Both the position numbers and the translations under genes were made by a program. A stretch of 64,000 nucleotides of DNA from Actinomucor elegans (Eukaryota > Mucoromycota > Mucoromycetes > Mucorales > Mucoraceae), in contig JAMSLZ010000016.1 of assembly GCA_026027325.1 (NCBI GenBank), positions 310,001 to 374,000 on the forward strand. Direction: 5' to 3'. Of the stretch, positions 1-64,000 are shown one piece after another. How positions within the stretch are numbered: position 1 is the stretch's first letter; each line of letters opens with the position of its first letter. The notes beneath the pieces were generated by a model. That model was not told the DNA's origin. It was given only the letters and a program-made list of their open reading frames with translations, and did not search any database.

Positions 1-1
1 T

Positions 2-3000
2 CGTGCTCCGGTTTCCACTACCGTCGAGACTAATACTTCTGTTGCTTCTTCTGCTGGATCAACCAATGCTTCTTCTTCTTCTGCTGTGGCTGTTGCCACA
101 CAACGCATCAACGATATGGATATTTCAGATGAAGAATCGCTTCTGGTCGCCGCGCAGGCACAAGCTTGTAAGTATCACAAAAGATTTTCATTGCCACCAA
201 GACAGGTTTCTAATTCTCTCTTTGTACCGGCTATTATAGAGAATATTACTACCTACAGTTTGATCGATTCGGGTTCGAGCTTTTCTATGGTTACGCCAGA
301 GTTTTTTAACTCACTTGTTCCACCTATTCCTTTGGTGAAGCAAGAAGGCACAATCCAGCTTGGCCACGTCAATAATGCGATCAGTAGAATAGGGTCTTGC
401 ACTCTAAAAGTATTCTATAATAAAAAATCTTTTTACCATACTTTTGAAGTTTTTCCTTTCTTTACTCATGAAGATGTTCCTATTTGCTTTGGTCTTGACA
501 TCTTACCTCAATTGAACATTGGTATCACTGGTCTTGTTAGTTCACACTTTGAACAAATTGGCCATTGACTCCCAGACCCAATTGATCCTGATCAGGTCAA
601 ACCAAATGATAATCCATACGGAACGATTACTGAGCGAAAGCCTTTACTTGATAAAATAAACAAGTTGTTACAGGTCAATTCTTCTATTGATATGAAAAGT
701 ACATACTGCAATTTACCGGGTGCTATTATTCATCTCAAAACGAAGCCTGGAAGTGTTGCTTACAGAAAACAATACGCATTGCCTGAAGCATATCGTTCTG
801 CGGTCCTTGACCAAATAGAAACATGGTTACAGGAAGGTGTCATTGAAAGAGCTCCTTCTCATACATCGTGGAATAGTCCAATCCTTTGCGTCAAAAAGAA
901 GGACTCATTCGGTAATTACACGTATGCTAAACCTAGAGTGGTTTGTGATGTTCGTCTAGTTAACCAATTGCTGATTGTAAATGATAGACAACAACTACCT
1001 CTCATCTCAGAAATACATCAACGTATTGGCTCTGCTCCAATCCACACTATATTGGACATTCATGCTTGCTTTACAAGTTTTAAAGTTGCTGATGAAGATC
1101 GCGAGAAACTGTCCTTTACTTGTCCCTATACCAATCGGCAGATGCGCTTTATCAAAGCGTGCTATGGCATAAGTTTCGTTGGATCGGTCGTCCAACGCAA
1201 TTTGACAACACTCTTTGAAGATCTTCCTTACGTCAACGTGTATGTAGATGACATCGTTGTTTCTACATTTCCTCCGCTATCATATCATGCAGATTGCGTT
1301 GCTGAAGTGATCAAACGTCTTACTAGTGCTAATCTCGTACTGAATCCTGATAAGATCGTATTCGCTCAACAGAGCATACACATATTGGGTTGGTCGTTGA
1401 TAAAAGGTAAACTGATCCCTGATCCTCGCAAAGTAGCAAGCTTAGAAAGCTGGCCTAAAATGACTACTGGACGTCATATCCAACAGTTTCTCGGGTTTAT
1501 GAACTTCTTCCGTTCATCCATTCCTTTCTTTGCTAAACTCGCTGCTGATTTAGATGACCTACGTAACGTAAAAGATATTACTAAAGTCTGGTCAAACAAA
1601 CATGAACAAGCTTTTGCAGCTCTTAAATACGCTCTGGCCAATGCTCCTGTTATCTCGCCTCCAGTTATCGGTCAACGATTTCATGTTGCAACAGATGCAA
1701 GTGTGTCTGGTATTGGTGCTATGCTGTATCAAATTATCGATAATGAAGTTAAGTTTGTTGCCTTGGCTTCTCGAAAGCTTAGTGTTTCCGAACGCAACTA
1801 TAGCACTACCAAACGTGAATTGTTAGCTGTCGTTTATGCATTTGCGAAATTCCACAAGTGGCTGTATCTCATTCCCTTTACGTTGCATACTGATCATAAA
1901 AGTCTCATTTACTTGCAGACTCAAGAAGTACCTAATGCTTTAATGGCTGGTTGGTATGAGGGTATTTTTGGCTATACGTTCAATACAGTTCACCTGCCTG
2001 GATTCAAAAATCTTATTCCTGACGCTCTCTCACGCCTTTATACGGACGAGGATCAACCGATTAATGTTCTGGAGGGGGGTAGTTGTCTCGATATAGTCGC
2101 GCTTGGTGATGTTGGTAGCATTTCAAACAAAAAGAAAAGCTTGAAAGATGGTGAAAAGGGATCTATGGCTAAAAGCAAAAAGCAATTTGCTCAACAGTCA
2201 CGCCCTAGTATTTATAAAAATAATACTTCTCTCTTAGCTTCTTCTTCAACAGTACCAATATTACTTACTGATCAGAGTAATGATACTTGCGCTACTATAT
2301 CTCCACAACAAACTTCTAATGACGATGAAGACCTGATTCTTCGAACATTAAAGTTTGCTGATTATATTACACCACCTAAAAATGAACGTGATAATCTCGT
2401 ATTTAAAGCACACCTTTTAGGACATTATGGTTTACAAAGCATCGAGAACCAATTACACCATGATGGTATTCACTGGACAAACATGCGAAAAGATATTCAA
2501 CGAATCTTGGGCGAATGTACTGAATGCAATAGGTTCAACATATCCAAAGTTGGTTATCACCCACCAAAATCTGTATTGCCTGATCAACCACTTGATCATT
2601 GGTGTATGGATTTAGGTACGTTTGATGTCACCTCTTCCCGCGGCAATAACTTTATGTTAGTCATGGTAGACTATTATTCAAGGTTTACTGTTCTTAGAGC
2701 ACTACCTGATAAACATAGTACGACTATCGCTGCCGAACTTTTATCTATATTCTCGTTATTTGGCTTTCCAAAGATCTTGAATTCGGATAATGGTGCAGAG
2801 TTCACAGCTGATATTGTAGCAAAAATGATTGAGATGAGTGGCATTGATCGAAGACTTTCATTACCATACTCTCCTACGGGTAACTCGGTAAACGAAGCAT
2901 ATGTCGGTTTGGCAAAACGTACAATTGTTAAGGAATTACGCGGTAAAGGCGCCGACTGGGATTATTATTTGAATTATTGTCAATACGCTATGAATTGTAA

Positions 3001-3733
3001 ATACGCACGGTTACATAAGTCTCGTCCTTATACAGTGTTATTCAATAGACAACCAAATGGCTTTGAAGACTACTCAAATACTAAACCTGTATTGCAACTA
3101 GAAGAAACTGACACGAAAATGATTGATGAAAAATTCAAATTTGTCAATGAAGTCGTTATACCAGCATTGTCTAAACGCATAAGAGATACGCAAGAACGTG
3201 ATCACGACAGATTCGTAAAAACGCATAGGATTGTAACTAAGCAGTTTCCTGTTGGAAGTAAAGTTATGATTAAGAATGTAACACGATTAAGCAAATTAGA
3301 TGCGCGTAATCTCGGTCCATTTTATATACATGGAATCACAAAGAACGGTAGCTATATCTTGAAAGATAAAGCGGGTACTCTCTTGTCTAGAGATGTACCT
3401 ACATCGCATATTATATTCATCTCCTCAGATAATATATCTACTGAAGAATATCAAAAGCTTAAAGAAGATCACTTTGAAATACAAGCAGTCATTGATCATT
3501 CGGGTTCACCTGGTAATTATTTATACAGAGTCAAATGGAAAGGATATCCAAACGATGAAGATGATACATGGGAACCTCCATCACACTTTGATTCAAAGAA
3601 ACCAATTGAAATATATTGGGGACGTCGCAATGCTGATCATAAGCAATCCTCTTCCAAGAAACGTAAGGCTCCTATGACAGTCAATACACGTAAGATAGCT
3701 ACTCGGAACAAACGCAGTAGAAACCAACAATAG
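2..3733 (+). pseudogene. Gag-Pol polyprotein (PR-RT-RNaseH-IN-chromodomain) with one in-frame stop
   Basis: One reading frame runs from the window edge to the TAG at 3731-3733 and is broken only by TGA at 566-568, between protease and RT. The protease has the D-S-G motif near 259-270. RT carries the YVDD active site near 1240. RNase H begins with a TDAS motif near 1690. Integrase has an HHCC zinc finger at about 2410-2530 and D, D, E catalytic residues near 2606, 2788 and 2896. A chromodomain lies at about 3475-3600, with aromatic cage-type residues (Y, W, W), and a basic tail follows. In this lineage the polyprotein is cleaved by its protease, RT/RNase H make cDNA and integrase inserts it, with the chromodomain steering insertion to modified histones. 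The second half has no ATG at its start, which supports a single interrupted frame rather than a separate gene. Confidence 0.92.
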
Positions 3734-3949
3734 ATCATAGACTTTTTATACAGTCTTGTTTGTTATTCTTCTTTTCCTTCACTTTTATCCTACGGGTTTT
3801 TACATAAGGTTTTTATCGAGGAATAACTACGATCAGTTCATTACAAGGCGAAAGGACACGCACCGAAGTATGTAACTTCCTATTAACTTATGCACATTAT
3901 AGACTACACCTAGTAACAACATGCAAACACTCTTAGTATAAGCAACTGT

Positions 3950-3963
3950 CTAGAAGGGGGCAA
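3950..3963 (+). promoter_or_regulatory. Polypurine tract of the gypsy element
   Basis: A purine-rich run (AGAAGGGGG then CAA) lies directly 5' of the 3' LTR. This is the expected primer site for plus-strand cDNA synthesis in LTR retrotransposons. Confidence 0.7.
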
Positions 3964-4327
3964 TGTTGTAAACATGACTTGTTCAGTGTCCGTCACCAAT
4001 CAGGTCAATGTTCGACAATGCTTATACTCAGCTTGTGCTTTGACAGCTTTGTAACGTCGGTTAAGAGATATATATGGAAATCAATGCTTAGTGCAACTAA
4101 CCTTCATAAACTATCTATCACCGAATATAAAGTCGTACTAGAATGGATTACTATAAATCCTTGTTAACTCCAGGAGCACAGTCTTTGACTAACTCAATCG
4201 TCTATAATATCAAGTTAAATCCGAACTTCAATTTTGTATAAATAGCTCATCATTTTAATGCTTTAATAAATCAATTCGTTTTATCAGTCTGGTTATTTTT
4301 ACAGTCTTTATTATATTCGATATAACA
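3964..4327 (+). repeat. 3' LTR of the gypsy element (family LTR_A, 364 bp)
   Basis: Starts TGTTGTAAAC and ends GATATAACA, giving the TG...CA ends of an LTR. A second copy of exactly the same length lies at 5138-5501, and reversed fragments lie at 4548-5137 and 8571-8747. A TATA-like TGTATAAATAG near 4237-4247 is a plausible core promoter. Confidence 0.92.
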
Positions 4328-4547
4328 ACGGATTTGTGTGTAACTTTTTAATTAGTATAAATATCAAATAGAACGCTAAATGAATTAAGATTATCTTTGT
4401 CGTGTGCCGATGTCAGGTACACACGGTCTGGGTATGTAACCTTTTTAATTAGTATAAAGAGCAACATTTTCTTTTCATAAAAAGGAAAGCGACTCCCAAC
4501 ATTCACGTTGCCAAGGAACACGTCACAGGCTCGTGTTAAGGCTGCAC
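4328..4547. other. Repeat-derived non-coding spacer
   Basis: No coding signal was seen. A motif of about 20 bp (AACTTTTTAATTAGTATAAA) occurs near 4343 and again, slightly diverged, near 4435. A related stretch (GTGTCAGGTACACAC followed by an AT-rich run) recurs at about 8766-8825 beside the tRNA gene, so this is probably decayed repeat DNA. Confidence 0.4.
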
Positions 4548-5137
4548 TGTTATATCGAATATAATAAAGACTGTAAAAATAACCATGTTATATCCGGTGC
4601 TAAAGACGAAGGATATAATTTAAAATACAATAATAAAAGAATAGACAGTAAATGGAATCAGCTATCCTGATAGTAAAAGTTATTCTCCTCTTTATTCACA
4701 ATTCAAAATCAAGTCTTCTTTATATACATTTCATCAGAGCTTAATAGTGTAGCATTCAATATCTATCAGCACGCATGGCCGTACAACGGAGTCGAACCCC
4801 AGCAGCCACTAATAAGCCTTTCAACCACGCATTGTTGTAATTGTATAACCCACGCGTTATTCGATATTCAGGTCTTATCTTGAGATACACTCGATACTAC
4901 TCGATAGTATGATGCTGCGTGTTTCTTGTAATGATTATTGGCTAATAGTTCTAAGGATGACACATCGCTTGTATTTATGCAGGCCTCGTTAATCTGATTG
5001 GGTTATCAGATAGAGTCCGTGTATGACATAAATGAACAGTTGATTCCTTACTATTATGTCGATGCAAAATAGTAGGTGGAATACAACAAACCAGACTGAT
5101 AAAACGAATCGATTTATTAAAGCATTAAAATGATGAG
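4548..5137 (-). repeat. LTR_A fragment in reverse, split by another LTR
   Basis: Positions 4548-4585 and 5094-5137 are the reverse complement of the last ~80 bp of LTR_A. They are separated by a solo LTR of another family with a clear TSD. The fragment stops abruptly where the forward LTR_A copy begins at 5138, which points to recombination between copies. Confidence 0.8.
4586..5088. repeat. Solo LTR, family LTR_C (503 bp, TSD AACCA)
   Basis: Begins TGTTATATCC and ends ATACAACA. It is flanked by the 5-bp duplication AACCA at 4581-4585 and 5089-5093. It sits inside a reversed LTR_A and therefore inserted later. No internal region remains, so it is the product of LTR-LTR recombination. Confidence 0.85.
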
Positions 5138-5501
5138 TGTTGTAAACATGACTTGTTCAGTGTCCGTCACCAATCAGGTCAATGTTCGACAATGCTTATA
5201 CTCAGCTTGTGCTTTGACAGCTTTGTAACGTCGGTTAAGAGATATATATGGAAATCAATGCTTAGTGCAACTAACCTTCATAAACTATCTATCACCGAAC
5301 ATAAAGTCGTACTAGAATGGATTACTATAAATCCTTGTTAACTCCATGAGCGCAGTTTTTGACTAACTCAATCGTCTATAATATCAAGTTAAATCCGAAC
5401 TTCAATTTTGTATAAAAAGCTCATCATTTTAATGCTTTAATAAATCAATTCGTTTTATCAGTCTGGTTATTTTTACAGTCTTTATTATATTCGATATAAC
5501 A
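5138..5501 (+). repeat. Solo LTR_A (364 bp)
   Basis: Nearly identical to the LTR at 3964-4327 and of identical length. No target duplication is visible: GATGAG precedes it and TTGTTG follows it. It therefore probably lies at a recombination junction rather than a simple insertion. Confidence 0.85.
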
Positions 5502-5502
5502 T

Positions 5503-5586
5503 TGTTGACTGCGCGGCTCATAGTGACTTGCTGATATTCCAAGATGATGATGATGGCCGACATACTGCGGTACCATATCGGACTGT
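5503..5586 (+). repeat. 84-bp sequence with an inverted partner at 6112-6195
   Basis: By eye, every base from TGTTGACTGCGCGG to TATCGGACTGT matches the reverse complement of 6112-6195. The partner lies inside the solo LTR at 5889-6389. Sequences outside the 84 bp do not match. Confidence 0.75.
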
Positions 5587-5745
5587 ATGCGGTAAAATTA
5601 AGATAAAGGCAGGTAGTAAGTCGATTATAACTTGGTTATATAGTTTATTCAACTTAAATTGATTAATTATTTCTAACTAGTTTTTCTAGCTTGTATTTAT
5701 ACTCGTTGAATTGTGACTGAAGGTTATTTACTTGTGTTCATATAA
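5587..5745. other. Short AT-rich spacer without recognised features
   Basis: Nothing was recognised between the 84-bp repeat and the MITE that starts at 5746. Confidence 0.4.
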
Positions 5746-5888
5746 GAGCAACGTTAAAAATAAAAAAAATAAAAATTAGTTTTTAAATTAAATAGTGTTT
5801 TTTGTAATTATATTTTTTTTTTGTTTAACACTTTTTTATTGTAATTTTTGAAAGTTTGGTAATTAACGTAAAAATAAGAAATTGCAAT

Positions 5889-6389
5889 TGTTGTAAACGC
5901 TCATGATTATATCAGTAAAGAAGAGGTTGTATAGGCTTTGGTAGCCATATGCCCACCTTTATGAATAGCTTGAAGATGTAACTCATTATTACCCGAATCC
6001 AGAATATAAACAACTGTGTAATTATTACGCTTTATTATAAAACAAGAAATAGCAGTAAAAGACAAATTCCTAATCGAGTGTTATGCCGAGATAAAATGCT
6101 TACCTTTATTTACAGTCCGATATGGTACCGCAGTATGTCGGCCATCATCATCATCTTGGAATATCAGCAAGTCACTATGAGCCGCGCAGTCAACAAGCTA
6201 CTAGCTTACGTATACCCATAATATCATTAGTCAACCGCAGCAAGCTGAAAAGTATAAAAGGACGAGCTCTTAGCTGATTAGAAAAAGATCATTCGAAATT
6301 TAATTTTGGAAATAAAAAGACTTACCACAGTTTTGATATTATTCTTCTGTTCTTCTATTATAATCCTCTTTCTATCCACGTACACAACA
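5889..6389 (+). repeat. Solo LTR, family LTR_B (501 bp, TSD GCAAT)
   Basis: Starts TGTTGTAAACGCTCAT and ends TACACAACA. It is flanked by GCAAT at 5884-5888 and 6390-6394, and the interrupted MITE reads through once the insert is ignored. The first ~25 bp match the minus-strand LTR at 60407-60912. A TATA-like AGTATAAAAG lies near 6251. Confidence 0.87.
6112..6195 (-). repeat. Inverted partner of the 84-bp sequence at 5503-5586
   Basis: Reverse-complement match over all 84 bp. It lies inside solo LTR_B, so this LTR contains, or has captured, the shared segment. Confidence 0.75.
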
Positions 6390-6620
6390 GCAATAATTAT
6401 GCAAAACTTATAAAGATTAAACTTTTATATTACTTTTCAATACAATTAAACTTTTTTTTTCATAATATTTCACACCAGATCGAAACCCTGTTGTGCGACA
6501 ATTTTTTTCTTTTAAAATTGATTAAAAAGCACGTCGTAAGTTTTTTAGCAACTTACAACTTGATAAATAAAGAAAACTATATAATTTTAATTTAATAATA
6601 TGAAAATAATTATAATATAT

Positions 6621-8570
6621 ACTGTATGCGAAAAAAGGGTTTCAATGTTTTCCAATTTTGAATATTTCATCATATAAGCAGCTTATAACTCTATAAAACA
6701 AACATGTTACTTAGAGAAAGTTGTAGAAGAAATGAAGGGCTTTCAGATGATATATGCTTTGTTCTTAACAAACAAAAGTTTATTAGTACTTATATAAGTA
6801 TAAAGTTAAAAAGTAAAAAATTAAGCTTGCTAAAAAGTACGGAAAAAAAATTAATAATTTGTTTGTTGACCTTTACTTTTTATAACAGTTTCAATTCTAC
6901 CAGGCATGCTATCAATCTATTTCAGGCAGTCCTCCTTAGTAAATTTATACCACTCTATATTGATCCTCTTTTCTAGTTCTTCTACAGTATGAGGTTTACT
7001 TGGGTACTGTCCCAAACGGTTTTTCAATTGGTGCTGCGGTAAAAATTGAATAAAAGCGAGTGAATCAGTTAGAACCGTTTTATGGGGTTTTATTGATTCA
7101 AAGTGAGTTAAGTTTTTCTATCTAGCTTATATCTCTTGTATTTATACTTCCAAAGAAATGGTCTCTTAGTAACAATCAAAGGTCTTTTTAATCTATGTTC
7201 ATTCTTCATTAATTGTATTTTCAGCGGTGATTCAAAACTCCCTCTTTTGATGGATAGTTATTAAATGAATCCCGTCTTTTTAATATAATGTAGAATGTTA
7301 TATGTGGATTTCACCACAGGTGCCACATATGTTCAATTGGGTTCAAATCCGGGCTTTGTGGTGGCCAGTTATAAATTTGGTCCACATTGAACTTGTTTTT
7401 GGGAAACAACTTTTTAGCAATAGTTGATCTATGAGGAGTGGCCTTGTCTCGTTGAAAACGAACATGTTTTGAATCCAACTCATAATAGTCTAAGGTATCT
7501 TTAAGTGATGACTGAAGTATTTCAACGTACAAGGATGAATTTATCGAGCCTTCAATGATTGTAGTACCATAACCAGGGCCTTTCGCTGTTATACAAGTCC
7601 AAAACATGACACTACCCCCTTCCTACTGAATTTGGAGATCTAAATAGTGAGGGCGAACAACATCATTTAGCTGAGACCAATAGTACTTAATACCGTCTGA
7701 AGCCCAAATGTTAACCTTTGTTTTGTCTGAAAATATCCACTTACGCCAGTCGTCCTTGGCTAACACCCTATGTTGTTTAGCCCACGCAAGTCGCTTTTTT
7801 CTATTGCTTTCGGAGATGAAATCAGACTCTTGCTTTCTTTTTGCTTTGAAGCCCATAGAATGAAGCATTAACTGAATGTTCCTGATTGTCATATTAATTC
7901 CAACTGAAATAAGATAAGCCTTTTTATCTTGTGGTGATTTGAATTGACCGGCTTTCATCTTATTTCGAATCTATTTCTTTGTTGTATTGCTTATTGAACA
8001 TGGCCTTCCAGTGATAGCAGGCTTCGTAGTAGGAAAAAACTTTGCTTTATATCTACTAATAGTGGCTAGAGAAATATTTGGTAGTTGTTTCTGGATTCTT
8101 GAGTATGGAGTGTTTGTTGACAACAGTGACTTGAGAGTGTCTTGCTTATCTTTAGTAATAGAACGAATCATGATGTTAATTTTTTTATAAAAAAAAAGTG
8201 ATGAAAATATTCAATTTGGACAGGACGAGCCAGCTTCTTTTATTCTTTATTTTAATTTTCCTATTCATAAAGAACGTCCCATTGTTTTGGAACATGTTTT
8301 AAATTTCTTCGATAGCTCAATTTAAAATAATTTTATGCGACGCTAAGTAATGACGAATTTTGAAAAATCAAAAAATCAAAATTTCTCAAATTCGCCTTAG
8401 CTCCGTAGTGTTAAATAGAGTTCGCAATAAAGGAAAACCTATAGGAAAAAAGGCCAAAGTTTTAGCCCTCTATTGATACTAACATCAACCGCATAATTTT
8501 ATTTCAGACAGCTGTGTAAAGAGAAAAAGGTTAATTTATAAAACATTGAAACCCTTTTTTCGCATACAGT
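6621..8570 (-). mobile_element. Decayed Tc1/mariner transposon (Tc1-D)
   Basis: Inverted termini ACTGTATGCGAAAAAAGGG (6621) and its complement ending at 8570 enclose a minus-strand Tc1 transposase relic. The left flank is the MITE and the right flank is a broken LTR_A, so no matching TA duplication remains and the site has been rearranged. About 650 bp left of the transposase (6650-7310) are AT-rich, with no convincing gene. Confidence 0.85.
7311..8171 (-). pseudogene. Tc1-type DDE transposase, inactivated
   Basis: Three open pieces in one minus-strand frame (8171-7971, 7958-7623, 7607-7311) are separated by nonsense codons. They cover the N-terminal HTH region, the first catalytic aspartate (IFSDKTKVN), the second aspartate (FQRDKATPH) and the DD34E end (QSPDLNPIEHMW). 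The residue after the first aspartate is K where E is usual. The frame ends early after HMWHLW. Tc1 transposases cut and paste the element at TA sites; this copy cannot encode a complete one. Confidence 0.88.
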
Positions 8571-8747
8571 TAGTACGACTTTATATTCGGTGATAGATAG
8601 TTTATGAAGGTTAGTTGCACTAAGCATTGATTTCCATATATATCTCTTAACCGACGTTACAAAGCTGTCAAAGCACAAGCTGAGTATAAGCATTGTCGAA
8701 CATTGACCTGATGGGTGACGGACACTGAACAAGTCATGTTTACAACA
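8571..8747 (-). repeat. LTR_A fragment (first ~177 bp, reversed)
   Basis: Reverse complement of the LTR_A start, ending CATGTTTACAACA. It abuts the right terminus of Tc1-D; the remaining half of the LTR is missing. Confidence 0.85.
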
Positions 8748-8932
8748 TATAAAACATATATCTCGGTGTCAGGTACACACAGACTTGTGTGTCACCCTCA
8801 ATCAATTATAAATATCAAATGAAATGGAAAACAGTAAAAGACATCCTTTTATCCCATATATAATCTTTTGTATAAACTTATTTCAATCTACTTTAAAAAT
8901 ATATAGCTCTACACACGACACAAAGACAATCT
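8748..8932. other. Downstream flank of the tRNA-Ala gene
   Basis: AT-rich and non-coding. Positions 8762-8825 resemble the spacer at 4328-4480. Nothing else was recognised. Confidence 0.4.
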
Positions 8933-8939
8933 AAAAAAA
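8933..8939 (-). terminator. Pol III terminator of tRNA-Ala
   Basis: Seven T residues on the minus strand begin immediately after the discriminator base of the tRNA, a sufficient RNA polymerase III stop. Confidence 0.85.
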
Positions 8940-9012
8940 TGGAGAAGCTGGGCGTCGATCCCAGTGCCTCTCGCATGCTAAGCGAGCGCTCTACCATTTG
9001 AGCTACATCCCC
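8940..9012 (-). tRNA. tRNA-Ala, anticodon AGC
   Basis: A 73-nt minus-strand cloverleaf starting GGGGATGTAGCTCA and ending CTTCTCCA. The acceptor stem contains the G3:U70 pair that is the alanine identity element; there is one weak T-T pair in the stem. The anticodon loop reads CTTAGCATG, giving AGC. The T arm contains GGGATCGACGCCC. There is no intron. The gene looks intact, with internal promoter boxes and a T7 terminator. A LINE array starts at the base before its 5' end, and fragments of its first 14 nt recur after every LINE unit. Confidence 0.95.
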
Positions 9013-9491
9013 ACTCTTCTTCCGCTAACCAAATTTTTCTACACTTGTTGTAGTGAAAAAAATTTTTAAGCAGTTTAAACACGACTAACCTCAGCAAAAC
9101 TAATAACCAATCTATCAAAACAGTACTGGCCAACATTTCTGTGTCTTCATCTCCTTCATCTGACAAAATCTCGTCAAATTCTGAACACATTTGTCCGATT
9201 TCGCCATCTCTCCATTGTGAAAACATTACGAAGCAAGATCGCAACATCATCTCTTCCGATCAAGTTCAAACTTTGTCAGAACCTTCCTCTCCGCCCCAAA
9301 AGCACGCTGAATTTTTTTCATTGGGTGTTAAAAGGCAGTTTTCATCGCTTTCACCACCTCTTTTTCAAGCCGATTTATTTTCACTTAAAAAAACGTCGAC
9401 CAGCTACTCACACCTCAAGCCAACCAAACTACAGACACCACCAGCCTTCAGTTTGGATTTTTCACCAGCTACTGCTCCCACTACCACCAAA

Positions 9492-10912
9492 ATGACCGGT
9501 ATTGTTGATCAATCAGCATTACAACCATTCATGCAAGAGGTCAATCAGCGTTTGAGTCGACTTGAAGACGCTTATAGCGAAATCTTTCGACTGCAAAAGG
9601 CTCTTGCAGAATCTGAATCTGCTCGCCGAGCTCTCGAAGCTCAAGTTGCCTCTCTTTTGGCCCCTAAAAAGGCTAAAATCACCGCCAAGGCTGTTACTCT
9701 TCCTCTTCCTTCTTCTGGTGCTGCTGTTGTTGGTAAGTCAACAGCTAGCTATGCTTCTGTTGCTGCCACCAATGTGTGCAGCAAGAAACCAAAAAAGAAG
9801 ACTTTGCTTCCACCACCTCGCCGTGCTGCCGCCACAATTGCTCGCCTCTTTGGCCCTAACACTGAGCAACGTTAAAAATAAAAAAAATAAAAATTAGTTT
9901 TTAAATTAAATAGTGTTTTTTGTAATTATATTTTTTTTTGTTTAACACTTTTTTATTGTAATTTTTGAAAGTTTGGTAATTAACGTAAAAATAAGAAATT
10001 GCAATAATTATGCAAAACTTATAAAGATTAAACTTTTATATTACTTTTCAATACAATTAAACTTTTTTTTTTCATAATATTTCACACCAGATCGAAACCC
10101 TGTTGTGCGACAATTTTTTTCTTTTAAAATTGATTAAAAAGCACGCCGTAAGTTTTTTAGCAACTTACAACTTGATAAATAAAGAAAGCTATATAATTTT
10201 AATTTAATAATATGAAAATAATTATAATATATATATTAATTATTAATGATATGTAATGTAGCTCACTGGTATCCCTCCAGGATATCAGTTTGTGTACTAC
10301 TCTACCTCTGTTCGCCGCCCGTTGAAAGAACTGCGTCAGTCCCTTCAGGCCATTGGCTTGAACAACTCTCGCATTCTGGATATACAATATCCTACAAGTC
10401 GTGTTGTTTCGTTCCTGTTGCATAACGACTATACACTAGAATTTACTACAGCTATGCATGCCAATGGCCGTGGTGGTTCCCCTTGCCTGGATTTTGATCC
10501 TTACGACCCTGCCAACCTCAAGGATCCCAAGTTTGCTTCTCTTTCTGGTGACTTGCGAGTCCAAAAGGCTCGCGAGGTTGAAAACCTTCGTTGTCTCCGT
10601 GCTGTCTCGTTTGTCCGTCGTCCTCTTCGTGTCTCTGTTGCTCGTTCGTTTCTTGAAAAAGAGCGAATAAACCAAAAGCAATTCGATTCCATTTTGGCTG
10701 AAGAACTCGCTGCCCGCTCTGCTTCTTCTCCTCCTGGTCCCACCAGCTCCTCCTCAAGTCCACCCTCTGATGAAAAGAGGTTAGCAAGGAAACAGCGCTT
10801 GTGCTATCTAAGCTATCTCCTTCATCATGACAAGGAAACTGCGTCTCTGTTGTCTCGCGTCCCCTCTCCGACTGTCTCTCAAGTGGAAGAAGCGGAGATG
10901 ATGACCGAGTAA
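9492..10912 (+). pseudogene. ORF1-A protein gene interrupted by a MITE
   Basis: ATG at 9492 starts a frame that runs to 9863, is split by the MITE at 9864-10264, and resumes at 10268 to the TAA at 10912. Joined without the insert and the duplicated ACT, this is 339 codons in frame, the same as the intact A2 and A4 genes. The MITE itself creates an early stop at 9873-9875. Protein features are described under A2. Confidence 0.85.
9864..10264 (+). mobile_element. MITE, complete 401-bp copy (TSD ACT)
   Basis: Starts GAGCAACGTTA and ends TGTAATGTAGCTC, giving imperfect ~11-bp terminal inverted repeats. ACT is duplicated at 9861-9863 and 10265-10267. It is non-coding and AT-rich. The copy at 55301-55701 has exactly the same length. 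The 3-bp TSD would fit a Harbinger-like or CACTA-like mobiliser, but no autonomous parent is visible. Confidence 0.88.
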
Positions 10913-11579
10913 TTCCCCCGTTTTTTCTCTTGCTTGCCGCTTTAGTCGTTTTCCTTTTTCTCTCTTCCTCTCTCTCTTGATCTTTCTTTTCTTCTGGTCC
11001 TAGTACCCTTTCCAACGCTGTTTGCTTTTGCTTCTTGTTCTCTCCTTTTTTTCTTGCTTTTTTTGTGGATTCCCGGATGTTGGTGTATGTCTTTTAGTTT
11101 GGCTGCGGTGTGTCTGTCGAGGTGTTCCCCATGTGAACAGTTCCCACCCCCAATCTTCTGCTGCTTCTCATCTTTCATCTTTTTTATGTTCTTCTTTTCT
11201 TTCCCGTAGTTTTTTGTTGTCTTTTTATAGTTTGGTCTAAACCTCCATTAGGAGCTTAGGATTTATTGTACAACCTATAATATAGACTTTTTGCTGCTTT
11301 GCTCCTGGTATTGCAACTAAATGCTCCATAGAGCGAATGCATATAGAATACTATCAATAAACAAAATCTTTAAACTGAGCTACATCCCCACTCTCTTCTT
11401 TCGCTTTTGAAAACTTTTTTCAAAAATCCACTTTTTCAAAGCCGAATATCTCAACAACTACTATACATCCATCTATAAAAATTGCACATCCATCTTCGCC
11501 TCGCCGAGTACTATCTGCAGTTTTTTTTTCAGAACATTTCATCAAGTTTTCGACATCTTGAATTTTTCTCCATTTCGAA

Positions 11580-12524
11580 ATGTCCAATGTTCAACATGCC
11601 TCTGAGCCATCTGGCCTAATTGACCAAATGCAATTACAGCAAATGGTCTTTTCTGTCGTTCAACAAGTGCAACAACACCAAACTGTTTTCCAAGAGCTTC
11701 AAGCTTTGAAAGACACGATTCAAACCTTACAGTCAGAAAAACAAGCCCTTGCTGATGAAAACCAGCAATTACGTACCGAGATCTCAAAGCTAATGTCCAA
11801 AATCTCAAATCCCATTGCCAATGTTGATCAGCCATTGGTTAATTCTCAAGTCTCCCCTGAAGTGAAAGTGACTAAACCCACATTTGCTTCTGTTGCTGCT
11901 GCTCCTACTCGCCAAAAGAGTAAGAATTCTGGTTCTGTTTCGCTGAAGAAACGCATTGCTGCAGCCCGTGTGTTCAAGACCGCAGAAGCCCAGGGCCCAC
12001 AAGGTTTTACCTACGTGTATCTTGGTCGCTCTCGCAAGTTTGACCGTTTGGAAGTCCGGTCCCGTCTCCGTCGTGCTGGTGTTGACACTGGCCGTGTGAT
12101 TGATGTCTGTTTCCCTGCCTCTGGTGTCATTGGTATCTTGTTACATACTCAGTATGTAGACAGGTTCACTGAGCTTATGACTATTGCCGAAGCCGAATTT
12201 ATCAAGGATTTTGATCCATTGGACCCTGCCCATTTAGCTGATCCACGCTATGACTCTCTTTCACTGGATGCTAGGGCTAATGAAATGGCCAAAATCGTTC
12301 ACTCTCGATGCATCAATACATTGTCCTTTGTACGTCCCTTGCTCGTCTCCTCTGTTGGCCGCTCGTTTGTTGAGAAAGGATGGATGGATGATGAAACTCT
12401 TGACCATGTCATGGTGGATGCTCGTCGCCGGCTTGCTGAACAAGATCCCAAGAAGGCTGCTTTTGCTTTCCGTCGCTCTGGTAAAGACATCTCTGGTGAT
12501 AGCGATACTGAAATGTCACAATAA
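11580..12524 (+). CDS. LINE ORF1-B protein, 314 aa
   Basis: The ATG is the first one in the element, after a ~190-nt leader. The N-terminal ~90 residues are glutamine-rich and heptad-like, predicting a coiled coil. From about residue 115, SLKKRIAAARVFK leads into FTYVYLGRSRK, an arginine-rich helix (EVRSRLRRAG) and RVIDVCFPASGV, a beta-alpha-beta pattern that could be an RRM-like RNA-binding fold. This layout (coiled coil plus RNA-binding domain) is typical of L1-type ORF1 proteins, which coat the element RNA. No CCHC knuckle was seen. The stop codon shares its last base with the ORF2 start (TAATG). B6 carries the same 314-aa form; B2 and B4 carry a 319-aa form. Confidence 0.85.
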   Translation: MSNVQHASEPSGLIDQMQLQQMVFSVVQQVQQHQTVFQELQALKDTIQTLQSEKQALADENQQLRTEISKLMSKISNPIANVDQPLVNSQVSPEVKVTKPTFASVAAAPTRQKSKNSGSVSLKKRIAAARVFKTAEAQGPQGFTYVYLGRSRKFDRLEVRSRLRRAGVDTGRVIDVCFPASGVIGILLHTQYVDRFTELMTIAEAEFIKDFDPLDPAHLADPRYDSLSLDARANEMAKIVHSRCINTLSFVRPLLVSSVGRSFVEKGWMDDETLDHVMVDARRRLAEQDPKKAAFAFRRSGKDISGDSDTEMSQ

Positions 12525-15502
12525 TGACATCTTCAGTCCCTCCTTTCATTTCTGCTACTCCTGTCACTCCTTTGAACAATCCTGTCCGCTCCTTCTCTCT
12601 TGCATTGTGGAATGCCAATGGTCTTCGGGTCACTACCATCCACGATGTACTCTCTCATGCTCTCTCTTGTGATATCCTCTTGATTACTGAAACTTGGCTT
12701 ACCTCTGGGTTGATCCCTACCGATTGGTCTCAATATCATCTGTACGGTCAAACTGTCACTAATGCCAATGGACGTGGCTCAGGTGGTGTCACTGCTCTTA
12801 TTTCTCCTCACTGTCCTTTTACTGTCTCTCAACTTCCGTCTTACAATGCATATACTCTGTCGATCAAGGTTGACAAAGTCAATGTACATTGTGTCTACTT
12901 TCCACCCAGTCTCTCTCGTGATCTGGTGCTCTCTTCTCTCAACTCACTGCCTCTTCACACTGATACTATTATCTGCGGTGACTTCAATGCACGCCTTGGT
13001 GATCTTACTGGTGATTCTGCAACAAATCCTCGTGGTCTAGCTCTGCTTCCTTGGATTGAAGAACGCAATCTGTCAGTGTTGAATGCTTCCTTGGCGTATG
13101 GTATTGATACATACTGTACCTTCAGAAATGGTGCTGTGGCGAGCAGTATCATTGACTTGTTCTTGACCAACATTGGTGGTTCTGGTATGGTGTCTCCTTC
13201 TCTTTCTGTGGCATCCGATCTGTCTTTGGGCTCTGATCATCGGCTGCTTCAGTTGGGGTTCAAGTACATTGCTGTTTCTGGTGGCTCTTCTGGTGTAGGT
13301 GACTCTTCGGTGCTGGCTCCTCGTAGGACATGGAACCTCAGTCGGCTGGCTGAGTCTGAGCCTCTGGCTCTGTTCCATACTCGGTTTCGGTGTCTGGTTG
13401 CTCCTTTGAAGGATACTCTTGCTGGTCTGGTTGGTTCTCCTCCGGATAGTCGTCCACCTATAGATTCACTCAATACATCTCTGAATGAGTGTCTCTATCA
13501 GGCGATGGATGAATCCATTGGGTCTAAGGCTCCCCGTCCTGGTCATTGGAAGAAGTACTGGACAGCTGATCTGGAAGCTGCTGCTCGAGAACGTGATCGC
13601 CTCTATTGCCGTTGGCGTCATTCATTTGGTGTTGACAAGGCTTATTACTGGCATCTCCATCTGCAAGCTCACAAGTCGTTTCGTCGTGCTGTTGCTGCTG
13701 CCAAAAGGTTATCCTGGAAAAACTTTTGTGCTTCTCTGGAAAAGGATTTCGCCAAAGCTACTGCAACTATGGCTCGTCTCAAGCGTCGCAAAGAATCTAC
13801 TGCTACCTATAGCCACCCAGATGGTCCCCAAGCCTCTGTGGATACAATGGCTAGTCACTTGGCTTCCGTATATGATGGTTCTCTGTTGGCTGCTGCTTCT
13901 CGACCTTCTTTTGATTCTGACTTTGCTCTTGAAACACCATATATGGTTGATGATGAGGTTGCTGATAGCTTGTTCTCCGTGGAGGAATTGGTCTTCTATA
14001 TCAAGAACCTTCCAAATCGCAAAGCTCCTGGTCCAGACCATCTCAAGGCTGAAATGCTCAAAGCTGTTGCTGAACTTCTGGCTCCTGTACTCTCTCTGCT
14101 GTTTCTGGTATGCTTCCAATGGAGTTATACACCGTTGATCTGGCGTCAGGCTCAAGTATTTCCGATCTTCAAGAAAGGTGATGCAGATGATCCAGCCAAC
14201 TATAGACCCATCTCCTTGACCTCTGTTATGCGAAAACTCTTTGAGATATCGTTATCTTCATGTCTGTATGAGCACTCTCCGGCTTTGGATCTTGCACAAG
14301 GTGGTTTCCGTCCTCAGCGTAGTCCTCTGGATCAAGCCCTCTGCTTGCATGACTTGATGCATGATTACTTCTTGGCTCACCATCACTATCCTGTGGTGGC
14401 TTTCTTGGATATCAAAGCTGCATATGATACTGTGGATCGACGCGTTATTTGGGATGCTCTTGCCAACTCTTCTCTGCCTCGTGCTGTTCTTGGTTTGCTA
14501 GTCAACTTGTTTGACGATGTTTCTATCTCAGTATTGATCAACAACCATTCTTCGGCTGCATTTGCGCCTGCTACTGGGGTTCTCCAAGGCTCGGTGTTAA
14601 GTCCACACCTGTACTCCTTGTACATTAACTCTCTGCCTGGTTTACTGCGCTCAACTGCCTCTGCTACTGCAAGTAAAGTGTCTCCACCTGGTACCATGAG
14701 CTCTGTTCCTGTCAACTGTCTCTTGTTTGCTGATGATGTGGCAATCTTTGGCTCGAAATATGAGGTGCAAGAAATGCTTGATTTGGCTGCTGACCATTCA
14801 AAATCTCTCGGTTACCGCTGGAATCCTACCAAGTGTGCTGTTCTGAACGCTCCTTCCGTGACATCTTCCACTTCAACAAATTTTAGATTGACTCTTTACG
14901 GGGTTGCTCTACCATCTGTTGATGAGTTCACTTATCTTGGCATGCCCTTCAACAAGAAAGGCCTCTTTGGTCCCGGTATTCTGGCAAAACGATCTGGTGG
15001 TGCTATCAAGACTATGGCTCTCTTGAACTCTGTCGGTGTAAACCGGAATGGCTTTTCTCTGTTACTCTGTGCTCGGTTGTATACAGCCTTTATTCGACCC
15101 AAGTTCGAATATGGACTTGCCATCTCTCGACTGTCCGCTGCTGACTTTACTGCCCTGGATCAGCTCCAGAATCGTCTTGTTGGTATGTTCGTTGGCTCTC
15201 GCTGGTTCAATGTTGCAAAGCATCTGACTTGTATCCCTTCGATGAAGCACCGCTACAATGTTCTTGTGACCAAGTATGCTTTGCGTTCTCAGTGGCTCCC
15301 TGATGACTGCCTGGTGTCCATGCTGAATTCAGGTGATTCTGGTATCCCGTATACTCGGCTGGAAAAGCTTTTAAGGATGTATCCCAAAAGAACTCTCAGG
15401 TTTATTATTAAAACTCCGAAATCATTTTAATTTTTGTTTTATACAAAATTGAATTTTGTTTTATATTTAAAATATAACTTAAAAAGGTTTTTATAGAACT
15501 AT

Positions 15503-16384
15503 ATGTTTATAGAACCATACAAATCTTTGAAAAAAATATTTGATGATGAGAAGGAAGCACTATTGTATTTAATTGAAAACAACTATGTTAACCATTATGA
15601 AAAGTGTTTAAAATGTAACCATGATATTAAATTAAATATAAATAAAAAATTATATGTTTGCAGATTTTATAAATGTAGAAAAGCTATATCACCTTTAAAA
15701 GGTACAATATTTAATAAATTAACATTATCATTAAATATACAATTACATATACTATATTATTTTCTTGGAAAAGTGCCATGTTCATTTACTGCATCAACAT
15801 TAGGAATATCAAAGAATACTGTGTCATCTTATAATAAATTATTTAGAAAACATTTAAAAAATAAGCAATTATTAAGTAATAGAAATATTAAAATTGGGGG
15901 TAGAAATAAAATTGTAGAAGTAGATGAAAGTAAAATAGCTAAAAGAAAATATAATAGAGGTCATAGAGTAGAAGGTGCATGGATTATTGGAGGTGTAGAA
16001 AGAAGTATGTTAAAAAATAAAATAAAAAACGAAAATAAAAAAACTTTTTTTGTCCCTATTAAAGAAAGAAATATTGATAATATAGATTTAATTATTAAAA
16101 AATATGTAAAAAAAGGAACCACAATATATACAGATTTATGGAAAGGATACAATAATTTAAAGAATATAGGATATAAACATATGACTGTAAATCATTCCAA
16201 AAATTTTAAAGATCCAATAACAGGTGTACATACTAATACTATTGAAGGTACTTGGAATGGATTAAAACAGAGTATAATACCCAGACATAGAAACAAAAAA
16301 GATATATTATTGTTTTTAAAAGAATATCAATGGAGGAAAAAAAATAGGGAATATAATTTATGGAAAAAGTTTTTGACAGATTAA
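15503..16384 (+). CDS. Merlin (IS1595/ISXO2-like) transposase, 293 aa
   Basis: N-terminal zinc ribbon C35-x2-C38 ... C53-x4-C58, then an HTH-like stretch (LGISKNTVSSYNKLFRKH) and the catalytic core. Acidic residues fit the DDE triad: D141 in VEVDESKIAKRK, D211 in TIYTDLWKGY and E249 in HTNTIEGTWNGLK. The spacing of ~37 between the last two is as expected for Merlin/IS1595. The length matches the family and the frame is intact, so this copy could still be active. It excises and inserts the element, making 8-9-bp TSDs. Codons are very AT-rich compared with the LINE genes. Confidence 0.92.
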   Translation: MFIEPYKSLKKIFDDEKEALLYLIENNYVNHYEKCLKCNHDIKLNINKKLYVCRFYKCRKAISPLKGTIFNKLTLSLNIQLHILYYFLGKVPCSFTASTLGISKNTVSSYNKLFRKHLKNKQLLSNRNIKIGGRNKIVEVDESKIAKRKYNRGHRVEGAWIIGGVERSMLKNKIKNENKKTFFVPIKERNIDNIDLIIKKYVKKGTTIYTDLWKGYNNLKNIGYKHMTVNHSKNFKDPITGVHTNTIEGTWNGLKQSIIPRHRNKKDILLFLKEYQWRKKNREYNLWKKFLTD

Positions 16385-16924
16385 AGTTTATATATAACTT
16401 GATTAAATACAATTTGATTTTTTTATAAAAATGTAATATGACACGAAATATATTAAACTTAAAATGCATTTTGAAAGTTTATTTCAATTATTAATATGAT
16501 CTGATCATGTTATTAAACTGATTTATTAAATATTATATAGTTATTTTATTATAAACCTAAAAAATTTGTATATAAGTATATTTGAATGATTATCTTTAAT
16601 AAAATAATTCATTTCATATTGTTCTAATAATTATTCTTATATTACATACATTGATTATAAATTTAATGAATCTTACATCGTTGAATATACTTTTCAAGAA
16701 AAGATTTATTAATCAATAATATATATAACTTTTATTTTAATTATTTTCAATAATTATATTATAGATTCCTTTTTTTAATATACATATTATTATAATATAG
16801 ATTTATTTTCTAGTAAAATTAACTTTTCTAATATGTTCTCGGCGTTACTTAATAGTATGAATTGGATTAGATATAATGTCAACATAAAAAATTTAAAAAT
16901 TGAAAACAATTATATAGAAAAATA

Positions 16925-17221
16925 ATGAACATATTAGATTTAATAGCCGATGATAACTTTAAATATAATATTAAAAGAAGTATGATTGTAAAAAAAATAA
17001 AAAAATATGATTTAAGTGAATTTAAAATTAAACAAAAAGATGGGTGTTTTGAAATTTATATTAAAAAAAATGGATCAAATAAAAAAATAAAAAAAGTTTA
17101 TGAATTTAAAACATATAACAAAAGTAAAAAAAGCAAAAGAGTATATGAAAACAATGAGGAAGATATATTTAATAATGTTAATAACAATATTGTACCTGTT
17201 CTTAAAAAAATAAAATTATAA
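16925..17221 (+). CDS. Second ORF of the Merlin element, 98 aa, unknown function
   Basis: A lysine-rich small protein starting MNILDLIADDNFKYNIKRS, with a conserved centre (KYDLSEFKIKQKDGCFEIY and VYEFKTYNK). Homologues sit in the same place in Merlin-2 (24524-24820) and Merlin-3 (54828-55133). Merlin-2 differs at many nucleotides while the protein pattern is kept, which suggests selection on coding. No domain was recognised. A DNA-binding or regulatory accessory role is only a guess from its charge. Confidence 0.7.
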   Translation: MNILDLIADDNFKYNIKRSMIVKKIKKYDLSEFKIKQKDGCFEIYIKKNGSNKKIKKVYEFKTYNKSKKSKRVYENNEEDIFNNVNNNIVPVLKKIKL

Positions 17222-18181
17222 ATTTATAAAATAAAATAATCTTAAAACAATATATTCTATTATCACGTGATGTGAGAGCTCGTTTGATAATCATCCGCTT
17301 TTAAAATGCAATCCCATGTACCTCGCACTCCCTAATCCGGTTCCAACAGTCTCGCGTCTCCGCTCTTGGTTTTCACAGTACTGGCAAAACTTGTTTGATG
17401 ACCAAATGGCTGCTGCTGCTACATCTGGTAGATCTGTTCTCCTGCGTGCTTGTCGACCATGTACTTCTCGGCCTGATCCAATCTTGTATCTTCCAATGTC
17501 TCGCACTGCACGTAGTCGGTTGGTTCGATGGCGTCTTGGTAGGTTCACCAACCGTGATGAACTGTGTCCCTGTTTCTCTGGCTCCCGACTCTCTCGAGAC
17601 CATTTTGTGTTTGACTGCCGAGGTATTGATCCAAGCTTGTTTTCTCAACTGCCCGATACTCCTCCGGATGTCAATGCCATCGATCATGCTCTCAATTGCT
17701 TGCCTACTAAAGCCTCTGCTGGTCCACCTCCTTTCTGGCCTGCTCTTCTTGAACTACTCTATGTGATTGACACGCTGTGTCATCCTCTTGCCACACTTGT
17801 TCATGATCCGGATCCAGGTGATGCTTGGTTTGCTGCCACTCCTACCACATAAACCTCTCCTTGGTTTATTGCGCCTCCCTTTCTCTCTGTTCTATTGATG
17901 AACCAGCCTGTTTGTCTTTCAACTGCGCAGCCACGGTGGTAAGTGATTATCAAAGTTCCCAGCTGTTGGCTTGCCTTTTGGATCACTCAGAGCTGCAATA
18001 ATCTACTGGTTCTCTCTCTTGTCTTCAACCTTTTTCTCCCTTGTGGGTCTCAGGGTTTTTTATACTTTTTTCTATGTTTATTTTAAACACTTTTCATATA
18101 GTTAGGCTAGATGCTCTATAGAGTTTGCCCATATAACTACTTATTAATAAAATATAATCTTTAAACTGAGCTACATCCCCC

Positions 18182-20152
18182 ACTCTTCTTCCGCTAACCA
18201 AATTTTTCTACACTTGTTGTAGTGAAAAAATTTTTGAGCAGTTTAAACACGACTAACCTCAGCAAAACTAATAACCAATCTATCAAAACAGTACTGGCCA
18301 ACATTTCTGTGTCTTCATCTCCTTCATCTGACAAAATCTCGTCAAATTCTGAACACATTTGTCCGATTTCGCCATCTCTCCATTGTGAAAACATTACGAA
18401 GCAAGATCGCAACATCATCTCTTCCGATCAAGTTCAAACTTTGTCAGAACCTTCCTCTCCGCCCCAAAAGCACGCTGAATTTTTTTCATTGGGTGTTAAA
18501 AGGCAGTTTTCATCGCTTTCACCACCTCTTTTTCAAGCCGATTTATTTTCACTTAAAAAAACGTCGACCAGCTACTCACACCTCAAGCCAACCAAACTAC
18601 AGACACCACCAGCCTTCAGTTTGGATTTTTCACCAGCTACTGCTCCCACTACCACCAAAATGACCGGTATTGTTGATCAATCAGCATTACAACCATTCAT
18701 GCAAGAGGTCAATCAGCGTTTGAGTCGACTTGAAGACGCTTATAGCGAAATCTTTCGACTGCAAAAGGCTCTTGCAGAATCCGAATCTGCTCGCCGAGCT
18801 CTCGAAGCTCAAGTTGCCTCTCTTTTGGCCCCTAAAAAGGCTAAAATCACCGCCAAGGCTGTTACTCTTCCTCTTCCTTCTTCTGGTGCTGCTGTTGTTG
18901 GTAAGTCAACAGCTAGCTATGCTTCTGTTGCTGCCGCCAATGTGTGCAGCAAGAAACCAAAAAAGAAGACTTTGCTTCCACCACCTCGCCGTGCTGCCGC
19001 CACAATTGCTCGCCTCTTTGGCCCTAACACTGGTATCCCTCCAGGATATCAGTTTGTGTACTACTCTACCTCTGTTCGCCGCCCGTTGAAAGAACTGCGT
19101 CAGTCCCTTCAGGCCATTGGCTTGAACAACTCTCGCATTCTGGATATACAATATCCTACAAGTCGTGTTGTTTCGTTCCTGTTGCATAACGACTATACAC
19201 TAGAATTTACTACAGCTATGCATGCCAATGGCCGTGGTGGTTCCCCTTGCCTGGATTTTGATCCTTACGACCCTGCCAACCTCAAGGATCCCAAGTTTGC
19301 TTCTCTTTCTGGTGACTTGCGAGTCCAAAAGGCTCGCGAGGTTGAAAACCTTCGTTGTCTCCGTGCTGTCTCGTTTGTCCGTCGTCCTCTTCGTGTCTCT
19401 GTTGCTCGTTCGTTTCTTGAAAAAGAGCGAATAAACCAAAAGCAATTCGATTCCATTTTGGCTGAAGAACTCGCTGCCCGCTCTGCTTCTTCTCCTCCTG
19501 GTCCCACCAGCTCCTCCTCAAGTCCACCCTCTGATGAAAAGAGGTTAGCAAGGAAACAGCGCTTGTGCTACCTAAGCTATCTCCTTCATCATGACAAGGA
19601 AACTGCGTCTCTGTTGTCTCGCGTCCCCTCTCCGACAGTCTCTCAAGTGGAAGAAGCGGAGATGATGACCGAGTAATTCCCCCGTTTTTTCTCTTGCTTG
19701 CCGCTTTAGTCGTTTTCCTTTTTCTCTCTCCCTCTCTCTCTTGATCTTTCTTTTCTTCTGGTCCTAGTACCCTTTCCAACGCTGTTTGCTTTTGCTTCTT
19801 GTTCTCTCCTTTTTTTCTTGCTTTTTTGTGGATTCCCGGATGTTGGTGTATGTCTTTTGGTTTGGCTGCGGTGTGTCTGTCGAGGTGTTCCCCATGTGAA
19901 CAGTTCCCACCCCCAATCTTCTGCTGCTTCTCATCTTTCATCTTTTTTATGTTCTTCTTTTCTTTCCCGTAGTTTTTTGTTGTCTTTTTATAGTTTGGTC
20001 TAAACCTCCATTAGGAGCTTAGGATTTATTGTACAACCTATAATATAGACTTTTTGCTGCTTTGCTCCTGGTATTGCAACTAAATGCTCCATAGAGCGAA
20101 TGCATATAGAATACTATCAATAAACAAAATCTTTAAACTGAGCTACATCCCC
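18182..20152 (+). mobile_element. LINE type A, copy A2 (intact, 1971 bp)
   Basis: The only full-length uninterrupted LINE unit in the window. It begins ACTCTTCTTCCGCT, one C after the end of B1, and ends with AATCTTTAAAC-TGAGCTACATCCCC. Layout: 478-nt leader without any ATG, ORF1-A (338 aa), then a ~475-nt 3' UTR rich in CT runs with a GCTCCATAGAGC hairpin and AATAAA near its end. Confidence 0.92.
18660..19676 (+). CDS. LINE ORF1-A protein, 338 aa
   Basis: The ATG at 18660 is the first in the element, and the protein starting there aligns from its N terminus with ORF1-B. Residues ~1-60 form a heptad-rich coiled coil (LSRLEDAYSEIFRLQKAL). An alanine/lysine-rich linker with RRAAATIARLF leads to a domain (YQFVYYSTSVRRPLKELRQ ... 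RILDIQYPTSRVV) homologous to the putative RNA-binding domain of ORF1-B, and to the shared D-P-x-(N/D)-P-A-x-L-x-D-P-K motif. The C terminus is acidic and serine-rich. The same frame is open for 146 codons upstream without an ATG, so a non-ATG extension is possible but unsupported. No RT gene follows, so the element would need ORF2 from type B. Confidence 0.85.
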   Translation: MTGIVDQSALQPFMQEVNQRLSRLEDAYSEIFRLQKALAESESARRALEAQVASLLAPKKAKITAKAVTLPLPSSGAAVVGKSTASYASVAAANVCSKKPKKKTLLPPPRRAAATIARLFGPNTGIPPGYQFVYYSTSVRRPLKELRQSLQAIGLNNSRILDIQYPTSRVVSFLLHNDYTLEFTTAMHANGRGGSPCLDFDPYDPANLKDPKFASLSGDLRVQKAREVENLRCLRAVSFVRRPLRVSVARSFLEKERINQKQFDSILAEELAARSASSPPGPTSSSSSPPSDEKRLARKQRLCYLSYLLHHDKETASLLSRVPSPTVSQVEEAEMMTE

Positions 20153-20340
20153 ACTCTTCTTTCGCTTTTGAAAACTTTTTTCAAAAATCCACTTTTTCAA
20201 AGCCGAATATCTCAACAACTACAATACATCCATCTATAAAAATTGCACATCCATCTTCGCCTCGCCAAGTACTATCTGCAGTTTTTTTTTCAGAACATTC
20301 CATCAAGTTTTCGACATCTTGAATTTTTCTCCATTTCGAA

Positions 20341-21300
20341 ATGTCCAATGTTCAACATGCATCTGAGCCATCTGGCTCAATGGACCAAATGCAACAGCCA
20401 ATGCAGTTCCAGCAGCTACAGCAAATGGTGTTTTCACTTGTTCAGCAAGTGCAACAACATCAAACATTATTTGAAGAGCTCCAGACCTTGAAAAATGAGA
20501 TTCTTGGACTCAAAACCGAAAACCAGGCTCTGGTTAATGAAAATAACCAACTTCGAGCACAACTCTCTGCTGCCACCGCTCGTAGTCCACCGCAGGATGT
20601 CGCTTCTCCCGCCCAGGAAAAAAATGGTGCCCGGTCTTTCGCTGCCATTGCTGCAGCCGCTGTAAAAAAGGACAGCCGCCCCTCTCGCCCTGCTGCCGTT
20701 TCCCTAAAGAAACGTATAGCCGCTGCTCGCGCCTTCAAAACCCTTGAGGCCCAGGGTCCTCAGGGTTTTACCTATGTTTATCTTGGTCGATCCCGCAAAC
20801 TTGATCGTACTGAAGTCCGCTCTCGGTTACGTCGCGCTGGTGTTGACACTGGTCGTGTGTTAGATGTCTGTTTCCCTGCTACTGGTGTCCTTGGTGTCCT
20901 GATACATACGCAGTATGTTGAAAAGTTTACCGAGCTTATGACTACGGCTGAAGCTGAGTTCATTAAGGATTTTGATCCTTTAAACCCAGCCCATCTTGCT
21001 GACCCCAAGTATGCTTCTCTCTCAGCCAATGCTCGTGAAAACGAGATGGCTAACCTCGTTCACTCTCGCTGTATCAGCACTCTGGCGTTCATTCGACCAG
21101 TGATGGTCCCTTCTGTTGGTCGCTCCTTTGTGGAACTTGGATGGATTGATGATGGTGATCTTGATCAAGCCATTAAGGAAGCTCGCTCTCGTCTTGCCGA
21201 AAAGGATCGCAAGAAGGCTGCTTTTGCATTCCGTAGTTCTGGTGCTTTGCCATCTGGTGAAGACGTTACAGGTGATAGCGATACTGAAATGTCACAATAA
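20341..21300 (+). CDS. LINE ORF1-B protein, 319 aa
   Basis: First ATG of the element. A Q/M-rich coiled-coil N terminus is followed by LKNEILGLKTENQALVNE heptads, an alanine-rich linker and the SLKKRIAAARAFK ... FTYVYLGRSRK ... RRAGVDTGRVLDVCFPATG core. It is slightly longer than the B1 form through a different linker. The stop overlaps the ORF2 start as TAATG. The role by family analogy is an RNA-binding ORF1 protein. Confidence 0.85.
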   Translation: MSNVQHASEPSGSMDQMQQPMQFQQLQQMVFSLVQQVQQHQTLFEELQTLKNEILGLKTENQALVNENNQLRAQLSAATARSPPQDVASPAQEKNGARSFAAIAAAAVKKDSRPSRPAAVSLKKRIAAARAFKTLEAQGPQGFTYVYLGRSRKLDRTEVRSRLRRAGVDTGRVLDVCFPATGVLGVLIHTQYVEKFTELMTTAEAEFIKDFDPLNPAHLADPKYASLSANARENEMANLVHSRCISTLAFIRPVMVPSVGRSFVELGWIDDGDLDQAIKEARSRLAEKDRKKAAFAFRSSGALPSGEDVTGDSDTEMSQ

Positions 21301-23372
21301 TGACATCTTCAGTCCCTCCTTTCACTCCTTCTGATACCCCCGTCCGCTCCTTTTCTCTTGCATTGTGGAATGCCAATGGCCTTCGGGTCACTACCATCCA
21401 TGATGTACTCTCTCATGCTCTCTCTTGTGATATCCTCCTGATTACTGAAACTTGGCTTACCTCTGGGTTGATCCCTACCGATTGGTCTCAATATCATCTG
21501 TACGGTCAAACTGTCACTAATGCCAATGGACGTGGCTCAGGTGGTGTCACTGCTCTCATCTCTCCTCACTGTCCCTTTACTGTCTCTCAACTTCCGTCTT
21601 ACAATGCATATACTCTGTCGATCAAGGTTGACAAAGTCAATGTGCATTGTGTCTACTTTCCACCCAGTCTCTCTCGTGATCTGGTGCTCTCTTCTCTCAA
21701 CTCACTGCCTCTTCACACTGATACTATTATCTGCGGTGACTTCAATGCACGCCTTGGTGATGTTACTGGTGATTCTGCAACAAATCCCCGTGGTCTAGCT
21801 CTGCTTCCTTGGATTGAAGAGCGCAGTCTCTCAGTGTTGAACTCTTCCTTGGCGTATGGTATTGATACATACTGTACCTTCAGAAATGATGCTGTGGCGA
21901 GCAGTATCATTGACTTGTTCTTGACCAACATTGGTGGTTCTGGTATGGTGTCTCCTTCTCTTTCTGTGGCATCCGATCTGTCTTTGGGCTCTGATCATCG
22001 GCTGCTTCAGTTGGGGTTCGAGTACATTGCTGTTTCTGGTGGCTCTTCTGGTGTAGGTGACTCTTCGGTGCTGGCTCCTCGTAGGACATGGAACCTCAGT
22101 CGGCTGGCTGAGTCTGAGCCTTTGGCTCTGTTCCATACTCGGTTTCGGTGTCTGGTTGCTCCTTTGAAGGATACTCTTGCTGGTCTGGTCGGTTCTCCTC
22201 CGGATGCTCGTCCATCTATAGATTCACTCAATGCATCTCTGAATGAGTGTCTCTATCAGGCGATGGATGAATCCATTGGGTCTAAGGCTCCCCGTCCTGG
22301 TCATTGGAAGAAGTACTGGACTGCTGATCTGGAAGCTGCTGCTCGAGAACGTGATCGCCTCTATTGCCGTTGGCGTCATTCATTTGGTGTTGACAAGGCT
22401 TATTACTGGCATCTTCATCTGCAAGCTCACAAGTCGTTTCGTCGTGCTGTTGCTGCTGCAAAAAGACTCTCCTGGAAGAACTTTTGCATGTCACTCCAAA
22501 AGGACTTTGCCAAGGCCACTGCTACCATGTCTAGACTGAAACGCCGGAAAGAAACCTCTGCTACGTATGCTCATCCTGATGGCCCTCAAGCATCAGTCGA
22601 TTCTATGGCTACACACCTGGCTACAGTGTATGATGGTTCTCTTTTGTCGACTGCTTCTCGTCCCCTGGCTGCTCCTGACTTTGGTTTAGAAGTGCCTTTC
22701 CTGGTGTCTGATGAAGAAGTGTCTTGGATTTTCTCGGTGGAAACCTTGGTTGAGCATATCAAACAGTTGCCGAACCGCAAAGCTCCTGGTCCTGATCATC
22801 TAAAAGCTGAAATGCTCAAGGCTGTTGCTGATTTACTTGCTCCTGTCCTCTCTTTGCTATTCCAGGTTTGTTACCAATGGTGCTATACACCGGTTCTATG
22901 GCGTCAAGCCCAGGTCTTTCCTATCTTCAAGAAAGGTGATGCTTCTGATCCTGCCAACTACAGGCCAATTTCTTTGACTTCGGTGATGCGTAAGTTGTTT
23001 GAGATTACCATTGCACAAAGCGTCTATGACCATTCGCCTTCTCTAGATCTCGCACAAGGTGGCTTCCGTCCCATGCGTAGTCCCCTCGATCAAGCCCTCT
23101 GTCTGCACGACCTGATGCACAACTACTTCTTGGTTCATCACCACTATCCCGTTGTTGCTTTTCTGGATATTAAGGCTGCCTATGACACTGTTGATCGACG
23201 TGTGATCTGGAATGCTTTTGAGAACTCATCTCTGCCTCGTCCGGATGTATCCCAAAGGAACTCTCAGGTCCATATTGAAACTCCTACTACCACAAATTTT
23301 ATTGTTATATGAAAAAATTGAATTTTTTTACAAATTAAAATTAAAAATAAAAAGGATTTAATAAAATTGCAG

Positions 23373-24253
23373 ATGTTTATAGAACCATATAAATCTTTAA
23401 AAAAAATATTCGACGATGAAAAAGAAGCACTATTATATTTAATTAGTAATGATTACGTTAATAAACATATAAAGTGTAATAAATGTGAACATGAAACTAA
23501 ATTAAACTTAAATAAAAAATTATATGTTTGTAGATATTATAAATGTAGGAAAGCAATATCACCATTGAAAGGAACAATTTTTAATAATTTAACTTTACCT
23601 TTAAATACTCAATTACACATATTATATCTTTTTCTTGGAAAAGCACCTTCTTCCTTTATAGCATCAAGTTTGCAAATTAGCAAAAATACAGTGTCATCAT
23701 ACAATAAAATATTCAGAAAATACTTGAAAAATAAACAATTGTTAGGTAACAGAAATATTAAAATTGGAGGTAGAAATAAAATTGTAGAAATCGATGAAAG
23801 TAAAATTGCAAAAAGAAAATATAATAAGGGGCATAAGGTAGAAGGTGCTTGGGTAATTGGTGGTATCGAAAGAAGTATGCTAAAAAATAAAATAAAAAAT
23901 GAAAACAAAAAATGTTTTTATTACCCATTGAAGAAAGAAATGTTGATAATATTGATTTAATTATAAAAAGATATGTAAAAAAAGGTACAACAATATATAC
24001 GGATTTATGGAAAGGGTATAATAACTTGAAAAATATAGGATACAAACATTTAACTGTAAATCATTCAAAGCATTTTAAAGATCCAAATACAGGTGTGCAT
24101 ACAAATACAATTGAAGGCACATGGAATGGCTTAAAGCAAAGTATAATACCACGAAATAGAAATAAAAAAGATATAGTATTGTATTTAAAAGAATATCAAT
24201 GGCGTAAGAAAAATAGAGAGTATAACGTATGGAAAAAGTTTTTAAAGGATTAA
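23373..24253 (+). pseudogene. Merlin transposase with a frameshift
   Basis: The N-terminal part (23373 to about 23920) holds the zinc ribbon and the first catalytic aspartate (VEIDESKIAKRK). The second part (about 23912-24253) holds YTDLWKGY and NTIEGTWNGLK. The two are in different frames, joined near a T-run at ~23920 (KNENKK region). Otherwise it aligns end to end with the 293-aa Merlin-1 transposase. Confidence 0.88.
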
Positions 24254-24523
24254 TTTTAATTTACATAAAAAATGCAAAAAATTGAATTTTTATATTTATT
24301 AAAATATGATAGAAAATATATTGATAGTTATAAATGTGAAATGCATATTTGATATTCATTATTCTTATTACAAGGACCTGACTAAGTCAGTAAACTAGCC
24401 TATTTAAGACACAATGATTATGTAATAGATCAGAGACAATTGGGTATTACATTATGAGTGGGATTAAATATATCTATTATAAAAAAATAAAAAAAATTGA
24501 AAAAGTAATAATATAAAAAAGAA

Positions 24524-24820
24524 ATGGATGAAATATTTAATATTATTGTAGATGATAAATATAAATACAATATTAAACGAAGTATAATTATAAAAGATAT
24601 GAAAAAATATGATTTAGCAGAATACAAAATAAAGCAAAAAGATGGGTGTTATGAAATCTACATGAAAAAAAATGGTTCAAATAAAAGATTAAGAAAAGTA
24701 TATGAATTTAAGACATATAATAAAGATAAAAACAAAGGTATAAAAAGAAAAACATTAGATAATAAGAATAATATGATACTTGATGAAATCGCACCCATCA
24801 TGAAAAAACTTAAATTATAA
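24524..24820 (+). CDS. Second ORF of Merlin-2, 98 aa
   Basis: Homologous along its length to the 98-aa ORF of Merlin-1: MDEIFNIIVDDKYKYNIKRS, then KYDLAEYKIKQKDGCYEIY and VYEFKTYNK. It stays open even though the neighbouring transposase is frameshifted. Function unknown. Confidence 0.7.
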   Translation: MDEIFNIIVDDKYKYNIKRSIIIKDMKKYDLAEYKIKQKDGCYEIYMKKNGSNKRLRKVYEFKTYNKDKNKGIKRKTLDNKNNMILDEIAPIMKKLKL

Positions 24821-27116
24821 TTTAAATATATTTTCTAAATTAAATTTTTCAATATATATTCCATTAATTTTAACATTTATATCATGCTGATAATTATTAT
24901 CTAAATTAAATTTTTATTTTCTAAGTTTTTTATTTCTTCCTTCACAATATCTATTTCTAATAAATTTTCATTATATTCATCATATGAGAAACATTTTAAA
25001 TATAATTTTATTGTTATTATATATTTTTAATTAATATTTTTATTATCTATTACTTGATATATAAAATTAAATAGTTTTAATAGAAAAACAAAATAAAATA
25101 TTGAAAATAAAGGAAAAAGTAGAATTTATGATAAAAATATGAAAAAAAGAATTATTTTAGAAATTAGTAATAGTAATTATTTAAATACTTTTTGATATAT
25201 TTATTGGTCATATTAAAAGCTTAAAAAACAAAAAATGTTAAGCATTTCCCTATGAAGTGTAAAATAAAATATTATGTATTATTAGTATAAATTAAATCTG
25301 AGACCTCGTTTGGTAATCACCCCCTCGTCCTCTCCTTGGTCTGCTAGTCAATCTATTTGATGATGTATCCATCTCCGTGTTGATTGCCAACCACATCTCT
25401 TCCTCTTTCTCTCCTGCCACTGGTGTACTCCAAGGTTCGGTGTTGAGTCCTCACTTGTATTCTTTATACATCAACTCCTTGCCTGAGCTCCTTCGGTCTG
25501 AAGCTTCGGATACTACTGCTGTGGTGTCTCCTCCTGGATCTACTGAGGCTGTGGTCATTAACTGTCTTCTGTTTGCCGACGATGTGGCGATCTTTGGTTC
25601 CAAACATGAGGTGCAAAATATGTTGAATCTAGCTGCTGACCATTCAAGAGTACTGGGCTATCGTTGGAATCCAACCAAGTGTGCTGTCCTGAACGCTCCT
25701 TCTGTGACCTCCTCTACGTCTACCAACTTTAGACTGAGTCTCTATGATGTTCCTCTGCCTGCAGTGAATGAGTTCACGTATCTTGGTATGCCATTCAACA
25801 AAAAAGGTCTTGATGGTCCGGGTATCTTGGCTAAACGGTCTGGTGGTGCAGTCAAAACCATGGCTCTACTGAATTCGGTTGGTGTCAACCGCAATGGCTT
25901 CTCTCTCTTGCTCTGTTCTCGGTTATATACTACCTTCATTCGGCCCAAGTTTGAGTACGGTCTTGCTATATCTAGGCTCTCTGCTGCTGACTTTACTGCT
26001 TTGGATAACCTTCAGAACCGGTTAGTTGGTATGTTTGTTGGCTCCCGATGGTTCAATGTCACGAAGCACATCACTTGTATCCCTTCCATGAAGCATCGCT
26101 ACAATGTCCTGGTTACCAAGTATGCCCTACGATCGCAATGGCTTCCGGATGATTGCTTGATATCATTGCTGAACTCTTCTCGAGACAATTCTCCTTCTGG
26201 TCTTGGCTGCACTCGATTGAACAAGCTTCTATACCTCAATCCTATGTATATGGCATTGCCCAATCCTGTATCTACAGCCTCTCGTCTCAAGTCCTGGTTC
26301 TCTGGCTACTGGCAAGATCTCTTTGACAAGCAAATGGCTGCTGCTGCTCACACTGGTAAATCGGTTCTTTTGCGTGCTTGTCGGCCCTCTACTTCAAAGC
26401 CTGATCCAATACTGTACCTGCCTATGACTCGCGCTGCTCGCAGTCGTCTTGTTCGATGGCGGTTAGGCCGTTTCGCTAATCGTGATGAATTGTGTCCTTG
26501 TTTCACTGGTTGCCGGCTCTCTCGAGATCACTTTGTGTTCAATTGCCGTGGCATTGATCCTCGCCTTCTGTGCCAATTACCTGCTGCTCCGCCAGATGTC
26601 AATCGCATTGATCATGCCCTGAACTTGTTGCCCTTGAAAGCATCCAATGGTCCACCGCCTTTCTGGTCTGCACTCCTTGAGGTTCTCTATGTGATTGACA
26701 CGCTGTGTCATCCTCTTGCTGCTATCGCTCCAGATCCAGATCCTGGTGATGCCTGGTTTGCTGCTACTCCTACTATATAAACCTCCCCTTGGTTTATTGA
26801 GCCACTCTTTCTCTCTGTTCTATTGATGAACCAGCCTGTTTGTCTTTCAACTGCGCAGCCACGGTGGTAAGTGATTATCGAAGTTCCCAGCTGTTGGCTT
26901 GCCTTTTGGATCACTCAGAGCTGCAATAGTCTATTGGATTCTCTCTCTTGTCTTCAACCTTTTCTCCCTTGTGGGTCTCAGGGTTTTTTATACTTTTTTT
27001 CTATGTTTATTTTAAACACTTTTCATATAGTTAGGCTAGATGCTCTATAGAGTTTGCCCATATAACTACTTATAAATAAAATATAATCTTTAAACTGAGC
27101 TACATCCCCTTGGTCG

Positions 27117-27123
<7 letters not shown>

Positions 27124-27149
<26 letters not shown>

Positions 27150-27150
27150 T
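27124..27150 (+). repeat. (CT)n microsatellite
   Basis: About 13 CT units, expanded relative to the interrupted CT run at the same place in A1, A2 and A4. Confidence 0.85.
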
Positions 27151-27517
27151 GATCTTTCTTTTCTTCTGGTCCTAGTACCCTTTCCAACGCTGTTTGCTTT
27201 TGCTTCTTGTTCTCTCCTTTTTTTCTTGCTTTTTTTGTGGATTCCCGGATGTTGGTGTATGTCTTTTGGTTTGGCTGCGGTGTGTCTGTCGAGGTGTTCC
27301 CCATGTGAACAGTTCCCACCCCCAATCTTCTGCTGCTTCTCATCTTTCATCTTTTTTATGTTCTTCTTTTCTTTCCCGTAGTTTTTTGTTGTCTTTTTAT
27401 AGTTTGGTCTAAACCTCCATTAGGAGCTTAGGATTTATTGTACAACCTATAATATAGACTTTTTGCTGCTTTGCTCCTGGTATTGCAACTAAATGCTCCA
27501 TAGAGCGAATGCATATA

Positions 27518-28736
27518 GGAGAACATGTTTGTGCATTTAAGCATAAAAATTTAACAATTTACATAGATTTCATGAATTATATAAATGTTAGGGTTAATTT
27601 TAAAATCACGTGATTGTTAAAATGCCCCTAAATTTATGAATTTCATTTTTTTCAGCTTTTTTTTAGAATACCAAGACATTTTTAGAAATCACATGATATG
27701 ATAGCTATAAAACATACTATATAACAACAATGTCATCCAATTAATATATGTATAAAAACTAGATTACTCTTATATTTCCAATTTTAATTTATTTAACATA
27801 AATTGAAAAACATACATTAAAATAAATATGCCTGTAATAACATTAACAGAATATGATAAAAATGCTTTTTTAATAGAGAAATTTAAGGATGACAAATACA
27901 ATGTATTGTATAATGGTCATAATTTCATAATTGATACAAAGATTGCATTTGAAGATAGTCAATTATGGATTGAAAAAAAACCATATAAAATAAAGATAGA
28001 TTTAGACATTACTAGTAATGAACATATTGATTTTGAAAGTTTTATAAATGTTTTAATAAATGAAATAAATATGTATTGTAGAAGAAATAAAATTATGAAT
28101 GTAGAATTATTAAATCCTTTAATAGAATCGAATTCAAAAGAAAATACAAAAATTATGTATTTGGTATTAACTAATATATCCAAATTTAAAAATATAGAAA
28201 ATAATCAAAATTTAAGTATTGATGATATTAAAAATAAATGTTTTTCTATTTATCCATCATTATTTTCACCATCTATAAATATTAGTAATGGTAAGATATA
28301 TATAAATTTTACAATTAAAACAGGTTTTATTAAAATAAATAACGAGATAAAAGATGAGGATATAAATTATGATGATGCTATTAATATATTTAATAAATTA
28401 AATATTAAATAAAGTCAATATATATTTTAATATAAATAATTTTTTGAATCCTTTTATTTAATTAATAATAAAATACGAGACTCTTAATATAATACATCCC
28501 TATCCATTAAACATATAATGATAGTAAAATGAATTAGTATGTTTTATAGCTATCATATCATGTGATTTCTAAAAATGTCTTGGTATTCTAAAAAAAAGCT
28601 GAAAAAAATGAAATTCATAAATTTAGGGGCATTTTAACAATCACGTGATTTTAAAATTAACCCTAACATTTATATAATTCATGAAATCTATGTAAATTGT
28701 TAAATTTTTATGCTTAAATGCACAAACATGTTCTCC
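27518..28736 (+). mobile_element. AT-rich TIR element TE1 with a 194-aa ORF
   Basis: Near-perfect inverted repeats of ~200 bp, starting GGAGAACATGTTTGTGC at 27518 and complemented to 28736, enclose a single ORF. No transposase is encoded. The left outer flank is ATA, and the matching ATA lies beyond TE2 at 30583-30585, not after TE1, so TE1 and TE2 appear to have inserted as one unit. TE1 termini (GGAGAACAT) resemble TE2 termini (GGAAAATAT). Confidence 0.85.
27828..28412 (+). CDS. Orphan protein of TE1, 194 aa
   Basis: A complete ATG-to-stop frame centred between the inverted repeats, in very AT-rich DNA where long ORFs are unlikely by chance. The protein is rich in I, N and K and has no recognised domain. 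A central stretch (YKIKIDLDITSNEHIDFESF) is followed by alternating hydrophobic segments. It is not similar to the 467-aa transposase next to it. Function unknown; a passenger or accessory gene is possible. Confidence 0.65.
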   Translation: MPVITLTEYDKNAFLIEKFKDDKYNVLYNGHNFIIDTKIAFEDSQLWIEKKPYKIKIDLDITSNEHIDFESFINVLINEINMYCRRNKIMNVELLNPLIESNSKENTKIMYLVLTNISKFKNIENNQNLSIDDIKNKCFSIYPSLFSPSINISNGKIYINFTIKTGFIKINNEIKDEDINYDDAINIFNKLNIK

Positions 28737-28776
28737 TTAATAAGTATTACAGTAAATTTGACTGTTATTATTATAA
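28737..28776. other. 40-bp spacer between TE1 and TE2
   Basis: AT-rich and not matching LINE A sequence. It therefore moved with the composite or derives from an earlier host site. Confidence 0.5.
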
Positions 28777-30582
28777 GGAAAATATACATGCTATTCATAT
28801 ACCTATGTATCTTTAAAAAATATTCGTAAAATTTATAATCATATATATATATATAAAACAAAAAAAAATTACAAAATCTTTTTTATTTTTTAAGTCATGT
28901 GACATCATGATACGTATCCCTTAAGTTTAAAGGTTATCTAACCCAGCATGATATTCATCAATTATTTCTCTATCATTAAATGCTAAAATGAAATAAAAAT
29001 TGAAAAAAACATATATAAAAAACATAAAATGGATAAACTTATATACGAAGAATTAAATAAAATAAAACATAGTTACTGGAATTTTTTAGATGAGGAATGG
29101 AAAATAAAAGAAGATGAGTATAAACATAGAACAGAACTAAAAGATGTAAAAAATATTGAAGAAATTAAGGTTGAATTACAAAACAAATTAGGCATAATAC
29201 CTATATTTTTCTTTTTAAATAATATATTTGTAAATTATAAATATAAAACTCCATATAGAGATATTGAAAAAGGATTACTAATAATATATCACTTAATTAC
29301 AGGTAAAAGCATAAGAGAAATGAATGATTACATACCCTATTCATCATTTCATGAAATATATAAAAGTTTCTGGGATGTAAACTTAAATGAGCTACATAAA
29401 ACATGTAATAAACTATTAGAAAATATGTTTAGCACAATTTTATTAAGAATATATTATGCTAATAGACTTAATCCTGAGCATTTTAAGCATGTTACTTTAC
29501 TTTTGGATGGACATGATAGTAGAGTTAACTATACAGATTTGAAAATTAAAAGTAAAGATATGTATTCATATAAATTTAAAAAATCAGGATTTAGAACCCA
29601 AGTAATAATTGATGTTAATGAAATAGCTATTTATGTATCAGATAGTTTACCATGTAAAAAATATAATGATGGTAAAATGTTTTTAGCAATGAAACTAGAA
29701 AATAAATTAAATGAAAATGATTGTATAGCAGTTGATGGAGGTTATAATTTATTTATAGAAGACTTCTTAGAGAATTGTAGTAAATATGGAAATGATAAAA
29801 TCAATAACGATAATTTTATATTTCCATTTAGAAAAAAAAAAGGAATTAAGTTAAGTGATAATGAAATTGAATTCAATAATACTTTTGGAAGTTTTAGAAG
29901 CATCATTGAAAATAAATTTGGACGATTAGGTGATAAATTCCAAAGATTTGATAATAGTAATAAAGTTCTTAAAATTGATAATATAAGAATATATAATTTA
30001 CAGTTAAAAATGGCATTATTATTAAGTAACATCCAAAAATTTGTTGAGCTTCAAAATATTCCAATTAAAGATTATTATGGATTATGGATACAAGATAAAT
30101 TTAATTATCCAAGTAACAAAAATCATAATGAAGATGCATTTACTGAAACTTTTGAATATTGTAGAGTCATTAATATGAGAAATAAACAAAACTCATTTAT
30201 TAATGATATGCTAAATAAAAGTGAAATGATAATTGACGAAAATATAGAATACATAGAAAATGATTCATATGAAATAGAAAAAATATTAAATCATAGAAAA
30301 TATAAAAAAAGAACAAAATATTTTATTAAATGGAAAAATTATGATGATAGCTACAATAGTTGGATATGGGAAGACGCATTTAATGATAGAGAAATAATTG
30401 ATGAATATCATGCTGGGTTAGATAACCTTTAAACTTAAGGGATACGTATCATGATGTCACATGACTTAAAAAATAAAAAAGATTTTGTAATTTTTTTTTG
30501 TTTTATATATATATATATGATTATAAATTTTACGAATATTTTTTAAAGATACATAGGTATATGAATAGCATGTATATTTTCC
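28777..30582 (+). mobile_element. AT-rich DDE-chromodomain transposon TE2 (1806 bp)
   Basis: Inverted repeats of about 205 bp begin GGAAAATATACATGC at 28777 and end complemented at 30582. They enclose one transposase gene whose last ~55 nt lie inside the right inverted repeat. It is related at the protein level to the element at 40816-44974. Confidence 0.88.
29029..30432 (+). CDS. DDE transposase with C-terminal chromodomain, 467 aa
   Basis: The core matches the DDE_Tnp_4 (IS5/PIF-Harbinger-like) pattern: D160 in LLLDGHDSR, D236 in IAVDGGY and E294 in SIIENKFGRLGDKFQRF. The preceding KKSGFRTQVIIDVN block is conserved with the 469-aa transposase at 41317. Residues ~412-455 (YEIEKILNHRKYKKRTKYFI then WKNYDDSYNSW) form a chromodomain. 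It is predicted to cut and insert TE2, and probably TE1, in the nucleus; the chromodomain may direct it to methylated histone. The frame is intact. Superfamily placement is inferred from motifs and needs a profile search. Confidence 0.82.
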   Translation: MDKLIYEELNKIKHSYWNFLDEEWKIKEDEYKHRTELKDVKNIEEIKVELQNKLGIIPIFFFLNNIFVNYKYKTPYRDIEKGLLIIYHLITGKSIREMNDYIPYSSFHEIYKSFWDVNLNELHKTCNKLLENMFSTILLRIYYANRLNPEHFKHVTLLLDGHDSRVNYTDLKIKSKDMYSYKFKKSGFRTQVIIDVNEIAIYVSDSLPCKKYNDGKMFLAMKLENKLNENDCIAVDGGYNLFIEDFLENCSKYGNDKINNDNFIFPFRKKKGIKLSDNEIEFNNTFGSFRSIIENKFGRLGDKFQRFDNSNKVLKIDNIRIYNLQLKMALLLSNIQKFVELQNIPIKDYYGLWIQDKFNYPSNKNHNEDAFTETFEYCRVINMRNKQNSFINDMLNKSEMIIDENIEYIENDSYEIEKILNHRKYKKRTKYFIKWKNYDDSYNSWIWEDAFNDREIIDEYHAGLDNL

Positions 30583-30915
30583 ATAGAATACTATCAATAA
30601 ACAAAATCTTTAAACTGAGCTACATCCCCCGTCTCTATTGCCGTTGGCGTCATTCGTTTGGTGTTGACAAGGCTTATTACTGGCATCTCCATCTACAAGC
30701 CCACAAGTCGTTTCGTCGTGCTGTTGCTGCTGCCAAAAGGTTATCCTGGAAAAACTTTCGTGCTTCTCTGGAAAAGGATTTCACCAAAGCTACTGCAACC
30801 ATGGCTCGTCTCAAGCGTCGCAAAGAATCTACTGCTACATATAGCCACCCAGATGGTCCCCAAGCCTCTGTGGATACAATGGCTAGTCACTTGGCTTCCG
30901 TATATGATGGTTCTC

Positions 30916-31130
30916 CACTATGGCGAAAAACTTGGTTGGTTGACACCAAGAATGGTGTATTTTACACCAAGTCTTGGTGTATTTGCAACCAAGAACAGTG
31001 TATTTTCCACTAATTTATTCTATTATCCAATGAAGTGCGAGTAAATTTTTTTTCTTTCTAATATTTGAAACAGAAACATCAAGAGATTTATTTTGAATTG
31101 GGAGGTACACACTGTTCTTGGTGGAAAATC
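30916..31130. repeat. Left subterminal repeats of the CACTA element
   Basis: Several motifs of the form GGTGTATTTTACACC and CAACCAAGAACAGTGTATT follow the terminus. Such arrays are the usual binding sites of CACTA transposase or TNPA-like proteins. Confidence 0.7.
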
Positions 31131-31764
31131 TGACAAGTAGGTACTATTGTTGAATTAAATGCCAGCATTTCATTGCCTTTTCATATCATTGAATAAAAAG
31201 AAACCAGTGATAAAGTTTTTCAAATGCAATAAGCATCTTTTTTTTTGTATTAAAAAACGTCTGTAGGTTTTGAAAATAAAATGGATATAGTAGTTATATG
31301 AAAACGTTAACATAAAAGTGTATTTTATGGAATATTTATAGTCTATAAGTAACTATTCACAAATATAATACAATTATAATGTCGCATTTAAGCAAATGAT
31401 TAAATAAATGTGGTAGCCAGTTCTAAATATGTATAGTTAATTAGATGTGAACATTTGACCAAGATCTGTCCAAAAATCTACACAGATTGGAAAATGTATA
31501 CAATTTTTTAATAAATTGAAGCCGATTGTTGCAATGCAACACAATTTTCTTTATATTTCAGTGCAAATGTAAGCTAATGGATATTATAGCTCGTTCTAAA
31601 CATGTTCAAGAGTTCATTTGCGACGTAAGATTCAGAAACATTAAAGAAATAATAAAAAAAGACTACTATTTATTCGGTGACGGAGGTAAAATATATCGAA
31701 GCAGTTTTTATTTATGGCAGGAAAGTAATAAACAGCACAAAGTTTTCTTCTATTTTCTTTTTAT

Positions 31765-34700
31765 TTACAAACGACTTAGAGTGCCAGCACTGCTATGAAG
31801 TTCTTGCTTGAAAATATGATGAGAAATAACCTTGTACTTTCTATTATTGCTAGAGCTACATCGCACAAGACCAACGCTAGCGACGATATCCTCGAAGCGA
31901 CAAACAGCATACGCGTGAACGTTTTTATTGTTCAATTCAATAACTGGTATAGTTTTATCATAGTCAGAAGTGGAATTTCTCCTTGCAACATCAACTAACA
32001 CCAAGTATTGAGCCCTGCTATTGAATTCATGTTCGAAAAAGAAAACGATAGAACCAACAAACCAGTTATCACGAATACTGTTTCCATGACTGTAAATAAG
32101 GAAGGTTAGTGAAAGCACTTTATGAATGTTAAAATGAATTTGCTTCTACTTACACGTAACTAGCAGTGAACATAATATAGTTATTTCCTCGACGGTGCTC
32201 GCTTATATGATCTTTGTAGAGAGTCGAAGTATAGACGTTATTATAAGCCCAAGCTCGGCCAGCGATGTATAAAGAATCTAATGAAGCAATTCCAACAATG
32301 CTTGCACCATTAGGCTCAGTACGACGATAATACTTCAGCAAAGCTTTTGAAAACAAACGACTGTCTACACCAACAGGCAACGATATAACCAAACAATTTT
32401 GAAAAGGTTCCCAAAGTTGCGGATCATTAGCTTCTCCAGAAGGATTGTTCTTGAAAGACTTTTCGGCGTACGAGCGAGGAGTTAACAGGTCAAGTTCATT
32501 GTGAACACTCCAAGATTGGCTGTTTATATGGTTTCGAGTTGTTAGCCTCTCCAAGATATTACCAGCATTGGCACCAGCGTTGACTTTGGACTTGATGAGC
32601 TTTTTGTACTTGCCAATACTTCTTTCCATGGAACGTGCCGAGTAGGCTCTCAAAACACCTTGTTGCTTGACCATATATACTATATGTGAAATATAGTGCT
32701 GTACTGGTTTTAAGATACCAGGATGAATACGTTTTGCGTCGATTTGTTTCAACAAAAAGTTGTTCCATTGCCTGATGTAACTTTGGAGGTGACATGTAAG
32801 TAAGGTTATCTTTAATATAAAACAAGACATTAATTTACTCACCTTTCCATCAACACAAGGTCTTCATGATGAAGCTCCCATTTCAACGATAACGCGGCAG
32901 CTTTTGTTAACGCCAAAAGTGGTTTTTTGGATCGTTCTTGCTTCAGTGCTGGGACAAACAAAGTAGGGACCATATATAGAAGAATATCAATCCAGTCAAC
33001 TGCTCGTTTTCCACCGCTGTTAATGATTGGATTTTCCCATTTAGAAGCAAACGTCGTCGGCACAGTTATCCTTGAAGCTTCTACAAGTCTACCAATAATC
33101 ACCAGCGATTCCTTGGGGATTTAAAGGTATATGGCCACTGCTTGTCAGACGTGAAACCTTTAAGTTCAAGTTCTTCATCGGTTGGCTTGTATTTGGTGTT
33201 GATAGCTTTATTATATTCCTTGCCCATTGTAACTGTCAGCATCTCGAACACATGTTTGGCAATACCTTGACCGATAAGATGCATCTCATCCAAACCAAAA
33301 TAAGTTGATCCCGTAAAGGAAGATAATTTTGCAAATGGAGTTGGAGTCTTGATATTGTAATGCTAAAAAAAAGGTAAAAGGAGAAGTATTCAGTAGCTGT
33401 TGATCAAAGCAATAACATTTTTTTCTTTGTAGATAGTACTTACAGTGATGGGATTTGGATTTTTAAAATCATCAGTACTTCGTATCTCATCTTCAATGGT
33501 AAGGTAGCAAGTGTGATGATCATGACGCTGGGTTTTGATGCGACAAATTCGACAACCAAAGGAAGCCATATGGCCATCATGGTGTGCCAATTCAGCAGCT
33601 GCAGGGAGATCACCAGTAGCCATCACCAAATGTACACGAGCGTGACAGATGTTGATACCATCATTTTGAACAAGTAATCCTTTGGTGGACAGATCATTAA
33701 ACTCGTCAATAATAGGTTGAAGGAAAGTATCAATGTATTTTGGATTGTTTGGGCCAGGAAGAATAGCTAACTGAAGCATATACTCGTCTTGATAGCGGTA
33801 CTCGGGAGGGATGTTAAAGTTCAAAAGGTGAACAATAGTCAACTTGTCACCTGTATTGCCCTTGCTTGTACGGAAGCCATCAACGAACAGAGCCATGGCT
33901 ACATCATCTTCACCAGTAAAAATTCTGTTGGGACCTTGTGAGAACACCTTGTAGGCGGCACCATCGAAATAATCTTTATAGACACCATCAATAGATTCAT
34001 AATTATGACGATATCTCATCATACTTCTAGTCTTGGTATTTGCAAGCATTTTGGCAACCTGCTCACCAACTGACAGCATCTTCATATGGCGGCGAGGTTT
34101 ACCATCATCATCAAAGCGATTTTCTTTGCATGCAGGATTTTTGCAACAGGCTGTCTCGATATCATCATCATCAAAGAGCATGCAACCGTTTACGCAAACT
34201 TGTCGAAGTTTGGATTTGGTACTGGTTTTCTTTTTGATGACGCGATCCAATGTATCAGGAAACATGATAGTAGATGGAGTATGGCCTGTACGTATAAAAA
34301 GAAACTTTGATCAGCCTGCTGTTTACTCATATCACGTCTAATTATATACTTACTCATTGGATGAGCTCTGCTGTCTTGTTCATTGTTCTTGATTATAGTG
34401 CGGATAAGATATACAAGTTCTCTTTGGGCCTCGCGAGAAATACTGAATGTATCACAGATATCTTTGAATTGAATGCTGTTTAATTCAGTGTTAGTGAATA
34501 CATTCTCATCAGTAGACTTGACATTGTGGACAATAGGAGTATCATCATCCTCTTCTTGATGCATTGAGGTAGGTTCTAAATAGGACGAATTAACAAGGCA
34601 ATGTATAGTTTAAATTTATTGTTTTACCAATGATTGCTTCCTGTGCTTGATTGACAGAGTTCTTATGGCTACGATAGTACTGATAATGATTGCATCTTTG

Positions 34701-34769
34701 CTTGACAGTCTTGAATGTTCTTACACAACCATCACACTTGTACTTGTTTTGGTTTCTAACGGCTGGCAT
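31765..34769 (-). CDS. CACTA Tnp2-like transposase gene, multi-exon
   Basis: The start at 34769 (MPAVRNQNKYKCDGC) opens with a C2H2-like zinc finger, as in fungal Tnp2-type CACTA transposases. Introns with good GT-AG signals lie at about 34576-34627, 34286-34353 and 33363-33443, with more near 32811-32842 and 32100-32137. The core contains VAMALFVDGFRTSKGN, a LLNFNIPPEYRYQDEY block and the LPAAAELAHHDGHMASFGC-RIC cysteine motif characteristic of Transposase_21/Tnp2. Downstream segments reach a stop at 31765. Near 33105 adjoining pieces change frame without splice signals, suggesting a frameshift, so this copy may be defective. Confidence 0.8.
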
Positions 34770-35306
34770 CTTGAGATTATGTATGTTTAAAAATAATAAA
34801 GGTATATATATCAAACATACTACACGAGTAACCTTTTATATACATTTAAATATTGGTGAGCACCAATACAATATCTTCGAATTAATGGACCTATTAAAGC
34901 TTTTCGATGACAAAATATTAGAAAGGTCATGATACAATCCGTTAATGTCAATTAGAGAGATCATGTGCCTTTGTCACAGATTCAGGTTCACCGAAACACA
35001 ACTTGTCAAAGCACTTTTGAACAGTTTAAGCGGTGTTAGATTAATCAGTTACAATCTAGGAATACAATATTGTCAATCGGTTGGTTTGGTTATATGTACA
35101 TAAACAGTATGTTCCATATAGATGTTCTTGCTTATTAACCTAGAACTTGCCAAGTAGTTGGGTAAATATTGCATCTATTATTGCTTAAACTAAGAATTCA
35201 AAACGTCACGAAGATGAAGCGTTGGCTATAAATATTCCTTGATGTATGTATTTTTATTATTATTATCAGCTCCCTTTTTATTTTATATTTTTACTTTACT
35301 TCAACA

Positions 35307-36480
35307 ATGTCTAATAACAATGATAATATTATGCAAGCTCTCGCTAAGATGCAACAGGACATATCCAGTACTCGCCAAATGCTTCAAGAATTGATCCATA
35401 TCTTGGCTCCTGTCTTTCCAAGTGAAAGAGTAGCACTGTCTTCAAGTGAAGAAATGGAGAAAGCTCTCAATCAAGGTACATTGATTTTTGAATAACTTAA
35501 TTAAATAATGTTATTAACGTTTATATATAGCGAGAAACGAAGCTGTTGCCAACGTTGCAAATCCTAACCTGAGAAGCAGAAGGTTTATTAAAAGGGTGCC
35601 TGAGGAAGCCAAAAGGGACTTTATTCCTAGCAAGTCTAATACCACGCCACACCCTGCTAAAAGGCTCAAGTCTCTTGTGAAGTTGCTTGAAGAGCGAAAG
35701 CGGAACGCAACTGTAGGTGATGAGGAAGTCAATGACCTCTATAACCAGTTGCGTATGACAGCAAGAGATGTCGTGCAATCGATGGTCAAGAACTTGAAAA
35801 AAACTGGTGAATATGTTGATGGTATGTCATTCAAGGACATTAGTAAAACTGACACCAGCATTCAAGAACGCTATTGTCTCATTTTGGAAAAGAAGGCGTT
35901 GGATGAGAACAAGATCGATTTGCATTTATGCGAAGAGATGTGGGGTGCAAAACTCTTGATTAGTGAAGTGCTTAAGAACAAAAGGTTGAAATCTAGCTCT
36001 ACCACTTCTAGTTTGGCTTCCAGATCAAGTGCTGGCCCTTCTTTGCATCAGAGCATGCAAAATGATCAAGATGAGGGTCAATTAACCAATGTCTCTGTTG
36101 ACAACGATGACTTAATTATTGATTCAGAGTTCAGGTATAGAACAAGCGCAATATGTATAGTTCAACGAATTTTTTTATTCACATATATTCTTAATATAAA
36201 TAGCGTGGTGGATCAACCTTTAGTTGTAGATCAGCAATGGCTTGCTTCTGCGCTCCAAGTACAACAAGGATCTCCTGTTGCTGTTGCGTCTGGTATTAAT
36301 TCAAGCTATTCTGCTACTTTGGTGTCAAGTTGTTCTTCTCATCATAGAAAAGGAAGAAAGCGTACAATTGTAGTTGATAGTGAAGAAGAGCACGATGGCA
36401 AAGAAACTGAATCTTCTCGAGTTTCGCATAAAATGAAAGGCAAACCCAACTTAAGAAAAAATAATAAAAGTTTATCCTAA
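35307..36480 (+). CDS. Accessory gene of the CACTA element, unknown function
   Basis: Three probable exons: 35307-35475, 35531-36134 and 36204-36480, with introns at 35476-35530 and 36135-36203. The second intron is 69 nt, keeps the frame open and could be retained. The N-terminal ~40 residues are a likely coiled coil (MQQDISSTRQMLQELIHIL). The middle is lysine/arginine-rich and helical, and the C terminus is serine-rich and basic (HHRKGRKRTIVVDSEEE). Its divergent position relative to the transposase resembles two-gene CACTA elements (TNPA/TNPD-like), so a DNA-binding accessory role is possible but not shown. A TATA-like CTATAAATA lies at about 35227. Confidence 0.65.
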
Positions 36481-37767
36481 GTCCTTTTTAATTGAGAATA
36501 AAAAAAAAAGTTTTTTTTCCATTTTTCTTTCTTGTCTTAAACAAAAGTACTCATTATTTCTATAGAACATTGGAAGCGGCATCACCCTGTTATCTTGTTT
36601 CGTTTTTCCGGTATAAACCACTTTTTACGATGTGTAGGTTCAATGGCTCCCTACTTTTCAAATCTAATATTCTATAAAACTTGAACCGTTTCTAATGACA
36701 AACTTTTTCTTCTCTTTTTTTTTTTTTCAGTACTAGTTTTTCTTCATTCTGTCTTTTGAAGAACTTTTCTTTTTGTACCCATGGCTTCCTAGACTCAATA
36801 TTCCTATCTTCTTTTGATATATCTACTCAAGATAATGCTTGTATGTTTAAGGATGCTGATTATTATAGCTTTCTAACTTGCTTTCTTCTTCGATAGGAAC
36901 TGTATTTACTTGGTTTTGGTATGTTTTTTATTCTAATTCATTAATCGCTGAATTACTCATTGTTGCTTTCTTTTTATGTATAGAACTGACGTCTCATTGC
37001 ATTTTGTGTTTAATTGCTATTGTCATGTAAACTACAAATGTCGGCTACTATAACCCAAAAACTTGAGCGAATTTGACAACAGGTATGTAATATTATGTCA
37101 CAAATGAACATATCAAAGGTTTTGATAATCTAATGGTTTTCTTTTATTAAAGAAAAAAATAGCTATATATTTTTGATCAATGGATGGATATGTTTTGTGG
37201 AAGGTTAGTTTACTAATAGTTTATTATTTGATGTGCACGATAATGACTCATATATTCGTCGTTTAGTTACTTTTATCATATTGTCTTCCGCTTCTCGATA
37301 CATATAGCGACTATTGTGCAGGGTAAACAGCTGATAATAACGGTAAGTTGATAGCTAGATAGATATACATTTATAGTATATATTATACTACAAGTATGTC
37401 ATGAATACATATAGCTTTTATATTGTGTATTTCATACTATTAGTTAATATAATTAAATGAAAGTAAAAATAAAATAAAATCGATGGTATATAATATTATC
37501 AAAATATATAATTATTTCATATAAATGAATTAGTAATGGTATTGGAAATGTAAAACTGACAAGGGTAGGGTATTTTACACCAACTTGCTTAGTTGTTAAT
37601 ACACCAAGATTAAGGTATTTTACACCAACCAACTTGGTTGCAAATACACTAAACTTGGTTGTTCGAAATTTTTTTACTGCATTAAATCCACCAAGTAACT
37701 ATTAGTAAAAATTGGTGTATTTTACACCAATCTTAGTGTATTTTACCCTAAGTTTTTCGCCATAGTG
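36481..37767. repeat. Right arm and subterminal repeats of the CACTA element
   Basis: Non-coding. From about 37565 to 37767, at least four copies of TATTTTACACCAA-type motifs occur in both orientations, ending in the terminal repeat. Confidence 0.7.
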
Positions 37768-38976
37768 TCTCTGTTGGTTACTGCTTCTCGACCTTCTTTT
37801 GATTCTGACTTTGCTCTTGAAACACCATACATGGTTGATGATGAGGTTGCCGATAGCTTGTTCTCCGTGGAGGAATTGGTCTTTCACATCAAGAAGCTTC
37901 CAAATCGCAAAGCTCCTGGTCCGGATCACATCAAGGCTGAAATGCTCAAAGCTGTTGCTGAACTTCTGGCTCCTGTACTCTCTCTGCTGTTTCTGGTATG
38001 CTTCCAATGGAGTTATACACCGTTGATCTGGCGTCAGGCTCAAGTGTTTCCGATCTTCAAGAAAGGTGATGCAGATGATCCAGCGAACTATAGACCCATC
38101 TCCTTGACCTCTGTTATGCGAAAACTTTTTGAGATATCGTTATCTTCATGTCTGTATGAGCACTCTCCGGCTTTGGATCTTGCACAAGGTGGTTTCCGTC
38201 CTCAGCGTAGTCCTCTGGATCAAGCCCTCTGCTTGCATGACTTGATGCATGACTACTTCTTGGCCCACCATCACTACCCTGTGGTGGCTTTCTTGGATAT
38301 CAAAGCTGCATATGATACTGTGGATCGACGCGTTATTTGGGACGCTCTTGCCAACTCTTCTCTGCCTCGTGCTGTTCTTGGTTTGCTAGTCAACTTGTTT
38401 GACGATGTTTCTATCTCAGTATTGATCAACAACCATTCTTCGGCTGCATTTGCACCTGCTACTGGGGTTCTCCAAGGCTCGGTGTTAAGTCCACACCTGT
38501 ACTCCTTGTACATTAACTCTCTGCCTGGTTTACTGCGCTCAACTGCCTCTGCTACTGCAAGTAAAGTGTCTCCACCTGGTACCATGAGCTATGTTCCTGT
38601 CAACTGCCTCTTGTTTGCTGATGATGTGGCAATCTTTGGCTCGAAATATGAGGTGCAAGAAATGCTTGATTTGGCTGCTGACCATTCAAAGTCTCTTGGT
38701 TACCGCTGGAATCCTACCAAGTGTGCTGTCCTGAACGCTCCTTCCGTGACATCTTCCACTTCAACAAATTTTAGATTGACTCTTTACGGGGTTGCTCTAC
38801 CATCTGTTGACGAGTTCACTTATCTTGGCATGCCCTTTAGCAAGAAAGGTCTCTTTGGTCCCGGTATTCTGGCAAAACGATCTGGTGGTGCTATCAAGAC
38901 CATGGCTCTCTTGAACTCTGTCGGTGTGAACCGGAATGGCTTTTCTCTGTTGCTCTGTGCTCGGTTGTATACAGCC

Positions 38977-39443
38977 TGTCGTATACACGCTTATATTCAC
39001 AGGCTATACATACGACATGTCTCAATTAAAGCTATCTAACTGCGTAACTGATTGACCCGACAAACAGGTTTCACCAATCAAGCAATTCACGCATAATCAA
39101 TTAAGCTTCTAGATCGATTCATCATCACTTGTCATTAACATTACTCATCAGTAATAATACAAGAACCAATACAAGAACAGTACGTTTACTTGTATAAACT
39201 AATTCTACCGTAACTTGCAAGTAATCGGCTAAACATGAATTATTGTTTCATTCATTCATTCTCAGCAGTACCTGTCAATCGGTTAAACATAAGACCTTTA
39301 ACTAATATAAATACACCTTCATTTTATGATCGAAATAAAGAATGAAGAACTATCTTATTACCAATCAGTAATCTGATTACATATACAAGTCTTATTATTA
39401 TTATTACGTGAATCTTTGGTCTTTAGCTACTTCGGATTCAACA
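38977..39443 (+). repeat. Solo LTR, family LTR_D (467 bp, TSD CAGCC)
   Basis: Begins TGTCGTATACACG and ends GGATTCAACA, with CAGCC duplicated at 38972-38976 and 39444-39448 inside the LINE B3 ORF2. TATAAATACACC at about 39307 and AATAAAG at about 39334 look like promoter and polyadenylation signals. No relative was seen in the window. Confidence 0.87.
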
Positions 39444-40815
39444 CAGCCTTTATTCGACCCAAGTTCGAATATGGGCTTGCCATCTCTCGACTGTCCGCTA
39501 CTGACTTTACTGCCCTGGATCAGCTCCAGAATCGTCTTGTTGGTATGTTCGTTGGCTCTCGCTGGTTCAATGTTGCAAAGCATCTGACTTGTATCCCTTC
39601 GATGAAGCACCGCTACAATGTTCTTGTGACCAAGTATGCTTTGCGTTCTCAGTGGCTTCCTGATGACTGCCTGGTGTCCATGCTGAATTCAGGTGATTCT
39701 GGTATCCCGTATACTCGGCTGGAAAAGCTTCTAAAATGCAATCCCATGTATCTCGCACTCCCTAGTCCGGTTCCAACTGTCTCGCGTCTCCGCTCTTGGT
39801 TTTCACAATACTGGCAAAACTTGTTTGATGACCAAATGGCTGCTGCTGCTACATCTGGTAGATCTGTTCTCCTGCGTGCTTGTCGACCATGTACTTCTCG
39901 GCCTGATCCAATCTTGTATCTCCCAATGTCTCGCACTGCACGTAGTCGGTTGGTTCGATGGCGTCTTGGTAGGTTCACCAACCGTGATGAACTGTGTCCC
40001 TGTTTCTCTGGCTCCCGACTCTCTCGAGACCATTTTGTCTTTGATTGCCGCGGTATTGACCCAAGCCTGTTCTCTCAACTGCCTGATACTCCTCCGGATG
40101 CCAATGCCATCGATCATGCTCTCAATTGCTTGCCTACCAAAGCCTCTGCTGGTCCACCTCCCTTCTGGCCTGCTCTTCTTGAACTGCTCTATGTGATTGA
40201 CACGCTGTGTCATCCTCTTGCCACACTTGTTCATGATCCAGATCCAGGTGATGCTTGGTTTGCTGCTACTCCTGCCATATAAACCTCTCCTTGGTTTATT
40301 GAGCCACTCTTTCTCTCTGTTCTATTGATGAACCAGCCTGTTTGTCTCTCAACTGCGCAGCCACGGTGGTAAGTGATTATCAAAGTTCCCAGCTGTTGGC
40401 TTGCCTTTTGGATCACTCAGAGCTGCAATAGTCTACTGGTTCTCTAACTTGTCTTCAACCTTTTTCTCCCTTGTGGGTCTCAGGGTTTTTTATACTTTTT
40501 TTCTATGTTTATTCTAAACACCTTTCATATAGTTAGGCTAGTTGCTCTATAGAGTTTGCCCATATAACTACTTATTAATAAAATATAATCTTTAAACTGA
40601 GCTACATCCCCACTCTTCTTCCGCTAACCAAATTTTTCTACACTTGTTGTAGTGAAAAAATTTTTAAGCAGTTTAAACACGACTAACCTCAGCAAAACTA
40701 ATAACCAATCTATCAAAACAGTACTGGCCAACATTTCTGTGTCTTCATCTCCTTCATCTGACAAAATCTCGTCAAATTCTGAACACATTTGTCCGATTTC
40801 GCCATCTCTCCATTG

Positions 40816-41095
40816 GAGGTCATACAGATACTCGCAATTGTTGTACAATTACTCGTACAGGTTCTGGGTTAGTGGATGACCTTAGGTATTTACTCATGGG
40901 CATATTTTTGGCTGCTGTGATGTTCTCTGGATATGTGTACCCATTTAAATGGCTATTTCCAATTTTTAAAACGGCTAGAAATATTTGGAATGCCGGAGAC
41001 ATATTGTATAACCACATTCTATTGCACCCGGTCATCCACTAACCCAGAACCTGTACGAGTAATTGTACAACAATTGCGAGTATCTGTATGACCTC
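40816..41095 (+). repeat. 280-bp foldback unit in the left TIR
   Basis: Begins GAGGTCATACAG...TGGATGACC and ends with the complement of that ~67-bp arm, so it is itself an inverted-repeat unit. Its mirror image is at 44695-44974. Confidence 0.85.
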
Positions 41096-41316
41096 CTAGT
41101 GGGATATCTCACCACACACTGGTAGACATACGTTCCATAGCAAGGTAGTAGAGAGGGGGGGGGGCAAAAGGGATGATCTTGTCCAGAGACCTGAATAGTT
41201 TCAGCCCCCCTGGGAATGGAAACTAAGGAGCCTAAGGCTACACTGTAGGACTGGGAGTGAACAACAGCATTTGGTAGCATACAACTCCTATTATACTACA
41301 GCATTCTTAAATAAAC

Positions 41317-42726
41317 ATGTTTCCGAAAGAAATAGTAGATGCGTTTACGTTGCTTATGGCGACTTACTGGCAGTTTCTTTCTAAAGATTGGCCAGTGTTG
41401 GAAAAGACTAAGTATCACCGGTCTGAGGTTAAGCCTGTAAAAGATATCCAGCATGTAAAAACTTATGTGTTGGAGCATCTTGGCTACATACCTGTTTTTT
41501 TCTTTCTCGTAGAGCTGTTTGCAAACCAAGAATATCCTGGTCCATATTCCAACGTGGACAAAGGATTGTTGATAATCTACCAGCTTCTTACCGGTTGTTC
41601 TATTGCGCATATGGCACGTTTCATCCCTTCTAGTAGCTACCATGCTATTTACAATGCCTTTTATACAAAATACGGAGAGGAGCTGAATACCTGTTTGGAC
41701 TATTGCCTACGAAAGATGTTCTCCTCAACAAAGCTGCGAATTATGTGTGCTCTTCACCGAAACCCTGAAGATTTTAAGCATGTTACCTTGATGATAGATG
41801 GACATGATTCTAGAGCAACATATATCAACGCTGCAGATCATGCCATGTTCTATTCGTATAAGCTTAAGAAGTCTGGCTTCCGAACACAAGTATGTACAGA
41901 TGTTAATGGGATGGTGTTGTTTGTCTCCGATGCGGCACCATGTTCAGATAACAACGATGGGTCTATGCTTGCTGATATGCGGTTGAAGAAGAAGATTAGT
42001 AAGTACGATTGTGTTGTCGTTGATGGTGGATACACTACTTTTATAGATCGTATTGTAGCAAATAATCGTCACCTGGATCGCCATAATTTTGTATTCCCTA
42101 TCCGTAAGTCTCGAGGAGTGGGTCTGAAACAAGAAGAAGTTAATTACAACTCCATTCTTGGAAGCTTTCGTTCCTCGATAGAAGCAACGTTTGGAGAGAT
42201 TGGAACCTTATTTCAACGATTCAACGGTAAAGGCGTTATTCGAGTTACCGAGATGGAGACATTCACGGTACAGTTCAAGCTTGCATGTCTTCTTGCAAAC
42301 ATCAAGAAGTTTGTTAACATTGGGTGTGTTTCTAGCTCTGAACAACATACTTTTTGGATGCAGCCTAACTTCGACTTTCCAAATGGCAGCAGTAAGAATG
42401 TCTATGACGTAGTAAGTACCCTTACAATTGCAGAAAAGTCCCAAGATGCTGAGATGGTAAAAGAAATACAGCAGCAGTTTCTCTCTTTGGGGGTGAACGA
42501 AGATAATGGCTCTGATGACGAACCCATCGACGAGGACTTACCACAAGGACACTACGAGGTTGAGGCCATTGTTGGGCATCGTGGACCAAAGCATCGTAGA
42601 GAGTATTTGGTTAGGTGGGTAGGCTATGATGAGAGTAGCAATAGTTGGCTTTCTCCTAACAACTTCGACGACTCTGATATTATTATCGAGTATGAGAAAG
42701 ACGTTAGAAGAAGGCGGAAGAAGTAG
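41317..42726 (+). CDS. DDE transposase with C-terminal chromodomain, 469 aa
   Basis: Homologous along its length to the 467-aa TE2 transposase. Catalytic candidates are D161 in LMIDGHDSR, D236 in VVVDGGY and E289 in SSIEATFGEIGTLFQRF, a DDE_Tnp_4-like set. SYKLKKSGFRTQVCTDVNG is the conserved block between the first two. A chromodomain spans ~413-459 (YEVEAIVGHRG ... YLVRWVGYDESSNSW), followed by a basic tail RRRRKK. Codon use is balanced, unlike the AT-rich TE2. It is predicted to mobilise this element; the chromodomain suggests preference for modified chromatin. Confidence 0.85.
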   Translation: MFPKEIVDAFTLLMATYWQFLSKDWPVLEKTKYHRSEVKPVKDIQHVKTYVLEHLGYIPVFFFLVELFANQEYPGPYSNVDKGLLIIYQLLTGCSIAHMARFIPSSSYHAIYNAFYTKYGEELNTCLDYCLRKMFSSTKLRIMCALHRNPEDFKHVTLMIDGHDSRATYINAADHAMFYSYKLKKSGFRTQVCTDVNGMVLFVSDAAPCSDNNDGSMLADMRLKKKISKYDCVVVDGGYTTFIDRIVANNRHLDRHNFVFPIRKSRGVGLKQEEVNYNSILGSFRSSIEATFGEIGTLFQRFNGKGVIRVTEMETFTVQFKLACLLANIKKFVNIGCVSSSEQHTFWMQPNFDFPNGSSKNVYDVVSTLTIAEKSQDAEMVKEIQQQFLSLGVNEDNGSDDEPIDEDLPQGHYEVEAIVGHRGPKHRREYLVRWVGYDESSNSWLSPNNFDDSDIIIEYEKDVRRRRKK

Positions 42727-42823
42727 GTTCCACAAGGGGATGTTTTTTAAAACTTGTTAAAATATATGGAATATTTAAGCCTTTTAAAGCACATGGTAGC
42801 ATATTCTAAGCATATACTACACA

Positions 42824-44494
42824 ATGCCCCTTAGTAAAATCTTTATAGATTACAACCAATACCTTAGTAATATCTATGGTGTCGATTACACTTGTGGTAG
42901 CGCGACGAGAGAACGTGTGGGCTGGGATTATGTTAGCGCAGTATTCTGCGACAGCATTGTCTTCTGGTGTGCTGTACATTGGGAACAAGAGAAGCTAAGT
43001 TCTGCTGTAGGAATGTACATGAGCATTCTTCGGCTTCTTCTATCCCGTCACCTACAAGTGGAGCAGTTCAAGCTCTTTTACACTGGTAGGGGTAAATGGC
43101 ATGCTGGTGAAGATAAACTTGTCAACGACATCCAACAAAGGGAGGCAAAAGAATCAGGTATTAGCTGGGATAAATACCAGCCAGGCTATATATCGCTGAG
43201 AGTTTCGTTTGAGAATATCAGCTATGGGGAACTGTGGCCAAAGCTTAAGAAGATATGCTGTAAGGTTGCAAAGAATTATATCCTTTTACATGACTTGGAT
43301 ATAAGCATCGACTGCGCCTACATATCAACACGCGATATTATTAAGGAGTACATTACTTCTAATGGCGTAGAAGATAAAGATATTGTCAACGATCGTCACT
43401 CAGTCGGTGATAACTGCTTATCATGGAGGCAGCATGATAGTTCTAGTGCTAAGATACCCTTACGAATAAAGATCTATAACAAGTTTGTCCAAATGCTTGA
43501 AAGCCGTGAATTAAGGTCTTTAATCGGCTCCCAATTGCACCACTTGGTTTCTAACCCTGACAAAGATTTTCAAGAGCGCCTTAATAAGTATCGTGGTAAT
43601 GGTATGACCAGAATAGAAATTACGTTTTATAACACCCAACTCAAGAAGGAAAGCTATTATACCAAAACTATGTCTAGGGTCCTTGAGTTCCTTGATAATT
43701 GTCCAACATACAAGGTCAGCTTCGACAGACAATGGAAGCAACTAGCTAAGAACCTTACGCAAATGGCAGCTATATATGTTCCCAAAACAAAGACTTTCGC
43801 TTACTGCCATTGGTGGAACTCCCTTACCAAGCGAATGCAAGGCATAATTCATACAAAAGTACCAGAAGAGTACGTAATGCTCCATCTTGCAAACTTTAGC
43901 TTTAACGATAGGCCCATCCACTATCTGGTAGTTAAGTTTGAGAAGAATAGTCATGAATATAAGATACTCGAAGACAGCATATATCGTCGTGAAGAAGGAT
44001 GTTCTGCCATCACGTTGGTTCCAGGGATATCTAACTCCTTAACACCCTATAGAAAGGATTTAACCAACAAAGCAGCTTCTTTTGGTGATTTAGGGATTTG
44101 TTCTTTCCGCAACATCACCCTCGAATGGCCAAAAAGTAGACTGCGACCTGAAAGAGGAGATAAACTTGCGACCATCAGGTTGGCCAAGGAGACACATGAT
44201 GATAAACTATTACAGCATCTAGATCCCTTCCCAGTGTCTGGAGCTAAACCAGATTATTCTTTCATGAAAGTAGGTGTGAAGTACCAAGTAACCGGATATG
44301 GTTATGGTACATTCCGAAGTAAGAACTATCTCCACTTACGGCTGTCCAATGGTACCTCAGTCCGTTGCAGTCCAGGTTTAAAACAAGTTGTAGAGAAGCA
44401 ACTAGAGAAGCATACCTTGTTCTATGTTTGTCTAATTCGAGTAAAGAAAGTACGTGGTGTTCGTGATGTAGAATGCGAGATCACCAACGTATGA
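42824..44494 (+). CDS. Second protein of the DDE-chromodomain transposon, 556 aa, unknown
   Basis: An intact ATG-to-stop frame ~97 nt after the transposase. No family was recognised with confidence. Three blocks resemble, in order and character, those of Rep_trans-type replication initiators: HDLDISIDCAYIS (about 156-168), IPLRIKIYNKFVQ (about 211-223) and GMTRIEITFYN (about 260-270). The C-terminal third (KYQVTGYGYGTFRSKNYL, then LRLSNGTSVRCSPG) may be a small beta-rich nucleic-acid-binding domain. If the likeness is real, it could nick or bind element DNA; this is inference from short motifs only. No transmembrane segment or signal peptide was evident. Confidence 0.6.
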   Translation: MPLSKIFIDYNQYLSNIYGVDYTCGSATRERVGWDYVSAVFCDSIVFWCAVHWEQEKLSSAVGMYMSILRLLLSRHLQVEQFKLFYTGRGKWHAGEDKLVNDIQQREAKESGISWDKYQPGYISLRVSFENISYGELWPKLKKICCKVAKNYILLHDLDISIDCAYISTRDIIKEYITSNGVEDKDIVNDRHSVGDNCLSWRQHDSSSAKIPLRIKIYNKFVQMLESRELRSLIGSQLHHLVSNPDKDFQERLNKYRGNGMTRIEITFYNTQLKKESYYTKTMSRVLEFLDNCPTYKVSFDRQWKQLAKNLTQMAAIYVPKTKTFAYCHWWNSLTKRMQGIIHTKVPEEYVMLHLANFSFNDRPIHYLVVKFEKNSHEYKILEDSIYRREEGCSAITLVPGISNSLTPYRKDLTNKAASFGDLGICSFRNITLEWPKSRLRPERGDKLATIRLAKETHDDKLLQHLDPFPVSGAKPDYSFMKVGVKYQVTGYGYGTFRSKNYLHLRLSNGTSVRCSPGLKQVVEKQLEKHTLFYVCLIRVKKVRGVRDVECEITNV

Positions 44495-44694
44495 GTACTT
44501 GTTTTTTAAAAGCTTCGCCCAACTGTCAACACATGTTACTCGTACTACAACCTTAGGCTCCTTAGTTTCCATTCCCAGGGGGGCTGAAACTATTCAGGTC
44601 TCTGGACAAGATCATCCCTTTTGCCCCCCCCCCCCTCTCTACTACCTTGCTATGGAACGTATGTCTACCAGTGTGTGGTGAGATATCCCACTAG

Positions 44695-44974
44695 GAGGTC
44701 ATACAGATACTCGCAATTGTTGTACAATTACTCGTACAGGTTCTGGGTTAGTGGATGACCGGGTGCAATAGAATGTGGTTATACAATATGTCTCCGGCAT
44801 TCCAAATATTTCTAGCCGTTTTAAAAATTGGAAATAGCCATTTAAATGGGTACACATATCCAGAGAACATCACAGCAGCCAAAAATATGCCCATGAGTAA
44901 ATACCTAAGGTCATCCACTAACCCAGAACCTGTACGAGTAATTGTACAACAATTGCGAGTATCTGTATGACCTC
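44695..44974 (-). repeat. 280-bp foldback unit in the right TIR
   Basis: Reverse complement of 40816-41095, with the same internal ~67-bp arms. Each end of the transposon is therefore a palindrome within a larger palindrome. Confidence 0.85.
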
Positions 44975-45253
44975 CATTGTGAAAACATTACGAAGCAAGA
45001 TCGCAACATCATCTCTTCCGATCAAGTTCAAACTTTGTCAGAACCTTCCTCTCCGCCCCAAAAGCACGCTGAATTTTTTTCATTGGGTGTTAAAAGGCAG
45101 TTTTCATCGCTTTCACCACCTCTTTTTCAAGCCGATTTATTTTCACTTAAAAAAACGTCGACCAGCTACTCACACCTCAAGCCAACCAAACTACAGACAC
45201 CACCAGCCTTCAGTTTGGATTTTTCACCAGCTACTGCTCCCACTACCACCAAA

Positions 45254-46270
45254 ATGACCGGTATTGTTGATCAATCAGCATTACAACCATTCATGCAAGA
45301 GGTCAATCAGCGTTTGAGTCGACTTGAAGACGCTTATAGCGAAATCTTTCGACTGCAAAAGGCTCTTGCAGAATCTGAATCTGCTCGCCGAGCTCTCGAA
45401 GCTCAAGTTGCCTCTCTTTTGGCCCCTAAAAAGGCTAAAATCACCGCCAAGGCTGTTACTCTTCCTCTTCCTTCTTCTGGTGCTGCTGTTGTTGGTAAGT
45501 CAACAGCTAGCTATGCTTCTGTTGCTGCCACCAATGTGTGCAGCAAGAAACCAAAAAAGAAGACTTTGCTTCCACCACCTCGCCGTGCTGCCGCCACAAT
45601 TGCTCGCCTCTTTGGCCCTAACACTGGTATCCCTCCAGGATATCAGTTTGTGTACTACTCTACCTCTGTTCGCCGCCCGTTGAAAGAACTGCGTCAGTCC
45701 CTTCAGGCCATTGGCTTGAACAACTCTCGCATTCTGGATATACAATATCCTACAAGTCGTGTTGTTTCGTTCCTGTTGCATAACGACTATACACTTGAAT
45801 TTACTACAGCTATGCATGCCAATGGCCGTGGTGGTTCCCCTTGCCTGGATTTTGATCCTTACGACCCTGCCAACCTCAAGGATCCCAAGTTTGCTTCTCT
45901 TTCTGGTGACTTGCGAGTCCAAAAGGCTCGCGAGGTTGAAAACCTTCGTTGTCTCCGTGCTGTCTCGTTTGTCCGTCGTCCTCTTCGTGTCTCTGTTGCT
46001 CGTTCGTTTCTTGAAAAAGAGCGAATAAACCAAAAGCAATTCGATTCCATTTTGGCTGAAGAACTCGCTGCCCGCTCTGCTTCTTCTCCTCCTGGTCCCA
46101 CCAGCTCCTCCTCAAGTCCACCCTCTGATGAAAAGAGGTTAGCAAGGAAACAGCGCTTGTGCTATCTAAGCTATCTCCTTCATCATGACAAGGAAACTGC
46201 GTCTCTGTTGTCTCGCGTCCCCTCTCCGACTGTCTCTCAAGTGGAAGAAGCGGAGATGATGACCGAGTAA
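45254..46270 (+). CDS. LINE ORF1-A protein, 338 aa (copy A4)
   Basis: 339 codons including the stop, nearly identical to the A2 protein: coiled-coil start (MTGIVDQSALQPF), RRAAATIARLF linker and YQFVYYSTSVRRPLK domain. The 4.16-kb transposon lies in the leader upstream, so the coding sequence is intact but transcription from the original LINE 5' end would be disturbed. Confidence 0.85.
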   Translation: MTGIVDQSALQPFMQEVNQRLSRLEDAYSEIFRLQKALAESESARRALEAQVASLLAPKKAKITAKAVTLPLPSSGAAVVGKSTASYASVAATNVCSKKPKKKTLLPPPRRAAATIARLFGPNTGIPPGYQFVYYSTSVRRPLKELRQSLQAIGLNNSRILDIQYPTSRVVSFLLHNDYTLEFTTAMHANGRGGSPCLDFDPYDPANLKDPKFASLSGDLRVQKAREVENLRCLRAVSFVRRPLRVSVARSFLEKERINQKQFDSILAEELAARSASSPPGPTSSSSSPPSDEKRLARKQRLCYLSYLLHHDKETASLLSRVPSPTVSQVEEAEMMTE

Positions 46271-46935
46271 TTCCCCCGTTTTTTCTCTTGCTTGCCGCTT
46301 TAGTCGTTTTCCTTTTTCTCTCTCCCTCTCTCTCTTGATCTTTCTTTTCTTCTGGTCCTAGTACCCTTTCCAACGCTGTTTGCTTTTGCTTCTTGTTCTC
46401 TCCTTTTTTTCTTGCTTTTTTTGTGGATTCCCGGATGTTGGTGTATGTCTTTTGGTTTGGCTGCGGTGTGTCTGTCGAGGTGTTCCCCATGTGAACAGTT
46501 CCCACCCCCAATCTTCTGCTGCTTCTCATCTTTCATCTTTTTTATGTTCTTCTTTTCTTTCCCGTAGTTTTTTGTTGTCTTTTTATAGTTTGGTCTAAAC
46601 CTCCATTAGGAGCTTAGGATTTATTGTACAACCTATAATATAGACTTTTTGCTGCTTTGCTCCTGGTATTGCAACTAAATGCTCCATAGAGCGAATGCAT
46701 ATAGAATACTATCAATAAACAAAATCTTTAAACTGAGCTACATCCCCACTCTTCTTTCGCTTTTGAAAACTTTTTTCAAAAATCCACTTTTTCAAAGCCG
46801 AATATCTCAACAACTACTATACATCCATCTACAAAAATTGCACATCCATCTTCGCCTCGCCGAGTACTATCTGCAGTTTTTTTTTCAGAACATTTCATCA
46901 AGTTTTCGACATCTTGAATTTTTCGCCATTTCGAA

Positions 46936-47895
46936 ATGTCCAATGTTCAACATGCCTCTGAGCCATCTGGCTCAATGGACCAAATGCAACAGCCGATGCA
47001 GTTCCAGCAGCTACAGCAAATGGTGTTTTCACTTGTTCAGCAAGTGCAACAACATCAAACATTATTTGAAGAGCTCCAGACCTTGAAAAATGAGATTCTT
47101 GGACTCAAAACCGAAAACCAGGCTCTGGTTAATGAAAATAACCAACTTCGAGCACAACTCTCTGCTGCCACCGCTCGTAGTCCACCGAAGGATGTCGCTT
47201 CTCCCGCCCAGGAAAAAAATGGTGCCCGGTCTTTCGCTGCCATTGCTGCAGCCGCTGTAAAAAAGGACAGCCGCCCCTCTCGCCCTGCTGCCGTTTCGCT
47301 AAAGAAACGTATAGCCGCTGCTCGCGCCTTCAAAACCCTTGAGGCCCAGGGTCCTCAGGGTTTTACCTATGTTTATCTTGGTCGATCCCGCAAACTTGAT
47401 CGTACTGAAGTCCGCTCTCGGTTACGTCGCGCTGGTGTTGACACTGGTCGTGTGTTAGATGTCTGTTTCCCTGCCACTGGTGTCCTTGGTGTCCTGATAC
47501 ATACGCAGTATGTTGAAAAGTTTACCGAGCTTATGACTACGGCTGAAGCTGAGTTCATTAAGGATTTTGATCCTTTAAACCCAGCCCATCTTGCTGACCC
47601 CAAGTATGCTTCTCTCTCAGCCAATGCTCGTGAAAACGAGATGGCTAACCTCGTTCACTCTCGCTGTATCAGCACTCTGGCGTTCATTCGACCAGTGATG
47701 GTCCCTTCTGTTGGTCGCTCCTTTGTGGAACTTGGATGGATTGATGATGGTGATCTTGATCAAGCCATTAAGGAAGCTCGCTCTCGTCTTGCCGAAAAGG
47801 ATCCCAAGAAGGCTGCTTTTGCTTTCCGTAGTTCTGGTGCTTTGCCATCTGGTGAAGACGTTACAGGTGATAGCGATACTGAAATGTCACAATAA
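46936..47895 (+). CDS. LINE ORF1-B protein, 319 aa (copy B4)
   Basis: Almost identical to the B2 protein, with Q-to-K and R-to-P type substitutions. First ATG of the unit; TAATG overlap with ORF2 at 47895. Coiled coil plus putative RNA-binding domain as described for B1 and B2. Confidence 0.85.
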   Translation: MSNVQHASEPSGSMDQMQQPMQFQQLQQMVFSLVQQVQQHQTLFEELQTLKNEILGLKTENQALVNENNQLRAQLSAATARSPPKDVASPAQEKNGARSFAAIAAAAVKKDSRPSRPAAVSLKKRIAAARAFKTLEAQGPQGFTYVYLGRSRKLDRTEVRSRLRRAGVDTGRVLDVCFPATGVLGVLIHTQYVEKFTELMTTAEAEFIKDFDPLNPAHLADPKYASLSANARENEMANLVHSRCISTLAFIRPVMVPSVGRSFVELGWIDDGDLDQAIKEARSRLAEKDPKKAAFAFRSSGALPSGEDVTGDSDTEMSQ

Positions 47896-50530
47896 TGACA
47901 TCTTCAGTCCCTCCTTTCACTCCTTCTGATACCCCCGTCCGCTCCTTTTCTCTTGCATTGTGGAATGCCAATGGCCTTCGGGTCACTACCATCCATGATG
48001 TACTTTCTCATGCTCTCTCTTGTGATATCCTCTTGATTACTGAAACTTGGCTTACCTCTGGGTTGATCCCTACCGATTGGTCTCAATATCATCTGTACGG
48101 TCAAATTGTCACTAATGCCAATGGACGTGGCTCAGGTGGTGTCACTGCTCTCATTTCTCCTCACTGTCCTTTTACTGTCTCTCAACTTCCGTCTTACAAT
48201 GCATATACTCTGTCGATCAAGGTTGACAAAGTCAATGTGCATTGTGTCTACTTTCCACCCAGTCTCTCTCGTGATCTGGTGCTCTCTTCTCTCAACTCAC
48301 TGCCTCTGCACTCTGATAGTATTATCTGCGGTGATTTCAATGCACGCCTTGGTGATGTTACTGGTGATTCTGCAACAAATCCTCGTGGTCAAGCTCTACT
48401 TCCTTGGATTGAAGAACGCAATCTGTCAGTGTTGAATGCTTCCTTGGCGTATGGTATTGATACATACTGTACCTTTAGAAATGGTGCTGTGGCGAGCAGT
48501 ATCATTGATTTGTTCTTGACCAACATTGGTGGTTCTGGTATGGTATCTGCTTCTCTTTCTGTGGCTTCTGATCTATCTCTGGGCTCGGATCATCGTCTGC
48601 TGCAATTGAGATTCAGGTACATTGCTGTTTCTGGTGGCTCTTCTGGGGTAGGTGACTCTTCGGTGCTGGCTCCTCGTAGGACATGGAACCTCAGTCGGCT
48701 GGCTGAGTCTGAGCCTTTGGCTCTGTTCCATACTCGGTTTCGGTGTCTGGTTGCTCCCTTGAAGGATACTCTGGCTGGTCTGGTTGGTTCTCCTCCGGAT
48801 AGTCGTCCACCTATAGATTCACTCAATGCATCTCTGAATGAGTGTCTCTATCAGGCTATGGATGCATCCATTGGGTCTAAGGCTCCTCGTCCTGGTCATT
48901 GGAAGAAGTACTGGACTGCTGATCTGGAAGCTGCTGCTCGAGAACGTGATCGCCTCTATTGCCGTTGGCGTCATTCATTTGGTGTTGACAAGGCTTATTA
49001 CTGGCATCTTCATCTGCAAGCTCACAAGTCGTTTCGTCGTGCTGTTGCTGCTGCAAAAAGACTCTCCTGGAAGAACTTTTGCATGTCACTCCAAAAGGAC
49101 TTTGCCAAGGCCACTGCGACCATGTCTAGGCTGAAACGCCGGAAAGAAACCTCTGCTACGTATGCTCATCCTGATGGCCCTCAAGCATCAGTCGATTCTA
49201 TGGCTACACACCTGGCTACAGTGTATGATGGTTCTCTTTTATCAACTGCTTCTCGTCCCCTGGCTGCTCCTGACTTTGGTTTAGAAGTGCCTTTCCTGGT
49301 GTCTGATGAAGAAGTGTCTTGGATTTTCTCGGTGGAAACCTTGGTTGAGCATATCAAACAGTTGCCGAATCGCAAAGCTCCTGGTCCTGATCATCTAAAA
49401 GCTGAAATGCTCAAGGCTGTTGCTGATTTACTTGCTCCTGTCCTCTCTTTGCTATTCCAGGTTTGTTACCAATGGTGCTATACACCGGTTCTATGGCGTC
49501 AAGCCCAGGTCTTTCCTATCTTCAAGAAAGGTGATGCTTCTGATCCTGCCAACTACAGGCCAATTTCTTTGACTTCGGTGATGCGTAAGTTGTTTGAGAT
49601 TACCATTGCACAAAGCGTCTATGACCATTCGCCTCCTCTAGATCTCGCACAAGGTGGCTTCCGTCCCATGCGTAGTCCTCTGGATCAAGCCCTCTGTCTG
49701 CACGACCTGATGCACAACTACTTCTTGGTTCATCACCACTATCCTGTTGTTGCTTTTCTGGATATTAAGGCTGCCTATGACACTGTTGATCGACGTGTGA
49801 TCTGGAATGCTCTTGAGAACTCATCTCTGCCTCGTCCTCTCCTTGGTCTGCTGGTCAATCTATTTGATGATGTATCCATCTCCGTGTTGATTGCCAACCA
49901 CATCTCTTCCTCTTTCTCTCCTGCCACTGGTGTACTCCAAGGTTCGGTGTTGAGTCCTCACTTGTATTCTTTATACATCAACTCCTTGCCTGAGCTCCTT
50001 CGGTCTGAAGCTTCGGATACTACTGCTGTGGTGTCTCCTCCTGGATCTACTGAGGCTGTGGTCATTAACTGTCTTCTGTTTGCCGACGATGTGGCGATCT
50101 TTGGCTCCAAACATGAGGTGCAAAATATGTTGAACCTAGCTGCTGACCATTCAAGAGTACTGGGCTATCGTTGGAATCCAACCAAGTGTGCTGTCCTGAA
50201 CGCTCCTTCTGTGACCTCCTCTACGTCTACCAACTTTAGACTGAGTCTCTATGATGTTCCTCTGCCTGCAGTGAACGAGTTCACGTACCTTGGTATGCCA
50301 TTCAACAAAAAAGGTCTTGATGGTCCAGGTATCTTGGCTAAACGGTCTGGTGGTGCTGTCAAAACCATGGCTCTACTGAATTCGGTTGGTGTCAACCGCA
50401 ATGGCTTCTCTCTCTTGCTCTGTTCTCGGTTATATACTACCTTCATTCGGCCCAAGTTTGAGTACGTTCTTGCTATATCTAGGCTCTCTGCTGCTGACTT
50501 TACTGCTTTGGATAACCTTCAGAACCGGTT
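47895..50530 (+). pseudogene. LINE ORF2, C-terminally truncated by a CACTA-type sequence
   Basis: Endonuclease and RT are complete, with TETW, GDFNARLGD, SDHR, KAPGPDHLKAEML, NYRPISL and FADDVAIF. Homology stops at NLQNR(F) at 50530. The frame continues by chance for 67 codons into the inserted terminus and stops at 50732. The ~250-aa C-terminal region with the CPCF cluster is missing. Confidence 0.9.
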
Positions 50531-51262
50531 CACTATGGCGAAAATATTGTCGGTTTTTTACCCAAAAGTTGATAATATTAGGGGTAAAATCGACTATAGT
50601 TCTGCTAATAATTATTGTCAATTTCTAGGCAGTGTTTTTTCGGCGGTTGATAATATTAGTGACTCTTATTCGATAATATTATGGGTAAATACTATAATAT
50701 TAGGGGTTTTCCTTCAATATTATTATGGGTAAATTGTATAATAGTAGTGGTTTCCAGTCAATAATAGTATGGATTAATCCCTCCATATTGATGATTTATA
50801 ATCAATATTATTATTAGTTTTCTATCATATATTCACAATACACTACTAATAATATTATAGTCATTTTGGTTATTCAGATAATAATTTAATTGCTATTTTT
50901 TTATTTATATAATATATAACTTCAACAGATATTACTCTAATACACACTAGCCTTCAATAGCTGAATATACAATAACCAGCTTTCTATCACACACGAACAG
51001 TATTTAACTTACCTTATTGTCATACAAGTATAAAAGAATTTATGTCCCACTGGCAAGTAACAGGTAAATGAATTAAGCAAATAACTGTATAAATAATGTC
51101 AGTTATCGTTGATGAAACAATATTTCAAGACTATATTTGAACTAACCTTTAGAAGAATGGCTCACGCTTGTATAATAGCATATTTTAATCATCTTTTCCT
51201 AAAGTAAGTAATGATTAGATTCTTGAATGAAACTCGCTATTGCTACAGACTTACCAACACTA
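50531..51262 (+). mobile_element. Terminal fragment of a second CACTA-type element
   Basis: Begins CACTATGGCGAAAATATTG, sharing its first 14 bases with the complete CACTA element, but its subterminal repeats are different (ATAATATTAGGGGTAAA-like units, at least four between 50570 and 50740). No opposite terminus was found before Merlin-3 starts at 51263, so it is truncated. No coding potential of its own. Confidence 0.75.
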
Positions 51263-51368
51263 GGATGTATCCCAAAAGAACTCTCAGGTTTATTATTAAA
51301 ACTCCGAAATCATTTTAATTTTTGTTTTATATTTAAAATATAACTTAAAAAGGTTTTTATAGAACTAT

Positions 51369-51552
51369 ATGTTTATAGAACCATACAAATCTTTGAAAAA
51401 AATATTTGATGATGAGAAGGAAGCACTATTGTATTTAATTGAAAACAACTATGTTAACCATTATGAAAAGTGTTTAAAATGTAACCATGATATTAAATTA
51501 AATATAAATAAAAAATTATATGTTTGCAGATTTTATAAATGTAGAAAAGCTA
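51369..51552 (+). pseudogene. Merlin transposase N-terminal fragment
   Basis: The first ~61 residues, including the zinc ribbon, match Merlin-1. They end at CRKA where the Tc1 foldback starts. Confidence 0.88.
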
Positions 51553-52116
51553 CAGTGGTGGAAATAACTGGTGCACAAAACTTTATTCGGGGATATCTTC
51601 ATGAAAAATGGTGCTAACCTTTTCAAATAACTTTATAGCTATTTACAAATTTGATTGTGATACCCCTATAAGCCTTTAAGTTTGTTTGTTTACGTCATTT
51701 CAACGTCATAACTGATAATTAGATTTTTAAGTTAGGCAAAAATATCAAAGTTTCCGACAATAGCAATGTAATCGAAATTCTACATATTATAGCTTCATTT
51801 TTTCCATGATTATGATAATTTATGATGTTAGTGATGTCAAAGCTATAAAAAGAACCACATTATTTCGATCCTTTTTTACCATTTTATCAACCTCTTTAAG
51901 GGACTTCATATATTTGAAGATGCCCTATCAAATTCCTTCTGACAAGTTTTAAACTCCATCAGAGCACTCATTTTTTAAGGCGCAGTCACTAATGAAGCTG
52001 TCTAGCAAACTGGAGCTTCCAAATGGACAATCAATCGAATGAAAGCACAGTTGAACCCTGATTACGAGTGACCTCCCTGTAGAAGACCTTCTCCCATAAG
52101 CAATACTGCTAAGATA

Positions 52117-53773
52117 CAGTGACTCGCAAAACTGTTCAAATGTTTGACATTTTTTTATAAATCGTATTCAAAATCAAACTTTTCTATCGCTGATTTTGAT
52201 GTCACTTATATTGTTGTAAAGAGCAAATCGTGTAGATTACATTCAAAAAAACTTTGGTCAAATATTTCCATTTATGGAATAGTTATTGTGACTTGAATTT
52301 GATTTATACATTTGAACAGTTTTGCATGCACAAGCTAAAATGGAAAAATCGTTGAACCACAAGTTGGATTTTATTCCAAGGTCTCTTATATTTAACATAT
52401 GTCTTGGCTAACATATGAAGAAGATTTTACTACAATTATACGCTCACATTATATATCAACTTTTCCAATTTAAGTCTAAATATTGTTGGACATGCGCGCT
52501 ATATCAACCGATCAACGTAACCAAATCATATCTCTTCTAAATTCCGGTCAAAGTGTTCGTAAAGTATCTGAAAAGGTTGGAGTTAGCATCGGTACTGTAT
52601 CCAACATCAGTAGATTAGAATGTTCTGGAAGAAAACTGTGCAAAAGTGGTAGACCCGAGGCCCTGTCTGGTGCTGATAAACGATATTGTGTACGTTTGAT
52701 ACTAAAGGCAGAATGGATAACGCTGTTAAAGTCAAGAAACAGCTTCAAATTGATCATGGAATCCATGTTAGCGCTGATACTATTCGTAGAGCTCTCCGTA
52801 AGGAGGGTTTGGGAGCTATTGAAAAGAAGAAGAAGCCTATGCTAAGTGTAAAAAATTCCAGAAAAAGGCTCGCATGGTGTAAAGCTCATCGTTATTGGAC
52901 AATTGATGACTGGAAACGTGTGGTATGGTCAGATGAGACCAAAGTAAATCGCTTCAATTCGGATGGACGCACTTGGGCCTGGATTCGGGATGGTCAAACG
53001 TTGCAACCGCGACATATTAATGCTACGGTAAAACATGGAGGAGGTAGTATTATGCTTTGGAGTGCGATTACATACGCTGGTGTTGGATGGATGTGCAAAA
53101 TTGAAGGCCATATGGATAAAACACTATATAAGGAGATCTTAGAAGACGAACAGAGACAAACGATCGATTTTGCATGCGAAAATTTGGGTCTCCGGCGTGA
53201 CCAAATCATATTCCAGCAGGACAACGACCCCAAACACACTTCAAATCTCGTAAAAGACTACCTTAAAGAACAGGAGTACCAAGTCATGGACTGGCCACCA
53301 CAGTCACCAGACCTCAATCCTATCGAGAATATGTGGAGGTTATTGAAACTGCGCTTAAATGAGTATGAAGCACCTGCAAAAGGTATGAACGACCTGTTCG
53401 AAAGATCGAAGGAAGTTTGGTATGACATCATTAAGAAGGAGGAGTGCCAAAAGGTTATAGAAAGCATGCCAGAGCGTATTCAACAGTGTATCAAGGCAAA
53501 AGGTTACTGGACAAAGTATTAAATGCCGTTTAAACACTGATATTTGTCATATTTGATATCCGTGCAAAACTGTTCAAATGATATTCTGATTTTCTGTGTC
53601 CGATTAAATTCCTTAAAATAGCAATTTATTAATAAATTTTTTTTGAATACATTCCTGACTCTTTTCCCTTTCGAATGATATTAATTATATGGTATGTTAA
53701 TAATGAAGAACTTCAGGTTTGAACCCGATATTTAAAAAAGTATCAAACATTTGAACAGTTTTGCGAGTCACTG
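52117..53773 (+). mobile_element. Tc1-B transposon (1657 bp), nested in the foldback
   Basis: Termini CAGTGACTCGCAAAACTGTT and complement, with TA at 52115-52116 and 53774-53775. It carries one plus-strand transposase with a frameshift. It interrupts the left arm of the foldback and is thus one of the youngest insertions here. Confidence 0.92.
52483..53522 (+). pseudogene. Tc1 transposase (DD34E) with one frameshift
   Basis: The N-terminal HTH (ISTDQRNQIISLLNSGQSVR, KVSEKVGVSIGTVSNISR) is read in one frame to about 52700. The remainder, with VWSDETKVN, IFQQDNDPKHTS and PPQSPDLNPIENMW, is in another frame to 53522. The catalytic D, D and E (34 residues apart) are all present. A single indel near 52690-52710 explains the break. 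Confidence 0.9.
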
Positions 53774-53942
53774 TAGTTCTTCGGTTCAAAGTCCGATGTG
53801 GTAGCTTACGCTCTTTGCGAGATGCTCGATGATGATTGTTGAGCTTAGGCTGTTTTATTGGCAAGCGACAACTACGAAATCTAATGAGACAGCTTAATTT
53901 AGTTTCAGCTATTAAGAAAAAACGACCATTTCTGTCGGGCAC

Positions 53943-54413
53943 TCACGTGTTTATTTTGGTTTCATCAGAGAATATAACCTTCTTCCAGTCGTCTACTGTC
54001 CAGTCACGATGTTGTTTTTCCCATTTTAACCGATCCATGGGGTGATTTCGCTTGTAAAATGGTCTTTTTTTTTTAATAAATGAAACTAAGTTAAGCTGTC
54101 TCATCAGATTTCGTACTTGTCGCTCGTCAATAAAATAACCTAAGCTCAACAACCATCGTCGAGCATCTCGCAAAGAGCGTAAGCTACCACACCGGACTTT
54201 ACATCGAAGAACTATCTTAGTAGTATTACTTAGGGGAGAAGGTCTTTCACCACGAGGTTGCTCGTAATCAGGGTTCAACTGTGCTTTCATCCGATTAATT
54301 GTCCATTTAGAAACTCCAGTTCGTTGGACAGCCTCATTAGTGGCAGCGCCTTGCAAAATGAGTGCTTTGACGGAGTTTAGCTTGCCAGAAGGAATTTGAT
54401 AGGGCATCTTCAA
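53943..54413 (-). pseudogene. N-terminal half of a Tc1 transposase in the foldback right arm
   Basis: Covers the HTH region (KLNSVKALILQGAATNEAVQ, RTGVSKWTINRMKAQLNP) to the first catalytic aspartate (FSDETKIN), then stops at the palindrome centre. A degraded mirror copy lies in the left arm (51938-52116, 53776-53940). Confidence 0.87.
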
Positions 54414-54827
54414 ATTAATAAAGTCTTTTAAAGAGGTTGATAAAATGGTAAAAAAGCATTGAAATAATGTGGTTGTTTTTATAGCTTTGACATCATTAAC
54501 GTCATAAATTATTATAACTACCGAAAAAATGAAGCAATAATATGTAATATTTCGACTACATCGCTATTATCGGAAACTTTCATATTTTCGCATAACTTAA
54601 AAATTTAATTATCAGCTATGACGTTGGAGTGACGTAAATAAACAAACTTAAAAGCTTATAGGGATATTATAATCAATTTTGTGAATAGTTATAAAGTTAT
54701 TTGAAAAGGTTAGCGTCATTTTCCATGAAGATATCCCCGAATAAAGTTTTGTGCACCAGTTATTTCCACCACTGTATAATGTCAACATAAAAAATTTAAA
54801 AATTGAAAACAATTATATAGAAAAATA

Positions 54828-55133
54828 ATGAACATATTAGATTTAATAGCCGATGATAACTTTAAATATAATATTAAAAGAAGTATGATTGTAAAAAATA
54901 TAAAAAAATATGATTTAAGTGAATTTAAAATTAAACAAAAAGATGGGTGTTTTGAAATTTATATTAAAAAAAATGGATCAAATAAAAAAATAAAAAAAGT
55001 TTATGAATTTAAAACATATAACAAAAGTAAAAAAAGCAAAAAAAGCAAAAGAGTATATGAAAACAATGAGGAAGATATATTTAATAATGTTAATAACAAT
55101 ATTGTACCTGTTCTTAAAAAAATAAAATTATAA
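54828..55133 (+). CDS. Second ORF of Merlin-3, 101 aa
   Basis: Same as the Merlin-1 98-aa ORF except for a KK-to-KN change and one extra S-K-K repeat in the lysine-rich tract. It is intact although the transposase of this copy is almost fully deleted. Function unknown. Confidence 0.68.
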   Translation: MNILDLIADDNFKYNIKRSMIVKNIKKYDLSEFKIKQKDGCFEIYIKKNGSNKKIKKVYEFKTYNKSKKSKKSKRVYENNEEDIFNNVNNNIVPVLKKIKL

Positions 55134-55208
55134 ATTTATAAAATAAAATAATCTTAAAACAATATATTCTATTATCACGTGATGTGAGAGCTCGTTTGAT
55201 AATCATCC

Positions 55209-55238
55209 GAAAAAAGTTTTCAAAAGCGAAAGAAGAGT
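55209..55238 (-). mobile_element. 5' tip of a further type B LINE (B5), 30 bp
   Basis: Reverse complement of the B-type start ACTCTTCTTTCGCTTTTGAA. It is followed on the plus strand by GGGGATGTAGCTCA of the B6 tail and is cut on the left by Merlin-3. It shows that another B unit once followed B6 in the minus-strand array. Confidence 0.8.
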
Positions 55239-55300
55239 GGGGATGTAGCTCAGTTTAAAGATTATTTTATTTATAAGTAGTTATATGGGCAAACTCTATA

Positions 55301-55701
55301 GAGCAACGTTAAAAATAAAAAAAAATAAAAATTAGTTTTTAAATTAAATAGTGTTTTTTGTAATTATATTTTTTTTGTTTAACACTTTTTTATTGTAATT
55401 TTTGAAAGTTTGGTAATTAACGTAAAAATAAGAAATTGCAATAATTATGCAAAACTTATAAAGATTAAACTTTTATATTACTTTTCAATACAATTAAACT
55501 TTTTTTTTTCATAATATTTCACACCAGATCGAAACCCTGTTGTGCGACAATTTTTTTCTTTTAAAATTGATTAAAAAGCACGCCGTAAGTTTTTTAGCAA
55601 CTTACAACTTGATAAATAAAGAAAGCTATATAATTTTAATTTAATAATATGAAAATAATTATAATATATATATTAATTATTAATGATATGTAATGTAGCT
55701 C
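55301..55701 (+). mobile_element. MITE, complete 401-bp copy (TSD ATA)
   Basis: Same ends and exactly the same length as 9864-10264, with ATA duplicated at 55298-55300 and 55702-55704. It splits the conserved 3' hairpin of LINE B6. Confidence 0.88.
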
Positions 55702-56886
55702 ATAGAGCATCTAGCCTAACTATATGAAAAGTGTTTAAAGTAAACATAGAAAAAAGTATAAAAAACCCTGAGACCCACAAGGGAGAAAAAGGTTGAAGAC
55801 AAGAGAGAGAACCAGTAGATTATTACAGCTCTGAGTGATCCAAAAGGCAAGCCAACAGCTGGGAACTTTGATAATCACTTACCACCGTGGCTGCGCAGTT
55901 GAAAGACAAACAGGCTGGTTCATCAATAGGACAGAGAAAAGGAGAGGCTCAATAAACCAAGAAGGGTTTATATGGCAGGAGTAGCAGCAAACCAAGCATC
56001 ACCTGGATCTGGATCATGAACAAGTGTGGCAAGAGGATGACACAGCGTGTCAATCACATAGAGCAGTTCAAGAAGAGCAGGCCAGAAGGGAGGTGGACCA
56101 GCAGAGGCTTTGGTAGGCAAGCAATTGAGAGCATGATCGATGGCATTGACATCCGGAGGAGTATCAGGCAGTTGAGAAAACAAGCTTGGATCAATACCAC
56201 GGCAGTCAAAGACAAAGTGGTCTCGAGAGAGCCGGGAGCCAGAGAAACAGGGACACAGTTCATCACGGTTGGTGAACCTACCAAGACGCCATCGAACCAA
56301 CCGACTACGTGCAGTGCGAGACATTGGGAGATACAAGATTGGATCAGGCCGAGAAGTACATGGTCGACAAGCACGCAGGAGAACAGATCTACCAGATGTA
56401 GCAGCAGCAGCCATTTGGTCATCAAACAAGTTTTGCCAGTATTGTGAAAACCAAGAGCGGAGACGCGAGACTGTTGGAACCGGACTAGGGAGTGCGAGAT
56501 ACATGGGATTGCATTTTAGAAGCTTTTCCAGCCGAGTATACGGGATACCAGAATCACCTGAATTCAGCATGGACACCAGGCAGTCATCAGGAAGCCACTG
56601 AGAACGCAAAGCATACTTGGTCACAAGAACATTGTAGCGGTGCTTCATCGAAGGGATACAAGTCAGATGCTTTGCAACATTGAACCAGCGAGAGCCAACG
56701 AACATACCAACAAGACGATTCTGGAGCTGATCCAGGGCAGTAAAGTCAGTAGCGGACAGTCGAGAGATGGCAAGCCCATATTCGAACTTGGGTCGAATAA
56801 AGGCTGTATACAACCGAGCACAGAGCAACAGAGAAAAGCCATTCCGGTTCACACCGACAGAGTTCAAGAGAGCCATGGTCTTGATA

Positions 56887-58501
56887 CAGTAGTTTTACTG
56901 GCCGGTGCACAAAACTTTTAATTGCTATTACTCCGTCAATTTTTAAATTTAACCAGATCAAGTAATATTGAGCTATAGCTCTAACATACTGCATGAAAAT
57001 ACTAAATGTTTAGGCTAGGGTTTATGTTACGTCATAGTGATAAAATGATGATAAACCGTTTTTTCAACTTTTAAAATTTGAGGGCTTTTCCGTTTTATGA
57101 CGTAAATAGACCATAATCACTAATAATAATTCCGTTTATCTATTGATACTAATGAAACATTGCCTATGGCAACGGAAAATTATATAAAGAAGCCTATTCT
57201 GATTCGTTTCAGCCATTCTCCTTTCTTCTTTCTTGACCATACTTCGTTCTATATAATGCCTTATAAAATTTCTCATAACAAGCGCGACAGCATCAAATCA
57301 CTGGTACTAAAACAAGAGCCAACCAGTATTATTGCGCAACGTGTAGGAGTTTCAAAATGGACAGTAAACCGAATGAAAAACGAAATAGACCCAGAATACG
57401 TTCGACCTACCGGTGGTGGCCGTAGAATAGTGCCTCAACGTATTATGGTAACACTGAAATACAAACTTCGAAGCGGATACTTAAGGAATGGTCGAGATGC
57501 ACACAAATATTTAAACTCCCTCGGCTATTCAATCAGCTATAATGGGACTATAAAGTTGATCCATCAAACTGGACTTAAGGCTTATATTATGAAAAAGCGA
57601 CCATATACCAAGGTTGATTATATGAAGGATAGACTCCAATACGCCAGAAAATACCATGGTTGGACTGTTGAGCAATGGAAGAAAGTTGTATTTTCGGATG
57701 AAACGAAAATAAACATGTGGCAGTCTGATGGAGCTATTTATACATGGAAAGAGCCAGGCCAGAGAGATCTTCCTCATAATACTCGTATGACCAAAAAGTT
57801 TGGTGGCGGAAGCCTAATGATATGGAGCTGTATGACATCACGGGGAGTAGGCTACGCTAGTCAAGTACTACAGAAAACTATGGATTCAGACTGTTATATT
57901 GAATTCTTGGGTACATCGTTTAAGGATACTTTGGACTACTACGGCTGCAATCCTGATGATGTGATTCTTCAGCAAGATGGCGACTCAAAACATACATCCA
58001 AAGTAACTAAAAAATGGCTTAAAGCAAACAACATACAGTATATGAACAAGTGGTCACCATATAGCCCAGACTTAAATCCGATAGAACATCTATGGCATCA
58101 TGTTAAGTCAAAACTAGGCCAATATGACACCCCTCCAAAAACAAAGCAAGAACTATTCAAACGATTTGAGACGGAGTGGTACAAATTTACCAAAGCAGAC
58201 ATGGAGTCGTACTATAACAGTTTACCTAAAAGAATAGAGCAAGTCCTTAGAGCTAAAGGTGGCTATACTCGATATTAAAAGACAGCACGTTTAATTCTCT
58301 CAGCCAAAAAATTCCAAAATATAATTTTAGTAAAGTTTCCAAATGTAGTTACTATACAGTTCATGTTTAAATTTGGCATATATCATTTAAATATACCAAC
58401 AAACATACATTTAAAGTTTGGGCTTACTCGAGTGACTGTACGTTAAGAAACATTAAAAAAAGCAAATTTATATTTTTGTGCACCGGCCAGTGTAACTACT
58501 G
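56887..58501 (+). mobile_element. Tc1-C transposon (1615 bp), apparently intact
   Basis: Left end CAGTAGTTTTACTGGCCGGT, right end complementing to CAGTAGTTACACTGGCCGGT, flanked by TA at 56885-56886 and 58502-58503. The GGTGCACAAAA subterminal segment is shared with the foldback element at 51553, so the two families are related. One full transposase ORF lies inside. Confidence 0.92.
57256..58278 (+). CDS. Tc1 transposase (DD34E), 340 aa, intact
   Basis: The preferred start is the ATG at 57256 (MPYKISHNKRDSIKSL), giving the usual ~340-aa Tc1 length; an upstream in-frame ATG at 57160 would add 32 residues. N-terminal HTH (IIAQRVGVSKWTVNRMKNEI), then catalytic motifs VFSDETKINMW, ILQQDGDSKHTSK and SPYSPDLNPIEHLW with D, D and E at the expected spacing. 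No stop or frameshift. It mediates cut-and-paste at TA sites. The N-terminal half is clearly related to the relic in the foldback element. Confidence 0.92.
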   Translation: MPYKISHNKRDSIKSLVLKQEPTSIIAQRVGVSKWTVNRMKNEIDPEYVRPTGGGRRIVPQRIMVTLKYKLRSGYLRNGRDAHKYLNSLGYSISYNGTIKLIHQTGLKAYIMKKRPYTKVDYMKDRLQYARKYHGWTVEQWKKVVFSDETKINMWQSDGAIYTWKEPGQRDLPHNTRMTKKFGGGSLMIWSCMTSRGVGYASQVLQKTMDSDCYIEFLGTSFKDTLDYYGCNPDDVILQQDGDSKHTSKVTKKWLKANNIQYMNKWSPYSPDLNPIEHLWHHVKSKLGQYDTPPKTKQELFKRFETEWYKFTKADMESYYNSLPKRIEQVLRAKGGYTRY

Positions 58502-60406
58502 TAGCACCACCAGATCGTTTTGCCAGAATACCGGGACCAAAGAGACCTTTCTTGCTAAAGGGCATGCCAAGATAAGTGAACTCGTCAACAGATGGTAGAG
58601 CAACCCCGTAAAGAGTCAATCTAAAATTTGTTGAAGTGGAAGATGTCACGGAAGGAGCGTTCAGGACAGCACACTTGGTAGGATTCCAGCGGTAACCAAG
58701 AGACTTTGAATGGTCAGCAGCCAAATCAAGCATTTCTTGCACCTCATATTTCGAGCCAAAGATTGCCACATCATCAGCAAACAAGAGGCAGTTGACAGGA
58801 ACATAGCTCATGGTACCAGGTGGAGACACTTTACTTGCAGTAGCAGAGGCAGTTGAGCGCAGTAAACCAGGCAGAGAGTTAATGTACAAGGAGTACAGGT
58901 GTGGACTTAACACCGAGCCTTGGAGAACCCCAGTAGCAGGTGCAAATGCAGCCGAAGAATGGTTGTTGATCAATACTGAGATAGAAACATCGTCAAACAA
59001 GTTGACTAGCAAACCAAGAACAGCACGAGGCAGAGAAGAGTTGGCAAGAGCGTCCCAAATAACGCGTCGATCCACAGTATCATATGCAGCTTTGATATCC
59101 AAGAAAGCCACCACAGGGTAGTGATGGTGGGCCAAGAAGTAGTCATGCATCAAGTCATGCAAGCAGAGGGCTTGATCCAGAGGACTACGCTGAGGACGGA
59201 AACCACCTTGTGCAAGATCCAAAGCCGGAGAGTGCTCATACAGACATGAAGATAACGATATCTCAAAAAGTTTTCGCATAACAGAGGTCAAGGAGATGGG
59301 TCTATAGTTCGCTGGATCATCTGCATCACCTTTCTTGAAGATCGGAAACACTTGAGCCTGACGCCAGATCAACGGTGTATAACTCCATTGGAAGCATACC
59401 AGAAACAGCAGAGAGAGTACAGGAGCCAGAAGTTCAGCAACAGCTTTGAGCATTTCAGCCTTGATGTGATCCGGACCAGGAGCTTTGCGATTTGGAAGCT
59501 TCTTGATGTGAAAGACCAATTCCTCCACGGAGAACAAGCTATCGGCAACCTCATCATCAACCATGTATGGTGTTTCAAGAGCAAAGTCAGAATCAAAAGA
59601 AGGTCGAGAAGCAGTAACCAACAGAGAACCATCATATACGGAAGCCAAGTGACTAGCCATTGTATCCACAGAGGCTTGGGGACCATCTGGGTGGCTATAT
59701 GTAGCAGTAGATTCTTTGCGACGCTTGAGACGAGCCATGGTTGCAGTAGCTTTGGTGAAATCCTTTTCCAGAGAAGCACAAAAGTTTTTCCAGGATAACC
59801 TTTTGGCAGCAGCAACAGCACGACGAAACGACTTGTGGGCTTGTAGATGGAGATGCCAGTAATAAGCCTTGTCAACACCAAACGAATGACGCCAACGGCA
59901 ATAGAGACGATCGCGTTCTCGAGCAGCAGCTTCCAGATCAGCAGTCCAGTACTTCTTCCAATGACCAGGACGGGGAGCCTTAGACCCAATGGATGCATCC
60001 ATAGCCTGATAGAGACACTCATTCAGAGATGCATTGAGTGAATCTATAGGTGGACGAGCATCCGGAGGAGAACCAACCAGACCAGCAAGAATATCCTTCA
60101 AAGGAGCAACCAGACACCGAAACCGAGTATGGAACAGAGCCAAAGGCTCAGACTCAGCCAGCCGACTGAGGTTCCATGTCCTACGAGGAGCCAGCACCGA
60201 AGAGTCACCTACACCAGAAGAGCCACCAGAAACAGCAATGTACTCGAACCCCAACTGAAGCAAACGATGATCAGAGCCCAAAGAGAGATCAGAAGCAACA
60301 GAAAGAGAAGGAGACACCATACCAGAACCTCCAATGTTGGTCAAGAACAAGTCAATGATACTGCTCGCCACAGCACCATTTCTGAAGGTACAGTATGTAT
60401 CAATAC

Positions 60407-60912
60407 TGTTGTAAAGGTGGTAGATAAAGATTTTGGAAGATAGAAATACTTTTAAAACTGTGGATAGTTTTTTATTATAGATCAAGAATTGATTCACTGG
60501 TCAAAAGGTGATAAAACGCATCTCTTATATACTTTTTCTCGATCGGTACTTGATTCTAAATTCATATTACGATTTGCCAGGAACAAGGTTGGACTGCGTA
60601 TAAAGAAGACCAGGGATAATAACCAAATGAGCGGACCAAGATTAGCGGCGAGGAGTGTCGGGATCAATATATCCAAAGGTAATAGTATTGAATGTAATAT
60701 TTGGTGTGAGAGATAGTATTTATCAATTAGCGTCTACTTGCTCAGAGTGATATATAAATAAAGATATTTTAACATAATCAAATACAGTCATTTACATTCT
60801 GGTTCTTGGTAATAATGCTTTATACACTTCTGCAGCTATATATAAGGATATCTATACGATTTTCTATCTGTACAGTATTCTCTTATTAATATAATTATGA
60901 GCGTTTACAACA
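60407..60912 (-). repeat. Solo LTR, LTR_B-related (506 bp, TSD AATAC)
   Basis: AATAC is duplicated at 60402-60406 and 60913-60917 inside LINE B6 ORF2. Read on the minus strand it starts TGTTGTAAACGCTCATAATT, like the LTR at 5889-6389, and ends CTTTACAACA. The middle is diverged from that copy. Confidence 0.87.
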
Positions 60913-61492
60913 AATACCATACGCCAAGGAAGAGTTCAACACTGAGAGATTGCGTTCTTCAATCCAAGGAAGCAGAGCTAACCACGAGGATTTGTTGCAG
61001 AATCACCAGTAACATCACCAAGGCGTGCATTGAAGTCACCGCAGATAATAGTATCAGAATGAAGAGGCAGTGAATTCAGAGAAGAGAGCACCAGATCACG
61101 AGAGAGACTGGGTGGAAAGTAGACACAATGCACATTGACTTTGTCAACCTTGATCGACAGAGTATATGCATTGTAAGACGGAAGTTGAGAGACAGTAAAA
61201 GGACAGTGAGGAGAGATGAGAGCAGTGACACCACCTGAGCCACGTCCATTGGCATTAGTGACAGTTTGACCGTACAGATGATATTGAGACCAATCGGTAG
61301 GGATCAACCCAGAGGTAAGCCAAGTTTCAGTAATCAGGAGGATATCACAAGAGAGAGCATGAGAGAGTACATCGTGGATGGTAGTGACCCGAAGACCATT
61401 GGCATTCCACAATGCAAGAGAGAAGGAGCGGACAGGATTGTTCAAAGGAGTGACAGGAGTAGCAGAAATGAAAGGAGGGACTGAAGATGTCA

Positions 61493-62437
61493 TTATTGTG
61501 ACATTTCAGTATCGCTATCACCAGAGATGTCTTTACCAGAGCGACGGAAGGCAAAAGCAGCCTTCTTAGGATCTTGTTCAGCAAGCCGGCGACGAGCATC
61601 CACCATGACATGGTCAAGAGTTTCATCATCCATCCATCCTTTCTCAACAAAGGAGCGACCAACAGAGGAGACGAGCAAGGGACGTACAAAGGACAATGTA
61701 TTGATGCATCGAGAGTGAACGATTTTGGCCATTTCATTAGCCCTAGCATCCAGTGAAAGAGAGTCATAGCGAGGATCAGCTAAATGGGCAGGGTCCAAAG
61801 GATCAAAATCCTTGATAAATTCGGCTTCGGCAATAGTCATAAGCTCAGTGAACCTGTCTACATACTGAGTATGTAACAAGATACCAATGACACCAGAGGC
61901 GGGGAAACAGACATCAATCACACGGCCAGTGTCAACACCAGCACGACGGAGACGGGACCGGACTTCCAAACGGTCAAACTTGCGAGAGCGGCCAAGATAC
62001 ACGTAGGTAAAACCTTGTGGGCCTTGGGCTTCTGCGGTCTTGAATACACGGGCTGCAGCAATGCGTTTCTTCAGCGAAACAGGACCAGAATTCTTACTCT
62101 TTTGGCGAGTAGGAGCAGCAGCAACAGAAGCAAATGTGGGTTTAGTCACTTTTACTTCAGGGGAGACTTGACAATTGACCAATGGCTGATCAACATTGGC
62201 AATGGGATTCGAGATTTGGGACTTGAGCTTCGAGATCTCGGTACGTAATTGCTGATTTTCATCAGCAAGAGCTTGTTTTTCTGACTGTAAGGTCTGAATC
62301 GCGTCTTTCAAAGCCTGAAGCTCTTGAAAGACGGTTTGGTGTTGTTGCACTTGTTGAACGACAGAAAAGACCATTTGCTGCAATTGCATTTGGTCAATTA
62401 GGCCAGATGGCTCAGAGGCATGTTGAACATTGGACAT
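61493..62437 (-). CDS. LINE ORF1-B protein, 314 aa (copy B6)
   Basis: Almost identical to the B1 protein: Q-rich coiled coil, SLKKRIAAARVFK, FTYVYLGRSRK and RVIDVCFPASGV, ending GDSDTEMSQ. It starts at the first ATG of the unit and its TAA overlaps the ORF2 ATG. Confidence 0.85.
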   Translation of the reverse strand: MSNVQHASEPSGLIDQMQLQQMVFSVVQQVQQHQTVFQELQALKDAIQTLQSEKQALADENQQLRTEISKLKSQISNPIANVDQPLVNCQVSPEVKVTKPTFASVAAAPTRQKSKNSGPVSLKKRIAAARVFKTAEAQGPQGFTYVYLGRSRKFDRLEVRSRLRRAGVDTGRVIDVCFPASGVIGILLHTQYVDRFTELMTIAEAEFIKDFDPLDPAHLADPRYDSLSLDARANEMAKIVHSRCINTLSFVRPLLVSSVGRSFVEKGWMDDETLDHVMVDARRRLAEQDPKKAAFAFRRSGKDISGDSDTEMSQ

Positions 62438-62625
62438 TTCGAAATGGCAAAAACTTCAAGATGTCGAAAACTTGATGGAATGTTCTGAAAAAAAAACTGC
62501 AGATAGTACTCGGCGAGGCGAAGATGGATGTGCAATTTTTATAGATGGATGTATTGTAGTTGTTGAGATATTCGGCTTTGAAAAAGTGGATTTTTGAAAA
62601 AAGTTTTCAAAAGCGAAAGAAGAGT

Positions 62626-64000
62626 GGGGATGTAGCTCAGTTTAAAGATTTTGTTTATTGATAGTATTCTATATGCATTCGCTCTATGGAGCATTTAGTT
62701 GCAATACCAGGAGCAAAGCAGCAAAAAGTCTATATTATAGGTTGTACAATAAATCCTAAGCTCCTAATGGAGGTTTAGACCAAACTATAAAAAGACAACA
62801 AAAAACTACGGGAAAGAAAAGAAGAACATAAAAAAGATGAAAGATGAGAAGCAGCAGAAGATTGGGGGTGGGAACTGTTCACATGGGGAACACCTCGACA
62901 GACACACCGCAGCCAAACCAAAAGACATACACCAACATCCGGGAATCCACAAAAAAAGCAAGAAAAAAAGGAGAGAACAAGAAGCAAAAGCAAACAGCGT
63001 TGGAAAGGGTACTAGGACCAGAAGAAAAGAAAGATCAAGAGAGAGAGGGAGAGAGAAAAAGGAAAACGACTAAAGCGGCAAGCAAGAGAAAAAACGGGGG
63101 AATTACTCGGTCATCATCTCCGCTTCTTCCACTTGAGAGACAGTCGGAGAGGGGACGCGAGACAACAGAGACGCAGTTTCCTTGTCATGATGAAGGAGAT
63201 AGCTTAGATAGCACAAGCGCTGTTTCCTTGCTAACCTCTTTTCATCAGAGGGTGGACTTGAGGAGGAGCTGGTGGGACCAGGAGGAGAAGAAGCAGAGCG
63301 GGCAGCGAGTTCTTCAGCCAAAATGGAATCGAATTGCTTTTGGTTTATTCGCTCTTTTTCAAGAAACGAACGAGCAACAGAGACACGAAGAGGACGACGG
63401 ACAAACGAGACAGCACGGAGACAACGAAGGTTTTCAACCTCGCGAGCCTTTTGGACTCGCAAGTCACCAGAAAGAGAAGCAAACTTGGGATCCTTGAGGT
63501 TGGCAGGGTCGTAAGGATCAAAATCCAGGCAAGGGGAACCACCACGGCCATTGGCATGCATAGCTGTAGTAAATTCAAGTGTATAGTCGTTATGCAACAG
63601 GAACGAAACAACACGACTTGTAGGATATTGTATATCCAGAATGCGAGAGTTGTTCAAGCCAATGGCCTGAAGGGACTGACGCAGTTCTTTCAACGGGCGG
63701 CGAACAGAGGTAGAGTAGTACACAAACTGATATCCTGGAGGGATACCAGTGTTAGGGCCAAAGAGGCGAGCAATTGTGGCGGCAGCACGGCGAGGTGGTG
63801 GAAGCAAAGTCTTCTTTTTTGGTTTCTTGCTGCACACATTGGTGGCAGCAACAGAAGCATAGCTAGCTGTTGACTTACCAACAACAGCAGCACCAGAAGA
63901 AGGAAGAGGAAGAGCAACAGCCTTGGCGGTGATTTTAGCATTTTTAGGGGCCAAAAGAGAGGCAACTTGAGCTTCGAGAGCTCGGCGAGCAGATTCAGAT
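62626..64000 (-). mobile_element. LINE type A, copy A5, running off the window
   Basis: The minus-strand 3' end lies at 62626 next to the B6 start, with the shared tail and pyrimidine-rich 3' UTR. The 5' part lies beyond 64000. Confidence 0.9.
63103..64000 (-). CDS. LINE ORF1-A protein, partial (copy A5)
   Basis: Open from the window edge to the stop at 63103 and matching residues ~40-338 of the A2 protein. One K-to-N and one T-to-A change were noted near its visible start (APKNAKITAKAVALPLP). The coiled-coil N terminus and start codon are outside the window. Confidence 0.83.
   Translation of the reverse strand, partial: SESARRALEAQVASLLAPKNAKITAKAVALPLPSSGAAVVGKSTASYASVAATNVCSKKPKKKTLLPPPRRAAATIARLFGPNTGIPPGYQFVYYSTSVRRPLKELRQSLQAIGLNNSRILDIQYPTSRVVSFLLHNDYTLEFTTAMHANGRGGSPCLDFDPYDPANLKDPKFASLSGDLRVQKAREVENLRCLRAVSFVRRPLRVSVARSFLEKERINQKQFDSILAEELAARSASSPPGPTSSSSSPPSDEKRLARKQRLCYLSYLLHHDKETASLLSRVPSPTVSQVEEAEMMTE

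What the first reader, a model, noticed from the sequence alone, without database searches (positions are those of the whole stretch)
8940..50530. LINE array anchored at the exact 5' end of a tRNA-Ala gene
The first unit starts at the base adjacent to tRNA-Ala(AGC) position 1. Each unit whose 3' end is present then ends with TGAGCTACATCCCC, the reverse complement of tRNA nucleotides 1-14. This is seen directly at 11389, 18180, 20152, 27109, 30629, 40611 and 46747, and in the opposite array at 55239 and 62626. The simplest reading is a site-specific LINE that inserts at the 5' edge of tRNA-Ala, duplicates 14 bp, leaves the internal promoter and terminator intact, and reuses the duplicated site for the next insertion. 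tRNA-associated LINEs are known in Dictyostelium (TRE family), but there they sit at offsets from the gene rather than within a duplicated tRNA 5' end.
Basis: partly seen in the sequence, partly recalled or inferred. Interest (0 to 1): 0.88.

Follow-up and report, generated by a model that had tools for sequence, protein, structure and literature searches.

The report
LINEs that insert inside tRNA genes
In this mould-like fungus, LINE retrotransposons insert at one exact base inside tRNA-Ala genes, copying the first 14 letters of the tRNA each time so that the tRNA gene stays whole and long LINE arrays build up beside it, and a related LINE does the same thing at a tRNA-Pro gene.

Summary
TGAGCTACATCCCC occurs 84 times in the 36.5-Mb genome: 11 times as the 5' end of tRNA-Ala(AGC) genes, 72 times right after a LINE 3' end and once in a short junction filler. 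All 53 ORF2 matches lie in these clusters (48 of 295 candidates were scored). Eight of the 11 tRNA-Ala genes found are occupied at the base next to nucleotide 1; three are empty. At one array's far end, the last 14-mer is followed by sequence that aligns with the upstream flank of an empty tRNA-Ala gene.

Two families share the target: an autonomous LINE (A: ORF1, and ORF2 with APE endonuclease and RT) and a 2-kb element with only ORF1 (B).

A prediction came true. A related LINE abuts nucleotide 1 of a tRNA-Pro(AGG) gene; tRNA-Pro nucleotides 1-14 recur 14 kb behind it, followed by a second copy. Both inferred nicks lie after A14, inside box A.

Most likely mechanism: target-primed reverse transcription from a nick in the tRNA sense strand with a 14-bp stagger. 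New variant of a known kind; related LINEs are probably already known in Mucorales.

The parts
8940..9012 (-). tRNA-Ala(AGC) gene, the anchor; body intact
   Evidence: 73-nt body identical in all 11 genomic copies found
8999..9012 (+). target sequence in place (complement of tRNA nt 1-14)
9013..11375 (+). element B, copy 1, with a ~400-bp insertion at about 9865-10263
   Evidence: 99.5% to B reference in two pieces
11376..11389 (+). 14-bp target duplication
11390..18166 (+). element A' (83-87% to A), interrupted by other sequence between about 15.3 and 17.3 kb
   Evidence: ISXO2-like transposase at 15503-16384
11580..12524 (+). ORF1 of A'
   Evidence: dN/dS 0.17 against A
12524..15430 (+). ORF2 of A' (APE endonuclease + RT), 3' part displaced by the insertion
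   Evidence: Pfam PF00078, PF14529, PF03372; dN/dS 0.14 against A
18167..18180 (+). 14-bp target duplication
18181..20138 (+). element B, uninterrupted 1958-bp copy
   Evidence: this copy is the B reference
18660..19676 (+). ORF1-only reading frame of B (338 aa from its ATG)
   Evidence: 34% over 143 aa to A ORF1, E 2e-25; no RT domain
20139..20152 (+). 14-bp target duplication
20153..27095 (+). element A, interrupted at 23243-25322
27096..27109 (+). 14-bp target duplication
27110..30615 (+). 5'-truncated element B (starts near B nt 1526), interrupted after 27518
30616..30629 (+). 14-bp target duplication
30630..40597 (+). 5'-truncated element A' (from A nt 2204), interrupted
40598..40611 (+). 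14-bp target duplication
40612..46733 (+). element B, interrupted by about 4.2 kb of other sequence
46734..46747 (+). 14-bp target duplication
46748..50530 (+). element A, nt 1-3783; ORF1 46936-47895 and most of ORF2 from 47895; 3' end not present
55239..55252 (-). 14-bp target duplication of the opposite array (anchor tRNA at C8:389640, outside the window)
55253..62625 (-). element A' of the opposite array, interrupted
62626..62639 (-). 14-bp target duplication of the opposite array
62640..64000 (-). element B of the opposite array, continuing beyond the window

Best explanation
These are site-specific LINEs that transpose by target-primed reverse transcription into the first 14 bp of tRNA-Ala(AGC) genes. 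Shown from sequence: the element lies antisense to the tRNA, with its 5' end at tRNA nucleotide 1 and its 3' end at a copy of tRNA nucleotides 1-14; in the one array whose far flank could be recognised, that flank is the tRNA's upstream type. Inferred: the ORF2 endonuclease nicks the tRNA sense strand after A14 inside box A; the freed end (GGGGATGTAGCTCA-OH) primes cDNA synthesis from the RNA 3' end (AAUCUUUAAAC); the other strand is cut at the nucleotide 1 boundary. The 14-bp stagger leaves the tRNA body and its T-rich 3' flank whole and provides a fresh target copy, so arrays grow. B, which encodes only ORF1, is mobilised by A's ORF2. Also inferred: RNA that reads through into the 14-mer behind its donor element is perfectly complementary to the primer strand, which could explain both the exact 3' junction and the choice of tRNA.
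For: Genome-wide junction table: 84 motifs, 72 of them right after an element 3' end, 1 in a filler, 11 in tRNA-Ala. 71 of 72 pattern-found 3' ends are followed by the exact 14-mer and the other one by a 14-mer split by another transposon. Eight of 11 tRNA-Ala loci, which have identical bodies but different 3' flanks and so are separate loci, carry an element exactly at nucleotide 1: seven with the intact 5' end and one 5'-truncated copy. After its last 14-mer the C27 array continues with a flank that aligns with the upstream flank of the empty tRNA-Ala at C27:1133232 (score 56.5 against shuffled mean 9.9, maximum 19). All 53 ORF2 match rows lie in the clusters (48 of 295 candidates scored). 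ORF2 has APE endonuclease and RT, nearest solved relative human L1 ORF2p. 5'-truncated copies carry the same 14-mer. Independent case: the predicted tRNA-Pro nt 1-14 duplication behind a related LINE was found, followed by a second copy. Purifying selection between A and A' (dN/dS 0.17 for ORF1, 0.14 for ORF2; 0.34 between two A copies).
Against: In A/B every target found has the same 14 nt, so within that family alone the duplication cannot be told from a 14-nt tail carried by the element; the separation rests on the C27 flank and on the single tRNA-Pro case. Of the 27 motif copies not followed by an intact 5' end, only one (C27) was seen to show a displaced tRNA flank. The B-A partnership rests on shared ends and target only. 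An AATAAA signal stands close to the element 3' end, which would suit polyadenylation at the end better than read-through. No biochemistry or expression data were available.
Confidence: 0.9

Rival explanations
1. The 14-mer is part of the element's own 3' end (a captured tRNA piece that guides insertion), and insertion makes no duplication: the element is simply placed at the blunt tRNA boundary.
For: All 72 standard A/B ends at a motif carry the same 14-mer, and no A/B insertion at another target was found.
Against: A related LINE next to tRNA-Pro is followed by the first 14 nt of tRNA-Pro, not of tRNA-Ala, in the same place and of the same length. APE-type LINEs normally make target duplications of such length (recalled). 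The rival needs two independent captures of exactly nt 1-14.
Confidence: 0.06
2. Arrays arose mainly by tandem duplication and unequal recombination of one ancestral tRNA-linked unit, with little or no continuing site-specific insertion.
For: Four neighbouring units at C22:701-718 kb share the same unusual 5' junction, and two of the three spacings between them are 4872 bp.
Against: Eight tRNA-Ala loci with different 3' flanks carry first elements of different kinds: A or A', B, and a truncated A. Neighbouring units differ in family, subfamily, truncation point and 5' junction nucleotides.
Confidence: 0.04
3. Targeting is by Pol III factors (TFIIIB/TFIIIC) bound at tRNA genes, as reported for Dictyostelium TRE5-A, not by sequence recognition or annealing.
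For: The cut positions are the same relative to tRNA numbering in two different tRNAs (after A14 and at nucleotide 1), and box A is the shared landmark (box A numbering recalled). TRE5-A ORF1 binds TFIIIB subunits (PMC5911963, passages). Interruption by other sequence grows with distance from the tRNA (permutation p 0.0026), as if new copies enter at the tRNA.
Against: A/B insertions are restricted to one isoacceptor and one exact base; all 72 A/B 3' ends found by pattern carry the Ala sequence, one of them split, while factor-guided elements hit many tRNA types over a window. A combination (Pol III factors for access, sequence for the exact site) is possible.
Confidence: 0.25

Closest known systems
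Dictyostelid TRE5 / TRE3 non-LTR elements
   Same: APE-type LINEs with two ORFs that settle next to tRNA genes in a compact genome (PMC5006619 and PMC5911963, passages)
   Different: TRE5 sits 40-54 bp upstream and TRE3 40-150 bp downstream, next to tRNA genes as a class, with poly(A) tails; here the site is one exact base inside the tRNA sequence of one isoacceptor, the 14-bp duplication is tRNA nt 1-14, and no poly(A) stands at the junction
Dictyostelium purpureum NLTR-A
   Same: LINE directly upstream of tRNA genes, 2-6 bp from nucleotide 1
   Different: carries an RNase H domain and inserts over a small window outside the tRNA; here the distance is 0 bp, the target lies inside the tRNA, and Pfam shows no RNase H
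Grem-LINE1 of Mucor circinelloides / lusitanicus
   Same: two-ORF APE/RT LINE of Mucorales in gene-free clusters (PMC7377519, passages), arranged in pericentric regions as inverted repeats (PMC8072676, passage), as the two opposed arrays of this window are
   Different: described there by pericentric position and RNAi control; 'tRNA' does not occur in PMC7377519, PMC8072676 or PMC11943222 and in PMC7763443 only in other contexts. The original Curr Biol 2019 description is not held, so tRNA linkage there is unknown
Dada DNA transposons (tRNA and snRNA genes)
   Same: exact insertion inside tRNA genes, including tRNA-Ala and box A, with family-specific tRNA choice (PMC3706591, passages)
   Different: DDE DNA transposon with 6-7 bp duplications inside the gene; here a retrotransposon that leaves the tRNA whole
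Dewa (zebrafish element in the spacer of tRNA-Leu) and other site-specific LINEs of multicopy RNA genes
   Same: one fixed site at multicopy RNA genes (named in PMC3706591; that Dewa is a LINE is recalled)
   Different: spacer, rRNA, 5S or U2 targets; none of those named there splits a tRNA gene from its flank at nucleotide 1
HAL1 (ORF1-only half-LINE of mammals; recalled)
   Same: element with ORF1 and no RT, thought to be moved by a full LINE
   Different: B is a separate family only about 34% identical to A in ORF1, sharing mainly short terminal sequences and the target with A

Membership tests
APE-type (L1-like) non-LTR retrotransposon | ORF2 with APE endonuclease followed by RT | tested here: met
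   PF14529/PF03372 then PF00078 in a 1130-aa ORF2; best solved relatives are human L1 ORF2p
APE-type (L1-like) non-LTR retrotransposon | upstream ORF1 with coiled coil and RRM-like domain | tested here: inconclusive
APE-type (L1-like) non-LTR retrotransposon | 5' truncation and target site duplication | tested here: met
   truncated copies with the same 14-mer; displaced flank at C27
TRE (Dictyostelium tRNA-gene-targeted LINEs) | insertion at a distance of tens of bp from many tRNA types | tested here: not met
   0 bp from nucleotide 1; all 72 A/B 3' ends found by pattern carry the tRNA-Ala 14-mer, one of them split
TRE (Dictyostelium tRNA-gene-targeted LINEs) | RT phylogeny within the TRE clade | not tested
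   no TRE sequence was fetched
NLTR-A | RNase H domain behind the RT | tested here: not met
   no RNase H family among Pfam hits at E up to 1
Grem-LINE1 | RT, AP endonuclease, zf-RVT and zinc fingers (as listed in PMC7377519) | tested here: inconclusive
   RT and APE met; zf-RVT and CCHC not hit by Pfam at E up to 1, although a Cys/His cluster is visible near the ORF2 C-terminus
Grem-LINE1 | pericentric location | not testable with these tools
   no kinetochore or centromere data for this genome; the opposed arrays between two tRNA-Ala genes (C8:319-390 kb) resemble the inverted-repeat arrangement described for Mucor
site-specific LINE of a multicopy RNA gene | one fixed target base in an RNA gene, with empty and filled copies of the target | tested here: met
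   8 filled and 3 empty of 11 tRNA-Ala loci found

The most novel reading that the evidence does not exclude
A clade of Mucorales LINEs cuts tRNA genes by a common geometry (nick after A14 in box A, second cut at nucleotide 1) while each family chooses its own isoacceptor (A/B: Ala, P: Pro), perhaps by annealing of read-through RNA to the nicked tRNA strand. By always duplicating the target and leaving the tRNA whole, these LINEs turn single tRNA genes into seeds of long gene-free LINE islands, and such islands, here two opposed arrays between two tRNA-Ala genes, may correspond to the pericentric inverted-repeat LINE clusters known from Mucor.
Probability: 0.3. Interest if true: 0.88.

Novelty: new variant of a known kind. 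Interest (0 to 1): 0.74.

Why it matters
LINEs with fixed sites are rare, and those I found described at tRNA genes sit beside the gene. Here the target is the tRNA sequence itself, yet the host keeps an intact gene, and the same cut geometry occurs at two different tRNAs. That gives a natural pair for asking how a LINE chooses and changes its target: by endonuclease, RNA-DNA annealing or Pol III factors. It also gives a concrete origin for LINE islands in a fungal genome: eight of them start at a tRNA-Ala gene. Whether the pericentric LINE clusters of Mucor begin the same way can be checked at once in public genomes.

Tried and rejected
Element-carried 14-mer: considered and made unlikely by the tRNA-Pro case. 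Off-array A copies: the 7 off-cluster 3'-end pattern hits are chance 13-mers with unrelated sequence in front. Off-array hits among the 80 hits of the 5'-end pattern CTCTYYTTYCGCT were not examined one by one; the reversed control pattern gives 16 hits.

tRNA association of all LINEs in this genome: not general. 16 of 62 endonuclease-family matches lie outside the A/B clusters; one is the tRNA-Pro LINE. At two loci of another LINE family (C1:2450030 and C1:2847170) the shared 5' sequence is preceded by unrelated DNA and no tRNA is found. Four further loci (C9, C11, C21:353825, C12) showed no tRNA in the 0.8-2.7 kb pieces fetched, but their 5' ends were not located. The rest were not looked at.

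Arrays without a visible anchor: C1:15-67 kb, C15, C21:8-56 kb, C22:2.13 Mb and C7 have no tRNA-Ala nearby in the genome-wide searches. C1 and C15 run to contig ends; for the others the anchor may be displaced or lost.

Age order: excess unit length grows with rank from the tRNA over 50 units of 8 anchored arrays (permutation p 0.0026; Spearman 0.38, p 0.007), but rank-1 units alone are not clearly different (5 of 8 uninterrupted against 17 of 42). One filler motif (C14:147411) was left out of that list, and the possible tandem run on C22 was kept in.

Organism: first guessed as Mucor circinelloides from genome size; rejected because an F-box-like protein is only 42% identical to the best record named Mucor circinelloides. 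It is some Mucorales relative, unnamed.

ORF1 fold: only weak matches. Relatives elsewhere: viral contigs held no match, and in genome contigs 11 pattern stretches did not hold up. Relatives' insertion sites in other Mucorales could not be read, because the protein search gives no context. Literature: the listings showed no title linking Mucorales LINEs with tRNA genes; passages of eight papers were seen, none read whole. The key 2019 Grem-LINE1 paper is not held, so prior report cannot be excluded.
Full report
Observation. tRNA-Ala(AGC) lies at 8940-9012 on the minus strand. A BLAST map with native reference units shows, from the tRNA outward: B, A', B, A, truncated B, truncated A', B, A on the plus strand, and an opposing array on the minus strand from 55.2 kb. 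The opposing array runs to a tRNA-Ala at C8:389640, outside the window. Many copies are broken up by other sequence, some of it recognisable transposons.

Elements. A is 4.86 kb with ORF1 (319 aa) and ORF2 (1130 aa; APE endonuclease, RT). Its nearest solved relatives are human L1 ORF2 proteins. A' is a subfamily, roughly 83% identical (pieces range from 76 to 88%). Between A and A' ORF1 and ORF2 show purifying selection (dN/dS 0.17 and 0.14); between two A copies the ratio is 0.34. In 25 of 53 ORF2 match rows the frame is open over at least 1118 aa without stops, so the population looks young. B is 1958 bp; its aligned pieces in the arrays are 98-100% identical, apart from one diverged relative on C15. 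It has a single frame related to A's ORF1 (34% over 143 aa, E 2e-25) and no RT. The clearest DNA that A and B share is about 14 nt at the 5' end (ACTCTTCTTYCGCT), 11 nt at the 3' end (AATCTTTAAAC), a nearby small hairpin sequence (GCTCYATAGAGY) and AATAAA. The likely reading is that B is moved by A's ORF2.

Genome test. The genome (36.5 Mb, 27 contigs) has 84 exact 14-mers. Reading all 84 junctions and classing them: 11 are tRNA-Ala genes, 54 follow an A 3' end, 18 a B 3' end, and 1 is a filler directly behind another 14-mer. On the other side, 42 are followed by an A-type 5' end, 15 by a B 5' end, and 27 by neither: 5'-truncated or altered elements, later insertions, a B relative, the three empty tRNA flanks and one displaced tRNA flank. 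Of the 57 intact 5' ends, 35 begin with the same single base before CTCTTC; the rest carry 0-12 other nucleotides, and three of these begin with a partial second copy of the target. The 3' junction is invariant: 72 of the 73 non-tRNA copies are preceded by ATCTTTAAAC.

Starting instead from 3' ends: 61 hits of the A pattern contain 7 chance hits; the remaining 54, and 18 of 18 B hits, are followed by the 14-mer, one of them split by another transposon with an ATCCC duplication. All 53 ORF2 match rows lie inside the same clusters; only 48 of 295 first-look candidates were scored, so old fragments elsewhere are not excluded. Sixteen of 62 endonuclease-family matches lie outside the clusters; those looked at belong to other LINE families.

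Filled and empty targets. Two searches find the same 11 tRNA-Ala(AGC) genes, with identical 73-nt bodies and different 3' flanks; tRNA-Ala genes of other anticodons were not listed. Eight are occupied at the base next to nucleotide 1: seven with an intact element 5' end and one with a 5'-truncated A. Three are empty. At C27 the array ends in a 14-mer followed by sequence that aligns over about 160 bp with the upstream flank of the empty gene at C27:1133232 (score 56.5; shuffled mean 9.9, maximum 19; the two other empty flanks score 16 and 10 against it). The simplest history is that this array was inserted between a tRNA gene and its own upstream flank.

A second target. Other LINEs of the genome were found through ORF1 and endonuclease matches. 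One, at C22:2.60 Mb, begins exactly at the base next to nucleotide 1 of tRNA-Pro(AGG), with a 5' end that fits the same degenerate pattern as A and B. If the rule were general, tRNA-Pro nt 1-14 should be duplicated behind it. The 14-mer TAAACCAAGAAACC has seven exact hits in the genome. Five have the tRNA-Pro body in front: the occupied one (ARAGORN), three more called by ARAGORN and one (C7) not called, probably because the fetched piece is cut at its edge, though it reads the same. One hit is a stray (C24). The last lies 14 kb behind the occupied gene, preceded by AATAAAATCTTTTGCA and followed by a second copy of the same element 5' end. The duplication length (14 bp) and the position (after A14) match the tRNA-Ala case. 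Two loci of another LINE family have no tRNA at their 5' ends, so the feature is not shared by every LINE here.

Mechanism. Shown: orientation antisense to the tRNA, exact junctions, a 14-bp repeat of tRNA nt 1-14, 5' truncation, intact tRNA, arrays. Inferred: a nick after A14 on the tRNA sense strand (its place in box A is from recalled tRNA numbering), priming by GGGGATGTAGCTCA-OH, second cut at nucleotide 1, and mobilisation of B by A. Speculative: annealing of read-through RNA to the primer strand, or help by Pol III factors. Interruption increases with distance from the tRNA (permutation p 0.0026 over 50 units of 8 arrays), which fits new copies entering near the tRNA, although rank-1 units alone do not differ clearly. 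A run of four alike junctions on C22 suggests that some growth is by tandem duplication.

Known kinds. TRE5, TRE3 and NLTR-A sit 40-54 bp upstream, 40-150 bp downstream and 2-6 bp upstream of tRNA genes (PMC5006619 and PMC5911963, passages only). Dada is a DNA transposon with targets inside tRNAs, and Dewa is named for a tRNA-Leu spacer (PMC3706591, passages). Grem-LINE1 of Mucor is a pericentric LINE (PMC7377519, passages), arranged as inverted repeats (PMC8072676, passage); a review says such elements seem present in all Mucoromycotina (PMC7763443, passages), and PMC9089191 (passages) describes transposons in the gene-free pericentric regions. Its original paper is not held. The opposed arrays between two outward-facing tRNA-Ala genes at C8:319-390 kb look like such an inverted repeat, which is why I keep the pericentric idea open; it was not tested. 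ORF2 relatives occur in Mucor velutinosus, M. saturninus, Rhizopus, Cokeromyces, Dichotomocladium and Umbelopsis. The host appears to be a Mucorales fungus but not M. circinelloides. The LINE lineage is therefore probably known; ten paper searches listed no work on exact targeting of tRNA nt 1-14 by such LINEs, but only open-licence papers were searched and few were opened.

Verdict. It is a new variant of a known kind, site-specific LINEs at tRNA genes.

Noticed in passing
29029-30432 and 41317-42726: Two DDE_Tnp_4 transposase frames carry a C-terminal chromodomain, which seems an unusual fusion for a DNA transposon; they sit inside the LINE array.
   Followed up: no
665-3733: Gypsy-type pol frame with integrase and chromodomain just outside the array.
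   Followed up: no
9865-10263: AT-rich insertion of about 400 bp in the first B copy; similar sequence also lies near the 3' end of the tRNA-Pro LINE (L100), so it is probably a small mobile repeat.
   Followed up: partly
L012:5265-5277 (C1:35265-35277): A transposon with TGTTGT/ACAACA ends is inserted inside a 14-mer with an ATCCC duplication.
   Followed up: yes
C22:701186-718308: Four consecutive A units share the same odd 5' junction (extra C's), two of their three spacings being 4872 bp, suggesting tandem duplication of one unit.
   Followed up: partly
C8:39389, C8:61858 and C22:725161: Between target duplication and element start lies a partial second copy of the target, as if RNA began inside the upstream 14-mer.
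   Followed up: no
L022 around 8500-9115 (C15:213500-214115): A diverged relative of B (76% over about 300 bp) directly behind a 14-mer, pointing to older B-like families.
   Followed up: no
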